The notes under the pieces: generated by a model
Seen by the model: only the letters and a program-made list of their open reading frames with translations
What the model was told of the DNA's origin: nothing
The model's database searches: none
In this document: piece after piece, positions 1-46,877 of the stretch
Layout of the letters: each line of letters opens with the position of its first letter
How positions within the stretch are numbered: the stretch's first letter is position 1
Position numbers and translations under genes: made by a program
IMG/VR virus record: IMGVR_UViG_3300030419_007776
Span: 1 to 46,877 of that record
Length of the DNA stretch: 46,877 bases
Strand: one strand, 5' to 3'
Origin: a virus

Positions 1-1050
1 CCAAAACACAAGGAAGTTTTTTCTAAATTTGAGCCTGTGGGCTCTGTCGGCAAAAAACCTACGTCGGGTGATATTGACTTGGCGCTTGACCTCAAAGACA
101 TGTTTGGGGATGGTGAAATAAACACAGACGAACTCAGCAGTTGGAATGTTGATGCAGAAAGTTGGAAAAAAACATTTTTAAGATATAAGAAGCGTGCTAG
201 AACCGCGACTGATGCTCAGGTTGGCTGGCGTGCTTTTCTCACCGAGCTTGCAAACTATATTAATGCAAACTCAAGCCTAATCATCGCCGACCTAAAAAAG
301 GTGAGACCGGGAAATCTCTTCACTATGTTTCCGCAGTTTACTCCCGAAGGTGAGCAACAAGAAATCGGCGTTCAGATTGATTGGATGGTGGGCAACTTTG
401 AATGGTTGACTTTTTCCTACTTCTCGGATGTTGTTCCAGAAGAAGAATCATATATTAAGGGACTACACAGGACCCAATTGCTGCTCTCTTTGTTCCTCGT
501 CAAGGATCACACGTTTAGTCACACAGCAGGCGTAATTAACAAGGATACAGGTCAAGTTGTGGCCCAAACACCCACCGAAGCTTTTAAATTGATTGGCAGC
601 CTGTATGGAACAAAGATTACAAAAAAAGACACAAAAAACTTCTCTAAATTGTATTCTTGGATGCAAGAAAATTTACAGCAAACAGAAATTGATAGAACAA
701 TTGATGCTTATTTAAAGATTCTTGATCGCACAAAGAGTGCAAAAGTGAAAGATGAAGCCTCTGGTGAAGTTCAAGATTGTGGTTACATACCTCAAGCGCT
801 ACAAGATTACTGGCTTAAAAATCGAGAGCGCCTTGGTCTTACAGGTAAATATATTTGCCGCCAAACAAATCCAAAATTAGCCGACTCAATGATGGTTTCA
901 GAAGAGATTAGAAAAGTTGGCTCAAAGTGGTGTTTGTACTCCAAGAAAAAAGGCAAAGATGGAAAACGAAAAAATCTTGGCTGTTATTCCTCAAAAAAAG
1001 GTGCACAAGACAGGGAAAAACAAGTACAATATTTCAAGCATGTCAAGTGA
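1..1050 (+). CDS. Nucleotidyltransferase-like protein, 5' partial
   Basis: The reading frame is open from base 1, so the N-terminus lies outside the window; a GTG at 37 is probably an internal Val. Near the visible start there is a GSVGK followed by SGDIDLALDL, which resembles the GS-x(n)-DxD signature of the DNA polymerase beta-type nucleotidyltransferase fold. The C-terminus carries a compact basic module (KWCLYSKKKG, then LGCYSSKKGAQDRE and a final YFKHVK). I recall similar C-terminal tags on other marine phage proteins, but cannot assign a function to this one. The substrate is unknown. The fold call rests on one motif region, so it is tentative; the gene itself is certain. Confidence 0.6.
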   Translation, partial: PKHKEVFSKFEPVGSVGKKPTSGDIDLALDLKDMFGDGEINTDELSSWNVDAESWKKTFLRYKKRARTATDAQVGWRAFLTELANYINANSSLIIADLKKVRPGNLFTMFPQFTPEGEQQEIGVQIDWMVGNFEWLTFSYFSDVVPEEESYIKGLHRTQLLLSLFLVKDHTFSHTAGVINKDTGQVVAQTPTEAFKLIGSLYGTKITKKDTKNFSKLYSWMQENLQQTEIDRTIDAYLKILDRTKSAKVKDEASGEVQDCGYIPQALQDYWLKNRERLGLTGKYICRQTNPKLADSMMVSEEIRKVGSKWCLYSKKKGKDGKRKNLGCYSSKKGAQDREKQVQYFKHVK

Positions 1051-1264
1051 AGAATACGTAATCACGATTGATGGATTTGAATGTGGGCTTCAAATGTACT
1101 TGGACTCCTTCATTGGACAAGTGTTGTCGATGGGGTATTCAGAGGATGAGATCGTTGCAGTAGATCCCCAAGAAGATTGTGTATCTTTTCACATGTCTGA
1201 TGGCAAAATAATTAACATAAAAAACAAGCCGTTGATGGCTGTCGCTAAAAAAGCCGATGCATAG
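1040..1264 (+). CDS. Hypothetical 74-aa protein
   Basis: A short acidic protein beginning MSSEEYVITIDGFE. An ATG at 1040 overlaps the stop of the upstream gene by 11 bases, the same overlap style used elsewhere in the window; a longer in-frame extension back to 917 would lie inside the upstream gene and is unlikely. No recognisable domain. The C-terminus turns basic (KNKPLMAVAKKADA). It lies just before the tubulin-like gene (11-base gap), so the two are probably co-transcribed. Function unknown. Confidence 0.6.
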   Translation: MSSEEYVITIDGFECGLQMYLDSFIGQVLSMGYSEDEIVAVDPQEDCVSFHMSDGKIINIKNKPLMAVAKKADA

Positions 1265-1275
1265 AGGATTTTAAA

Positions 1276-2388
1276 ATGACAAAAGATAATGAAAGTAATG
1301 AAGTTGAAGATGACATTTTCGCTGAATTTGCAGAGGAAACCTACGATTCAGCAGAGGATGATTTTGATTTTGTTGAACACTACAATGTAGAGACCGACGT
1401 TGTTCACGAAGAACAATTACCCGAAAATACTGCTATCTCTGCTTTAAATTGTGCCTTTATTGGATTTGGTGGAGGTGGAGGTAAAATTGCCAAGGCGTTT
1501 CTTGATCTTGGCTTTAATAAGACACTTTTAATAAACACAACCGCCAAAGACCAACCAGAAGGTATCGACCCAAAACACCTTGTTCTTATTCCCGACGCGG
1601 ATGGAGTTGCAAAAAATATTTCTTTTGGCAAGAGTGTCTTCCAAAGCAATAGCGCTGTGGTTGAGGACGCTCTTCGTACAAAGCTTGGAAAAGTTGACTG
1701 GATCTTTGTTTTGGCGGGCGGCGGAGGAGGAACAGGATCGTCGTGCCCAGTGTTGCATGACGTTTTCCACAGGTATTTAAAATCAGTCCAAGGAGAAGGA
1801 GACGTTGTTTACATTGCTACTTGGCCCTCTGCCCAAGAAAGCTTAAACTCAACAATCAATAAAAATGCTTTATCTCTTGTTAACGATATTATCAATTACC
1901 CTCATATTATTCTTGATAATGAAAGGCAAATGCAGTTCTTGCGTGGCAAAGTGGGGGTGCTTGATCTTCTTCCTACTGCTAATACGGCTTTTGCAAAGCT
2001 TTTCCACCAAATCTTGAAACTGGCAAATGAACAGTCACCAATACAAACTTTTGACTCTAAGGATCTTGAAAGGTGTTTGCGAACACCAAAAAGAATGTTT
2101 ATTGGATCTACGGTAATTACTAATCCAAAAACTAGTAATCTTGGCGCAACAATTTTTCAGAATTGTATGAAGAAATCTCCCTGTTCTAAGCCGTCTGGGA
2201 GGCCAAAAACTGGAACCATGCTGTTTGTGATCTCGCCAGAAATGGCAAACGATCCCGAGGTCAGCAAACATTTAGACGCTGCCGTTTCTTATGTTGGTGG
2301 TAGAACTGAGACCTTGTTTTCGGGTATCTATATTAGAAAAAATGTACCTGGACTTATCGCCATCATGGCTTTGAGTGGCTTGAACTAA
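1276..2388 (+). CDS. Tubulin/FtsZ-superfamily GTPase-like protein
   Basis: 370 aa. After an acidic N-terminal tail of about 55 residues comes a Rossmann-type start (FIGFGGGGGKIAKAF, about residues 62-76), an INTTAKDQ segment at the place of the FtsZ 'INTD' strand, and AGGGGGTGSS (about 147-156), the tubulin signature loop that binds the nucleotide phosphates. An ILDNERQ segment could be the base-contacting region. The region aligned by eye with the FtsZ T7 loop reads PTANTAFAKLF (about 231-241), so the acidic residues of NxDxxD needed for GTP hydrolysis appear to be absent. Phage tubulins such as PhuZ and TubZ form filaments. Whether this one polymerises, hydrolyses GTP or interferes with host FtsZ is unknown. 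AGAGGA lies upstream of the ATG. Confidence 0.8.
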   Translation: MTKDNESNEVEDDIFAEFAEETYDSAEDDFDFVEHYNVETDVVHEEQLPENTAISALNCAFIGFGGGGGKIAKAFLDLGFNKTLLINTTAKDQPEGIDPKHLVLIPDADGVAKNISFGKSVFQSNSAVVEDALRTKLGKVDWIFVLAGGGGGTGSSCPVLHDVFHRYLKSVQGEGDVVYIATWPSAQESLNSTINKNALSLVNDIINYPHIILDNERQMQFLRGKVGVLDLLPTANTAFAKLFHQILKLANEQSPIQTFDSKDLERCLRTPKRMFIGSTVITNPKTSNLGATIFQNCMKKSPCSKPSGRPKTGTMLFVISPEMANDPEVSKHLDAAVSYVGGRTETLFSGIYIRKNVPGLIAIMALSGLN

Positions 2389-2411
2389 AAACGCACCCTA
2401 GTTAAATTATA

Positions 2412-2654
2412 ATGGGCGGAGTGAGGATCTTCAAACCGGGCGACCATGTCCGACACAAGGATTGTGTGCACGAAGAAGGGATTGTTCTTGCAAGATCAGA
2501 AGACCCTGATAAAAAAAATTATTATTTTATTGTGTTCTGCAAAGGCACTCAATATGAAGCAAAACCTTGGCTTCGATACTTGCACTCAAACGATCTACGT
2601 TTAATCGAGCGGGAGCTACACAAACCAAAAGAACCTCCCAAATTTAAAAAATAA
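2412..2654 (+). CDS. Small SH3/KOW-like protein
   Basis: 80 aa. The N-terminal half (FKPGDHVRHKD, then EGIVLARSEDP and YYFIVFCKG) has the alternating hydrophobic pattern of a small SH3-like or KOW-like beta barrel: a 'GDxV' strand, then 'GIVL', then a 'YxxxF' strand. The C-terminal tail is basic and proline-rich (ELHKPKEPPKFKK). Such folds bind nucleic acid or protein partners, but nothing here fixes the partner. It sits 23 bases after the tubulin-like gene. The protein at 3262-3483 has a related layout. Function unknown. Confidence 0.55.
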   Translation: MGGVRIFKPGDHVRHKDCVHEEGIVLARSEDPDKKNYYFIVFCKGTQYEAKPWLRYLHSNDLRLIERELHKPKEPPKFKK

Positions 2655-2686
2655 TATTTCGTTTGACGACAACTAATTACGGTACC

Positions 2687-3250
2687 ATGAATAATAAAAG
2701 CTTAACCTTAACCAAAGAAAACTTACAAAAACTGATTGGGCAGGTCCTTGAAGAAACTGCCAGGAAGACACTTGATGCTTTTTATAAAGCACAAAAGTTT
2801 TTAACTGACGAGGAGTTTGATCGTTTTAACGACTTGCGAGCGGCAAAGCGTGGCGGAGAGAAACTATCCCCACAACAACAGAGTGAGCTTGAAAATTTAT
2901 TGAGAGCCGTGTCTGCAAGAGAGAGACAAAGCCTTGCTGGCACTGAACTGGACCCCGAGCAGGTAGGTCAAAAAGCTTACGATGCAAAAGCAAAGTTAAT
3001 GCCCCCCGCACTTAAGGCTCTTGGGAAAGAGGTGTCCGACGAAGACCCAGTGGATCCTTTCGCAAAAACAATGGCCGCCCAAACTTTGTCTGGACCCACG
3101 GCTGTTGTACCGAAAGTGAAAAAAGAAAACAAAATTTTAACACTAAGTAAGCTTCAAAAGATTATAAACGAGGAGCTTTTAGTCATCCTTACTAACGATG
3201 AAGCCAAGGAAATGTTCGATATTGACATAGAAGAGGAGTCTGAAAAATAA
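2687..3250 (+). CDS. Unknown protein with the helical motif at both ends
   Basis: 187 aa from the ATG at 2687 (a TTG at 2663 would add 8 residues). The N-terminus LTLTKENLQKLIGQVLEE and a C-terminal segment ILTLSKLQKIINEELL are two copies of a short amphipathic motif that also occurs in the proteins at 5891, 6691, 7611 and 8806. The middle is charged and predicted helical (EEFDRFNDLRAAKRGGEKLS), with a Pro- and Ala-rich linker around residues 100-150. No enzyme motif. The recurring motif suggests a shared targeting or assembly role, perhaps packaging into the head; this is inference. Confidence 0.6.
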   Translation: MNNKSLTLTKENLQKLIGQVLEETARKTLDAFYKAQKFLTDEEFDRFNDLRAAKRGGEKLSPQQQSELENLLRAVSARERQSLAGTELDPEQVGQKAYDAKAKLMPPALKALGKEVSDEDPVDPFAKTMAAQTLSGPTAVVPKVKKENKILTLSKLQKIINEELLVILTNDEAKEMFDIDIEEESEK

Positions 3251-3261
3251 AAACTTGATTT

Positions 3262-3483
3262 ATGGATGATGTTGAAGTTGGAATGCTGATACTTCAAAAA
3301 AAAAGTGTTTATTTTGAAGACCCTGATATAGGTATCGTAATAGAAGTTAAGAACAGAGAAGAACATGAACGCTATGTAGAAATATACTGGATTAGGCAGG
3401 ATAAATTCACTTCGTATCTACATTTTGAACTTAGTTGGTTTACGTTCGGTGGAGAGGAGTCAAACTGGAAGATTTATAAGTAG
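3262..3483 (+). CDS. Small SH3-like hypothetical protein
   Basis: 73 aa. Pattern DDVEVGMLILQKK, then DIGIVIEVKN and YVEIYWIRQD suggests four or five beta strands, like the small barrel protein at 2412-2654. Three Trp and several Tyr/Phe residues cluster in the C-terminal half (HFELSWFTFGG). The gap to the upstream gene is 11 bases and the next gene starts 3 bases after the stop, so it belongs to a tight operon. No function can be assigned. Confidence 0.5.
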   Translation: MDDVEVGMLILQKKSVYFEDPDIGIVIEVKNREEHERYVEIYWIRQDKFTSYLHFELSWFTFGGEESNWKIYK

Positions 3484-3486
3484 CAA

Positions 3487-3726
3487 ATGTACGGTAAAGG
3501 ACAAAATTTACGTTTCGGTCAACAAGATACATTAAATTATGATGATTTCTCAGTCAACCCCGCAGATTTTGACACGTACAATGATTATGTTGCTGCGAAA
3601 GTGGAGGAGCTTCCAGACCATTTAGTAATCTTGTTGCCTACACCAGGGGGGCAAGAGACGCTTTTGGCTGTGCAAGTAATTTGGTTAAATGATTTCTTGT
3701 CTGATAAGAAAAAACTTTTTGCATGA
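3487..3726 (+). CDS. Hypothetical 79-aa protein
   Basis: An acidic, aromatic-rich N-terminal half (FGQQDTLNYDDFSVNPADFD) followed by a hydrophobic region (HLVILLPTPGG, then LLAVQVIWLNDFL). Not hydrophobic enough for a clear membrane segment. It is the last gene before a 138-base intergenic region and the isolated decoration-protein gene, so it may end an upstream operon, although no hairpin terminator was seen directly after it. Function unknown. Confidence 0.5.
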   Translation: MYGKGQNLRFGQQDTLNYDDFSVNPADFDTYNDYVAAKVEELPDHLVILLPTPGGQETLLAVQVIWLNDFLSDKKKLFA

Positions 3727-3864
3727 AAAAGCATTTAATAAAACGAATCACTATTTATTTACAGCAACTCGGTTGTTAAAAAAACAATACTCAGGAAATC
3801 CTTTTTATTGTTAAGCAACTATTTATTGTGCGAGCTTTTTACGTTTTCAAGGAGATAAAACAAG
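3727..3864 (+). promoter_or_regulatory. Leader/promoter region with two ACTATTTATT copies
   Basis: This AT-rich intergenic region precedes the decoration-protein gene. It contains ACTATTTATT twice (3750-3759 and 3818-3827, 68 bases apart), each with GCAACT or a near match close by. A related CTATTTATA lies after the PurA/PurZ gene at 5834-5842. AAGGAGAT sits 7 bases before the ATG at 3865, a strong ribosome binding site. The repeats may be phage promoter elements read by the gp55-like sigma factor, but they read as the reverse complement of the T4 late consensus TATAAATA, so orientation and role are uncertain. Confidence 0.4.
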
Positions 3865-4476
3865 ATGACTTTAAACAAACACGATCCATATGTTAGAACA
3901 GTTACGGAGATTACAGCAGACACGACGCTTACGCAAAGCGACAGTGGTAAACTTCTTATTGTTGGTAACTCGACAAGAGACACCACAATTACGATTACCC
4001 TGCCCGACCCTATTGATTTTGCATCGGACGTAACAACGGCCAATTATGAAATTCTTTATGTACAGGCGAACACTCGTGGTATGGGCGCTCCCACCGGAGA
4101 TGTCAAGATTGTAACTGCGAACGCAGATACGGTTGCGTATGCACAGATTGTTACCCCGGGATCTGGTAACTACACCTCTTTCGGCAGTAATTCTCGACCC
4201 GCCAATACTGCCTGGGGCGGACACACTCACGCCTTGAGCACGGAAAATGCTGCGGAAGCTTTGGTTTCCAACACTCACGCCCTGTATTTTACAGGATCAC
4301 AGGCAGTGACTGGTGATCGAATCTGGATTCAGGCGTTACCAGTTGGCGGAACTTATTCCGCAAGTGCCAATGCTGGCTCCAAGGCCGATTATCTGATCTG
4401 GGGCGCGTGCCACGCATCAGCTTCTGCTGCCAGCGGCGACCTCGGCGCAGGCGCAGGAATCACATTCAAGACCTAA
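3865..4476 (+). CDS. Probable virion decoration/structural protein
   Basis: 203 aa, rich in Gly, Ala, Thr and Ser and higher in GC than its neighbours. Beta-rich segments such as LTQSDSGKLLIVGN, TITITLPDP and YEILYVQAN, then DYLIWGACHASAS near the end, match the general pattern of phage capsid decoration or head-fibre proteins ('D-S-G-K ... I-T-L-P ... Y-x-F/I'). It has its own leader, a strong AAGGAGAT ribosome site and a strong terminator just after the stop, as expected for an abundantly made structural protein. The exact position in the virion is not shown by sequence. A tail fibre or spike role is the main alternative. Confidence 0.6.
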   Translation: MTLNKHDPYVRTVTEITADTTLTQSDSGKLLIVGNSTRDTTITITLPDPIDFASDVTTANYEILYVQANTRGMGAPTGDVKIVTANADTVAYAQIVTPGSGNYTSFGSNSRPANTAWGGHTHALSTENAAEALVSNTHALYFTGSQAVTGDRIWIQALPVGGTYSASANAGSKADYLIWGACHASASAASGDLGAGAGITFKT

Positions 4477-4506
4477 CAATAGCGTAGGCAATCCTTGAAA
4501 ATAAAA

Positions 4507-4533
4507 GGCACCCATTTTTTGGGTGCCTTTTTT
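4507..4533 (+). terminator. Rho-independent terminator
   Basis: A perfect 7-bp stem GGCACCC (4507-4513) / GGGTGCC (4521-4527) with a 7-base loop is followed by six T residues. It lies 30 bases after the decoration-protein stop and closes that single-gene transcription unit. Confidence 0.92.
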
Positions 4534-4579
4534 ATTTAAAAATACCCCTCTTGTGTTTATAATGATATTAGAGGTTGAT

Positions 4580-4831
4580 GTGGTAAAAAAAATAGTATTA
4601 TTATCTGCGCTTTGCTTCTTCGCTTCCTGTGTCCTTCACACAGAACACTTCGACGATTATTGTTACGAATATGATGGTGAATATCCAATGGACTGTTGGT
4701 ATAATCAGTATCGAGAGGAGTGTTGTGAGTGGGCTACTTCAAGAAGATGCGTTGAAACTTGGTGTTCTGACATAAGTTATCGAGGATATAGCGAATGCCG
4801 ATGGCATTTTGAAGAACGAACCTGCTACTGA
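4580..4831 (+). CDS. Small Cys-rich lipoprotein
   Basis: About 83 aa if translation starts at the GTG at 4580, preceded by AGAGG at 4570-4574; an ATG at 4562 would add six residues. The N-terminus MVKKIVLLSALCFFASC is a typical lipoprotein signal: two Lys, a hydrophobic stretch and a lipobox-like FASC. The mature part carries eight further Cys, including one CC pair, and many Tyr, Trp and acidic residues, which suggests a disulfide-stabilised secreted domain. It would sit on the host membrane facing the periplasm or surface. Superinfection-exclusion lipoproteins such as T5 Llp are a plausible model, but there is no sequence proof. It follows the terminator, so its own promoter or readthrough is needed. 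Confidence 0.65.
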   Translation: MVKKIVLLSALCFFASCVLHTEHFDDYCYEYDGEYPMDCWYNQYREECCEWATSRRCVETWCSDISYRGYSECRWHFEERTCY

Positions 4832-4845
4832 TCAAAGGAGAACAA

Positions 4846-5832
4846 ATGATTGCAGACGTTATTGTAGATTTACAGTATGGAGATTGTGGAAAAGGTAAGA
4901 TTACCCATTATCTTTGCAGCACCGGCAAGTATACTCATGTCGTGAGATACAACGGTGGATGCAATGCAGGGCACACTATCTACCATCATGGTAAAAAATT
5001 TGTCACTCACCACATTCCAGCAGGTGTTTTCTTTGGAATTAAGTCAATCATTGGGCCGGGATGTGTTGTAAATCCCGAACAATTCTTTAAGGAGATCAAA
5101 GAGTTGGAGGCCGGGGGCCTTGAAGTTCGCAGTTTGGTAAAAATCGCGAAAAACACCCACATTATCACACCCTCGCACCTGCTCGACGATGGTGGCGACA
5201 CCAAAATTGGTACCACAAAGCGCGGAAATGGACCCGCGTACAGTGACAAATATGCCAGGACGGGGCTCCGCGCCGAGTCAGTACCTGAATTGCAGGAGTT
5301 TTTGGTTGATTTCTTTGAAGAAATACACCAAGAGGGCACAATTGCACTGTTTGAGGGTGCTCAAGGCTTCGGCTTGGACATTGATTGGGGTGATTATCCC
5401 TTTGTAACCTCCTCTCATTGCACTGTTGCAGGCGCAATGCTCAATGGACTACCCCCCAGGGCCATCCGAAACGTGTGGGGGGTGGCAAAATCATACGAAA
5501 CGTACGTTGGGACAAAGAAATTTCAAGGTGATGACCCGATTTTTGATGAAATTTGCGAAATTGGGCAAGAATATGGTGCCACAACCGGTAGAAAGCGCCA
5601 AGTTAATTGGATGAATTGGAATTTGATTGACAAAGCCATCAAAATTAACGGCGTAACTCACCTTGTGTTCAATAAAATGGACGTTTTACGAGAAGTTGAC
5701 GTTTGGAAAGCCCTAGAAGACCAAAAAATTAAAAATTTTGATAGTGAAAGTCACTTCCAGGACTTTGTTCACGAAAAGTTGTCCGAAACAGGGATTTCAG
5801 TCTATTTTTCAGGCGATAAAGCGAGAATCTAA
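4846..5832 (+). CDS. Adenylosuccinate synthetase family (PurA/PurZ-like)
   Basis: 328 aa. Family motifs are clear and in order: YGDCGKGK (P-loop, residues 11-18), RYNGGCNAGHTI (about 34-45, with the conserved His), RGNGPAYSDKYARTG (about 125-139), FEGAQGFGLDIDWG, FVTSSHCTVAGA, TTGRKRQVNW and FNKMDVL. PurA joins Asp to IMP using GTP. Phage PurZ homologues instead join Asp to dGMP on the way to 2-aminoadenine (base Z). Bacterial PurA is about 430 aa; this short form resembles archaeal PurA and phage PurZ. It keeps the Asp of GDxGKGK, which, as I recall, is replaced by Ser in characterised PurZ, so substrate cannot be decided here. AAAGGAG precedes the ATG by 5 bases. Confidence 0.9.
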   Translation: MIADVIVDLQYGDCGKGKITHYLCSTGKYTHVVRYNGGCNAGHTIYHHGKKFVTHHIPAGVFFGIKSIIGPGCVVNPEQFFKEIKELEAGGLEVRSLVKIAKNTHIITPSHLLDDGGDTKIGTTKRGNGPAYSDKYARTGLRAESVPELQEFLVDFFEEIHQEGTIALFEGAQGFGLDIDWGDYPFVTSSHCTVAGAMLNGLPPRAIRNVWGVAKSYETYVGTKKFQGDDPIFDEICEIGQEYGATTGRKRQVNWMNWNLIDKAIKINGVTHLVFNKMDVLREVDVWKALEDQKIKNFDSESHFQDFVHEKLSETGISVYFSGDKARI

Positions 5833-5859
5833 CCTATTTATAGGGTAAATTTGCGCTAA

Positions 5860-5877
5860 AAGGCTGTTTTTAGCCTT
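5860..5877 (+). promoter_or_regulatory. Small hairpin in the leader of the 5891 gene
   Basis: AAGGCT (5860-5865) and AGCCTT (5872-5877) form a 6-bp stem with a 6-base T-rich loop, directly before GGAGG (5880-5884) and the ATG at 5891. There is no T tract after the stem, so a terminator is unlikely. It could expose or mask the ribosome site or protect the mRNA 5' end. Confidence 0.4.
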
Positions 5878-5890
5878 ATGGAGGCCTAAA

Positions 5891-6694
5891 ATGTCCAAAA
5901 TTACCCGTAAAACACTAGAAAACATCATCAAAGAAGAGGTGAACGCAGCCTTGACAAACGAGGGGTTTTTAGATGATCTCTCCGTTATTGGCAAGGATAT
6001 AAGCAAGTATATGCGTACAGTTCGCAGTCGAGGTGCAGAAAAGGCACTCGAAAGAAGTGAGGAGAGGGTTAAAAGAGAACAAATAGCTGCCCTTAATAGA
6101 CAAAAGGACACATTAGAGAAAGAATTTAAGCGATCTGACAATCCTCAGGTAGCTGAGAAAATTGCGCAGATTAAAACAGCTATCACAGCTATTAAACAAG
6201 GCGGGTCAGCCGGTGACGTGGTCACCCAGGAGCTTGCAGCTGCCGCAGATCCAGAAACTCCGCGCCCGGAAGTTAGCCCCGGTAGAGCAGAGGTGGAGAG
6301 AGTGCTCGACAAGGCGGCAGACTCCACACAAAAAAAAGAGAAAGAGGCGGGCAGGACATCAGCCCCTGCTAAAAAGGCAGCAGGGGTAGACGCCAAAAAG
6401 TGGAACTTTAAAACAAACCCAGAAGGAATTGTTGATATTATCATCAAATCCATAGCTGAACTAAATTTGAATAGTTCCTCAGCAATAACCAAAGATGGAA
6501 TTGGCGGCATAAACGACAAACAGAAGGCGGCGCTGTTGAACAGGATAGGAATAAATTCAGCTAAGGCGAGCGGTGAAGCGCGCGTTGCTGCTGCTCGGGC
6601 CGAAGCTGGCCAACTAGAAGAAGGGTTGTTGCAGAGTATAAAAATTACTAGATCTACCCTTCGTGAAATACTTCACATAATTCAAGAAAAATGA
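5891..6694 (+). CDS. Coiled-coil protein with the helical motif at both ends
   Basis: 267 aa. The N-terminus (ITRKTLENIIKEEVNAAL) and the extreme C-terminus (KITRSTLREILHIIQEK) are two copies of the recurring amphipathic motif. Between them are a charged helical region rich in Glu, Lys and Arg (KALERSEERVKREQIAALNR), probably coiled coil, an Ala/Pro/Lys-rich linker (about 120-170) and a small helical segment. No enzyme motif is visible. GGAGG at 5880-5884 supports the ATG. The next gene overlaps by ATGA. A scaffold or internal head protein is possible but unproven. Confidence 0.6.
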   Translation: MSKITRKTLENIIKEEVNAALTNEGFLDDLSVIGKDISKYMRTVRSRGAEKALERSEERVKREQIAALNRQKDTLEKEFKRSDNPQVAEKIAQIKTAITAIKQGGSAGDVVTQELAAAADPETPRPEVSPGRAEVERVLDKAADSTQKKEKEAGRTSAPAKKAAGVDAKKWNFKTNPEGIVDIIIKSIAELNLNSSSAITKDGIGGINDKQKAALLNRIGINSAKASGEARVAAARAEAGQLEEGLLQSIKITRSTLREILHIIQEK

Positions 6695-7290
6695 GCCACA
6701 AACTCTTAAATAAATCCGACCGTGATATGTCGGAAGTTGAAGGGTTTATAAATAAATTTTATCCATATGCTCAAAAACGACTCGGCATTAATCAACCGGT
6801 TACGATAATTTTAAAATCTGACAGCGAGAATGCAAGAAAGATTCTTGGCAAAACAGGATACTATGATCCTGACCATAATGAAGTGGTAATCTATGTTGAT
6901 GATCGACACCCAAAAGATATTTTAAGATCTATATCACATGAACTAATTCATCATGCTCAAAATTGCAGAGGTGAATTTGATCAATCGGGGAATCTTACTC
7001 AAGGTTATGCCCAAGATGACGAACATATGCGGAAAATGGAAGTTGAAGCCTATTTATTGAGTAATGGAGATGACCTCATGGTTTTTCGAGACTTTGAGGA
7101 TAAAATTAAAAAAGGGAGTGAATTAATGTCCGAGCACACAAAAGAGGATCTACAAAAAAAGATTCGAGAAATCATTGAAGAAAAACCACAGGTGGAAAAA
7201 CCAGTGGAACAACCACAAGAACAGATTAGTGATCGTGAATGGTATCATAATTCACTTTACGATAAACTGTCCAAAAAGTGGGCAAAATAG
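6691..7290 (+). CDS. Zinc metallopeptidase-like protein (HELIHH)
   Basis: 199 aa. SISHELIHHAQNC (about residues 88-100) holds the HExxH zinc site, and EVEAYLLSNG downstream offers a Glu that may be the third ligand, as in gluzincin-type peptidases. This zinc domain covers roughly residues 15-140. The C-terminal third carries KEDLQKKIREIIEEK, a variant of the recurring motif, then a Gln/Pro/Glu linker and a basic end (LYDKLSKKWAK). ATGA overlap with the upstream gene suggests translational coupling. It may process virion or host proteins; the target is unknown. Confidence 0.75.
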   Translation: MSHKLLNKSDRDMSEVEGFINKFYPYAQKRLGINQPVTIILKSDSENARKILGKTGYYDPDHNEVVIYVDDRHPKDILRSISHELIHHAQNCRGEFDQSGNLTQGYAQDDEHMRKMEVEAYLLSNGDDLMVFRDFEDKIKKGSELMSEHTKEDLQKKIREIIEEKPQVEKPVEQPQEQISDREWYHNSLYDKLSKKWAK

Positions 7291-7302
7291 GAGAAAATTA
7301 AA

Positions 7303-7596
7303 ATGGCAAGTCCAAGAGTGAGAAGATTAAGAAAATTAGCGCGTCTTCAACGTGCAGGATTGGTTGAGGTGGAGGCTGCCGTTGCAGCTGAGGAAGCAGC
7401 AGAAGTTGAAAGGCCCTTGCTTGATGAAGCACAAGATGTGGTCGAAGAGGCTGTTGATCTTGTAGAAGAGGTCGTTGAAGATGTAGTTGAAGTGGCAGAG
7501 GATGTGGTAGAGGCTGCAAGTGATGCCGTTGAGACAGTCGTGGAGAAAGTAAAGAAAGCAGTTTCCCCGCGTAGAAAGCGTTCTTCTAAAAAATAA
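7303..7596 (+). CDS. Acidic amphipathic-helix protein with basic ends
   Basis: 97 aa. Both ends are strongly basic (SPRVRRLRKLARLQR at the start, SPRRKRSSKK at the end), while residues 20-85 are a low-complexity run of Val, Glu, Asp and Ala (DVVEEAVDLVEEVVEDVVEV) with about 11-residue periodicity, like amphipathic LEA- or apolipoprotein-type helices. AGGAGA precedes the ATG. The composition could allow DNA or membrane association, or packing inside the head. No family is recognised. Reverse-strand readings of this interval are shadows of the biased composition. Confidence 0.65.
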   Translation: MASPRVRRLRKLARLQRAGLVEVEAAVAAEEAAEVERPLLDEAQDVVEEAVDLVEEVVEDVVEVAEDVVEAASDAVETVVEKVKKAVSPRRKRSSKK

Positions 7597-7610
7597 CCTG
7601 AGGTTTAACA

Positions 7611-8819
7611 ATGGCTGATAACGGCAACGTATATTTTATGAGTGCTGTCGGCTTTAAACCACCACACAAGGGTCATATTGAAATGATCAAAGAGGCGGTT
7701 AAAAAAGCTGCCTCTATGGGCTCAAATTATAGGCTTTTTATAGGTCAGGCACCACGAGACGGTATTACCCTGGATCAAAGCATTCAAATGCTTAAAATCT
7801 TTTTAAACGGGGAGGATGTCTCTATTGGAGATGGATCTGGACAGGTGTCTGTCAACCCAGTCCCCACTTCCAGTCCGACTGGCAAAGTTTACGGAGATAA
7901 TCCAAAAAATAGAAAGCTGGGAAGAGTGGGTAAAAAGGTGTATACAAATAGCCCACTTCAACCTATGATTAATATGGCTGCTGAAATGCCTGAGGGTAGT
8001 ACGGTTATTGTACCTACAAGCTCAGAGGATGCTGATCGAGCAGAAAAACTTAAAAAGATTCTTTCTTATTCTCGACCAGACATTGAAGTTGAAGGGTTGA
8101 TCGTTGAGCCAACCGCTGCTTTGGAAGGGGAAGGAAAATTAAGTGCCACTGATATGCGCAAAGCGATCAATGGTGATGATTTTGAAAAATTTAAAAAATT
8201 TATACCAGACAGTTCCCTAGATAAGGCTGGGGCTATTTGGACCAGCATTTTAGGGAGGGAAGAACCAGTGAAAAAAATAACAGCAAATGAACTTACCGAA
8301 ATCATTGTAGAATGTCTTAAAGCATCTGTCAATGAAATTTTAAATGAAGGGCATCTTGGGCGCCAATACGGTATGGATCAAGCAGACATTGAAGATTCTG
8401 CTGTTGAAATCGGACCCGGAGCAGAAGAGCCGAAAATGCGCTTGAAAGATTTACATCGCAAATATTATCCCGAAGAGGGGGAGTCTGCAACTGAGGCTGG
8501 TGGTAAAGATGCCGTCGCAGGGAAACCTCCCCGCGAACAGGGAGATTATCCAGACCACTGGTATGCTGATTACATTCATTCTTACAATGCGATTAAAGCA
8601 AGAAAGGTCGATGAGGCTGAACTCACTGGTGATGCGGTGAAGGGCGCAACAAAAAAAATAGATGATGCCGTGGATAAAGTTGCCGAAGCTTCAAGCATGG
8701 CAGCGGGGCACGTTGAAGGGGCACCCCATGTTAAAAAAGAAGATAGGCTCGTTCAGGAAATTTTTAACTATTTAGTTGAAACCGAAACGATAAAGGTTGA
8801 AAAAGATGAAAATCAGTAG
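7611..8819 (+). CDS. NMNAT/cytidylyltransferase-like protein with C-terminal extension
   Basis: 402 aa. The first 200 or so residues look like a HIGH-superfamily nucleotidyltransferase: GFKPPHKGHIEMI (about 14-26) gives the HxGH site and KLSATDMRKAI (about 178-188) matches the ISxTxxR region that binds the nucleotide triphosphate. Members include nicotinamide mononucleotide adenylyltransferases that make NAD, and cytidylyltransferases. After this come KKITANELTEIIVECLKAS, a copy of the recurring motif, and a charged tail of about 170 residues with another possible copy near its end. The fusion of an enzyme with this tail suggests targeting, perhaps into the virion. TGAGG precedes the ATG. Substrate not determined. 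Confidence 0.72.
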   Translation: MADNGNVYFMSAVGFKPPHKGHIEMIKEAVKKAASMGSNYRLFIGQAPRDGITLDQSIQMLKIFLNGEDVSIGDGSGQVSVNPVPTSSPTGKVYGDNPKNRKLGRVGKKVYTNSPLQPMINMAAEMPEGSTVIVPTSSEDADRAEKLKKILSYSRPDIEVEGLIVEPTAALEGEGKLSATDMRKAINGDDFEKFKKFIPDSSLDKAGAIWTSILGREEPVKKITANELTEIIVECLKASVNEILNEGHLGRQYGMDQADIEDSAVEIGPGAEEPKMRLKDLHRKYYPEEGESATEAGGKDAVAGKPPREQGDYPDHWYADYIHSYNAIKARKVDEAELTGDAVKGATKKIDDAVDKVAEASSMAAGHVEGAPHVKKEDRLVQEIFNYLVETETIKVEKDENQ

Positions 8820-9570
8820 ACAGCAATTAATTCAGGAGATTGCCCTTAGGCAACACATCCAAGAAACTCTTCAAAAGATGTCAAGTGGCTGGGTTTCTAA
8901 ACGCAAGGCCGCTATTTTGGAAGCTAAACAAACTGAGGATGCATTTCGTAAGGTTGTAAGAGAGCTGATACCAAAAGTTCTTTTTGAGGACATGGCTCAA
9001 ACAAAAGAGGATGCTGCGATATCGCTTGTTCGAGATACCTTGCTGGCTGTGGTTAAAATTATTAAATCTGATCAGGGCAAATTTAAAGATCCCGAAGTTC
9101 AAGATGGTTTTATTAAGTATTGTCTCCTTGCGCTCGAAAATGATTTTCAAGAGAACCATGGAGAAGAAGGTGAAGAGGATGTCCCAGAGGTCGTCACTGA
9201 ACAACTTGAAGATGATGGTGATGAAAATATCGATCTTCGTATAAAACCGACAGATGATCCCATGTTTATTGATGACAAGGAAGAGGAAGAAGAGGAAGAG
9301 CCCGAACCAGTAGATTTAAAACAATCAGCAGAAAAAGAATTGTTCTTAACTCTTTCAGATGGTGAAAAAGTAGGTTTTAGGTATGCTAAAGAAACCACTT
9401 GGCCAAAAGTAACTAAGCAAATTAAAAGAATTCATAAAATGGCAATACCTGATCCTGAAATTGCAGAGACTTATGAAACTTGGTTAAAGAAAAATATTAA
9501 ACTTCATGGTGAAAATACTAAGGAAGAAACTGCTTTTGAATCCGAAGCAGAAGAACAATTAACGATTTAA
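8806..9570 (+). CDS. Acidic unknown protein with N-terminal helical motif
   Basis: 254 aa from the ATG at 8806, which has AAAGG nine bases upstream; a TTG at 8797 is less likely. The N-terminus MKISRQQLIQEIALRQ is a copy of the recurring motif. Residues 30-120 are predicted helical. A long acidic stretch follows (DDKEEEEEEEPEPVDL, about 155-170), and then a C-terminal domain with LFLTLSDGEKVGF and YETWLKKNIKLHGE. No enzyme signature. It overlaps the end of the NMNAT-like gene by 14 bases. Function unknown. Confidence 0.6.
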   Translation: MKISRQQLIQEIALRQHIQETLQKMSSGWVSKRKAAILEAKQTEDAFRKVVRELIPKVLFEDMAQTKEDAAISLVRDTLLAVVKIIKSDQGKFKDPEVQDGFIKYCLLALENDFQENHGEEGEEDVPEVVTEQLEDDGDENIDLRIKPTDDPMFIDDKEEEEEEEPEPVDLKQSAEKELFLTLSDGEKVGFRYAKETTWPKVTKQIKRIHKMAIPDPEIAETYETWLKKNIKLHGENTKEETAFESEAEEQLTI

Positions 9571-9616
9571 TGTTCTAGATTTTAGCACAGATTATTTAAC
9601 AAGTCAAGAATAAAAC

Positions 9617-9991
9617 ATGCCCTGGAAAAGAAAGCTTCATAGAATTGTTCCAAAGCGCCACAATGGTACAACCAAAGAATATTCTGTATCCAATAAACTA
9701 AAAAAACAAAATAAAATTACTGATGAATTTGAGATTATGTTATCTGGTTTAACAATCGAAGAAGTTATAGCTTTGAGGCTTGAACTTGCTTCGAGAAGTG
9801 TTGGATATATGATGTATGGCATACCACTTTGGGGCGCTCTAAATAATATTACAAAAGATGCTGTGCTGAAGTATGTGGTGTCCGCTTCAAGATCCAGAAA
9901 AGAAGCAGCCCGAGTTTTAGGTGTGGATAGAATTAGATTACACAAGCTTTATGAAAAATTTGACCTTTACAATTATTTTGAAAACAAATAG
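9617..9991 (+). CDS. Small protein with a Fis-type helix-turn-helix
   Basis: 124 aa. A basic N-terminus (MPWKRKLHRIVPKRH) precedes a helical middle (LTIEEVIALRLELASRS) and a C-terminal segment SRKEAARVLGVDRIRLHKL that fits the Fis/NtrC-type helix-turn-helix pattern ('T/S-R-x-x-A-A-x-x-L-G-h-x-R-x-x-L'). A DNA-binding or regulatory role is plausible. It stands between two short intergenic regions and directly upstream of the structured leader of the glutamine synthetase gene, so it could regulate either side. Start assigned at the ATG at 9617. Confidence 0.6.
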   Translation: MPWKRKLHRIVPKRHNGTTKEYSVSNKLKKQNKITDEFEIMLSGLTIEEVIALRLELASRSVGYMMYGIPLWGALNNITKDAVLKYVVSASRSRKEAARVLGVDRIRLHKLYEKFDLYNYFENK

Positions 9992-10132
9992 AATATGTGA
10001 TGTAGACTAAACCAGCGACTCATTGTCTATAACGAGCGCAGAAAAAAGGGGGGTGATAACCACTTTCATTGAAGGTAGACTGGCTGGACCACTCGTGAGG
10101 AGTAGTGGTCATTTTTTAAACAGGAATTAGTA
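9992..10132 (+). promoter_or_regulatory. Structured leader before glutamine synthetase
   Basis: A gene-free leader of 141 bases. It has a -10-like TATAAC at about 10029-10034 with no good -35, a possible stem CGACTCATT/AACGAGCG around 10022-10042, a purine run GGGGGG, and the terminator hairpin at 10087-10117 only 15 bases before the start codon. CCACT occurs twice (in AACCACT and in GACCACT), so either copy could pair with AGTGG of the terminator 3' arm, allowing alternative folds. An attenuator or metabolite sensor is possible. I could not match it to the known glnA RNA consensus. Confidence 0.35.
10087..10117 (+). terminator. Terminator hairpin close to the start of glutamine synthetase
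   Basis: GACCACT (10087-10093) pairs with AGTGGTC (10104-10110) across a 10-base loop, followed by A and six T. The T run ends 15 bases before the ATG at 10133. It may end upstream transcription or act as an attenuator of the metabolic operon. Confidence 0.75.
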
Positions 10133-11164
10133 ATGAGAAAAGCAGAGTATATCTGGCTTGATGGCACAGAGCCAACGCCTCAAATCAGGTCTAAAACAAA
10201 AGTATTGATGGACGGAGAGAATTGGCCAGTTTGGGGTTTTGATGGTTCGTCAACAAATCAAGCAGAAGGCTCTGCATCTGATTGTGTCCTGAACCCAGTT
10301 TTCTCGTGCCCAGACCCAATTAGGGGTGTGGGAAATTTCTTGGTTCTTTGTGAGGTCTTAAATGTAGATGGTACACCTCATAAGTCAAACACAAGAAAGT
10401 CCTGTGAGCAAATAGAAGAAAATTATAAGCAGCATGATTGCTGGTTTGGATTGGAGCAGGAATATACTTTGATGGTGCCAGGACCCCAAGGAATAATACC
10501 ACTTGGATTCGCAGTGGCACACAAAGATCAGGATGGTATTTTACCTCAAGGTCCTTATTATTGTTCTGTTGGTGCAGGTCTTGCAGTTGGGCGCCCGCTT
10601 GCAGAACAGCATCTGGATGCTTGTATCGACGCTGGATTAAAAATTTCTGGAATTAATGCCGAGGTTATGCCTGGGCAATGGGAGTTTCAGATAGGGCCAG
10701 CTTCTGCGACTGAGGTCTCAGATCATTTAATTGTTGCCCGCTGGTTACTTCACCGCCTTGCGGAAAGTAGTGGTGTTATTGTTTCTTTTGATGGTAAACC
10801 TGTCGATGGAGACTGGAATGGAGCTGGTTGCCATGCCAACTTTTCAACAAAGATGATGAGGCAGTCATACGATGCCTGTATTGATGCATGCAATGTGTTG
10901 TCTGAAAAGGCAGATGAACATGTTAGATCTTATGGGTATGGTATTCAAAATAGACTTACCGGAGATCATGAAACTTGTTCTTATAAAGAATTTAAATACG
11001 GTGTCTCCGACCGGGGCGCGTCGATCCGGATCCCCTGGCAGGTTGAGAGGGATCAGAAGGGGTACATCGAAGACCGGCGTCCTAACGCCAACTGTGACCC
11101 CTACACGGTAACTAAATTATTGATCAACACTGTCTGCTCGGCAGAAATAATGTTTGAGGAATAG
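10133..11164 (+). CDS. Glutamine synthetase, type II (GSII)
   Basis: 343 aa, full length for GSII (about 350). It condenses glutamate and ammonia with ATP to make glutamine. Family motifs are complete: WGFDGSSTNQAEG (34-46, beta-grasp domain), FGLEQEYTL (105-113, with metal-binding Glu), EVMPGQWEFQIGP (about 179-191), NGAGCHANFSTK (about 229-240), NRLTGDHET (about 275-283), GASIRIPWQV and EDRRPNANCDPY near the end. This is the eukaryote- and GlnII-like type, not the 12-subunit GlnA type usual in bacteria. It overlaps the cysteine synthase gene by one base (TAGTG). AGGAA precedes the ATG. A phage copy suggests boosted nitrogen assimilation in infected cells. Confidence 0.95.
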   Translation: MRKAEYIWLDGTEPTPQIRSKTKVLMDGENWPVWGFDGSSTNQAEGSASDCVLNPVFSCPDPIRGVGNFLVLCEVLNVDGTPHKSNTRKSCEQIEENYKQHDCWFGLEQEYTLMVPGPQGIIPLGFAVAHKDQDGILPQGPYYCSVGAGLAVGRPLAEQHLDACIDAGLKISGINAEVMPGQWEFQIGPASATEVSDHLIVARWLLHRLAESSGVIVSFDGKPVDGDWNGAGCHANFSTKMMRQSYDACIDACNVLSEKADEHVRSYGYGIQNRLTGDHETCSYKEFKYGVSDRGASIRIPWQVERDQKGYIEDRRPNANCDPYTVTKLLINTVCSAEIMFEE

Positions 11165-12024
11165 TGAAAGAGAGTAATTTTAAAAAAATTGTGGGCCGCA
11201 CACCATTGGTCAGAATCTCTGATAGACTGTGGGCCAAGTTAGAAACCTATAATCCATCGGGTTCAGTTAAAGATCGAATGATAACTTGGATTGTGTCTAG
11301 TGCTGTTGAAAATAAAAAAATCACAACAGACTCTATTCTCTGTGATGCTACAAGCGGCAACACTGGTATTGCTTTAAGTCTAACCGCCGCAGCACTAGGA
11401 CTACCTTGTTTTATTTTCATGCCCAAAAATATGTCCGAAGAGCGCAAGCAGATGATGCGAGTCTTCGGAGCCACAGTTATCGATGCACCAGACGATGATT
11501 TTGAGAGAGCTATTCAGATGAGAGATGAATTCTTGGTTGACAATGTTAATGCATGGTCGCCAATGCAATTTAGTAATCCATTAAACATTGAATGCCACGA
11601 GAAGACAACAGGCCCTGAGGTTTTAAGCGGTGCGCTCATAGCTGGCAAAAAATTAGAAGCTTTTGTTCACGGCGCCGGCACCGGGGGCACTATCGAGGGT
11701 GTGCGCAGATATTTGAAGAGACAGAGCAGAGACACCAAGGTTCTGATGGTCAAACCCTCCGAGTCTCCGCATGGTATTCAAGGGATCGCAGACGGCAAAG
11801 ACTTTCTTGCAAAACCAGAAGATATGGATGGTGTCCTCGAAGTTCAAACCGAGGCTGCTATTGTTCGGGCCAAGAGGCTCGCCAGAGAAAACGGCCTACT
11901 AGTTGGTATTAGTTCTGGTGCTAATGTGTTAGCCGCTGAAAGATGGATTGAAGAAAATGACCCCGAAGGCATTGTGATTACAATGCTTTGTGATCGGGGT
12001 GAGAGATATATGTCTATATTTTAA
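11164..12024 (+). CDS. Cysteine synthase (O-acetylserine sulfhydrylase-like)
   Basis: 286 aa, PLP-dependent beta-family. Motifs: GRTPLVRIS at the start, NPSGSVKDR (30-38) with the PLP lysine K36, ATSGNTGIAL (substrate loop), GTGGTIEGVRRYLK (phosphate cradle) and GISSGAN near the C-terminus. These enzymes make cysteine from O-acetylserine and sulfide; related enzymes use other acceptors such as phosphoserine or make cystathionine. The GTG start at 11164 shares a base with the TAG stop of glutamine synthetase, so the two are translationally coupled. The 3' end overlaps the convergent lipoprotein gene by 11 bases. Donor specificity cannot be read from sequence. Confidence 0.9.
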   Translation: MKESNFKKIVGRTPLVRISDRLWAKLETYNPSGSVKDRMITWIVSSAVENKKITTDSILCDATSGNTGIALSLTAAALGLPCFIFMPKNMSEERKQMMRVFGATVIDAPDDDFERAIQMRDEFLVDNVNAWSPMQFSNPLNIECHEKTTGPEVLSGALIAGKKLEAFVHGAGTGGTIEGVRRYLKRQSRDTKVLMVKPSESPHGIQGIADGKDFLAKPEDMDGVLEVQTEAAIVRAKRLARENGLLVGISSGANVLAAERWIEENDPEGIVITMLCDRGERYMSIF

Positions 12025-12904
12025 CTTGGCCGATTAATTCGTCAAGTAGTTGCCTAAGGTCTATTTCTGGAATGTCAACTTCTGGTAATTCAACTTCGGG
12101 CAGTGATGGCATGTCTGGCAGAGCTAGCCGGTAAACTTTCTTACCTACATCTTCATGATAAACCATTGCTCTGTGATAAAATTCGTACACATCCTCATAT
12201 CGTGGCGAAATTGCAATCCAACCAAATCGAATATCCATCATGCTCACAACTCCAACGACTTCGTGGTCTTCGTTTAAAATACAGGAACCAGAAGAACCCC
12301 CACGAACAAACATCGTGTACATGTCATGTCCACTATCAAGATTGGTGCCGTTAAAAATACCATCAATGATAATTGGAGCCCCTCGATAAAGCACTCCTTT
12401 CGGCGCAGCAATATTCCAAATACGATCTCCTGGGATCATTCTTTTTTGTGCGATTTTTAAGGGAACTCGATTGAGATTTGGAGCCCATGCAAGGCAAAGG
12501 TCTGTACTATGGTCAACCTCCAGTATATGCATCTTGAAAGTTTCTTTATCTTTTGTAACACCAACATATTCAACCTCATACGGTTTGCCACCGGCTGCCA
12601 TCATCGCGAACGCCCCTGGGTCACAAACGTGAGCAGCGGACATGACGAAAGACCCTCCATTTCTGGCCTTACCTACAACGAAACCAGAACCAGAAAGAAG
12701 ATCTCGTTTGCTGATGTGACACTCTTTGGTTTCTTCGTCACAGTTCCGCACAGCTAACGAAGCCTCAATTTTTAAAAATGAAGAAACAGGAACTGCTGAG
12801 CCACCTTCTGATTTAAGACCAGGACTTGTTGTCACGCATGAACAAGACATTATAACAAGGCACAAAAAAACAGAAGTAGCGTATTTGAATGTTTTGTATA
12901 CCAC
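12014..12904 (-). CDS. Trypsin-like serine protease lipoprotein
   Basis: 296 aa from a GTG at 12904, which has GGAGGG just upstream on this strand; ATG codons at 12919 and 12934 are alternatives without a good site. The N-terminus MVYKTFKYATSVFLCLVIMSC is a lipoprotein signal with Cys at about residue 21. The peptidase has a likely triad: SAAHVCD (His), DHSTDLCLAW (Asp) and GGSSGSCIL (Ser), with GSGFVV before it, as in chymotrypsin-fold enzymes. The C-terminus repeats Pro/Glu/Val/Asp (PEVELPEVDIPEIDL). It is the only minus-strand gene here, divergent from phoH. An exported phage protease could act on host surface proteins or receptors; inferred. Confidence 0.85.
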   Translation of the reverse strand: MVYKTFKYATSVFLCLVIMSCSCVTTSPGLKSEGGSAVPVSSFLKIEASLAVRNCDEETKECHISKRDLLSGSGFVVGKARNGGSFVMSAAHVCDPGAFAMMAAGGKPYEVEYVGVTKDKETFKMHILEVDHSTDLCLAWAPNLNRVPLKIAQKRMIPGDRIWNIAAPKGVLYRGAPIIIDGIFNGTNLDSGHDMYTMFVRGGSSGSCILNEDHEVVGVVSMMDIRFGWIAISPRYEDVYEFYHRAMVYHEDVGKKVYRLALPDMPSLPEVELPEVDIPEIDLRQLLDELIGQVKI

Positions 12905-13015
12905 TTTTAAACCCTCCATTAGTAGATAGAGCATTTTTACTCAAAGGCTTGGAAAAAGACTGTTTTTACAAAATTGCATCTAGTTATAGACATAAAAAAG
13001 GGTGATAGACCTACT
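12905..13015. promoter_or_regulatory. Divergent intergenic region between protease and phoH
   Basis: 111 bases between the minus-strand lipoprotein gene and the plus-strand phoH gene must hold a promoter for the minus-strand gene and perhaps one for phoH. On the plus strand TTTACA (12965-12970) and TATAGA (12985-12990) resemble -35 and -10 elements, but the 14-base spacing is short. An inverted AAAAAGACTGTTTTT element sits between the two genes. AGGGTG upstream of 13016 is the phoH ribosome site. Confidence 0.35.
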
Positions 13016-14359
13016 ATGGCGAAAAAAGTTTATGTACTTGACACGAGCGTTTGCCTAACAGACTTTAATGCTATAAAATCTTATGGAAACAATGACATCC
13101 TGATACCTCTCAAAGTTCTTGATGAAATCGACAATCACAAACAAAGGCAAGATGGGGTAGGGGTCAACGCTCGCGGATTCATTAGATTGCTTGACTCGTT
13201 AAGGGAAAAGGGCAGCTTAATTAAAGGCGTTAGAATTGAAAAAGGCAAAGGACTGATCTCAGTAGCAGATTACGATCTTTCAAACACTTCGTCAGCAGGC
13301 TTAGATTTGTCAATACCTGACAATCAAATAATAGCCACTGCTCTGAGTCAGTTATCTTTGCAAAAAGAGTTGTCTCGACCAAAAAAAATTATTTTAGTAT
13401 CAAGAGATATTAACATGAGGGTCAAGTGTGACTCTGTGGGGATACCAGCAGAGGATTATGTTAAGGAATCTGTTGTCTCAGACAGCACGGAAGTCTATAC
13501 TGGTTTTCGCACTGTGCTTGTGGATGATCAAACAATAGATCAGTTTTACGATGGTGAAGAGATATTTCTTAATGATGACGTACCTAACATTTATCCCAAT
13601 GAATTCGTGATGTTGGTTTCTAGCTCCAACGAGAAGAAGAGTGCTATTGCACGATTTAAAAACCGGGAAGATCCATTAATTAAGGTGGTTGAGTGTAACG
13701 GTGGTAGAAAAAACTTTTCTGCTTGGGGTGTTAAACCAAGAAACAAAGAACAGGGCTTTGCCTTAAATTTGCTTCGAGACCCAAATGTACCAGTTATATC
13801 TCTCATAGGAAAGGCAGGAAGTGGTAAAACGCTACTAGCATTAAGCGCTGGGTTGGAGCAGGTAATAGAAGGTAAGGGCAACTATAACCATCTAATTGTT
13901 TCAAGATCAGTTCAGCCCATGGGTAAAGATATAGGTTTTCTTCCTGGCACAATGGAGGATAAAATGATGCCATGGATTGCACCAATCCGTGATAATCTTA
14001 AATATCTAATGGGGAATGACAAGGGCACATTAGATTCTTACATTGGTCAAGGTGTCATTGAAATAGAGGCTCTAACATACATACGAGGCAGAAGTATTCC
14101 AAATGCGTTTATTATAATTGATGAGGCTCAAAACTTGACAATACACGAGCTTAAAACTATAATTACAAGAGTGGGAGAGGGAACAAAAATAGTCTTGACT
14201 GGCGATATAGAACAGATTGACAATGTGTATGTTGATGAGGTTTCCAATGGGCTGACATACGCTGTTGAAAAATTTAAACAATATGAATTGTCTGGTCACG
14301 TTACTTTGTTGAAGGGCGAGAGAAGTAAGGTGGCAACTCTTGCAGCCAAAATATTATGA
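13016..14359 (+). CDS. phoH: PIN domain-PhoH ATPase
   Basis: 447 aa. The first 150 or so residues form a PIN nuclease-like domain (KKVYVLDTSVCLTDF at the start, LDEIDNHK and PDNQIIATAL further on, which supply acidic metal ligands). The C-terminal half is PhoH, a P-loop helicase-like ATPase: GKAGSGKT (about 265-272, Walker A) and FIIIDEAQNL (about 363-372, Walker B), followed by TGDIEQID. PIN-PhoH (PhoH2-type) proteins act as RNA helicase-nucleases in bacteria. Phage phoH genes are common in marine phages, but their role is unsettled. Start at 13016 chosen because AGGGTG precedes it and the sequence MAKKVYVLDTS fits the domain edge. Confidence 0.93.
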   Translation: MAKKVYVLDTSVCLTDFNAIKSYGNNDILIPLKVLDEIDNHKQRQDGVGVNARGFIRLLDSLREKGSLIKGVRIEKGKGLISVADYDLSNTSSAGLDLSIPDNQIIATALSQLSLQKELSRPKKIILVSRDINMRVKCDSVGIPAEDYVKESVVSDSTEVYTGFRTVLVDDQTIDQFYDGEEIFLNDDVPNIYPNEFVMLVSSSNEKKSAIARFKNREDPLIKVVECNGGRKNFSAWGVKPRNKEQGFALNLLRDPNVPVISLIGKAGSGKTLLALSAGLEQVIEGKGNYNHLIVSRSVQPMGKDIGFLPGTMEDKMMPWIAPIRDNLKYLMGNDKGTLDSYIGQGVIEIEALTYIRGRSIPNAFIIIDEAQNLTIHELKTIITRVGEGTKIVLTGDIEQIDNVYVDEVSNGLTYAVEKFKQYELSGHVTLLKGERSKVATLAAKIL

Positions 14360-14721
14360 GCAACAGCACAGTGAACTGGTCTATGATTTTGGATGACGAT
14401 GACATGTATGAGCCCTACACTCCCACAAATTCATGGGGGAAATCAACCAGCTGGGCCGTAGAAAATATGGCCTTTGTTAAGGTTTGTCTTCACGAAGATC
14501 AAGCGAATGATTCAAGAGCAACGAAACTAGCACTAGAAAAATTTAAAGAAAAAATTTCCATTCCATCCGGTTTAAAAAACATGTCCATCATTGAAAGGGC
14601 AAGAAGAATTCTCTTTACTTCTATTAAAATTGAGTATACAATTGAAATAGTTGCTTCAAAAGAAGCAGTTGAGCAGTATTACAATAATTTTATTGAGGAG
14701 AAGATAGATGGCAGAAGATAA
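14356..14721 (+). CDS. Hypothetical 121-aa protein
   Basis: Begins MSNSTVNWSMILDDDDMYE, overlapping the phoH stop by ATGA. An acidic N-terminal third is followed by a mixed helical region (IPSGLKNMSIIERARRILF) and IEYTIEIVASKEAVEQYY. No recognised family or motif. It overlaps the following gene by 14 bases. The tight coupling with phoH suggests co-translation; no functional claim is made. Confidence 0.55.
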   Translation: MSNSTVNWSMILDDDDMYEPYTPTNSWGKSTSWAVENMAFVKVCLHEDQANDSRATKLALEKFKEKISIPSGLKNMSIIERARRILFTSIKIEYTIEIVASKEAVEQYYNNFIEEKIDGRR

Positions 14722-15013
14722 CGTAAATTCAATTACAGAACAACAAGCAACACAAAATCCTGTCCTTGAACAAATGGTTGGCACCGATACCCCGTTGAAG
14801 GATCTGGTTGTCAATTATGTTGGGCAAAAGTGCGTGCCCAGCGAAGACGATGAGCAAATCGATGTTACAGTGCAGATGATTGTAGAAACCTTTTCAAAGG
14901 AATTTCCAGAGTTCTTAATGGCAGTAGCCGAAGAGAACTGGGTACGCGGTTACCACCAAGCACTCGTTGATATTGATCCCGCAAGATACCCTGGCCTTGA
15001 GTCTGACTCGTGA
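14708..15013 (+). CDS. Hypothetical 101-aa acidic protein
   Basis: Acidic and predicted mostly helical, with IDVTVQMIVETFSKEFPEFL in the middle and a C-terminal YHQALVDIDPARYPGLESD. No motif is recognised. It overlaps the metallopeptidase gene by 4 bases (GTGA). The N-terminal 25 residues are Gln/Thr/Asn-rich and probably disordered. Function unknown. Confidence 0.5.
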   Translation: MAEDNVNSITEQQATQNPVLEQMVGTDTPLKDLVVNYVGQKCVPSEDDEQIDVTVQMIVETFSKEFPEFLMAVAEENWVRGYHQALVDIDPARYPGLESDS

Positions 15014-15693
15014 GTGGTTCTTACTTCAAATCTTCACAAGACGCTCGTCAGTTGTTGGGTGAGCACGTTCTGTTTGGTAAGATAAATGTTTATACGATGT
15101 CGCCCTTGCCAGAATATGTGGATTTAGATTATGTGTTGGAGGTCATCGAGGACACTGTGCCGGCGATGTTCTTTCACAACGTAGACTCGATATTTATTGG
15201 CGAGTTTAAAGAGTTCTCAGAAAGAAGTGTGAACGCTTTTTACGCTGATGGTGCTATATTTGTGACGAATAATCAGGACAGTGACGAAGATCTTTTAGAC
15301 GATATTGTTCACGAGGTTGCTCATGCAGTGGAGAAGATTTACCCACAATACATCTACGATGAGTCATTGGAGCATGAATTTCTTTCTAAGAGAAAAAAGC
15401 TGTGGCATAGATTAAAAGCGGAAGACATTGATCTGCATCAAAAACAGGGTGTTGAAAGATTTATGGATCCGGCATATTCAAAAGAATTTGATGATTTTTT
15501 ATATCTAGAGGTAGGATACCCTACGCTCACTAGTTTAACTTTTGATCTGTTTAACTCACCTTACGCAATTACTTCTTTACAAGAATATTGGGCAAATGGT
15601 TTTGAAGCATTCTACACAGGCGATACCCTTCGTATCAAATCTTTGAGCCCAGAAATTTATAAAAAAATCACCGCCCTAGTTGAACTTAACTAG
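15010..15693 (+). CDS. Zinc metallopeptidase-like protein (HEVAH)
   Basis: 227 aa from a GTG start overlapping the upstream stop. DDIVHEVAHAVEKIYP (about 97-112) contains the HExxH zinc site, and SLQEYWANGFEAFYTGD (about 196-212) contains Glu residues at the spacing expected for a third ligand in lethal-factor-type or related metallopeptidases ('E-x-x-A-x-x-F'). This pattern is seen in phage-encoded proteases of uncertain target. It differs from the HELIHH protein at 6691. A role in virion maturation or host protein cleavage is inferred only. Confidence 0.72.
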   Translation: MSGSYFKSSQDARQLLGEHVLFGKINVYTMSPLPEYVDLDYVLEVIEDTVPAMFFHNVDSIFIGEFKEFSERSVNAFYADGAIFVTNNQDSDEDLLDDIVHEVAHAVEKIYPQYIYDESLEHEFLSKRKKLWHRLKAEDIDLHQKQGVERFMDPAYSKEFDDFLYLEVGYPTLTSLTFDLFNSPYAITSLQEYWANGFEAFYTGDTLRIKSLSPEIYKKITALVELN

Positions 15694-15710
15694 AAAAATA
15701 TGAGGCTATC

Positions 15711-16493
15711 ATGGCACACATCTCGTTCAGTGAATTGCAAAATTGGGTTAAGTGCCCAATGTACCACAAAATCACGTACATCGATAAGACCTTCCAGTTC
15801 CAAGGCAATTTGCACACTGCTTTTGGAAAAGCGATGCACCATGTTTGTGAGTTAGAGATAGCAGAAAAAATTTCTCCTTCCTTTGCCCCCACGCTTTTTA
15901 AACAGAAATTTATTGAGGAGGTGGAGAAGTTACCAAATCTGGAAGAGCTGGATCAAGATCTGTTTGAAAAGATGATGCCTCAGGGGGCCATCCTGGCTAC
16001 ACACGCAATACCCGCTCTAAAAAGACATTTTGGCAAGTTCGAGCTTGTTGGTGTTGAAGATATGCTTTATGAGGATATTGAGAGAGACCAACTTGAGATT
16101 GGAGACAAAAAGTTCAAGGGTTTTGTTGACTTGATCATAAAAACAGAAGATGGAAAAACACACATCATAGATTGGAAAACTTGTAGTTGGGGATGGGATG
16201 CTGATAAAAAGTCGGACAAGTTAACAAATTATCAGCTAACATTGTATAAGCACTTCTTTGCAAAAAAACACGGGCTAGAACCAGCCAATATTGAGACACA
16301 CTTTGGCTTGTTGAAGAGAACTGCAAAGAAAGATCACGTAGAGATTTTTAGAGTGACTAGCGGACCAAAAAAAACCAATAATGCACTTAACTTGTTGCAC
16401 AAAGCCCTTTACAATATCGAAAAGAAGAATTTTATTAAAAATAGACTCAGTTGTAAAAGATGTGAGTTATATAAAACAGAATTTTGCACGTAG
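15711..16493 (+). CDS. PD-(D/E)XK nuclease, Cas4/RecB-like with Fe-S cysteines
   Basis: 260 aa. The N-terminus SFSELQNWVKCPMYHKI is typical of RecB/Cas4-family nucleases and supplies one Cys. FKGFVDLIIK (about 138-147) and HIIDWKTCSW give the catalytic Asp and the D/E-x-K. The C-terminus SCKRCELYKTEFC supplies three more Cys, the arrangement that holds a 4Fe-4S cluster in Cas4 and AddB. NYQLTLYKHFF is the conserved QxxxY helix. Such nucleases resect DNA ends in recombination. Its position just before the sugar cluster may be chance. No CRISPR repeats were found nearby. Confidence 0.85.
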   Translation: MAHISFSELQNWVKCPMYHKITYIDKTFQFQGNLHTAFGKAMHHVCELEIAEKISPSFAPTLFKQKFIEEVEKLPNLEELDQDLFEKMMPQGAILATHAIPALKRHFGKFELVGVEDMLYEDIERDQLEIGDKKFKGFVDLIIKTEDGKTHIIDWKTCSWGWDADKKSDKLTNYQLTLYKHFFAKKHGLEPANIETHFGLLKRTAKKDHVEIFRVTSGPKKTNNALNLLHKALYNIEKKNFIKNRLSCKRCELYKTEFCT

Positions 16494-16500
16494 GTGATTT

Positions 16501-17772
16501 ATGACAAAAAAGATTAAGGTCCTGACTCTTTCGGACCACCCCCTCTCCCCTTCTGGTGTTGGTATTCAAACAAGATATATGATTGAGGGCCTGTTACAGA
16601 CAGGCAAGTTTGAGGTTGCGTCATTTGGAGGCGCAATTAAACATCAGAGCTATGAACCTACAAGGGTTGACGAATATGGAGATGCATGGACCATCTATCC
16701 TGTTGATGGTTACGGCACTCAGGATTCAATTAGGTCTATTATTCGCAATGAAAGGCCTGACATTCTATGGTTTATGACTGATCCTCGATTTTACGGTTGG
16801 CTTTGGCAGATGGAAGACGAGGTCCGCCCCTTAATGCCAATGGTGTATTACCATGTGTGGGATAACTTCCCAGCTCCAAAATTCAATGGCATGTGGTATG
16901 ACTCAACTGACACAATAGTTACTATTTCCAAAGTTACTGATCAGGTAGTAAACACGGTGACGGATACACCAGATGTCATTTATCATCCGCACGCTGTCCC
17001 TGGCGAAATATTTAAAAAGCTGCCAGAAAAAGATGTATTAGAATTTAAATCAAAGAGTTTTGAAAATTCACCGTTTGGCGATGCAAGCGATAAGACAGTG
17101 TTTTTCTGGAACAATCGAAATGCAAGGAGAAAACAGAGCGGCACCTTGATCTTTTGGTTTAAAGAATTTCTTGACAGGGTTGGACATGATAAGGCTATGC
17201 TAATCATGCATACTGATGCCAAAGATATGCACGGCCAAGACTTGGAAACTATTATAAAGGAATTGCAATTAGATTCGGGGCAGGTTTTAATTTCGAGAGA
17301 AAAGTTGCCGCTCGAAGGTATGTCTATGATGTACAACATGGCTGATTGTACTATTAATATTTCTGATGCAGAGGGTTTTGGATTATCCACGCTGGAATCT
17401 CTTTCGTGCGAAACGCCAATTATCGTCAACATGACTGGTGGCCTCCAAGAACAAGTTACCGATGGAGAGAACTGGTTTGGTTTTGGGGTTGAGCCTTGTG
17501 CAAAGGCTATAATCGGATCGCAAGACATTCCATACATCTATGAGGATCGATTGAATAAAGAACAATTTGTGGACGCCATGGTGAAGTTCCATAACTTGTC
17601 AAAAGAAGAGCGCGCTGCTCTCGGGGCAGCAGGTCGCGAACATGTTTTAAAAAATTATAATTTTGAAAACTATAAGAGTAGGTGGGTAGAGATCCTGACC
17701 GATGTTCATGAGAAGCACGGTTCTTGGGACACCCGCAAGAACTACAAAGCTTGGAGAAACGAACAACTATGA
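16501..17772 (+). CDS. Glycosyltransferase, GT4-like (GT-B fold)
   Basis: 423 aa, first gene of the sugar cluster. The N-terminus shows SDHPLSPSGVGIQTRYM, a GT4-type donor/acceptor loop after a beta strand. The C-terminal half has DAEGFGLSTLESLSCETPII (about 290-309) with the EX7E motif that binds the sugar nucleotide in retaining GT4 enzymes, then NMTGGLQEQV. It transfers a sugar from an NDP-sugar to an unknown acceptor in the cytoplasm. AGGTGA lies before the ATG. It overlaps the next GT gene by ATGA, so the two are coupled. Confidence 0.88.
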   Translation: MTKKIKVLTLSDHPLSPSGVGIQTRYMIEGLLQTGKFEVASFGGAIKHQSYEPTRVDEYGDAWTIYPVDGYGTQDSIRSIIRNERPDILWFMTDPRFYGWLWQMEDEVRPLMPMVYYHVWDNFPAPKFNGMWYDSTDTIVTISKVTDQVVNTVTDTPDVIYHPHAVPGEIFKKLPEKDVLEFKSKSFENSPFGDASDKTVFFWNNRNARRKQSGTLIFWFKEFLDRVGHDKAMLIMHTDAKDMHGQDLETIIKELQLDSGQVLISREKLPLEGMSMMYNMADCTINISDAEGFGLSTLESLSCETPIIVNMTGGLQEQVTDGENWFGFGVEPCAKAIIGSQDIPYIYEDRLNKEQFVDAMVKFHNLSKEERAALGAAGREHVLKNYNFENYKSRWVEILTDVHEKHGSWDTRKNYKAWRNEQL

Positions 17773-19040
17773 GACAAAAAATAATTGTCAGAGCACCTAT
17801 TTTAAGTCAGAGTGGATATGGAGAGCACGCAAGGTTTGTGCTGCGCGCCCTGAAAACCAGAGAAGACATTTTTGATTTATATATAGACAATCTACACTGG
17901 GGCCAAACAAGTTGGCTTTGGGAAGATGATGATGAAAGACAATGGATTGATCAGCTGTTGATGAAGACCATTGAATATGCTCAATCTGGTGGTACTTTTG
18001 ATGTCTCTTTACAGGTCACCATTCCAAACGAGTGGCAAAAGATGGCACCAGTCAATATTGGATGCACAGCGGGCATTGAAACAACAAAAATAAGCAGCAA
18101 GTGGGTTGAAAGTAGTTATTTAATGGATAAAATCATTGTTGTTTCTGATTTTGCACGCCAAGGGTTTGTCAATACCGTGTATGAGTTTATAAATCAAAAA
18201 ACGAATGAGCGGGGCACAATTAAAGCGAAAGAGCCAGTTGAAGTTGTGAACTTCTGCTTTAACGAAATTTCACCCAAGCCAATTGAGCTGGATTTAAAAC
18301 ACGATTTTAATTTTCTTGCGGTAGCTCAATTTAGCCCTCGCAAAAATATGGAAAATACTCTTCGATGGTTTTTAGAGGAGTTCTTTGACCAAGAAGTGGG
18401 CTTGATCATAAAAGCTAGTATAGCAAATAATTCACATGCTGATTTTGTCCATACGAAAGGTATGATTAGGAATCTTTTAAAAGACCCTGCGTACGTCGAT
18501 AGGGTTTGCTCTGTGCACTTGATTCACGGATACCTGTCGGAAGAGGAAATGGCTGGTCTTTATTCCCATGACAAAGTTAAGGCTTTGATCAACATTTCTC
18601 ATGGCGAAGGCTTTGGTCTTCCTATTTTTAAGGCAGCAGCTCATGGAAAGCCAATTGTCACTGTGCCCTGGGGCGGCCAAACAGATTTCTTGTATGTACC
18701 AGAAAAGGTTAAAGGCTCGAAGAAAAGGAAGCTGATGCCCAAGTTTGCGCCCGTAAATTATACAATCCAGCAAGTTCAGAAAGAAGCAGTGTGGAAGGAT
18801 GTGCTGGTTGAAGATTCGCAATGGGCTTTTGCTGATCAAGGGAGTTTTAAGATGACCTTGAGAGATGTGTACAAAAAGTACGCAGTGTACCAGAGAAGAG
18901 CCACAGATCTCCAAAAATACATAAGGAACAAGTTTACACCAGAAAACCAATACAAGCAATTTACAGACATTGTCGCTGATGGGTTAAACATTGTTGCTGA
19001 TACAGAAGTTGATGAGATGTTTTCTAAACTATTCAAGTAA
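17769..19040 (+). CDS. Glycosyltransferase, GT4-like with altered EX7E
   Basis: 423 aa from the ATG at 17769; the reading frame stays open upstream, but inside the previous gene. RAPILSQSGYGEHARFVLRA at the start and NFLAVAQFSPRKNMENTLR in the middle are typical of GT4. The donor-site motif reads GEGFGLPIFKAAAHGKPIV, where Lys replaces the second Glu of EX7E. A charged insert (KVKGSKKRKLMPK) lies about 320-335. The substitution may alter donor choice or activity. Similar in size and placement to the preceding GT, but by eye the sequences are only distantly related. Confidence 0.82.
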   Translation: MRQKIIVRAPILSQSGYGEHARFVLRALKTREDIFDLYIDNLHWGQTSWLWEDDDERQWIDQLLMKTIEYAQSGGTFDVSLQVTIPNEWQKMAPVNIGCTAGIETTKISSKWVESSYLMDKIIVVSDFARQGFVNTVYEFINQKTNERGTIKAKEPVEVVNFCFNEISPKPIELDLKHDFNFLAVAQFSPRKNMENTLRWFLEEFFDQEVGLIIKASIANNSHADFVHTKGMIRNLLKDPAYVDRVCSVHLIHGYLSEEEMAGLYSHDKVKALINISHGEGFGLPIFKAAAHGKPIVTVPWGGQTDFLYVPEKVKGSKKRKLMPKFAPVNYTIQQVQKEAVWKDVLVEDSQWAFADQGSFKMTLRDVYKKYAVYQRRATDLQKYIRNKFTPENQYKQFTDIVADGLNIVADTEVDEMFSKLFK

Positions 19041-19042
19041 GC

Positions 19043-20689
19043 ATGTTTGTTTTTGTTGCAGATCTTTTTAAAGAACATTATGTTGGTGGGGCAGAGTTAA
19101 CCTTCGACTGTTTGATTGACTCGGTGCGTCTGCCCTCACAGAAAGGCATGAGCAGTCAAATATCCGTTGCCACAATGGAACAACACAAGGATAAGTTCTG
19201 GGTGTTTGGCAATTACGCACAACTGCCAGCAAATTGCATGATGTATGCAATAAAAAACTTAAATTATTGCGTTGTTGAATTTGATTACAAATACTGTAAG
19301 TATAGAACTGAACACTTGCATCTTAAAAATGAAGGACCTTGTGATTGTGCTGAAAAACCAATTGGAAAATTGGTTGCAATGTTCATGGCAAAGGCAAAAA
19401 AAACGTTTTGGATGTCCCAAGGTCAGCTTGATACTTGGTGTGGTCACTATTCTCTTCTATCAAACAATGCTGTGGTGTTGAGTTCTGCCTTTTCTGATGA
19501 AAGTTTGCAATACATCTCGTCTTTGGATAAGTCTAGTAAGAATAACAAATGGGTTATTTTAGGTTCAAATTCTTGGATTAAAGGCAAGGAAGACGCAATT
19601 AAGTATGCAGAGGACAATAATCTTGAATACGAAGTTTTGTGGGGCTTGGACTATAAACAGTTTCTTTCAAAATTAGCACAAAGTCGTGGATTAATTCATC
19701 TTCCACGGGGCTATGATACTTGCCCACGAATGGTTATCGAGGCTAAACTTCTAGGTTGTGAACTTATATTGAACGAGTTCGTGCAGCATAAAGATGAGAA
19801 CTGGTTTAATCAACCAGTTGAAGAAATTTACAAATATTTGATGGATAGACCCTCTGTTTTTCAAGAACAGCTGCTGTCGATAGCTGAAACTGGTCTTCCA
19901 CCTGTGTCTGAAAAACAACGAGAAGAAAAGCATTTTTCTATAATCATACCGTCTTACAATTGCGAATCATGGGTTGACCCATTGGTTGACTCTGTGCTCG
20001 GTCAAGATTATGAAAATTATGATGTGTATTTTGTAGATGATGCCTCTACGGATGCAACACAACAAAAAGTGTTGATGAAGTTGAACCAATATCCGCAACA
20101 CCTAAAAGAAAAATTTAATTTTCATAGAAATGAAGATAACAAGAAGGCATTGTATAATATTTGCTCTTCAATAGAAAAAACAAGAGAAGATACAATTGTT
20201 ATTTTGTTGGACGGGGACGATCTGTTTTCCTCTAAAAATGTATTAAGTTATTTAAACGAGGTTTATTCAAAAGAGGATATTTGGCTAACAACGGGGTCTT
20301 ACGTTGAAACAGGGACGGGGCGAGTTGTTAAGTCTATGGAACTACCCCAGGAAGCGTGGCGCCTGGGTGTAAGAAAGTTTCGAGAACCAGCTGGTCATCC
20401 AAATGTCTTTTCACACTTGCGTACATTTAAGAAGAAACTGTATCAGAAAATTAATCCTGAGGATCTTTTAGATAAAAATGGTCAGCATTATAGGTGCACT
20501 TTTGATAGAGCCTTGATGTATCCAATGATTGAGATGGCTGGACCAGAACATCACAAGGTTATCAAAAAAATTCTTTATGTATACAATAGGCAAAATCCGC
20601 TTGCTGTTGATAGAGTGGATCGAACAGATCAGCTTAGGATCGAGCAACATTTAAGAAGTCAGCAGCCTTATGATAGAATACAATTATGA
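19043..20689 (+). CDS. Two-domain glycosyltransferase (GT-B-like plus GT2)
   Basis: 548 aa. The N-terminal 290 residues resemble the core of a GT-B enzyme: a mid-region WVILGSNSWIKGKEDAI and GYDTCPRMVIEAKLLGCE, which has the shape of a GT4 donor site. From about residue 300 a GT2 domain starts (FSIIIPSYNCESWVDPLV), with VYFVDDASTDATQQK and VILLDGDDLF giving the acidic donor/metal motif. Two different transferase folds in one chain suggest sequential addition of two sugars. The C-terminal part has a WRLGVRKFREPAGHP loop where acceptor residues would lie. It starts 2 bases after the previous stop. Confidence 0.82.
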   Translation: MFVFVADLFKEHYVGGAELTFDCLIDSVRLPSQKGMSSQISVATMEQHKDKFWVFGNYAQLPANCMMYAIKNLNYCVVEFDYKYCKYRTEHLHLKNEGPCDCAEKPIGKLVAMFMAKAKKTFWMSQGQLDTWCGHYSLLSNNAVVLSSAFSDESLQYISSLDKSSKNNKWVILGSNSWIKGKEDAIKYAEDNNLEYEVLWGLDYKQFLSKLAQSRGLIHLPRGYDTCPRMVIEAKLLGCELILNEFVQHKDENWFNQPVEEIYKYLMDRPSVFQEQLLSIAETGLPPVSEKQREEKHFSIIIPSYNCESWVDPLVDSVLGQDYENYDVYFVDDASTDATQQKVLMKLNQYPQHLKEKFNFHRNEDNKKALYNICSSIEKTREDTIVILLDGDDLFSSKNVLSYLNEVYSKEDIWLTTGSYVETGTGRVVKSMELPQEAWRLGVRKFREPAGHPNVFSHLRTFKKKLYQKINPEDLLDKNGQHYRCTFDRALMYPMIEMAGPEHHKVIKKILYVYNRQNPLAVDRVDRTDQLRIEQHLRSQQPYDRIQL

Positions 20690-21585
20690 ATATTTGGTTT
20701 GAAAACGCTAATCTTAGCAGCAATAGCGGACCAAATTCATTTGCACAAAAGTTGACTAACGCACTTGGAAGGCGAGGCGTTCTTGTAAACCAAAGCACTT
20801 ATGACGTATCGCTTTGTTTTATTGAATCTTATAGGAAAGATATACATAATTTACCAACAGTGCAGCGCCTTGACGGAATATATTTCAACACAGCGCAAAA
20901 CTATGACCTGTTAAATTCAAATATTTTTAGGACATACAAGCAATCGGACGCCGTGGTGTTTCAAACTGACTTTAACCAAAGACTAATCACCAGATGGTTT
21001 GGTCCGCACAAGAATAGCACAGTGATTCGCAACGGTGCAGATCTAGAACTTATAAATTCTGTAACACCCTCTAACGATGAGCTGTTAGAACAATATGATA
21101 ACATATGGTGCTGTGCTGCAAGTTGGAGGCCGCACAAGAGATTAAGAGATAACATAAAATATTTTCTTGAGCACTCTGGGCCAAAAGATGTTCTTTTCAT
21201 AGCAGGGGACAAACAGAAAGAAAAAATCCCAGACGATAGTAAAGTCAAATACTTGGGTGTTCTGTCAACACAGCAACTGATTTCTCTTTACAAAACTTCA
21301 ACTTATTTTGTTCATTTGGCGTGGTTAGATCATTGTCCAAATGTTGTCGTAGATGCTCGTGCAGCAGGGTGTAAAATTATTTGTACTAATTCTGGTGGCA
21401 CCAAAGAGATCGCCGGCCCGGATGCGGTCATTATAGAACAAGAAGAGTGGGATTATGAGCCGGTAGAATTGTGGAGACCTCCTCCTTTGGATTTTTCAAA
21501 AAAAACCGTAAACACATATGATAGTGAATATGACATGGAAATTATTGCATCCAAGTATTATAACTTTCTACAAAAGGTAATCTAG
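20686..21585 (+). CDS. Glycosyltransferase, GT4-like
   Basis: 299 aa, a compact GT-B protein that starts by ATGA overlap with the previous gene. FENANLSSNSGPNSFAQKL at the start is a common GT4 N-terminal loop. VIRNGADLELIN and WCCAASWRPHKRL mark the interdomain and second Rossmann regions. The donor motif is LDHCPNVVVDARAAGCKIIC with Asp in place of the second Glu, then TNSGGTKEIAG. This resembles other short GTs in phage and capsule clusters. Donor and acceptor unknown. Confidence 0.82.
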   Translation: MNIWFENANLSSNSGPNSFAQKLTNALGRRGVLVNQSTYDVSLCFIESYRKDIHNLPTVQRLDGIYFNTAQNYDLLNSNIFRTYKQSDAVVFQTDFNQRLITRWFGPHKNSTVIRNGADLELINSVTPSNDELLEQYDNIWCCAASWRPHKRLRDNIKYFLEHSGPKDVLFIAGDKQKEKIPDDSKVKYLGVLSTQQLISLYKTSTYFVHLAWLDHCPNVVVDARAAGCKIICTNSGGTKEIAGPDAVIIEQEEWDYEPVELWRPPPLDFSKKTVNTYDSEYDMEIIASKYYNFLQKVI

Positions 21586-21586
21586 T

Positions 21587-22234
21587 ATGGCAATCAAAGT
21601 AAATTATTTTGATCTTGGGTTATATAAAGGCACAGAGCTGTGGTGGATCGTTAGGGATATATTTCCAAGATTAAAGATTAAGGATTACGATGCCTATGGT
21701 TTTGAAGCTTGCGCGAAGTATGCTAATGAATTGAAGCGTCAATTCGCAGACAACCAGAAGGTCAACATACTCAACAGAGCGATAAGCAAAAATGGTCAAG
21801 ATATTAAATTATATCATGCCACCAATAATGTTGGCCACTCTATTTTTAATACGAAAAAAAACGTAGACAAAGATAGCTATGAAATTGTTAAAGGTGTAAA
21901 ATTTTCTGATTGGGTCCTAAACAACGTTGATGATTTTAAGTCATCCTTTAACATATTAAAAGTTAATATTGAAGGCGCTGAGTGGCATCTTTTTAATGAT
22001 CTTTGTGAAACGGGCCTAAACGAGTATATTCATATTTTTTGCGGACAGGGACACGATGTTGAAAAGGTTGGCGAACTTCAAGACAAGATCAAAGAGTATT
22101 ACAATCTTATAGAAAAAAACAATATTAAGTTATATCGCTTTACGGAGTGGAAAGCTCACAAGAATAACTTAACAGATGCAGTGATAAAGCAAAAAATAGT
22201 AGAGTTTTATAAAAACAATTATGAAAACATATGA
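21587..22234 (+). CDS. FkbM-family methyltransferase
   Basis: 215 aa. VNYFDLGLYKGTELWWIV (residues 5-22) is the SAM-binding start. YDAYGFEACAKYANEL supplies the acidic residue after strand 2, ILNRAISKNGQDIKLY follows, and FNILKVNIEGAEWHLFNDL (about 124-142) is the FkbM 'K-x-D/N-x-E-G' signature. Family members O-methylate sugars on polysaccharides or polyketides. In this context a methylated sugar is likely. It overlaps the next methyltransferase gene by 14 bases. Confidence 0.85.
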   Translation: MAIKVNYFDLGLYKGTELWWIVRDIFPRLKIKDYDAYGFEACAKYANELKRQFADNQKVNILNRAISKNGQDIKLYHATNNVGHSIFNTKKNVDKDSYEIVKGVKFSDWVLNNVDDFKSSFNILKVNIEGAEWHLFNDLCETGLNEYIHIFCGQGHDVEKVGELQDKIKEYYNLIEKNNIKLYRFTEWKAHKNNLTDAVIKQKIVEFYKNNYENI

Positions 22235-22943
22235 TTTAAAAACTTTTTTCGACCTTATAAACTACGACTGGAAAAAGGATGTGACCGAGTTAAGGGAGAT
22301 TTGTCGTTTGACAAAGACAAGAGTTAAGAATCCTCCACCTGATGAGTTCCTCTTATCTGGTACGGAGCAGACTTTTTTAATAAAAGCCGTGGCTGAATGG
22401 CTTGCCGCAGAAAGATTTTTTGAAATTGGAACTGGTCGAGGGACTGCTAGTTATGCTGTTTCTCTTCTGGAGAGTGTAAAAAATATTACCACGCTAGATA
22501 TTGTGCCCATTGAACAAAAAATGAACACAGCAATAGCACACAGGCCTGCTGTCGTGTCAAACCTGGATATTTTTAATCTTGTACCCTGGGATTGTAAAAC
22601 AAAAATAGATTTTAAGTTGCGTAAAGATTTTTTGCCCATCAAAACAGACAGTCTTACAGAGGAAAACAAATTTGATTTTTGTTTTATCGACGGAGATCAC
22701 ACAGATAAAAGAACAATTGTAGAAGATTTTGTCAATTGTACTAGGGTGGTAAAGCAGGATGGTGTGATTTTGTGGGATGACTATGGACAGCCACAATTTA
22801 GAGTTAAAGAGGTGGTTGATAGGGTGCTAGAAAGTGACAGTTCTTGGAATGCATTACTGGTGGAGCAGCGCGGCCATCTTTTTGGCAAAACAGGCGAAAA
22901 AGACGTTGGTGTTGTTGTGATGAGTAAGAGAAGGTTGCCATGA
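22221..22943 (+). CDS. Class I SAM-dependent methyltransferase
   Basis: 240 aa. FFEIGTGRGTASYAVSLL (about 67-84) is the SAM-binding glycine loop, NITTLDIVPI supplies the acidic end of strand 2, and FDFCFIDGDHTDKRTIVEDF plus VILWDDYGQPQF form the cap of the Methyltransf_24-type fold with putative metal and catalytic residues. The protein at 32869 shares this arrangement. The substrate is probably a sugar or a sugar-linked group, given the neighbours. The next GT overlaps by ATGA. Confidence 0.82.
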   Translation: MKTYDLKTFFDLINYDWKKDVTELREICRLTKTRVKNPPPDEFLLSGTEQTFLIKAVAEWLAAERFFEIGTGRGTASYAVSLLESVKNITTLDIVPIEQKMNTAIAHRPAVVSNLDIFNLVPWDCKTKIDFKLRKDFLPIKTDSLTEENKFDFCFIDGDHTDKRTIVEDFVNCTRVVKQDGVILWDDYGQPQFRVKEVVDRVLESDSSWNALLVEQRGHLFGKTGEKDVGVVVMSKRRLP

Positions 22944-23857
22944 AGGTTTTCGTTTTAACTGCTGGTGAAAATTGGATCTGTGAAAGGTTTTCTACTGAGT
23001 GGTCCAACAATAATCAACAAATCTACACTAGCGATATTAACGAAGCGGACACTTTGTGGCTGCTTAGCCCTTGGGTGTGGAAAAGAGTGCCCGCTCAAAT
23101 ATTGAGATCTAAGAAGGTCGTGGCCACAATACATCACATTGTAAAAGAGAAGTTTTCGCGCTCTTCTTTGCGTGAGTTTTTAGAGCGAGATAAATTTGTC
23201 GATACATATCACGTTACTACTACTGAAACTTGGAACCTAGTTTCACAAATGACAGAAAAGCCTGTTTGCATAGTGCCTTTTTGGGCAAATCAACAATTGT
23301 GGACGGACAATTCAGACAAGCCCACAATAAGACAAAAATACGGAATACCAGAAAATAAGTTTGTAATTGGATCCTTCCAGCGAGACACGGAAGGCCATGA
23401 TTTAAAAAGCCCAAAGCTTGAAAAAGGGCCAGATATTTTTTGTGATATTGTTCAGGACCTGCACAATCAGAGGGATGATGTGTTTGTTGTTTTAGCTGGT
23501 TGGCGCAGGCAGTATGTTGTAGACAGACTTAGCAAAGCCGGGGTTGCTCACAAATATTTTGAACTGCCTCCATTTGATGTTTTGAATAATCTTTATAACT
23601 GTTTAGATTTATATATTGTCTCTTCTCGAACGGAAGGCGGCCCACAAGCCATTGTGGAGTGTGCACTAACAAAAACTCCTATCGTATCCACAAAGGTTGG
23701 CGTTGCACCACTGATACTGGCCAACGAAAGTTTGTACGAAGACGCGGCATCTTTTGTCAAGGCTAGGCCGAATGTTGAACACGCTAGTCAAAGCGTGCAG
23801 CAGTTTACAATCCCTCATTGGTTTGATCAATTTAATAAGATTTTTAATATGAGCTAG
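22940..23857 (+). CDS. Glycosyltransferase, GT4-like
   Basis: 305 aa. A short N-terminal domain (VFVLTAGENWICERFSTEW) is followed by VATIHHIVKEK and FVIGSFQRDTEGHDLK. The donor-site motif RTEGGPQAIVECALTKTPIV fits EX7E exactly, and TKVGVAPLIL follows. It belongs to the retaining GT4 group. AGAAGG precedes the start. It lies between methyltransferase and glycosyltransferase genes in one continuous run. Specificity cannot be read from sequence. Confidence 0.85.
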   Translation: MKVFVLTAGENWICERFSTEWSNNNQQIYTSDINEADTLWLLSPWVWKRVPAQILRSKKVVATIHHIVKEKFSRSSLREFLERDKFVDTYHVTTTETWNLVSQMTEKPVCIVPFWANQQLWTDNSDKPTIRQKYGIPENKFVIGSFQRDTEGHDLKSPKLEKGPDIFCDIVQDLHNQRDDVFVVLAGWRRQYVVDRLSKAGVAHKYFELPPFDVLNNLYNCLDLYIVSSRTEGGPQAIVECALTKTPIVSTKVGVAPLILANESLYEDAASFVKARPNVEHASQSVQQFTIPHWFDQFNKIFNMS

Positions 23858-23858
23858 T

Positions 23859-24746
23859 ATGAAGATTTATATAGCCTATGAAACAACCAATAGCCCACAT
23901 GGCGGAGGAAACCAATTTCTACGAGCACTCAAGGAGCAGTTTAAAAAATATAATTTGTACATCGATTCCCCTATTGAAGCCGACGTTATACTCTTCAATA
24001 GCCATCAAAATTATGGTGCGGTCCTAAACCTTAAAAGCAAGTTCCCAGACAAGTGTTTCATACACAGGGTTGATGGCCCAATGAGGTTGTATAACAATAT
24101 GAGCGACACAAGAGATGATATTGTGTATCAGTTGAATAATAGAGTTGCAGACGGTACAGTATTTCAAAGCACTTGGTCTAAGGTTCAAAACTTTGAACTT
24201 GGCATGCACCAGGGTAAGTTTTCCACAGTAATACAAAACTCAGTAGACACTGCAATATTCAATTCTTCTGGCGCAAACAAACGTGAAAAAACTAGATTAA
24301 TTTCAACAAGTTTCTCACCAAACTATCGCAAAGGACACAAGTACTATCAATTCTTAGATGAGCATTTAGACTTTGAAAAATATGAATATGTTTTTGTGGG
24401 TAAAAGCCCAATTGGTTATACAAATATTAAAATGCTGGGGTGTTTAGATTCTCATGGTGTTGCTAACGAGTTAAAAAACAGCTGCATGTACATAACTGCT
24501 AGTGAGAATGACCCTTGTTCAAATTCACTACTGGAAGCCATCGCGTGCGGCCTGCCAATTCTAGCCCTGAATAGCGGAGGACACCCAGAGATTGTAAGAA
24601 ATAACAATAGCCTCTTTAACAATGAAGAGGAATTATTGAATAAAATAGGTAAGTTAGTGAATTTTAATGCAACTGTGAGTATTGACACAATGGAGGCAGT
24701 CTCACAAAAATATTTAAATTTTTTTAAGGAGGTGTTACATGCTTAA
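23859..24746 (+). CDS. Glycosyltransferase, GT4-like
   Basis: 295 aa. YIAYETTNSPHGGGNQFLRA is a GT4-type N-terminal loop with glycine cluster. CFIHRVDGPMRLYN in the middle holds a His/Asp pair often near the active site. SENDPCSNSLLEAIACGLPI is the donor motif with a good acidic-x7-Glu match, followed by SGGHPEIVRNNNSLF. It overlaps the following kinase-like gene by 8 bases, and that gene has an AAGGAGGTG ribosome site inside this one. Probably adds one sugar of the glycan. Confidence 0.85.
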   Translation: MKIYIAYETTNSPHGGGNQFLRALKEQFKKYNLYIDSPIEADVILFNSHQNYGAVLNLKSKFPDKCFIHRVDGPMRLYNNMSDTRDDIVYQLNNRVADGTVFQSTWSKVQNFELGMHQGKFSTVIQNSVDTAIFNSSGANKREKTRLISTSFSPNYRKGHKYYQFLDEHLDFEKYEYVFVGKSPIGYTNIKMLGCLDSHGVANELKNSCMYITASENDPCSNSLLEAIACGLPILALNSGGHPEIVRNNNSLFNNEEELLNKIGKLVNFNATVSIDTMEAVSQKYLNFFKEVLHA

Positions 24747-25389
24747 TAACGCTGATCTTCACGAGACGATGCACTCAAAACAGCTTCTTTTAAGAACACA
24801 TCATCAAAAAAGGGAAAGAGCTGGGTATTACGACGAACAATATTTTTATAAGGTCTGGGTTCCAAACTGGGAGCACGCAAAGGTTAGCAGGCATGTGTTT
24901 GAGGTGGGGTACTACGATCTAGAAATAGTACCAGCGTTTAGGTGCTTTTTAACACACGAGGGTCTGGATAGGGGCTATATTATGCACCTCGGTCAGGTTA
25001 TTGGAGGCAGCGCCGATAATTGGGATAGATTGGTAAATAACACAACAAAAGAGCAGAGAATAAAGTTCATTAAGACAATTTTTGAAAGAGCAATGGTCCA
25101 CGAAAGTATTGTTTCTGATATGGCACCGTCAAACGTTATCTTGTACGATGGTAAGATTTCTTTAATTGATTTGGAAGCTCACGCAAGTTTTAATTGGCTT
25201 TTTAAACAACAGCCAAAGATCTGGGAAGCCCAGAGTAGAAACATGAATAAGGTTCCCTCTCCACTGTGGAGGGATATGAGCAAATATTTGTTGTCATATT
25301 TGGATCAATGTGTTGGCATAAAGTACGACAAAAAATTAGATTGCGTTGATAATCTTGCAGAAGTAAATGACATATTGAGGGGTTTGTGA
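24739..25389 (+). CDS. Kinase-like fold protein
   Basis: 216 aa. HESIVSDMAPSNVILYDGKI (about 118-137) resembles a protein-kinase-like catalytic loop ('H-x-D-x-x-x-x-N'), with SDMAPSN replacing HRDLxxxN, and SLIDLEAHASF is where DFG would be (IDLE, as in LPS and aminoglycoside kinases). The N-lobe is short, with no clear glycine-rich loop, so nucleotide binding needs testing. Sugar or LPS-core kinases of the WaaP/APH type occur in such clusters. A strong AAGGAGGTG ribosome site lies before the ATG. Call moderate. Confidence 0.6.
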   Translation: MLNNADLHETMHSKQLLLRTHHQKRERAGYYDEQYFYKVWVPNWEHAKVSRHVFEVGYYDLEIVPAFRCFLTHEGLDRGYIMHLGQVIGGSADNWDRLVNNTTKEQRIKFIKTIFERAMVHESIVSDMAPSNVILYDGKISLIDLEAHASFNWLFKQQPKIWEAQSRNMNKVPSPLWRDMSKYLLSYLDQCVGIKYDKKLDCVDNLAEVNDILRGL

Positions 25390-26522
25390 TGTACGCCTTT
25401 TATGCTTTTGGTGTCACTGACTTACAGGATATGATACCAATTTTACTTTCATCTCTCAAACAAGGTAAAAAGTGTTGGCTCTGTTTTTTTGATAACTTGC
25501 TAGTAAAGAAGCAATTTTATTATTACGACAATAAAGAGGTTGTGGGGTTTATACAACAAATCTGCACAAATAACAATTTGCCCGTGCCGCACATCGATTT
25601 TTTCTTAACAGAGGATAAGGATAGGTTCAGCGCCCAATACGCAAAGAACAAACCAGAAATAGTGTTTATACAAAACATTGTTCACAAAAGTATTTCTTGG
25701 TATCCAACGGCTAAAAATTCCAAAGTAATTCACTTGGCATGGCACAAAGATGGCGCGCGCCACATATGTTCTTCGCCATATGACATTTCGATGAATGTTC
25801 TTAGAAAAGAAGTGGATTTGGAGTATTATGGTGTCAGCGGTATACAAAATATACCCGACTGGTATTCTCATCGCATTAGTGATAAGCAAAAATTAATAGA
25901 GGCACCAACAGAATATTTTGGCAATTTTAGATTGGAGCATCTGCGGTATAAACCAGTTAGCAATTCCCTACCCACTGAGGAGATGTTAAATTCTAAAAGC
26001 GGCACTTGTTTTATAGTTGAATCTCATTTGAGAAACGATCTAACATTCCGAAAGGAGACTGGCCGCTTTGTTGATGAAATACTTGATTTTTTTCATAGTA
26101 ATAATTTTTATATTGTTTGGAAAGCTCGTGAAAAAGGTTTCCCAAAACAAAAGTGGTGTAGTCCTTTGGATGTGTCCACTAAAAAGCCTGATTTTATAAT
26201 TGATAAAGATTTAAATTTCCCATCCTCCTTGATCTATCTGCCTTTGGTATCTGACATATGCTTAACAATAAATTCAACAAATGCAATCTTTGATATGCAA
26301 GAGGTTAACAGCAATTCCTATGTGGTACACCCTACTGTCTTGTCAAATGCAGAAGCTGATAGGTTTAAGAAAAGATTTTACGGTCATGTAAAAAGAATAC
26401 ACTTTAAATCTAATAGTCAATGGGATATACTTGAGTCTACAATGAACAATAAGACGACACCCCAGCCGTTGCCGGACGTGCCCGCATCAAGTTTGTTATT
26501 ATCTAGTTTGCAAGACAGGTAG
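25389..26522 (+). CDS. GT-B/TagF-like transferase
   Basis: 377 aa from the ATG at 25389, which overlaps the upstream stop; a GTG at 25386 is possible. The C-terminal half has FYIVWKAREKGFP and LPLVSDICLTINSTNAIFDM, which recall the 'D-x-h-I-s-D-Y-S-S-x-h-F-D' region of CDP-glycerol glycerophosphotransferases and related GT-B enzymes. The N-terminal half is less clear (VIHLAWHKDGARHICSS may contact the acceptor). It probably transfers a sugar or glycerol-phosphate unit. Homology is distant. Confidence 0.55.
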   Translation: MYAFYAFGVTDLQDMIPILLSSLKQGKKCWLCFFDNLLVKKQFYYYDNKEVVGFIQQICTNNNLPVPHIDFFLTEDKDRFSAQYAKNKPEIVFIQNIVHKSISWYPTAKNSKVIHLAWHKDGARHICSSPYDISMNVLRKEVDLEYYGVSGIQNIPDWYSHRISDKQKLIEAPTEYFGNFRLEHLRYKPVSNSLPTEEMLNSKSGTCFIVESHLRNDLTFRKETGRFVDEILDFFHSNNFYIVWKAREKGFPKQKWCSPLDVSTKKPDFIIDKDLNFPSSLIYLPLVSDICLTINSTNAIFDMQEVNSNSYVVHPTVLSNAEADRFKKRFYGHVKRIHFKSNSQWDILESTMNNKTTPQPLPDVPASSLLLSSLQDR

Positions 26523-26525
26523 GAT

Positions 26526-27494
26526 ATGGATGCTTTAAATATTGAAAAATTAAGTGACAGATTTTATGAGGTGATAAGTTCACCAGAATGGAAAGAGTTT
26601 CAAGAAAAATTTAATAACTGTGATGACATTTACGTACTTGGCCATGGAGGAAATTTAGCTGTTGCTGATCACACGGCAATTGATATTACTCGGTTGTCAG
26701 GCGGGCAAAAGAATGCGATGTGCCCAGGTAGTGCCACTGTTGCGACATCATTAATTAACGACACAGATTTCGACCAGTGGATGGTTGATTGGTTGCGCGT
26801 TAGAACAGCTGTAAGAACAGAACAACAAATTAAAAAATCACTAGTTTATGGCATATCGTCCTCTGGTCGCTCGACAGACGTACTTAAAGCTCTTCAATGG
26901 GGCAGTGCAAATGGAATGCAGACGGTGTTGATCACTGGTCAGCCTATGGTAGGTAAGGTACCGGGATTAACTTCTGTTGTTTTGGGCACTGAATACTATC
27001 ACACGACAGAGGTGCTAACTTTGTTGTTACAATATCAGCTTACTCATGGCTCTGGTAGAGAGTGTCCTCCGATTGGCAAAAACACACCCGAGGAACTTGA
27101 GAGACTAAACTGGCGTGGCAACAAAATCCGAGAACACTCTTACCCAGACGAGGTAGTCAATATTGGCGTGGATTTTGATGGCGTGATTCACAAGTGTTCT
27201 AAGGGATATCACGACGGCACCATCTACGATGAACCAGTCGATGGTGTGGCAGATGCATTAAAGCAGCTTTCAAGCAAGTATACGATTGTGGTTTATACGT
27301 GCAAAGCAAAAAAAGATCGCGGCCTTGTGGACGGAAAAACTGGAACAGAACTGGTTTGGCAATGGTTGGAGAAGCACGACTTGGCACAATATGTTAACAA
27401 GGTAACAGCAGAGAAGCCAAGGGCGTGCTACTACATTGATGACAAAGCAGTTAAGTTTACTGACTGGAAGCAGGTGTTGGAGGAGGTAGAGTAA
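26526..27494 (+). CDS. SIS isomerase-HAD phosphatase fusion (GmhA/GmhB-like)
   Basis: 322 aa. Residues 1-195 are a SIS domain (YVLGHGGNLAVADHTAID, then YGISSSGRSTDVLKALQWG), like sedoheptulose-7-phosphate isomerase GmhA. Residues 210-322 are a HAD-type phosphatase (NIGVDFDGVIHKC with the nucleophile Asp near 216, VVYTCKAKKD, then CYYIDDKAVKF). In ADP- and GDP-heptose pathways the isomerase and the later phosphatase are normally separate proteins. The fusion suggests manno-heptose synthesis for the glycan. Other sugar phosphates are possible, because the HAD part is also similar to the separate HAD protein at 29179. Confidence 0.8.
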   Translation: MDALNIEKLSDRFYEVISSPEWKEFQEKFNNCDDIYVLGHGGNLAVADHTAIDITRLSGGQKNAMCPGSATVATSLINDTDFDQWMVDWLRVRTAVRTEQQIKKSLVYGISSSGRSTDVLKALQWGSANGMQTVLITGQPMVGKVPGLTSVVLGTEYYHTTEVLTLLLQYQLTHGSGRECPPIGKNTPEELERLNWRGNKIREHSYPDEVVNIGVDFDGVIHKCSKGYHDGTIYDEPVDGVADALKQLSSKYTIVVYTCKAKKDRGLVDGKTGTELVWQWLEKHDLAQYVNKVTAEKPRACYYIDDKAVKFTDWKQVLEEVE

Positions 27495-27495
27495 G

Positions 27496-28149
27496 TTGTC
27501 CTTAAAGGCACTCATACCTGTACGAGCTGGCTCACAAAGGGTTATAAATAAAAATGTTAGATCTTTTGCTGGCTCAAACTTGTTGGAGATAAAGATAAAT
27601 CAGTTAAAGTTGGTTCCTGACATTGATGAGATTTATGTTAGCTCAGATTGCAGGAATATGCTTGATATAGCTGAAAAAAACAACGTCACTGCACTAGAAC
27701 GAGATCCGACATTTGCCACTAGCGATGTTCCCATGAATAATGTATATGAATATTTGGCAAAAGAGATTGATTGTGAGCATGTTTTGTATACCAATGCAAC
27801 AAGCCCACTAACTGAAATATCCACCTATCGCAGTTGTATTGAAAAATACCTCTCTTTAACTGAGTATGAATCTTTGAATACAGTTACCTCGTTAAAGGAG
27901 AATCTGTGGTTGGACGGCAAGCCGATAAATTACGATCCAGATAACCACCCCAGGTCACAGGATTTGCCTAACATAGTTTTTTTAAATTTTGCAATCAATA
28001 TCATACCAAGGGATCTTATGATTTCTAGACGAAACATAGTGGGAAAAAAATTCTACCCTTATCTGTTGAATAAGACCGAATCGATTGACATTGACGATGA
28101 GGATGACTTTATCATAGCGGAAGCTGTTTATAATGCAAAAAAACGTTAA
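27496..28149 (+). CDS. CMP-sugar synthetase-like cytidylyltransferase (NeuA/KdsB type)
   Basis: 217 aa from a TTG at 27496, well supported by AGGAGG at 27481-27486 with nine bases of spacing. LIPVRAGSQRVINKNVRSF (residues 5-23) is the nucleotide-binding signature of acylneuraminate-type cytidylyltransferases. EIYVSSDCRNMLDIAE and ERDPTFATSDVPMNNVYEY follow in order, and HVLYTNATSPLTEISTYR contains the conserved N/Q-x-T-S-P-L site. Family members activate sialic, pseudaminic, legionaminic or Kdo-like acids with CTP. No matching sugar-acid synthase is present in the window, so the substrate is open. Confidence 0.85.
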   Translation: MSLKALIPVRAGSQRVINKNVRSFAGSNLLEIKINQLKLVPDIDEIYVSSDCRNMLDIAEKNNVTALERDPTFATSDVPMNNVYEYLAKEIDCEHVLYTNATSPLTEISTYRSCIEKYLSLTEYESLNTVTSLKENLWLDGKPINYDPDNHPRSQDLPNIVFLNFAINIIPRDLMISRRNIVGKKFYPYLLNKTESIDIDDEDDFIIAEAVYNAKKR

Positions 28150-29182
28150 TGTTTTGTTGGCTTTTTGTGGTAGCTTGGCCACTGGTCCCAACTTGATTTC
28201 TCTTCTTAAACAAATTAACAATAGAAGTGTTAGAGTCGTTGGTATCGATTTAAACCATGACTGTGCCGGTAGATATTTAGTTGATGAATTTTATAAGTGC
28301 CCTGATGATAAAGAACAGTTTGTGCAATTTGTCAAAAAGATATGTCTTAAAGAAAAGATAGACATCATATTGTGCACATCTACGGAGAATTCGTTGTTGC
28401 CGTTGAAAAGAAACGAAGAGGAGTTTGAGAAGATTGGCGTGAAGATTCCAGGCTCCTCGTATGAAAAAATTAGTTTAGTTAGTGACAAGGGCACTCTATT
28501 GCAACAATTGTCTAGATCTGGTCTGCCAACAGCACAGTTCAAAACACCGAGAACTATAAAAGAATTTAACGATTCTCTTAAACAATTGGGATACCCAGAC
28601 AAACTGGTGGTTGTAAAGCCAAGGGTCGCTTCTGGTAATCGGGGTTTTAAAATATTAAAAAATGATCACAAAGTGACCTATAAAGATATGAATTCTAAGT
28701 TCAACGCTATGAAGCCATATATCACGGCGGAACAATATATGGATATTGTAAGTTCAGAGGAGATTTTCCCAGAGCTAGTGTTAATGGAGTACTTGCCTGG
28801 ACAAGATTATTCTGTCTATTGTTTAGCAAAAGAAGGAAGGGCACAAGTTGTAATTCCCTTTAAGCGCCTTAAACCTAGCGCAGGTGTTTCTTACATAAGT
28901 CAAGTTGATATGCGTGCAGATGTAATTGAGTTGGCAAGACAGGCCATTGAGTATTTTGGGCTTGAATGGAATATCAATATTCAAATGAGAATTTCTGCCG
29001 CAGGTATTCCATTGATATATGAGATTAATCCAAGATTAGCTGGGTCTATAACTTTAACAGCCGCAGCTAATTGTAATTTAGTTGAGCATGGGATTAATCA
29101 AGTGTTGGGGGAACAACAACTCTTGCCGCCCCCAAATGATAAGACTAAAATGTATCGGTATTTGACAGAGTTGTTTGTATGA
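28133..29182 (+). CDS. ATP-grasp ligase-like protein (CarB-like)
   Basis: 349 aa. VVVKPRVASGNRGFKIL (about 160-176) is the ATP-binding loop, EINPRLAGSITLTAAANC near the C-terminus is the metal-binding 'E-x-N-x-R' motif, and VLMEYLPGQDYSVYC fits the central ATP-grasp strand. An N-terminal preATP-grasp domain is indicated by LLAFCGSLATGPNLISLL. Such CarB/PylC-like ligases are often next to cytidylyltransferase and HAD genes in polysaccharide clusters, as here. It probably joins an amino acid or other acyl group to a sugar. It overlaps its upstream neighbour by 17 bases. Confidence 0.82.
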   Translation: MQKNVNVLLAFCGSLATGPNLISLLKQINNRSVRVVGIDLNHDCAGRYLVDEFYKCPDDKEQFVQFVKKICLKEKIDIILCTSTENSLLPLKRNEEEFEKIGVKIPGSSYEKISLVSDKGTLLQQLSRSGLPTAQFKTPRTIKEFNDSLKQLGYPDKLVVVKPRVASGNRGFKILKNDHKVTYKDMNSKFNAMKPYITAEQYMDIVSSEEIFPELVLMEYLPGQDYSVYCLAKEGRAQVVIPFKRLKPSAGVSYISQVDMRADVIELARQAIEYFGLEWNINIQMRISAAGIPLIYEINPRLAGSITLTAAANCNLVEHGINQVLGEQQLLPPPNDKTKMYRYLTELFV

Positions 29183-29496
29183 ATGAAAGAATTTTTTGTT
29201 TTGATATTGATGGCACCCTTTGTACGAAAGATTGTAAATACGAGGAGGCCCAACCGTTCTTAGACGTGATACGTCATTTAAATCATTTGTATGATTCTGG
29301 AAATAAGATAATAGTCATGACTGCAAGAGGTGCTTGTTCAGGTCTTGACTGGACTGATTTTACTGAGAAACAGTTAAATGACTGGGGTGTGAAATATCAT
29401 GAATTAGTCATGAATAAGAAGCCGCACGCCCACGTTTTTGTAGACGACCGTGCAGTTAATATTGAACAGTGGAAGCTGATTCATAATTTGGGGTAA
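29179..29496 (+). CDS. HAD-family phosphatase, capsule type
   Basis: 105 aa, ATGA overlap with the previous gene. RIFCFDIDGTLCTKDCKYEE (residues 4-23) has the DxDGT nucleophile motif, KIIVMTARGACSGLDW supplies the motif II Thr, and HVFVDDRAVNIEQWK carries the DD pair. This short HAD without a cap domain resembles the capsule-biosynthesis phosphatase group. It may dephosphorylate a sugar phosphate. Its core resembles the C-terminal half of the SIS-HAD fusion at 26526. Confidence 0.82.
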   Translation: MNERIFCFDIDGTLCTKDCKYEEAQPFLDVIRHLNHLYDSGNKIIVMTARGACSGLDWTDFTEKQLNDWGVKYHELVMNKKPHAHVFVDDRAVNIEQWKLIHNLG

Positions 29497-29498
29497 AA

Positions 29499-30122
29499 AT
29501 GTTTAATAAATCAAAGATGAACATCTTGGCGCTTTCTCCGCACGCCGATGATATTGAGCTTGGCTGTGGTGCTACTTTGTCAAGGCTTAAACAACAGGGG
29601 GCAAATATTTTTGTTGTCAATTTCTCTCTTCAAACAAATGGGCAAGAGGAATTGCGAGAAGTGGTTACCAAAGAATTTAAACAGTCAATGGAGATTCTAG
29701 GTGCGGAGTATGAAATGTTGGATTTGCCATGTAGGAGGCTACCATCACATAGGCAAGAGATATTAGAATATTTAATTAAACTATCCCGCACTCGTGATTT
29801 TGATGTAGTGTTTTGTCATTCAACCTTCGATCAACATCAGGACCATCAAACAGTGCAGACAGAAGCATTTAGAGCTTTTAAAAACAAAACAATTTTGGGA
29901 TACGAGCTACCTTGGAATTGCCCTCAGTTTAGCACAGATTTTTTTGTGTCCTTGGAGAACAAGCATCTCAATAAAAAAGTTGAAATGATAGACTGTTATA
30001 AATCTCAATCACACAGGGTGTATATGTGCAAGGGCTATGTATATGATATTGCGCGGACGAGAGGTCTCCAGATTCAAAAAAGATATGCAGAGTGTTTCCA
30101 AGTGATAAGGGGGGTAATTTAA
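29499..30122 (+). CDS. PIG-L (LmbE-like) deacetylase
   Basis: 207 aa. ILALSPHADDIELGCGATLS (about 7-26) is the PIG-L zinc site (P-H-x-D-D), and TFDQHQDHQTVQTEAFRAF (about 109-127) carries the second His motif (H-x-x-H). Family members deacetylate N-acetylglucosaminyl groups or similar amides with zinc. Here it probably frees an amino sugar for acylation or N-modification. The gap to the HAD gene is 2 bases. The 3' end is close to the next SDR gene. Confidence 0.85.
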   Translation: MFNKSKMNILALSPHADDIELGCGATLSRLKQQGANIFVVNFSLQTNGQEELREVVTKEFKQSMEILGAEYEMLDLPCRRLPSHRQEILEYLIKLSRTRDFDVVFCHSTFDQHQDHQTVQTEAFRAFKNKTILGYELPWNCPQFSTDFFVSLENKHLNKKVEMIDCYKSQSHRVYMCKGYVYDIARTRGLQIQKRYAECFQVIRGVI

Positions 30123-30130
30123 TTAAGACT

Positions 30131-31135
30131 ATGGACGTAGCCAATAAGAAAGTGTTAGTTACAGGTGGGTCTGGCTTTGTTGGTAGTCACCTTTGTGAAA
30201 GATTGGTTAGCCTTGGTGCTGATGTTGTTATACTTGATAATTTTTCGACTGGAAAATTAGAAAATATTAAGGCAATACAAAATCAAATACAGGTATACGA
30301 GGGGCAGGTAGAGGATTTTGATTCAGTAAACAAGGCAACCAGTGGGTGCGACTATGTGTTTCACTTAGCATATCCGTATGGGGTTCAAGGTAGAGGACTA
30401 AAACAACAATATGTTGAGGATGGCGTCGTCGGTACCTTTAATGTATTGAAGTCTGCTGTTGAAAATAAAGTTAACACTGTCATTAACGTTTCCTCTGTGG
30501 CAGCTTATGGTCTATGTGAGAACACTTTACTTAGTGAACAACAAATTGGTATACCATTCTTGCCATATGGAGTTACAAAATTATCGGGAGAGTTGTATTG
30601 TAAGGCATTTTCAAAGATGTATGGATTAAAAACGGCTAGTCTACGATACTTTTATGTTTTTGGTGAAAGATACGCTACGTTTGACCACAGTGCCTTGGTG
30701 AAGTTTATGGAATGTGTTGTAAACGGATCTGCTATTACTATTTTTGGAGATGGGACGCAAATTAGAGATTATACCTATATTTCTGATGTTGTAGATGGCA
30801 CTCTAGCGTCATTAGATTGTCCTAATTTAGATGGCAACGTGTATAATATCGGAAAAGGATACGGGCACACAATTCTTCAACTAGCTCAAAGCGTAATTCA
30901 ATGTAGCGGTGTAGAAACAGAAGTTGAATTTAATAGTGGAGAACAAAGGTACGCTGATGAGTATTGTAAGATACCATCCGGGCTAACAAGAAAACTGAAT
31001 GGCCATTGGGTTGACGATAGAAATTATGTTGCAGACATATCAAAGGCAAGTAGACACATTGGATATCAACCAAAGATTGAATTACACGATGGTATTAATA
31101 AAACTTTAAATTGGATGGAGAAACAAAAGAAATGA
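30131..31135 (+). CDS. NAD-dependent sugar-nucleotide epimerase/dehydratase (SDR)
   Basis: 334 aa from ATG at 30131; a GTG at 30092 would give 13 more residues. KKVLVTGGSGFVGSHLCERL (residues 6-25) is the Rossmann glycine motif of extended SDRs. The YxxxK pair is in PYGVTKLSGELYCKAF, and NVSSVAAYG supplies the Ser. LRYFYVFG and the TYISDVVDGTLASL segment are typical of UDP-glucose 4-epimerase relatives. It probably alters an NDP-sugar at C4. AAGGGGGG is upstream but rather distant (about 16 bases). Confidence 0.85.
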   Translation: MDVANKKVLVTGGSGFVGSHLCERLVSLGADVVILDNFSTGKLENIKAIQNQIQVYEGQVEDFDSVNKATSGCDYVFHLAYPYGVQGRGLKQQYVEDGVVGTFNVLKSAVENKVNTVINVSSVAAYGLCENTLLSEQQIGIPFLPYGVTKLSGELYCKAFSKMYGLKTASLRYFYVFGERYATFDHSALVKFMECVVNGSAITIFGDGTQIRDYTYISDVVDGTLASLDCPNLDGNVYNIGKGYGHTILQLAQSVIQCSGVETEVEFNSGEQRYADEYCKIPSGLTRKLNGHWVDDRNYVADISKASRHIGYQPKIELHDGINKTLNWMEKQKK

Positions 31136-31848
31136 AGAAGGTGGTAGCATATACAGCAATTATAAATCCAAAAGAGCCGTTCGGAATCACAGACAACATC
31201 GATAGTTTGAGGATGAAATCATCAAATCTAAAAGTGGATTGCATTTGTTTTACGAACAACCCAGAGATGGAAAGCACACCAGACTGTAAGATAATTCATG
31301 TTCCTAGTGGCGACGACGCTTGTAGGGTGGCTAAGGAAATAAAGTTTTTCCCTCATAGGTTTTTACCTGAAGAATATGACGCGAGTATCTGGATTGATGG
31401 AAAAATGAATGCAATGAAAAGGCTGGATAAGATTTCAAAAGAATTGTTGAGCACTGGTGTTTTCTTTGCAAAGAAGCACGATAAGAGAAAGTGTGTATAT
31501 ACCGAGGCAGCCAAGGCCGCCGCCGACAATAAAGACAATCCAGAAGTAATAAGTCGTCAGGTTGAAAAATACAAAAAAGAGGGATACCCAGAAAACAATG
31601 GCTTAATAGCGTCTGGGATAATTTTTCGTAAACATAAAGATGAACACTTAATAGAATGCCAAGAAGCATGGTGGCAAGAAGTCACAAACCATAGCAGGCG
31701 TGACCAAATTAGTTTTCCATACGCTGCTTGGAAAACAAACTTTTCGTATGACTTGATTCCACATAAATACAGCGGCGATAACTGGTTGCCATATTTTCTA
31801 GCATGGGGTCACAGAATAAAAGGAAATAGAAAAACTAGACGCTATTAA
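31132..31848 (+). CDS. DUF616 (TOD1/MUCI70-type) glycosyltransferase-like protein
   Basis: 238 aa, ATGA overlap with the SDR. KKVVAYTAIINPKEPFGITD at the start, FLPEEYDASIWIDGKMNA (DxG-type, in the middle) and NNGLIASGIIFRKHKDEHLI followed by RRDQISFPYAAWKTN fit the DUF616 glycosyltransferase pattern found in eukaryotic and bacterial cell wall enzymes. GT-A-like; the DGK may stand in for DxD. This domain is uncommon in phages to my knowledge. A short promoter-like gap follows the gene. Confidence 0.7.
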   Translation: MKKVVAYTAIINPKEPFGITDNIDSLRMKSSNLKVDCICFTNNPEMESTPDCKIIHVPSGDDACRVAKEIKFFPHRFLPEEYDASIWIDGKMNAMKRLDKISKELLSTGVFFAKKHDKRKCVYTEAAKAAADNKDNPEVISRQVEKYKKEGYPENNGLIASGIIFRKHKDEHLIECQEAWWQEVTNHSRRDQISFPYAAWKTNFSYDLIPHKYSGDNWLPYFLAWGHRIKGNRKTRRY

Positions 31849-31861
31849 ATTTACAAATTTC

Positions 31862-31889
31862 TTTAATTTTTTTAAAAACGTGTTAATAT
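31862..31889 (+). promoter_or_regulatory. Possible internal promoter in the sugar cluster
   Basis: TGTTAATAT at 31881-31889 resembles an extended -10 (TG-N-TAATAT); a poor -35 (CTTTAA) lies 17 bases upstream. It is in the largest gap of the cluster (31849-31925), before the SDR at 31926, which has GGAGG at 31916-31920. The AT-rich setting makes chance matches likely. Confidence 0.3.
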
Positions 31890-31925
31890 CACTTGTGTTT
31901 GTTACTGACGACAATGGAGGGAAGT

Positions 31926-32855
31926 ATGAATGTATTAGTAACAGGTGGCGCGGGATTTATCCCTAGTCATATTGTTGATCGTTTATTGGAAGAGGAAAAT
32001 AAAGTTACAGTTTTGGACCTGTGGGAAAGTGATGAGATCAAGGTACACAGGGATAATCCAAATTTCCGCTTTGTAAGGGGTAGTGTATTGGATGAGGGTT
32101 TGATACACGAACTTATGAACGGTAAGGATATTTTAATTCACATGGCGGCAGTGTTAGGCACCGCCGAAACAATTACAACATATGATGTTGAGCTAACTGC
32201 GCACACAAACGTTGTTGGCACCGTTAAGATGTTGAAGCATGCGAAAAGAGCTGGTGTCAAGAAAGTCTTGATCCCAACCACGCCTGATGTACCTTGGATT
32301 AACCCTTACAAGATTACAAAGGCGGCAGTAGAGAAGTTTTGCCAGTTGTTTTCAAATGAATTTGGTTTGGAGGTAATTGCCCTCAAATTGGGTAATATCT
32401 ATGGAGCACGCGAGAGGTGGCTTGATGGTCCAAAGGAGGCCCCGTTTAATTACCAAAAGATTGTTCCCACAATTTTGATGGAAACCTTAAAAGGCAACAA
32501 GTTTTACATCTATGGTGATGGTGAGCAGAAATCTGAATACATTTATGTTGATGATGTCGTTGAATCTTTTATGAGGGCGATCCACTCTGAAAAATATTTG
32601 GGTGGGCAAATAATTCATATTGGTAGCGGCAACAACGCCTCTGTTAACGAAATTGTCGAAGAAGTCCGCAGAGTTTGGGATAGGGAAGTTGAAGTTGAAT
32701 ATGTTGACATGCGCCCCGGCGAGGTACATATCCAAATTGCCTTGAACCCTGAGCCTCTCAAAGAGCATTTAGATTATGAGCTTCAATGGGATTTAGAGTC
32801 TGGCTTGAAAGAGACTATTAAGTACTACGAAGAGATGTACCAGAAGCATTATTAA
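31926..32855 (+). CDS. NAD-dependent sugar-nucleotide epimerase/dehydratase (SDR)
   Basis: 309 aa from ATG at 31926 with GGAGG upstream. MNVLVTGGAGFIPSHIVDRL has the SDR Rossmann motif with Pro in place of the third Gly (GAGFIP for GAGFIG), which is unusual. HMAAVLGTAET, then INPYKITKAAVEKFCQLFS (Y-x3-K) and LKLGNIYGARERW follow. SEYIYVDDVVESFMRAI is the C-terminal substrate region. It resembles UDP-glucose 4-epimerase or dehydratase types. The Pro substitution may change NAD phosphate contacts. A sugar substrate is likely. Confidence 0.82.
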   Translation: MNVLVTGGAGFIPSHIVDRLLEEENKVTVLDLWESDEIKVHRDNPNFRFVRGSVLDEGLIHELMNGKDILIHMAAVLGTAETITTYDVELTAHTNVVGTVKMLKHAKRAGVKKVLIPTTPDVPWINPYKITKAAVEKFCQLFSNEFGLEVIALKLGNIYGARERWLDGPKEAPFNYQKIVPTILMETLKGNKFYIYGDGEQKSEYIYVDDVVESFMRAIHSEKYLGGQIIHIGSGNNASVNEIVEEVRRVWDREVEVEYVDMRPGEVHIQIALNPEPLKEHLDYELQWDLESGLKETIKYYEEMYQKHY

Positions 32856-32868
32856 TCATACAAAAATC

Positions 32869-33525
32869 ATGAAAAGATGGGATATAATTAATCGCTTGAT
32901 TGATGATCGAGGCTATAAAAGATATCTAGAAATAGGCCAACAAAAAGGTCAGTGTTTTCGAGAGGTCCGCGCCCAATACAAGGAAGGTGTTGACCCAAAG
33001 CCTAAAAACTCTCTTGGTGTTGCATGTAAATACATCATGACATCTGATGAGTTTTTTGACAGGCATGCCTCCGGAAAAGAGTACGATATAGTTTTTATCG
33101 ATGGTCTTCACATAAGAGAGCAGGTGTTTCGAGATATTAATAATAGCTTGCGTCACTTAACAGATGATGGAGTTATTATTCTCCATGATTGCAATCCACA
33201 AGAAAAGTGGCATCAAGTGACCTCTGGTGATTCTGAATTGAGAAAACATCGTCGCCTTTGTCGAGGACCAAACGTAAGTGGCGATTGGAATGGGGACGTG
33301 TGGAAGGCTTTTCTGGATCTGAGAAGGTCAAGACAAGACCTTGACATGTACACTATTGATACTGATTGTGGTTGTGGGGTAGTTGAAAGAGGTAAACAAA
33401 GCCTCTATGAAGATCAGTCTGCAACGGAAGCGCAAATGTATGAGTGGGACTATTTTGATAATAATCGTAAACAAATACTAAACTTGATATCGGTAGATCA
33501 GTTTAAGAACAAGTTTACAAAATAA
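32869..33525 (+). CDS. Class I SAM-dependent methyltransferase (Methyltransf_24-like)
   Basis: 218 aa. RYLEIGQQKGQCFREVRAQY (about 19-38) is a SAM loop, with KEGVDPKPK for strand 2. YDIVFIDGLHIREQVFRDIN and GVIILHDCNPQEKWHQ match the metal-binding cap seen in the protein at 22221. A Trp/Arg-rich C-terminal part (SGDWNGDVWKAFLDLR) may hold the substrate site. It probably methylates a sugar or an amine. It lies 13 bases after the SDR stop. Confidence 0.8.
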   Translation: MKRWDIINRLIDDRGYKRYLEIGQQKGQCFREVRAQYKEGVDPKPKNSLGVACKYIMTSDEFFDRHASGKEYDIVFIDGLHIREQVFRDINNSLRHLTDDGVIILHDCNPQEKWHQVTSGDSELRKHRRLCRGPNVSGDWNGDVWKAFLDLRRSRQDLDMYTIDTDCGCGVVERGKQSLYEDQSATEAQMYEWDYFDNNRKQILNLISVDQFKNKFTK

Positions 33526-33545
33526 CAACCATATTGAGCATAAAA

Positions 33546-34550
33546 ATGAAAAAGAAAGTATTGATAACTGGCGGCGCAGGATTTATTGGTCATCATCTCA
33601 TCGAGGAGATGTTGCAGAGAACTGATTTTGATATTGTATCACTGGACAGGCTAGACACCTCTGGAAACCTGAATAGGCTCGCGGAAGTTCTTAGTCAGGA
33701 CAGTAGTTGGCCTAGCCGAGTTCGAGTGGTGTGGCATGATCTAAAAGCACCACTAAATGATATGGTAAGAAAGAGGATAGGTAAGGTTGATTATGTGTTA
33801 CATTTAGCCGCTGGCTCTCACGTGGATCGCAGTATTGACAATCCTATGGAGTTTGTCATGGACAATGTTGTGGGCACAGTCAATATTCTAGATTATGCAA
33901 GGGAGTATTTGAAGGATGAGTTAAAACTGTTTTTGTATTTTAGCACAGACGAAGTTTTTGGACCTGCCCCTGAGGGAGTGTTTTACGAAGAGGATGCAAG
34001 ATATCGTTCAGGTAACCCTTATGCAGCTACGAAAGCAGGTGCCGAAGAACTGTGCATGGCATATGAAAATACATATAAGATGCCTATTGCGGTTAGTCAT
34101 ACTATGAATGTGTTTGGACTTCGACAACACCCAGAAAAGTTTATTCCCCTCATTATTAAAAGAATTCGTGATGGAGAAAAGATTTTTGTTCACGCCGATT
34201 CAACTTGCACAGTGGCTGGTTCTAGACACTACATTCATGCGTCGGATGTTGCTGATGCTGTAATGTTCTTGATGCAAAATGGACAACCCGGAGAAAAATA
34301 CAATATTGCCGGTCGCGAAGAATTGAATAATGAGCAGCTAGTGCAGATTATAGCTGATATCATGGGACAAGAGGCAGATTATGAGTTAATTGATTTTCAC
34401 TCTTCACGACCTGGGCATGACCTAAGATATGCACTCTCGTCAGAAAAAATGAAAAAAATGGGCTGGAATCCACAAGATGTTAGAGTTCGACTCAAGGAGG
34501 TGGTGGCTTGGTCCTTGGCCAACAATAGGTGGCTTGGTGATGAAGAATGA
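33546..34550 (+). CDS. NDP-sugar 4,6-dehydratase-like SDR (RmlB type)
   Basis: 334 aa from ATG at 33546. KVLITGGAGFIGHHLIEEM is the Rossmann motif. LHLAAGSHVDRSIDNPMEFV is the RmlB-type segment, FSTDEVFGPAPEGVFYEED carries the catalytic TDE, and NPYAATKAGAEELCMAYE the YxxxK. FGLRQHPEKFIPLIIKRI and SRPGHDLRYALSSEKMKKMG are typical of dTDP-glucose 4,6-dehydratase relatives. It would make a 4-keto-6-deoxy NDP-sugar. The nucleotide (dTDP, GDP, UDP or CDP) is not determined. No aminotransferase was seen near it. Confidence 0.87.
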   Translation: MKKKVLITGGAGFIGHHLIEEMLQRTDFDIVSLDRLDTSGNLNRLAEVLSQDSSWPSRVRVVWHDLKAPLNDMVRKRIGKVDYVLHLAAGSHVDRSIDNPMEFVMDNVVGTVNILDYAREYLKDELKLFLYFSTDEVFGPAPEGVFYEEDARYRSGNPYAATKAGAEELCMAYENTYKMPIAVSHTMNVFGLRQHPEKFIPLIIKRIRDGEKIFVHADSTCTVAGSRHYIHASDVADAVMFLMQNGQPGEKYNIAGREELNNEQLVQIIADIMGQEADYELIDFHSSRPGHDLRYALSSEKMKKMGWNPQDVRVRLKEVVAWSLANNRWLGDEE

Positions 34551-35206
34551 GAAGGTACACTTATGATTGTGGAAGGTACAATTTTGCGTCGCTTGTAGAG
34601 AGACTCTTTGAATGCAAAGATCTTAGGTTTATCCACGAGAGATTACCAAAACACATAAAATATAATGAACTACACAAGTTGGGTGAAGATAACAAGACTT
34701 GGTACCATAAGGTTTTTTACGAACCAATAAACAGAGGGGAATCCAAAGTCCAGTCTTTGTATGAGAACTTTATTAAAGACGTAGTTTCACACAAGATTGA
34801 GTGCAAGAAGTTTTTGTATCAAAAGTCTCCAACGTTTAGGGTGCACGCCCCAGGAAACATTGCAGTTGGAGGTTGGCACAGAGATCGAGATTATAATCAT
34901 TCACCTCACGAGATTAATTTTTTTCTACCTTTAACGCCTGCTGTTGGCAACAACACCATCTGGGTTGAATCAGAAGAGGATAAGGCGGATTATGCTCCCA
35001 TGAACTGCGACTATGGTCAGTTTTATATCTGGGATGGTGCCAATTTAAAACACGGCAATAAAGTTAATGACACGGGCGTGTCAAGGGTTAGTGTTGATTT
35101 TAGGGTATTGCCATATGACAAATATGATGTAGGTCAAGCCAAATCTTCTGTATCAGCTGGCAAAAAGTTCATTATTGGGGATTACTATAAGCTTTATGAG
35201 AGATAG
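34547..35206 (+). CDS. 2-oxoglutarate/Fe(II) oxygenase-like protein
   Basis: 219 aa, ATGA overlap with the dehydratase. VGGWHRDRDYNHSPHEINFF (about 106-125) supplies the H-x-D iron ligands, GQFYIWDGANLKHGNKVND (about 160-178) the distal His, and SRVSVDFRVLP the Arg for 2-oxoglutarate. The layout resembles phytanoyl-CoA dioxygenase and StrG-like oxygenases. It may hydroxylate or oxidise a sugar or a sugar-linked group in this glycan. Confidence 0.65.
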   Translation: MRRYTYDCGRYNFASLVERLFECKDLRFIHERLPKHIKYNELHKLGEDNKTWYHKVFYEPINRGESKVQSLYENFIKDVVSHKIECKKFLYQKSPTFRVHAPGNIAVGGWHRDRDYNHSPHEINFFLPLTPAVGNNTIWVESEEDKADYAPMNCDYGQFYIWDGANLKHGNKVNDTGVSRVSVDFRVLPYDKYDVGQAKSSVSAGKKFIIGDYYKLYER

Positions 35207-35990
35207 TGGCTTGATTACTAAGGAAATTATTATTGCATCATATAAAGATGATTTGTCCTTTGTGCATCGTTTTCATGAAGATATTGCAGTTACAATATAT
35301 GAAAAAGGCAAGGGCGATGATTGGAAAAAACAAATACTAGAAGATGACGTATTAACTATGCGTGATTTTGAACAGCGCATTGATAATACAGTGTATTTGC
35401 CAAACATTGGAGTGTGTAGTCAAGTTTATCTTTATCACATAGCCAACAACTATGATAGTTTAGCTGACATCAATGTTTTTATCGCTGGTGATTGTTTACA
35501 CGATCACAAAAAGGGCACTCCACCAAACTTAAAGGCTTTCGATATTATAAATAAATCAGATACGCTGACACCGGAGTACGTAAACCTTTCAGGTAAGAGT
35601 GGCAACTTTCCTTTGAGAGGTGAGTGTTATCGCTTTTTTAATCAAAGAGCCCGCGAAGTCTGGCGTGATTTGTTCGAGGAGGAATGCCCCAGAAAGTTTA
35701 CACCAGCAATAGATTCTACTTTTTTGGTTAAAAGGGAAGCTATTCATCGTCGCCCCGTTTCGTTTTATGAAAAGGCCTTAAGTTATATTAACGAAGACTG
35801 TTACAGACAAGATCACTGGAAAATGGATTACAACGGACAGTTTGTTTCCGTAATGGCGCCGTGTAAAAAAAACTTAAATAAATTTCCACATAAAAGTCCA
35901 AAGCATTTTGATTTTGCGGCGTGTTCTTTTTTTGAACACACTTTTCAAAAAATGTTTGATATTGATTTCGATCAATGTGTTGTCGAGTAA
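35196..35990 (+). CDS. DUF3431-like protein, probable glycosyltransferase-related
   Basis: 264 aa from ATG at 35196, overlapping the oxygenase gene by 11 bases. TVYLPNIGVCSQVYLYHIAN (about 67-86) and DINVFIAGDCLHDHKK match the DUF3431 pattern 'P-N-x-G-x-x-x-x-x-Y-L-x-H-I'. RGECYRFFNQRAREVWRDLF and AIDSTFLVKREAIHRRP follow in the order seen in that family. The family occurs with glycosyltransferases, but its chemistry is not settled. Its position between the oxygenase and further transferases supports glycan modification. Confidence 0.6.
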   Translation: MRDSGLITKEIIIASYKDDLSFVHRFHEDIAVTIYEKGKGDDWKKQILEDDVLTMRDFEQRIDNTVYLPNIGVCSQVYLYHIANNYDSLADINVFIAGDCLHDHKKGTPPNLKAFDIINKSDTLTPEYVNLSGKSGNFPLRGECYRFFNQRAREVWRDLFEEECPRKFTPAIDSTFLVKREAIHRRPVSFYEKALSYINEDCYRQDHWKMDYNGQFVSVMAPCKKNLNKFPHKSPKHFDFAACSFFEHTFQKMFDIDFDQCVVE

Positions 35991-35993
35991 AAC

Positions 35994-36740
35994 ATGCAGA
36001 GAGAAGACGTTTTAGTTGTAAATTTCGCTGTAAACGAAAGGACCTCAAAGTTGAGCGAGTTTTGTTTTGATAAGCTTGGTCTAGACAATTATATTACACT
36101 TAAATCTTCAAGCGGGTTTAGGGATAAATTTTTACAGTTTGCAGAGTTGGCTTGTGAAAGCAACTATTCTTACTTCTTAAGAACAGATGCAGATAGACTT
36201 TTGTTTAAGGGTGTCTATGCTTTGTTTTTAGAGTGCGAGAGAGATGACACACTTCTATGTGTAGAAGGCCAGTGTTTTGACTTTCTCATGAATAAATATC
36301 GAGGCGCAACACCTCATTTATTTTCAAGGCAGGCTCTTGAAAGACTCAAAGAGGATAATACTTTAATGCCCGATTCACAAAAGCCTGAGTCTAGATTTAT
36401 AGAAAACATAACCAACAATAAAAAAAATGGTTGGAAAGCTGTTAATTATTTGACAAATCTTCATGATTATGAGCAATACCCAAGCAAGGTCTGCAACACC
36501 TTGGTGAATCGCATTCATCGCGGCCATTTTCACAGACTATACGATCAAAATTATTTAGAAAAGACAAAATATGCTCTTGCAACCAGAGAGGCGATTAAAA
36601 TTTCAAAACAAATAAAAACGAAGAACAGTATGAGTTATTTGGACTTAGACCTCTCTTATCTTGATGATGGGTGGGGGCCATTAGAGAAGATAGAGTCAAT
36701 ATATGAACACTATGAAAAGCTGTACGAGAGATTAAAATAA
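35994..36740 (+). CDS. Putative GT-A-like transferase
   Basis: 248 aa. YSYFLRTDADRLLFKGVYAL (about 57-76) has a D-A-D that could be the GT-A donor motif. The C-terminal half contains NLHDYEQYPSKVCNTLVNR and GHFHRLYDQNYLEKTKYA, rich in His and Tyr. No strong family match by eye. It is overlapped at its last base by the next gene. Glycosyltransferase function is suggested by the DxD and the neighbours only. Confidence 0.5.
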   Translation: MQREDVLVVNFAVNERTSKLSEFCFDKLGLDNYITLKSSSGFRDKFLQFAELACESNYSYFLRTDADRLLFKGVYALFLECERDDTLLCVEGQCFDFLMNKYRGATPHLFSRQALERLKEDNTLMPDSQKPESRFIENITNNKKNGWKAVNYLTNLHDYEQYPSKVCNTLVNRIHRGHFHRLYDQNYLEKTKYALATREAIKISKQIKTKNSMSYLDLDLSYLDDGWGPLEKIESIYEHYEKLYERLK

Positions 36741-37684
36741 TGTTCCAGGCATTTTATAACTTAAAACGATTTCGATATGTTCACGAATCACTTGAAAAAA
36801 CTGGGATGTTTAAGAGAGTCGGTGACGAAAGAATATCTAAAACCGCATGTTTTTATAGTGACGCCATGAATGTTTATATTGACACATCAGATGGTGTTAA
36901 CGAGGATTTTGGCATTCATGAGTATTGTGGACGCGCTTTTAGAGTTATAAAAGATGCCAATGGAAAGCCTTTCTTGTTTTTTAAAGCGGCTCATTCCCCT
37001 GTGTGGTCCTTAAATCTTGCACAAATTATACAAGATAACAATGGTGAAGTTGTACCTTTTTTTAAGTGGTCGTTTAATGAAGATTTCTATCGAAACTTAA
37101 TAGATAAAAAAAAAGAAATTCGCTCTTTAAGAAATAAGTTTGAAAAAAAATATGATGTTGGGTTTTTTTGTGGCCTAAGAGATTATCAATATCCCAAGCC
37201 AAGTAGCCATAACGGTCTTATTTCCTGGGAAGATCACAAAAAATTTAATATTGGCGGAAATAGTAAAAATACAGGCTTCTTTACAACTACGGCTAGAAAA
37301 GATATTCAAAGACAACTAATAGATTCTGGGCTGGTAGTGTTAAGTGGAAAGAAACTGTCTTACAAGGATTATATAAGAGAAAGCTTAAAGTGTAAGGTGG
37401 TTATTAATCCACCGGGAATTGGCGAGTACACATCCAGAATTTTTGATCAATGTTTTATTGGCAACTGTATTGCAATGAGGCAGACATCATATGACCAGGG
37501 CGCTTCTTGGAAACAACATGTGCCACAAATTGATTTTAAAGATGCAAGTTGGCAGAGCAACGTGCAAAAGATAATAGAAGACTATTCAGGTTGGCAACAG
37601 AAGAGTGCGGACTATTATGATAAGTTTTGGGCACCAGACAAAGTCGTTCAATTTATGGTTGAAAAAATAGAGGCAAAGTTTTGA
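36740..37684 (+). CDS. Putative GT-B-like transferase
   Basis: 314 aa starting at the last base of the previous stop. YDVGFFCGLRDYQYPKPSSH and LKCKVVINPPGIGEYTSRIF, then DQCFIGNCIAMRQTSYDQG, resemble the C-terminal donor domain of exostosin-like or GT90-like proteins ('S-L-K-x-h-I-x-P-x-G-x-G-x-x-x-x-R-h-x-D'). No donor residue can be assigned surely. The glycan context favours a sugar transferase. It is followed by a pair of related unknown proteins. Confidence 0.5.
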   Translation: MFQAFYNLKRFRYVHESLEKTGMFKRVGDERISKTACFYSDAMNVYIDTSDGVNEDFGIHEYCGRAFRVIKDANGKPFLFFKAAHSPVWSLNLAQIIQDNNGEVVPFFKWSFNEDFYRNLIDKKKEIRSLRNKFEKKYDVGFFCGLRDYQYPKPSSHNGLISWEDHKKFNIGGNSKNTGFFTTTARKDIQRQLIDSGLVVLSGKKLSYKDYIRESLKCKVVINPPGIGEYTSRIFDQCFIGNCIAMRQTSYDQGASWKQHVPQIDFKDASWQSNVQKIIEDYSGWQQKSADYYDKFWAPDKVVQFMVEKIEAKF

Positions 37685-38136
37685 AGTTTCTATTAACGTT
37701 GTGGCCTCCGGTCCAAAAAGATTGGGCAAATATAGTGGAGATTGTGGCACAAGAGTTTACTGTAAATAATCAGTGGAATTATCGCTACGTCGGCTCTGAT
37801 TGGACAAGTTTTATTATAACACTTTATCACCTGTGCTACGAGGAAGACGAACACCACAAGTATCCAAACATTCCAAAAATGTTACCCAAGGCGGCATATA
37901 TGGAGCAGTTTTCAGTGGACATCTCACTGATTGAAATCACAGTTGAAGACCCAGAGTTTCAAATATATAAAAACGGTAATCCCTATGGGGTCGCAGAGAT
38001 AAAAGATTTAAAAAATAAAATAAGAAAATTGTATGAAGGGAGAATACCAAGATTTTCTGTTATACACAGTTTTGACACTCCAGTTAGAAATGATCTGGTA
38101 GTTGAACTATTTGAGCAGGAGTGTGAGAGGTTTTAA
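37681..38136 (+). CDS. Hypothetical protein, tandem paralogue with the next gene
   Basis: 151 aa from a TTG at 37681 that overlaps the previous stop, with AGAGG about six bases upstream. LLTLWPPVQKDWANIVEIVA at the start and GVAEIKDLKNKIRKLYEGR near the C-terminus align by eye with LGILWAPLSHRWQDILDDIK and YELNLIKDIIRKRFY in the next gene. The pair shares a predicted alpha/beta layout. No known motif. Likely a duplicated protein tied to the glycan. Start codon tentative. Confidence 0.5.
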   Translation: MKFLLTLWPPVQKDWANIVEIVAQEFTVNNQWNYRYVGSDWTSFIITLYHLCYEEDEHHKYPNIPKMLPKAAYMEQFSVDISLIEITVEDPEFQIYKNGNPYGVAEIKDLKNKIRKLYEGRIPRFSVIHSFDTPVRNDLVVELFEQECERF

Positions 38137-38137
38137 A

Positions 38138-38770
38138 ATGAATTTAAATAACATAGAGTGGCAAGAGCAATATTGCTTAGGCATATTGTGGGCTCCATTA
38201 TCTCACAGGTGGCAAGACATCCTAGACGACATTAAAAATCTTGGAGCCAGAGTAGTGTGTGCAGTCGATTACAGTCCAGTTTGTAAAAGCACACAAGAGT
38301 GGGACGATTTTGTTGTCGGCTGTTATCTGGCTCATGAAAAAATTGACAACCCTTCTGTTGATTTAAACTCTAAGATATCTAAAATTCACAGGAAAATACA
38401 ATATGAACATTTAAATGATTTTAAAAGACATGTGTGTGTTGTGGTGTTCGATATTGAAGATCAGGCAAGTATGCAAAAAATTCAGTCCGTTATCTGTGAT
38501 GAACTTAGAAATAAGTGGGATTATACGGAGGAGAGGATTTTAAAAAATAAAAATGGCCTACTGCAATCGGGGCATGTGTATGAGTTAAACTTAATAAAAG
38601 ACATAATTCGCAAAAGATTCTATGATGATCCACGACTTCCGACGTACTACAAAGGTCCTTTTGCTGGCCGCAAGAGAATTGTGCACACCCCGGCCTCTGC
38701 CCTTGGGTGCCACAGTTTATATAAATATTTATTAAATTTTTCACACAAATCAAATATAATAGCCTCATGA
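38138..38770 (+). CDS. Hypothetical protein, tandem paralogue with the previous gene
   Basis: 210 aa from ATG at 38138; a start at 38102 would lie inside the upstream gene. CLGILWAPLSHRWQDILDDI and NGLLQSGHVYELNLIKDIIR resemble the previous protein. The C-terminal tail VHTPASALGCHSLYKYLLNF is an extra 20-residue segment absent in its neighbour. The next gene overlaps by ATGA. No recognised family. A shared role in assembling or sensing sugar donors is possible but not shown. Confidence 0.55.
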   Translation: MNLNNIEWQEQYCLGILWAPLSHRWQDILDDIKNLGARVVCAVDYSPVCKSTQEWDDFVVGCYLAHEKIDNPSVDLNSKISKIHRKIQYEHLNDFKRHVCVVVFDIEDQASMQKIQSVICDELRNKWDYTEERILKNKNGLLQSGHVYELNLIKDIIRKRFYDDPRLPTYYKGPFAGRKRIVHTPASALGCHSLYKYLLNFSHKSNIIAS

Positions 38771-39222
38771 GCATTGAATTAAACATCAATAACGTTAAGG
38801 GTCTAGAACTTCTAAAATCATATAATTTACCTAGAAATAAAATTGTCTTAATGAATAGTTCCTGGCAGGCAATTTTAGGCATTAGGCAAAATGGAGATCT
38901 GGACGTGCTTTGCACGCCGGACATACTTAAACAATTTGAGAAAATTGTCGAGAAACCTGTGTCCATAATGAAATACGTTCATTGGTATTTGGCTCCTTTT
39001 GGTAAGACGCCACAAGAGATCATTGATAATCACTCTGTTGAGGTTGATGGTTTTAAGGTTTTAAAGTTTGGCACGTACAAAGAATGTCTTAAAATAAGGG
39101 CTGAGACTGGCAAGAAGGTGCCCTCTGCTGCAAGATTGGGTAAAAAATCAGAGCGAGACCTATTGTCAGTGGTAAATCTAGTTGATGACGGTACGGGACT
39201 TCCGATAGAAATTCCTGTGTAA
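38767..39222 (+). CDS. Small nucleotidyltransferase-like protein
   Basis: 151 aa. KIVLMNSSWQAILGIRQNGD (about 24-43) followed by LDVLCTPDILKQ resembles the 'G-S/S-x...G-D-L-D-h' motif of minimal nucleotidyltransferases, with Ser and Asp-Leu-Asp in the right order. The rest (KVLKFGTYKECLKIRAETGK) lacks clear catalytic features. It may be a nucleotidyltransferase domain that adds a nucleotide to a sugar or protein. The match is short, so confidence is low. Confidence 0.45.
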   Translation: MSIELNINNVKGLELLKSYNLPRNKIVLMNSSWQAILGIRQNGDLDVLCTPDILKQFEKIVEKPVSIMKYVHWYLAPFGKTPQEIIDNHSVEVDGFKVLKFGTYKECLKIRAETGKKVPSAARLGKKSERDLLSVVNLVDDGTGLPIEIPV

Positions 39223-39246
39223 ATACCAAGCAAGCGGAGACGTAAT

Positions 39247-40353
39247 ATGGAAAACAACGAAAATAATGTTATAACAATCATAGATCCAAATGAGGAACAG
39301 CAGTGTTCTGGTATCGAACGTAACCGGGCAAAAGATCATAGCAAAATTTATTCTCCGTACAAGATTTTAAAATATCAGGATAGAATTGATGAGTTGAAGC
39401 AGGGCAAGACGACGCGCCCAATTAAAGCCAATATTAGATTGCACGGCCTGTGTAATGCAGATTGTAGTTTTTGCCATTGTGAAATGGCAGATGATGCTGG
39501 TGGAACTCGTGGCGACGGCGCTGGCCAAGGCCGAAACGGACTGGAATTTAGGACAGAACCCTTATTGCAGTTTTTCGAGGATTTTGTTTCCCTTGGGGGA
39601 GAGTCCATAGTATTAACGGGCGGCGAACCAACGATCCATCCAGACTTTGAAGCTATCGTCGAGAAGATGAACGATGTTGGTTTAAAGTGGGGGATGTACA
39701 CTAACGCTCTTTTAATAAATCGATATTATGACTCTTTAAAGACTGCAACTTGGATTAGGGTTAGCCTAGATCCTATCTTTTTCAGAAGCAAGCAGAAACT
39801 ATTGCCAAAGATTCGTGAATTGGCAGATTACGGTGTTTTTGTTTCAACTTCAATTGTTGTGTGTAGGACATCAGAAAAGTCCATCACCGCTGAACAGTTG
39901 CCAGGAGTTATAAAAGAACTCAAGGAAAACAATATTCGTATTTTGCGAATTACACCTGATCATTATTTAAGCCAAGATGAAAAGCTTGATTTGGCAAAAC
40001 AATTAAAGAGATTGAAGAAGCAAAATAAAGATATCAATATCATTTTGCAAGACGAAAAATACGAGGCCAACAACCTCCCAGTGGGAAAACCTTGCCATTA
40101 TGCTGAATTTCAGGTACGCTTAGATTGTTCTGGATTCGTTTTTCCGTGCCCATCTCCGATATTGGGCACTGGTAATGGCAAGTACGCATTTGGGAATTTG
40201 TATGAGCAATCGTTTTTAGAAATTTGGAAAAACGTAAACCCAAAATTTATTATCAATAATGATTGCGAGCGCTTCTGTATTCATGCAAAGAAAGTCAAAC
40301 TCTTAGATTATTTGATGGATGAGTCCGGTGATGGCCATGATGAATTCGTCTAA
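39247..40353 (+). CDS. Radical SAM enzyme
   Basis: 368 aa with GGAG upstream of the ATG. ANIRLHGLCNADCSFCHCEM (about 61-80) contains the CxxxCxxC that binds the 4Fe-4S cluster, and ESIVLTGGEPTIHPDFEAIV (about 119-138) the SAM-contacting GGEP. A C-terminal Cys set (FPCPSPILG, NDCERFCIHAKK) resembles an auxiliary cluster or SPASM-like region. Radical SAM enzymes in sugar clusters carry out C-C, C-S or epimerisation chemistry on sugars or peptides. The FrhB-like protein just downstream may be its reducing partner. Reaction unknown. Confidence 0.87.
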   Translation: MENNENNVITIIDPNEEQQCSGIERNRAKDHSKIYSPYKILKYQDRIDELKQGKTTRPIKANIRLHGLCNADCSFCHCEMADDAGGTRGDGAGQGRNGLEFRTEPLLQFFEDFVSLGGESIVLTGGEPTIHPDFEAIVEKMNDVGLKWGMYTNALLINRYYDSLKTATWIRVSLDPIFFRSKQKLLPKIRELADYGVFVSTSIVVCRTSEKSITAEQLPGVIKELKENNIRILRITPDHYLSQDEKLDLAKQLKRLKKQNKDINIILQDEKYEANNLPVGKPCHYAEFQVRLDCSGFVFPCPSPILGTGNGKYAFGNLYEQSFLEIWKNVNPKFIINNDCERFCIHAKKVKLLDYLMDESGDGHDEFV

Positions 40354-41377
40354 ATATGTTGGCGAATATGAAACAATAATTAAATGTAAAACAAAACAAA
40401 AAGTCGAGGGGACTTCTGGGGGTTTTGTTACAACGACATTGATTAACCTGATGAAAGCTGGTGAAATTGATTCTGCCATTGTAGTTGATTCTGATGGTAC
40501 CAAGGCTTTCTACAAAGAAGCAACAACTCCAGAAGAGATTCACAACGCCCGAGGGTCAAAATATCAACTTGTTTCTCCGTTCCCCTTGTTAAGTAAGATA
40601 GATAAAAACAAGAGGTACGCAGCTGTTCTTCTGCCGTGTCATATTCCAAAGGCACGCCGCATATCTGAGGCAAACAACGGAGCGATAAAATTAATAATAG
40701 GCCTTTTTTGTGGTTTTATGTTAGACAGGGCAGCTCCTGATAGATTAGTAAAGAGTTTGGGTATACCGGAATATGATGTAAAAAAATTAGAGTATCGGGG
40801 TGGCAAATTCCCTGGCGGCTTTAAGGTCCAAACACACTCAGGTAGGACTGTGCTTTGGCCAAAAAAGTACTATACCCTACTCAACAAAATGTTTGCCCCA
40901 AAGGGTTGTTTGATGTGCAATTATTTTGCAGCCGATGCCGCTGATATTGCTGTGGGTGATGCGTGGGAAGAGACAGAATATACAAGGGTTATTTTAAGAA
41001 ACCAAACAGCCCTGCAATATTTTGAAAAGGTGAGAGATAGGTTTATTGTAAAAGACAGTGGGTTTGACGACATATATAAGACTCAATGGCACTTATTACA
41101 ATTTAAAAAACGTAGTGCTCATATTCGTAAAAAAGTCATTAGACCGAAAAAGGAACATGAGGGTAAGAAACTTCCTCTGTATGAAACCATAACTTCGTAT
41201 TTTTTTATATATGAAATTCTGTTTATCAGGAAAATTAGAGAGTATTTGTTGGCACTGAACCCTCGTATACTCCTGTTGTTAAATCGAACGATTCGTAAGC
41301 TTGATTTTTCTATCGGCAATAGAAACAAAAAATATATCTTACAGGACCTTAATGGAGAAAAGATTGATGACAAGTGA
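40337..41377 (+). CDS. FrhB/F420-dehydrogenase beta-subunit family Fe-S protein
   Basis: About 346 aa; the start could be 40319, 40337 or 40340, all inside the end of the previous gene. GTSGGFVTTTLINLMKAGEI (S-G-G-x-V/F-T-x-x-L), RGSKYQLVSPFPLL, VLLPCHIPKARR, IGLFCGFMLD, LEYRGGKFPGGF and GCLMCNYFAADAADIAVGDA follow the order of the FrhB/FdhB-C family, including Cys residues for Fe-S. In polysaccharide clusters such proteins accompany pyruvyltransferases or radical SAM enzymes. It may pass electrons to the radical SAM neighbour. Start uncertain. Confidence 0.78.
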   Translation: MMNSSKYVGEYETIIKCKTKQKVEGTSGGFVTTTLINLMKAGEIDSAIVVDSDGTKAFYKEATTPEEIHNARGSKYQLVSPFPLLSKIDKNKRYAAVLLPCHIPKARRISEANNGAIKLIIGLFCGFMLDRAAPDRLVKSLGIPEYDVKKLEYRGGKFPGGFKVQTHSGRTVLWPKKYYTLLNKMFAPKGCLMCNYFAADAADIAVGDAWEETEYTRVILRNQTALQYFEKVRDRFIVKDSGFDDIYKTQWHLLQFKKRSAHIRKKVIRPKKEHEGKKLPLYETITSYFFIYEILFIRKIREYLLALNPRILLLLNRTIRKLDFSIGNRNKKYILQDLNGEKIDDK

Positions 41378-42227
41378 AGAAAATGGTTTAATTAAGTGTT
41401 TTGTTACGGGCCATCGAGGATTTATTGGAACTAAACTTTTTTCACAGTTAAAAGAGCTTGGGTACGATGTTAAGGGTATGGACCTAGTTGAATATCAAAA
41501 TGTGATCGAAGATCTAGATTCGCTTGGTGATTGGAGACCAGATTATATCTTCCACCTAGCTGCAATTCCACGGGTGCCGTATAGTTTGGAGCATCCCGAA
41601 GAGGTGCTTGAAAATAACGTGCTTTCAACAATTCGCATTCTTGATTATGCAAGACGAAGTGGTACACGTCGAGTAATATATTCTAGTTCTTCTTCTGTTG
41701 TTGGTAACGGGGATGGACCAACAAGTCCGTATGGAGCGTCGAAACTAATTCCAGAAACTCTTTGTAAAAATTACTCAGATGTTTTTAATCTGGATACTGT
41801 TTGTTTAAGATATTTTAACGTATATTCAGAGGACCAAACAGTTAAGGGTCCGTACGCCACAGCAATTGCGAATTTTATGCACTGCATTAGAGAGGGTAAG
41901 AATCCATATATAACTGGTGATGGTGAACAACGGCGCGATATGTTGCATGTTGCTGATGCAGTATCGGCAAATATTTTTTGTATGAATTATGAGGGCTATT
42001 TTGGTGGCCAAAACTTTGATACTGCAACTGGTGCCAACATTTCATTGAATGAGATAAAAGAAATAGTACACAAGTATCACCCTAGTGTTGTTTTTGACAA
42101 AATGCCAGAGCGAAGAGGCGACGTTAGGGAAACTTGCGCAGACACCCAACCCCTCAAGGCACTTGGGTGGTCTACAAAGGTGGATGTAATAGGCGGGATA
42201 CATAGCTGTTTTAACTTTGAGGAGTAG
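41367..42227 (+). CDS. NAD-dependent epimerase (UDP-glucose 4-epimerase-like SDR)
   Basis: 286 aa from ATG at 41367, overlapping the previous gene by 11 bases; an earlier in-frame start at 41301 is unlikely. KCFVTGHRGFIGTKLFSQLK is the Rossmann loop, HLAAIPRVPYSLEHPEEVLE the nucleotide-sugar region, and SPYGASKLIPETLCKNY the YxxxK. SSSSSVVGNGD supplies the catalytic Ser. RYFNVYSEDQTVKGPYATAI is GalE-like. Two bases separate it from the dehydrogenase gene. Substrate is probably a UDP-sugar. Confidence 0.87.
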   Translation: MTSEENGLIKCFVTGHRGFIGTKLFSQLKELGYDVKGMDLVEYQNVIEDLDSLGDWRPDYIFHLAAIPRVPYSLEHPEEVLENNVLSTIRILDYARRSGTRRVIYSSSSSVVGNGDGPTSPYGASKLIPETLCKNYSDVFNLDTVCLRYFNVYSEDQTVKGPYATAIANFMHCIREGKNPYITGDGEQRRDMLHVADAVSANIFCMNYEGYFGGQNFDTATGANISLNEIKEIVHKYHPSVVFDKMPERRGDVRETCADTQPLKALGWSTKVDVIGGIHSCFNFEE

Positions 42228-42229
42228 AT

Positions 42230-43072
42230 ATGAAGATTGGAATTATTGGTCAAGGTTTTGTCGGAGAGGCAGTTAATCAAGGGCTAAAAAATCATTTTCA
42301 AATAGAAACGTACGATAAATACGTCAGTGAAAAATCAACTTGCACAAGTTTAGTTGAGTTGTGTGAAAAGACAAAGATTTTATTTTTGTGTCTTCCAACT
42401 CCCATGAATCGCGATGGGTCTTGTAATTTACAGATCGTTGAACAAACGATTCGCGAGATAGACGAAAATACGCAAGGAAAACACACCGTAATAATTAAGT
42501 CTACGGTACCGCCCGGTACAACTGAAAAAATTAATGCCAAATATAAGAATATAAATGCAGTATTTAATCCTGAATTCTTAACCGAGGCGAACTACATTGA
42601 TGATTTTAAGAACCAAGATAGAATCATTATCGGTGGCCCACGCCCATATTCAACAAAGGTAAAAAACTTGTACGAAAAGGTTTTTAAGAACGTTCCAATT
42701 ATAAAAACTAAATCTACAATTGCTGAAATGGTAAAGTATACTGCAAATTGTTTTTTGGCCACAAAGGTATCATTTGCTAATGAAATAAAGCAAATCTGCG
42801 ATCATGTTGACGTTGATTATGATAAAGTTATTGAATATGCAACATATGACAATCGCCTCGGCCACTCACATTGGAAGGTGCCTGGACCTGACGGGAAACT
42901 TGGGTTCGGTGGTTCATGTTTTCCAAAAGATATCAATGCTTTGATTTATTTTTCAAAGGCGATGGATATTGACGTGGGCGTATTGAGTGCGGTATGGCAA
43001 ACAAATTTAAAAGTTCGACCGGAGAGGGATTGGGAAAACCTCAAAGGACGCGCAGTAAGTGAAGATAATTAA
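42230..43072 (+). CDS. UDP-glucose/GDP-mannose dehydrogenase-like, lacking the C-terminal domain
   Basis: 280 aa. MKIGIIGQGFVGEAVNQGLK is the NAD loop, TVIIKSTVPPGTTEKI and FNPEFLTEANYIDDFKNQDR follow, and KLGFGGSCFPKDINALIYFS (about 223-242) has the catalytic Cys. Full-length family members are about 390-450 aa with a third UDP-binding domain, which is missing here; the protein ends soon after the dimer helix (PERDWENLKG). It may be inactive alone, need a partner, or be a minimal form with another substrate. It is the last gene of the cluster. Confidence 0.85.
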   Translation: MKIGIIGQGFVGEAVNQGLKNHFQIETYDKYVSEKSTCTSLVELCEKTKILFLCLPTPMNRDGSCNLQIVEQTIREIDENTQGKHTVIIKSTVPPGTTEKINAKYKNINAVFNPEFLTEANYIDDFKNQDRIIIGGPRPYSTKVKNLYEKVFKNVPIIKTKSTIAEMVKYTANCFLATKVSFANEIKQICDHVDVDYDKVIEYATYDNRLGHSHWKVPGPDGKLGFGGSCFPKDINALIYFSKAMDIDVGVLSAVWQTNLKVRPERDWENLKGRAVSEDN

Positions 43073-43085
43073 GGAGGAAAAAACG

Positions 43086-43280
43086 ATGAAACTTTCAGAT
43101 CAGGCATTAGGCGCTATCATGCTGGCTTTACAGAAAAGTCTTTTGGAGCAGACAGATATCACCCCAGTATTGAAGGAGTTCGATTTTGTTACACAGGGAC
43201 CCAATCAGGCAGAGTTGATAGTGACTAACCCGCCGACAGTGCAGTTTGATAGAGATCATTTTAGTGATAAAGATGCCTAG
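43086..43280 (+). CDS. Hypothetical 64-aa protein
   Basis: A strong AAGGAGG at 43071-43077 sits 8 bases before the ATG. The protein MKLSDQALGAIMLALQKSLL continues with TDITPVLKEFDFVT and ends in an acidic tail. I have an impression of having seen similar small proteins in T4-like marine phages, but cannot name a function. The frame is also open upstream to 43059, but the ribosome site favours 43086. It starts a group of small genes before the late sigma factor. Confidence 0.6.
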   Translation: MKLSDQALGAIMLALQKSLLEQTDITPVLKEFDFVTQGPNQAELIVTNPPTVQFDRDHFSDKDA

Positions 43281-43527
43281 ATACGTTTATTATTGTAACT
43301 CTTGCGAACAAGTATTTGAGCAATCCCACTCAATAAAGATAAGACTTGAAGACTGTCACTTGTGTAGTGGGCAGGACTGCCTTAAAAGACTGCCATCAAC
43401 CACAAGAGTAATGAAATACAATAAGAATAACGATAAAAAAGTTGGCCAAGTTGTAAAGCAACACATTGAAGAGACAAGAAGGGAAATTAAAAAAGACAAG
43501 GAAGAAGCGATGAGGGAGTGGAAATAG
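43273..43527 (+). CDS. FmdB-type zinc-ribbon protein
   Basis: 84 aa from ATG at 43273. MPRYVYYCNSCEQVFEQSHS has the C-x-x-C knuckle and aromatic start of FmdB-like zinc ribbons, and CHLCSGQDCLKRLPS supplies the second Cys pair. A basic, highly charged C-terminal helix follows (ETRREIKKDKEEAMREWK). Small zinc ribbons of this type are common in T4-like phages. It probably binds nucleic acid or a protein partner. It overlaps its upstream neighbour by 8 bases. Confidence 0.72.
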   Translation: MPRYVYYCNSCEQVFEQSHSIKIRLEDCHLCSGQDCLKRLPSTTRVMKYNKNNDKKVGQVVKQHIEETRREIKKDKEEAMREWK

Positions 43528-43862
43528 TGGTATTAACAATTGTAATTTTATCTCTTTTATTGCTTCTGTCTATTTCATTGATCGTGCTGCTGGTTTGGTA
43601 TACTAGAAATCTTGCCGATGAATTATTGTTTGTGTCCAATAATATCGGAGACATGATGGGTTTATTGAAAGAATATCAAGAGCACATTGAGGCTTTGTAT
43701 TCGATGGAGATGTTCTACGGAGACGAGACACTTAGGGGGCTAATAGATCATACTAACTTTGTAATTGAGGAAATTAAAGTTTTTGAAGATATTTATGGGC
43801 TCACTATTGAAGAGGAGGAGCCTGTTATAGATGACGAAACAGAACCAACCCAAGAAGCGTAA
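43527..43862 (+). CDS. Small membrane protein with acidic tail
   Basis: 111 aa from GTG at 43527 (TAGTG overlap); a GTG at 43518 is possible, but GGGAG at 43512-43516 is better spaced for 43527. Residues 1-25 (VLTIVILSLLLLLSISLIVL) form one transmembrane helix. The rest is helical and acidic, with DIYGLTIEEEEPVIDDETEP at the end. It overlaps the late sigma gene by 32 bases. Probably an inner-membrane protein with a cytoplasmic tail; function unknown. Confidence 0.65.
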   Translation: MVLTIVILSLLLLLSISLIVLLVWYTRNLADELLFVSNNIGDMMGLLKEYQEHIEALYSMEMFYGDETLRGLIDHTNFVIEEIKVFEDIYGLTIEEEEPVIDDETEPTQEA

Positions 43863-44544
43863 GCGAAGAAAGAAGAAAAAGAATTACTACTTTACAGAAG
43901 TACACGAGAAGGCAATTCTTCAGTATTGTGCGACAAGAGATCAGAAAGTGCGGACAGAACTGTATATTGAGTATATCCAGCCAGCTTTTAATGAGATGGT
44001 TGACAAGATAGCATACACTTATAAGTTTACTTCTTTGCCAAACATAGATTATCTCAAAGATGACTGTAAGATTTGGCTCACAACCATTTTGGATAAATTT
44101 GATCCGTCTAAGGGCTCTAAGGCTTTTAGTTATTTTAGTGTCATAACTAAAAACTGGTTTATTCACAAGGTAAAGAAAACTAAATTTTATAATGAGCGCG
44201 AAGTTCGATATGAAGACGCTTTTAAGGACATTGAAGATGTCCAGACGGTCACCAATCACGAGTACGTTGATAAGAGAGAAGATAGGGAATTCTGGATAAA
44301 CTTCTTTAAAGAAGTTGAGACTTGGGATAAAGATCTGCTGAAAGAGAACGAGCAAAGAGTGTTGAAGGCTGTTAAGGTGCTTTTTGATAGCAGTGATGAT
44401 ATAGAAATTTTTAATAAGAAAGCTATTTATCTATACTTGCGAGAGTTGACAGGGCTGAATACAAAACAGGTAGTCAACAATTTAAACAAGCTGCGAGTGA
44501 AATACAGGGTTTTCAAAAAGAAATGGGACACGGGAAAAATTTAG
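43831..44544 (+). CDS. Late-transcription sigma factor (T4 gp55-like)
   Basis: 237 aa. A strongly basic N-terminus (PKKRKRRKKKKNYYF) is followed by a helical core. LTTILDKFDPSKGSKAFSYF and SVITKNWFIHKVKK (about residues 86-117) match the sigma region 2-like segment of T4 gp55 ('F-D-P-x-K-x-x-x-x-F-x-Y-F-x-x-x-x-x-N'). In T4, gp55 with gp33 and the sliding clamp directs RNA polymerase to late promoters. AGGAGGAG precedes the ATG. Its presence is the best single sign of T4-like regulation here. It overlaps the next gene by 22 bases. Confidence 0.82.
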   Translation: MTKQNQPKKRKRRKKKKNYYFTEVHEKAILQYCATRDQKVRTELYIEYIQPAFNEMVDKIAYTYKFTSLPNIDYLKDDCKIWLTTILDKFDPSKGSKAFSYFSVITKNWFIHKVKKTKFYNEREVRYEDAFKDIEDVQTVTNHEYVDKREDREFWINFFKEVETWDKDLLKENEQRVLKAVKVLFDSSDDIEIFNKKAIYLYLRELTGLNTKQVVNNLNKLRVKYRVFKKKWDTGKI

Positions 44545-44831
44545 AAGAGTTTATTGAAGAAACAGTGTCTAATATAAGAGACGACAGGGACACTGTGAAG
44601 TATCTGCTGACAGATCTTTTAGCGGAAATTAAAAACTCAAACCACTCCCATCGTGATATTGGATTAATTGCAGCCAAATATGTAGAAACTTTGCAAAGAT
44701 CCAACGAGCAACTCGTAAAAGTAACGTCATTAATCCAGAAAGACACGAAATCCTCTGATGGCTTAACGCTGGAAGACAAGAAGGAACTTTTTGATTTAAT
44801 TAATTCGGATGACTCTGATGTGGGGACCTAA
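44523..44831 (+). CDS. Small helical protein, possible terminase small subunit
   Basis: 102 aa, all-helical by eye. KNSNHSHRDIGLIAAKYVET followed by LQRSNEQLVKVTSLIQKDTK resembles in layout the central coiled coil of T4 gp16 (small terminase), where a S-P-R-x-x-E-V segment precedes a helix with N-x-x-L-L/I. It could instead be a gp33-like co-activator, given its place after the gp55-like gene. The match is by pattern only and not strong. It begins inside the sigma gene and ends 2 bases before the hub gene. Confidence 0.4.
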   Translation: MGHGKNLEEFIEETVSNIRDDRDTVKYLLTDLLAEIKNSNHSHRDIGLIAAKYVETLQRSNEQLVKVTSLIQKDTKSSDGLTLEDKKELFDLINSDDSDVGT

Positions 44832-44833
44832 AA

Positions 44834-46615
44834 ATGCCGGACGACAATATGAGAGGTCTCCCAGGGGACTATGATTATGGCATTTTAAATTCTATTGATG
44901 TGCCGAAAGTCGGCGATGGTCTTGACTTGGCTGGTGCTGATCCGTGGCTAGTGTTGAGAAATGCTGCCGAAAAACAATTCATCCCTGACGCGATATCTAA
45001 TACCGGACCCTATCGTGGTATTGTTTTGCGAGTTGAAATAACACAACAAATACAATATAAAAATGTAGACGACGCAGCGTTTTATGTGTATCACACAAAT
45101 GAAGGCGGCGATGCTGCCAAGAGTCAGGGATACCCCGCTTCGACATCCCCGCCAGATTTAGTTAAAATAAAGGTTAGAATACCTGAGTTGCATGCACACT
45201 TGCCCGTACCAAAGGCTTGGGGCGATTTAGCAGAGGGTAACCATCATGCTGTCATTGATATGTATCCAACATATACAGCCCAATCCGACATGGTGCCAGC
45301 GCCTCGCCCAGGCGACATTGTTTGGGTGGATTATACCAATAAGAACGACTTTACTGACCCGATATACATAAGACCAGTTACTGAAAGACAATATTTTATT
45401 CAAGAATTGCAACAGACCTTGGGAAAAAACGCATTTGACCCATGTGTTAGAACCACATCTGGCGGCACTAACCCAGGCGACTCTACTCCTGCTGCTAATT
45501 CATCTGGTACACAAAACTACCCAAAAGGCGCCAGAAAAGAGCCAGCAGGCGAAACCGAGATCATAGAAAGCACAGAATTTCCGCCCAATAAAAGGCGCAA
45601 ACCAACGCTGGAAAGACTAGTGTCGGCCTCTGATTTGAAAGTTAAAGGGTGGGTTGGTAGATTACAAGAGAACGGGGACCGTGAGGTTGTTATTCTGGCA
45701 CCACAAACAACTACTTTTGAAAATGAAATTGAGATTATATATTGGATTCATGGCGGCGGCTCTTGGTTTAGCGCCAATACACCAAAATTTCTCATACAAA
45801 ACTTAAAAACCTTGTCGGGTCAACAAAGGAACGTGGTCTTGGTGTATATGCAGTTAAAATGGGCAAAGGGAATTTCTCCATTCAACCCAGAAAAGAAGGG
45901 AGGTAATTTAAGGTCCCTGCATGGAAAGACTCTTGAGATACTAAAAAGACATTTTTCAAATAGCCCAGAGGTAAGAGTTGGGTTCATAACAGTAGCTGCA
46001 CACAGTAAGGGCGGCCATGGGTTATATAATGCAGCACAAGCCGGCCAATTGCGGAATCTCGCACCAGACAAAATTACTTGTGCAGATTCAGAGTATGTGA
46101 AATTTGGAGTACCAGTCATTAGCGGTGTTTGGGATAATTATGTTTCAGCCGCCAGAAAAAACGTAGAGTTAAATTTATTGTGCATTTCTCCAAATCGACG
46201 GCCAGATGATTACCCAGAAGAAAATCAGGTTAGACATTATGGTGACAAGGTGGTTGAGGGAGATAATGGCAAACAGCCAAGAGAAGCAATGCAGAAACTT
46301 ATGCAAACAAAGCTTGGCACAAGGGTGGGCACAAAAAAAGTATCAGTAGAGTATGACAATAGCGCTCAGGAGGTAATTACGGACACCCCATTGGACCCTG
46401 ACGAAATTGCGAGAACAACGAAGGCGTATGTTACTTATGTACCTCTAATGTTAACCCATGGAGATATTGCAATAAAGCATGGAATAATGTTTAACGGCGC
46501 TGGCCCACAGCCAGCCAAACAGAACAAAGAAAACTCCGTTAAGGTCCCTACAAATACGGATAGCCCCACAGGCGCCGCAACACAAGAACAAGTTCAGCAA
46601 TCTGAGGCCAATTAG
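44834..46615 (+). CDS. Baseplate hub-like protein with alpha/beta-hydrolase domain
   Basis: 593 aa. Residues 55-190 look like the OB-fold domain of T4 gp5-type hub proteins (GIVLRVEITQQIQYKN, then VKIKVRIPELHAHLPVPKAW and PRPGDIVWVDYTNKND). A Gly/Ser/Pro linker follows. About residues 265-545 resemble an alpha/beta hydrolase: YWIHGGGSWF (oxyanion loop), AAHSKGGHGLYNAA with the nucleophile Ser near 391, CADSEYVK as possible Asp and LTHGDIAIKHG as possible His. T4 gp5 carries a lysozyme at this place; here an esterase-like domain replaces it. It may cut host surface esters or peptidoglycan. The N- and C-terminal ends are probably disordered. Confidence 0.7.
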   Translation: MPDDNMRGLPGDYDYGILNSIDVPKVGDGLDLAGADPWLVLRNAAEKQFIPDAISNTGPYRGIVLRVEITQQIQYKNVDDAAFYVYHTNEGGDAAKSQGYPASTSPPDLVKIKVRIPELHAHLPVPKAWGDLAEGNHHAVIDMYPTYTAQSDMVPAPRPGDIVWVDYTNKNDFTDPIYIRPVTERQYFIQELQQTLGKNAFDPCVRTTSGGTNPGDSTPAANSSGTQNYPKGARKEPAGETEIIESTEFPPNKRRKPTLERLVSASDLKVKGWVGRLQENGDREVVILAPQTTTFENEIEIIYWIHGGGSWFSANTPKFLIQNLKTLSGQQRNVVLVYMQLKWAKGISPFNPEKKGGNLRSLHGKTLEILKRHFSNSPEVRVGFITVAAHSKGGHGLYNAAQAGQLRNLAPDKITCADSEYVKFGVPVISGVWDNYVSAARKNVELNLLCISPNRRPDDYPEENQVRHYGDKVVEGDNGKQPREAMQKLMQTKLGTRVGTKKVSVEYDNSAQEVITDTPLDPDEIARTTKAYVTYVPLMLTHGDIAIKHGIMFNGAGPQPAKQNKENSVKVPTNTDSPTGAATQEQVQQSEAN

Positions 46616-46626
46616 GAATTAGCGAT

Positions 46627-46877
46627 ATGAGTGATGCAAAGACACCACAGGTTTCCAAAGAAAAAGAATCTGGCACCACTGCACCAGCAGAAGCACCTGT
46701 TAAATCACCCGTAAAGGAAAAATATAAAAATGTAACGCAAGAACCTGTAAAAAATAAAGAGAGCCGTGTTATTTTGGCAAACTACAAACACCCAGCCGCA
46801 ACTGGTAAGTATGCGGAACGTGGTGGTCTCCCACGAAACCAACCAGGGAGTGATGGCCTACCATTACTGAGACAGGT
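46627..46877 (+). CDS. Unknown protein, 3' partial
   Basis: A frame beginning ATG at 46627 (MSDAKTPQVSKEKESGTTAP) stays open to the end of the window, giving 83 codons so far. It is rich in Lys, Glu, Pro, Ala and Thr, likely disordered at first, then ANYKHPAATGKYAERGGLPR. It follows the hub-like gene by 11 bases and may be another tail or baseplate component. The product is not identified. Confidence 0.55.
   Translation, partial: MSDAKTPQVSKEKESGTTAPAEAPVKSPVKEKYKNVTQEPVKNKESRVILANYKHPAATGKYAERGGLPRNQPGSDGLPLLRQ

Follow-up and report, generated by a model that had tools for sequence, protein, structure and literature searches.

A constant frame around a variable glycan cassette in a marine phage lineage, with a possible role in coating the virion

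The window analyzed here, 46,877 nucleotides in full, is a 46.9-kb linear IMG/VR viral fragment of an uncultured marine phage, and its 27-kb block of sugar genes represents the type locus for a clade of marine phages, a point absent from the first-pass annotation. The island stands at one position between constant neighbours in 15 viral records (the window and 14 others), and the cultured Flavobacterium phage Immuto has the same frame in outline. Large sugar clusters were already known in phages (P-SSM2, S-SSM7, pelagimyophages); a core locus built of a constant frame and a variable cassette is a new variation on them. It looks as if every phage type makes a sugar coat of its own, with the phage particle as the most likely place for it. 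The best explanation, to which a probability of about one half is given, is a type-specific oligosaccharide that is made late, assembled in the cytoplasm and attached to a virion protein, as in chloroviruses.

An exact count gives 31 tandem plus-strand ORFs between 16501 and 43072, overlapping or lying at most 44 nt apart, far beyond chance expectation, in agreement with the earlier description of 31 continuous genes over about 26.6 kb. Pfam searches identified 7 glycosyltransferases (GTs) and 4 SDR epimerase/dehydratases, a cytidylyltransferase, SIS and HAD proteins, an ATP-grasp protein and a nucleotide-sugar dehydrogenase, along with decorating enzymes (a PIG-L deacetylase, 3 methyltransferases, a radical SAM/SPASM protein and an FrhB/FdhB protein). 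Soluble GTs and the block's own nucleotide-sugar enzymes are thus both present, as judged by Pfam and transmembrane (TM) counts. Because 9 of the 31 ORFs have no clear family, the label of 31 glycan genes depends partly on operon position. The features, all on the plus strand, are as follows.

12980-12987, +: motif CTAGTTAT, resembling a late promoter, 36 nt before the probable PhoH start codon (ATG at 13016)
12974-14359, +: PhoH-like ATPase (phrog_2765, E 3e-114), syntenic in relatives; first gene of the unit running into the island
15711-16493, +: PD-(D/E)XK/Cas4-like nuclease (PHROG exonuclease matches), constant left neighbour
16501-17772, +: GT1, invariant GT4-type glycosyltransferase (PF00534, E 6e-11)
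17724-19040, +: GT2, second invariant GT-B glycosyltransferase (weak PF00534)
19043-20689, +: glycosyltransferase carrying a GT family 2 domain at its C-terminus (PF00535, E 1e-17)
20686-21585, +: GT4 glycosyltransferase (PF00534)
21587-22234, +: weak FkbM-like methyltransferase (PF05050, E 3e-4, just under cut-off)
22221-22943, +: methyltransferase (PF13578)
22940-23857, +: GT4 glycosyltransferase (PF13692)
23859-24746, +: GT4 glycosyltransferase (PF00534)
24739-26522, +: 2 ORFs (24739-25389, 25386-26522) with no Pfam or PHROG match
26526-27494, +: fusion of SIS (GmhA-like sugar-phosphate isomerase; weak gmhA/SIS match) and HAD phosphatase-like parts (HAD by tblastn)
27496-28149, +: PseF/NeuA-like CMP-sugar synthetase (PF02348, E 3e-15; TIGR03584 under cut-off; PDB NeuA)
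28133-29182, +: ATP-grasp ligase (PF15632, E 4e-26)
29179-29496, +: HAD phosphatase-like protein (PF25109, E 1e-5, under cut-off)
29499-30122, +: PIG-L family deacetylase (PF02585, E 3e-19)
30092-31135, +: GalE-like SDR epimerase (PF01370, E 1e-49)
31111-31848, +: TOD1/MUCI70-type glycosyltransferase (PF04765, E 6e-18; phrog_26101)
31893-32855, +: SDR nucleotide-sugar epimerase/dehydratase (PF01370)
32869-33525, +: methyltransferase (PF13578)
33534-34550, +: RmlB-like NDP-glucose 4,6-dehydratase (TIGR01181, E 3e-78, under cut-off)
34547-39222, +: 7 ORFs (starting at 34547, 35175, 35994, 36740, 37681, 38102 and 38767), one DUF3431, the rest without clear family
39247-40353, +: radical SAM/SPASM enzyme (PF04055, E 1e-14; PF13186)
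40319-41377, +: FrhB/FdhB-like iron-sulphur flavoprotein (PF04432, E 8e-22)
41301-42227, +: SDR nucleotide-sugar epimerase (PF01370, E 4e-44), family found in 9 of 15 islands
42230-43072, +: nucleotide-sugar (UDP-glucose) dehydrogenase without C-terminal domain (TIGR03026 above cut-off; N-terminal and central Pfam domains only)
43086-43280, +: small conserved ORF of 64 aa at the right island edge, with homologues in 12 of 15 islands; absent from the earlier list
43246-43527, +: FmdB-like zinc-ribbon protein, constant right neighbour, conserved in relatives
43831-44544, +: gp55-like late sigma factor, constant right neighbour (phrog_234, E 1e-4), in 29 of 34 related records

The markers TerL, MCP and PolB were not found in the window, the block has no match at the DNA level among cultured phages, and no host source of the ATP-grasp gene appeared among the genome contigs searched. 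The window also encodes a cysteine synthase whose genome matches are all from Bacteroidetes (11 of 11). Judging by these matches, and by Immuto infecting Flavobacterium, the host is likely Gram-negative. In 5 of 5 records, the GC content of the island is slightly below that of the remainder.

The frame consists of the nuclease followed by the two GT4-like enzymes, GT1 and GT2, on the left and the zinc-ribbon and gp55-like sigma genes on the right. In Immuto the homologues of GT1 and GT2 are gp181 and gp180. Among 39 loci with enough sequence, the nuclease was found in all, GT1 in 38 and GT2 in 37, and of the 211 protein clusters over the 15 islands only GT1 and GT2 occur in every one, with 158 confined to a single island. 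Both transferases have invariant catalytic residues, with the EX7E pair and R206/K211 of GT1 conserved in 31 sequences, and their identities correlate with PhoH identity (rho 0.77 for GT1, 0.85 for GT2), which shows vertical descent. The middle behaves otherwise: 34 middle-gene pairs have an identity more than 5 points above both PhoH and gp55 identity, which indicates exchange between phages. The SIS-HAD gene is mobile in this way: a distant phage has a version 68% identical, although its PhoH is only 37% identical. The Rhizobium phages hit by the SIS-HAD protein align with the HAD half only and have no glycan cluster at that place.

Bacterial O-antigen and capsule loci likewise have constant flanks around variable sugar genes, with cassette exchange, as seen here in 15 records. 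This likeness in gene content could suggest an assembly error that joined a bacterial capsule locus onto phage sequence. That reading has a negligible probability and is refuted by the recurrence of identical junctions in independent viral contigs; cultured Immuto has a similar frame, and the first-pass annotation was right to call the block phage-borne. Head, tail and baseplate homologues were found in the relatives, the contiguous glycan genes lie, as in the cyanophage LPS clusters, in a T4-like marine phage, and a search for gp55 in plasmids gave no match. A further reading is that the island is cargo, host-derived capsule-type genes that fill the head or lack a steady function, as once proposed under the name 'stuffer DNA' for cyanophage LPS genes (PMC3037559). 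The fast turnover of the middle genes and the slightly lower GC would suit it, but the island occupies the same place in every relative examined, its ORFs are intact and overlapping, and the catalytic residues of GT1 and GT2 are invariant, making cargo very improbable.

Expression of the island may be linked to that of virion genes. The motif CTA[TAG]TTA[TAC] is enriched in intergenic gaps (17 seen against 2.5 expected, compared with 2 on the opposite strand) and precedes sheath, tube, neck, scaffold and baseplate genes; about half of the sites precede genes of unknown function, for which a PHROG scan gave nothing useful. Upstream of PhoH, it was found on the gene's strand in 53 of 56 distinct relatives, compared with 9 on the control strand. 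The T4 late promoter TATAAATA was not enriched; the motif found instead is clade-specific. From PhoH through 43072 every gap is at most 44 nt, and read-through from PhoH into the island is the probable route of transcription. In one relative (G006) PhoH lies about 8 kb away from the island and in another (G019) it has the reverse orientation; transcription of these two islands must start from a different promoter.

Export and initiation genes were searched by family profile in 26 records, comprising the window and 25 related records, with positive control genomes. The flippase PF01943 (Wzx), the polymerase PF04932 (Wzy) and the ABC-2 exporter PF01061, each detected in controls, and the membrane-bound initiating transferase PF02397 were found in 0 of 26 records, which bears out the first-pass observation that no such genes are visible and sets the block apart from bacterial O-antigen and capsule loci. 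No ORF of the window's cluster has a convincing TM helix, and none of the 15 islands encodes a multi-TM protein (maximum 2 segments). Because a Kyte-Doolittle window is a crude way to count TM helices, the family searches carry more weight. The window being a linear fragment, absence from the rest of its genome is deduced from the relatives. These include two of 185 and 190 kb, in which no flippase, polymerase, initiating transferase or ABC exporter was found, the most TM-rich protein has 5 segments in 223 aa, and no protein of 8-14 TM segments occurs.

The main rival, which is a real possibility although an unlikely one, holds that the enzymes remodel a glycan of the host surface during infection, be it LPS core, lipooligosaccharide or a capsule precursor, for example to block superinfection or keep progeny off debris, and that the product leaves through host MsbA or other host exporters. 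Host MsbA carries the finished LPS core out, so a missing flippase is compatible with remodelling of the LPS core. Genes of kinds seen here (GmhA-like, CMP-sugar synthetase, epimerase, UDP-glucose dehydrogenase) commonly serve this purpose, the host is likely Gram-negative, and diverse host surfaces would suit the hypervariability; this is also the usual reading of marine myophage clusters (PMC3037559, PMC7029224). Against it, the one family of core transferases searched, heptosyltransferase GT9 (PF01075), is absent from the window and 23 of 25 relatives, with weak matches in 2, no membrane-bound or initiating enzyme was found, and the motif is of late rather than early type, when a surface change in a lytic cycle would protect little.

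The placing of sugars on phage DNA, as hypermodification against restriction and CRISPR, has a precedent in T-even phages and has been discussed for moraphage GTs, and an arms race would suit the hypervariability. It is nevertheless improbable: PF00303 (thymidylate synthase/dCMP-hydroxymethylase) is absent from the window, the 185- and 190-kb relatives and the rest of the clade, whose records are incomplete, and was found only in the distant G003, G007 and G013. Immuto, with the same frame, instead encodes a 7-deazaguanine pathway of its own, and some thirty genes with a late motif would be excessive for altering a base. The virion, host glycans and DNA had all been named earlier as possible acceptors. 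Each was a reasonable candidate, but the virion is now the one best supported.

Other T4-like marine phages also carry long stretches of genes for glycosyltransferases, epimerases, 2OG-oxygenases and GmhA-like proteins. Large 'LPS' clusters are present in cyanophages P-SSM2 and S-SSM7 (PMC3037559), and SynMITS9220M01 has about 20 glycan-type genes in a row; the earlier statement that phages usually carry one or two such genes is not supported. As in the block, one LPS cluster of marine cyanophages lies near phoH, and the P-SSM2 clusters lack multi-TM proteins. Unlike the block, these clusters occur in some cyanophages only and have not been presented as a fixed-flank locus running through a whole lineage; the biggest contiguous run in P-SSM2 has about 15 genes, and no GT1 homologue was found there, GT1 matches being seen in 7 phage records only. 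Pelagimyophages carry hypervariable islands with glycosyltransferases (PMC7029224), similarly in marine myophages, but their host recognition cluster lies amid structural genes with tail fibres, is read as host O-chain modification (PMC7029224), and has no invariant GT pair described.

Phage virion glycosylation is also known on a small scale, by phage enzymes in mycobacteriophages (Freeman 2023 as cited in PMC12619734) and from glycoproteins in the particle of XacN1 (PMC5852040). With the cyanophage and pelagimyophage islands known, the novelty of scale claimed earlier is not supported. The mycobacteriophages and XacN1 share phage-encoded GTs and particle glycoproteins with the proposed reading, although the accounts cited describe one or two GTs and report no dedicated sugar pathway. 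Moraphages (PMC12619734) resemble the relatives by description, as large aquatic phages with PhoH and predicted Bacteroidota hosts; they frequently encode glutamine synthetase and have four core glycosyltransferase groups, but no glycan island is described.

The closest parallel to a virion glycan comes from chloroviruses, whose capsid is glycosylated by soluble virus-encoded enzymes with a common glycan core (PMC7826918, PMC4691112). PBCV-1 combines soluble GTs with nucleotide-sugar enzymes, and its core is conserved while outer sugars vary, much as GT1 and GT2 recur in 15 of 15 islands and 158 of 211 clusters in one. Chlorovirus B736L is the nearest solved structure to both, being the best PDB match to GT1 by sequence and fold and the top PDB fold match to the GT2 model (pLDDT 90.6), though GT-B folds are alike and the match is weak evidence on the acceptor. 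Chloroviruses are eukaryotic viruses with an unrelated virion, and the glycan and its capsid acceptor are proven there, not here. As far as we know, their glycosylation genes do not form one exchangeable block with constant flanks.

Under the preferred reading, the block would be a phage serotype locus whose oligosaccharide is built in the host cytoplasm late in infection. Nucleotide sugars would be supplied by the epimerases, dehydratase, dehydrogenase and CMP-sugar synthetase, and GT1 and GT2, the sole enzymes common to all relatives, would lay the conserved part near the acceptor. The variable GTs, methyltransferases, deacetylase and redox enzymes may then build an outer part that differs by phage type and is renewed through cassette exchange; this order of enzymes is a suggestion from gene content. 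The glycan would be attached to a virion protein and leave the cell on particles at lysis, so flippase, polymerase and exporter would not be needed. We know of no glycosylated virion protein in this clade, which counts against this explanation. Some of the LPS-like enzymes, GmhA-like and CMP-sugar synthetase, fit host-glycan work too.

In its broadest form, which is offered tentatively, a whole marine phage lineage would have an obligatory O-antigen-like locus coating its own virion, in which the invariant transferase pair begins the glycan, an exchangeable set of about 15 to 30 genes fixes its type, and serotypes evolve by cassette exchange, all without a membrane carrier. If the glycan is on the particle, phages would have an O-antigen-like, fast-changing surface identity in one exchangeable block, and no complete pathway by which a phage makes a complex glycan for its virion would, to our best knowledge, have been known before. 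It would then be asked what selects coat diversity in marine phages, whether receptor binding, aggregation, protist grazing or co-infection. Should the sugars go to the host surface instead, the block would amount to a host-remodelling programme at the core of a widespread lineage of marine phages. Because cultured Immuto shares the frame, the long-standing question of the role of marine phage 'LPS clusters' becomes directly testable.

The 46,877-base window corresponds to a linear virus record in IMG/VR. Within 16501-43072, 31 ORFs lie on the plus strand, the majority of them overlapping, with at most 44 nt of intergenic space. Using Pfam/NCBIfam, the following families were assigned in this block.

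Families of the block, all on the plus strand
Seven glycosyltransferases, including GT1 and GT2, the first two genes
Four SDR sugar epimerase/dehydratases, including one RmlB-like and one GalE-like
42230-43072, UDP-glucose dehydrogenase-like enzyme, C-terminal domain missing
One cytidylyltransferase, PseF/NeuA-like
One GmhA-like SIS protein with a fused HAD domain (SIS-HAD)
One second HAD protein
One ATP-grasp ligase
One PIG-L deacetylase
Three methyltransferases
One radical SAM/SPASM enzyme
One FrhB/FdhB protein

Nine of the 31 ORFs gave no clear family. The short UDP-glucose dehydrogenase-like form, to which relatives align across 276 residues, seems to be common to them. No convincing membrane helix was found in any ORF of the block, and this result together with the gene content confirms the continuous glycan pathway described in the first-pass annotation. 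Its claim that export genes are lacking was also borne out: flippase, polymerase, initiating transferase and ABC-2 exporter families were absent from the window, which is certainly incomplete, and from 25 related records, possibly incomplete, while the control genomes were detected. Five hydrophobic segments is the most seen in any protein of two long relatives (185 and 190 kb), themselves possibly incomplete.

The reading favoured here, with a probability of about 0.5, is that a type-specific oligosaccharide would be assembled in the cytoplasm late in infection and placed on a putative virion-protein acceptor. The main rival, remodelling of the host surface via host exporters, is compatible with the missing flippase if the work is done on the LPS core, and is rated as less likely. 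Glycosylation of phage DNA is improbable, as a base modifier is missing from the window and its clade and Immuto, a cultured Flavobacterium phage, carries a 7-deazaguanine pathway in its place.

Scans of viral contigs with PhoH and SIS-HAD proteins as queries yielded 101 loci. The left side of the island keeps the same order across relatives (PhoH, HExxH metallopeptidase, PD-(D/E)XK nuclease, then GT1 and GT2), and a zinc-ribbon protein, a small TM protein and a gp55-like sigma factor recur on the right. Where at least 7 kb of sequence past PhoH was available (39 loci), the nuclease was found in all 39, GT1 in 38 and GT2 in 37. The distant phage G003 also runs from nuclease through GT1 and GT2 to SIS-HAD. 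The Immuto island start matches, with nuclease and two GTs followed by aminotransferases, an epimerase and GTs, and its gp55-like gene lies ~28 kb further on; Microcystis phage Mel-JY01 and Rhodothermus phage RM378 carry weaker versions of the frame. Many relatives have an extra domain of ~230 residues fused to GT2, as in the GT2 homologues of 655-704 aa in L028, L040, L045, L056, L068 and L084.

Inside this frame, island length ranges from 13.9 to 28.0 kb in the 15 records with both edges. Clustering of their 354 island proteins at 35% identity gave 211 clusters, of which 158 occur in a single island and only GT1 and GT2 are common to all 15; the majority of window enzymes at 21587-41377 have no counterpart in other islands. 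Because pairwise identities of GT1 and GT2 track those of PhoH (rho 0.77 and 0.85, respectively), the frame is vertically inherited. The middle genes, by the same kind of comparison, are swapped among distant phages, since 34 middle-gene pairs have an identity more than 5 points above that of PhoH and that of gp55 in the phage pair concerned. The clearest case is SIS-HAD, with 68% identity between the window and G003, against 37% for PhoH and 31% for gp55.

The GT4 catalytic residues of GT1 and GT2 (EX7E and basic residues) are conserved in all, or almost all, of the relatives aligned. The view that the island is cargo or stuffer DNA is at odds with these conserved active sites and with the constant site, and is very unlikely. 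AlphaFold models of both enzymes are good (pLDDT 88.8 for GT1 and 90.6 for GT2), and the closest solved structure is chlorovirus B736L, on both sequence and fold in the case of GT1 and on fold in that of GT2. In chloroviruses the capsid protein is glycosylated by soluble enzymes that the virus itself encodes, and the glycans have a conserved core in common (PMC7826918, PMC4691112). The likeness to B736L supports such a way of working and is not proof of the acceptor, since GT-B folds are generally alike.

The motif CTA[TAG]TTA[TAC], obtained de novo, is enriched ~six- to seven-fold in plus-strand gaps of the 185- and 190-kb relatives, where it is located 25-47 nt upstream of sheath, tube, neck, scaffold and baseplate gene starts, named by homology to Immuto. 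Of 56 distinct loci, 53 carry it ahead of PhoH (control strand, 9), 44 of these at -60 to -15. The window copy is at 12980, 36 nt upstream of where PhoH probably starts; from PhoH to 43072 the gaps within the unit are all 44 nt or less. Since the motif of structural genes precedes PhoH and the unit is continuous to 43072, late expression of the block is likely. This would entail a putative read-through across 30 kb from PhoH, and two relatives, G006 and G019, have a different gene arrangement. TTGACA-like boxes, enriched next to the late-type motif in gaps of records G001 and G002, suggest a second, sigma-70-like promoter class.

The host is likely a member of Bacteroidota: all 11 genome matches of the phage cysteine synthase are Bacteroidetes, the host of Immuto is a Flavobacterium, and Bacteroidota hosts are predicted for the moraphages, which appear similar (PMC12619734). 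The cysteine synthase, likely a recent Bacteroidetes-like gain, adjoins at 10133-12024 a glutamine synthetase retained in close relatives. Other genes of the window are as follows.

Genes outside the block
1276-2388, Tubulin/FtsZ-like GTPase (PF00091, E 5e-6, below cut-off; GGGGGTGSS motif), found in 15 related loci
4846-5832, short adenylosuccinate synthetase of PurA/PurZ type (phrog_1211, E 2e-71), catalytic Asp of PurA apparently kept
12014-12934, minus strand, trypsin-like protease with lipoprotein-like signal, the region's only minus-strand gene, divergent from PhoH, matches in 80 related loci
44834-46615, 593-aa protein adjoining the sigma gene, alpha/beta-hydrolase-like motifs (HSKGG), unmatched in Pfam and PHROG, a possible esterase-domain baseplate protein

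The peptide [IL]T..L..II.EE, repeated in otherwise unrelated upstream proteins (2663-3250, 5891-6694, 7611-8819, perhaps 8797-9570), may be a common targeting or scaffold tag.

The scale of the cluster, initially regarded as new, has precedents in the large sugar clusters of cyanophages (PMC3037559) and the hypervariable GT islands of pelagimyophages (PMC7029224). Virion glycosylation in phages is also known, with one or two GTs (PMC12619734, PMC5852040). No description of this locus was found in the open-access literature searched. What is new is a frame that stays constant across the lineage, includes two invariant GTs and extends to a cultured phage, together with the near-complete turnover of up to ~30 genes inside it and the link of the island to a late-type promoter.
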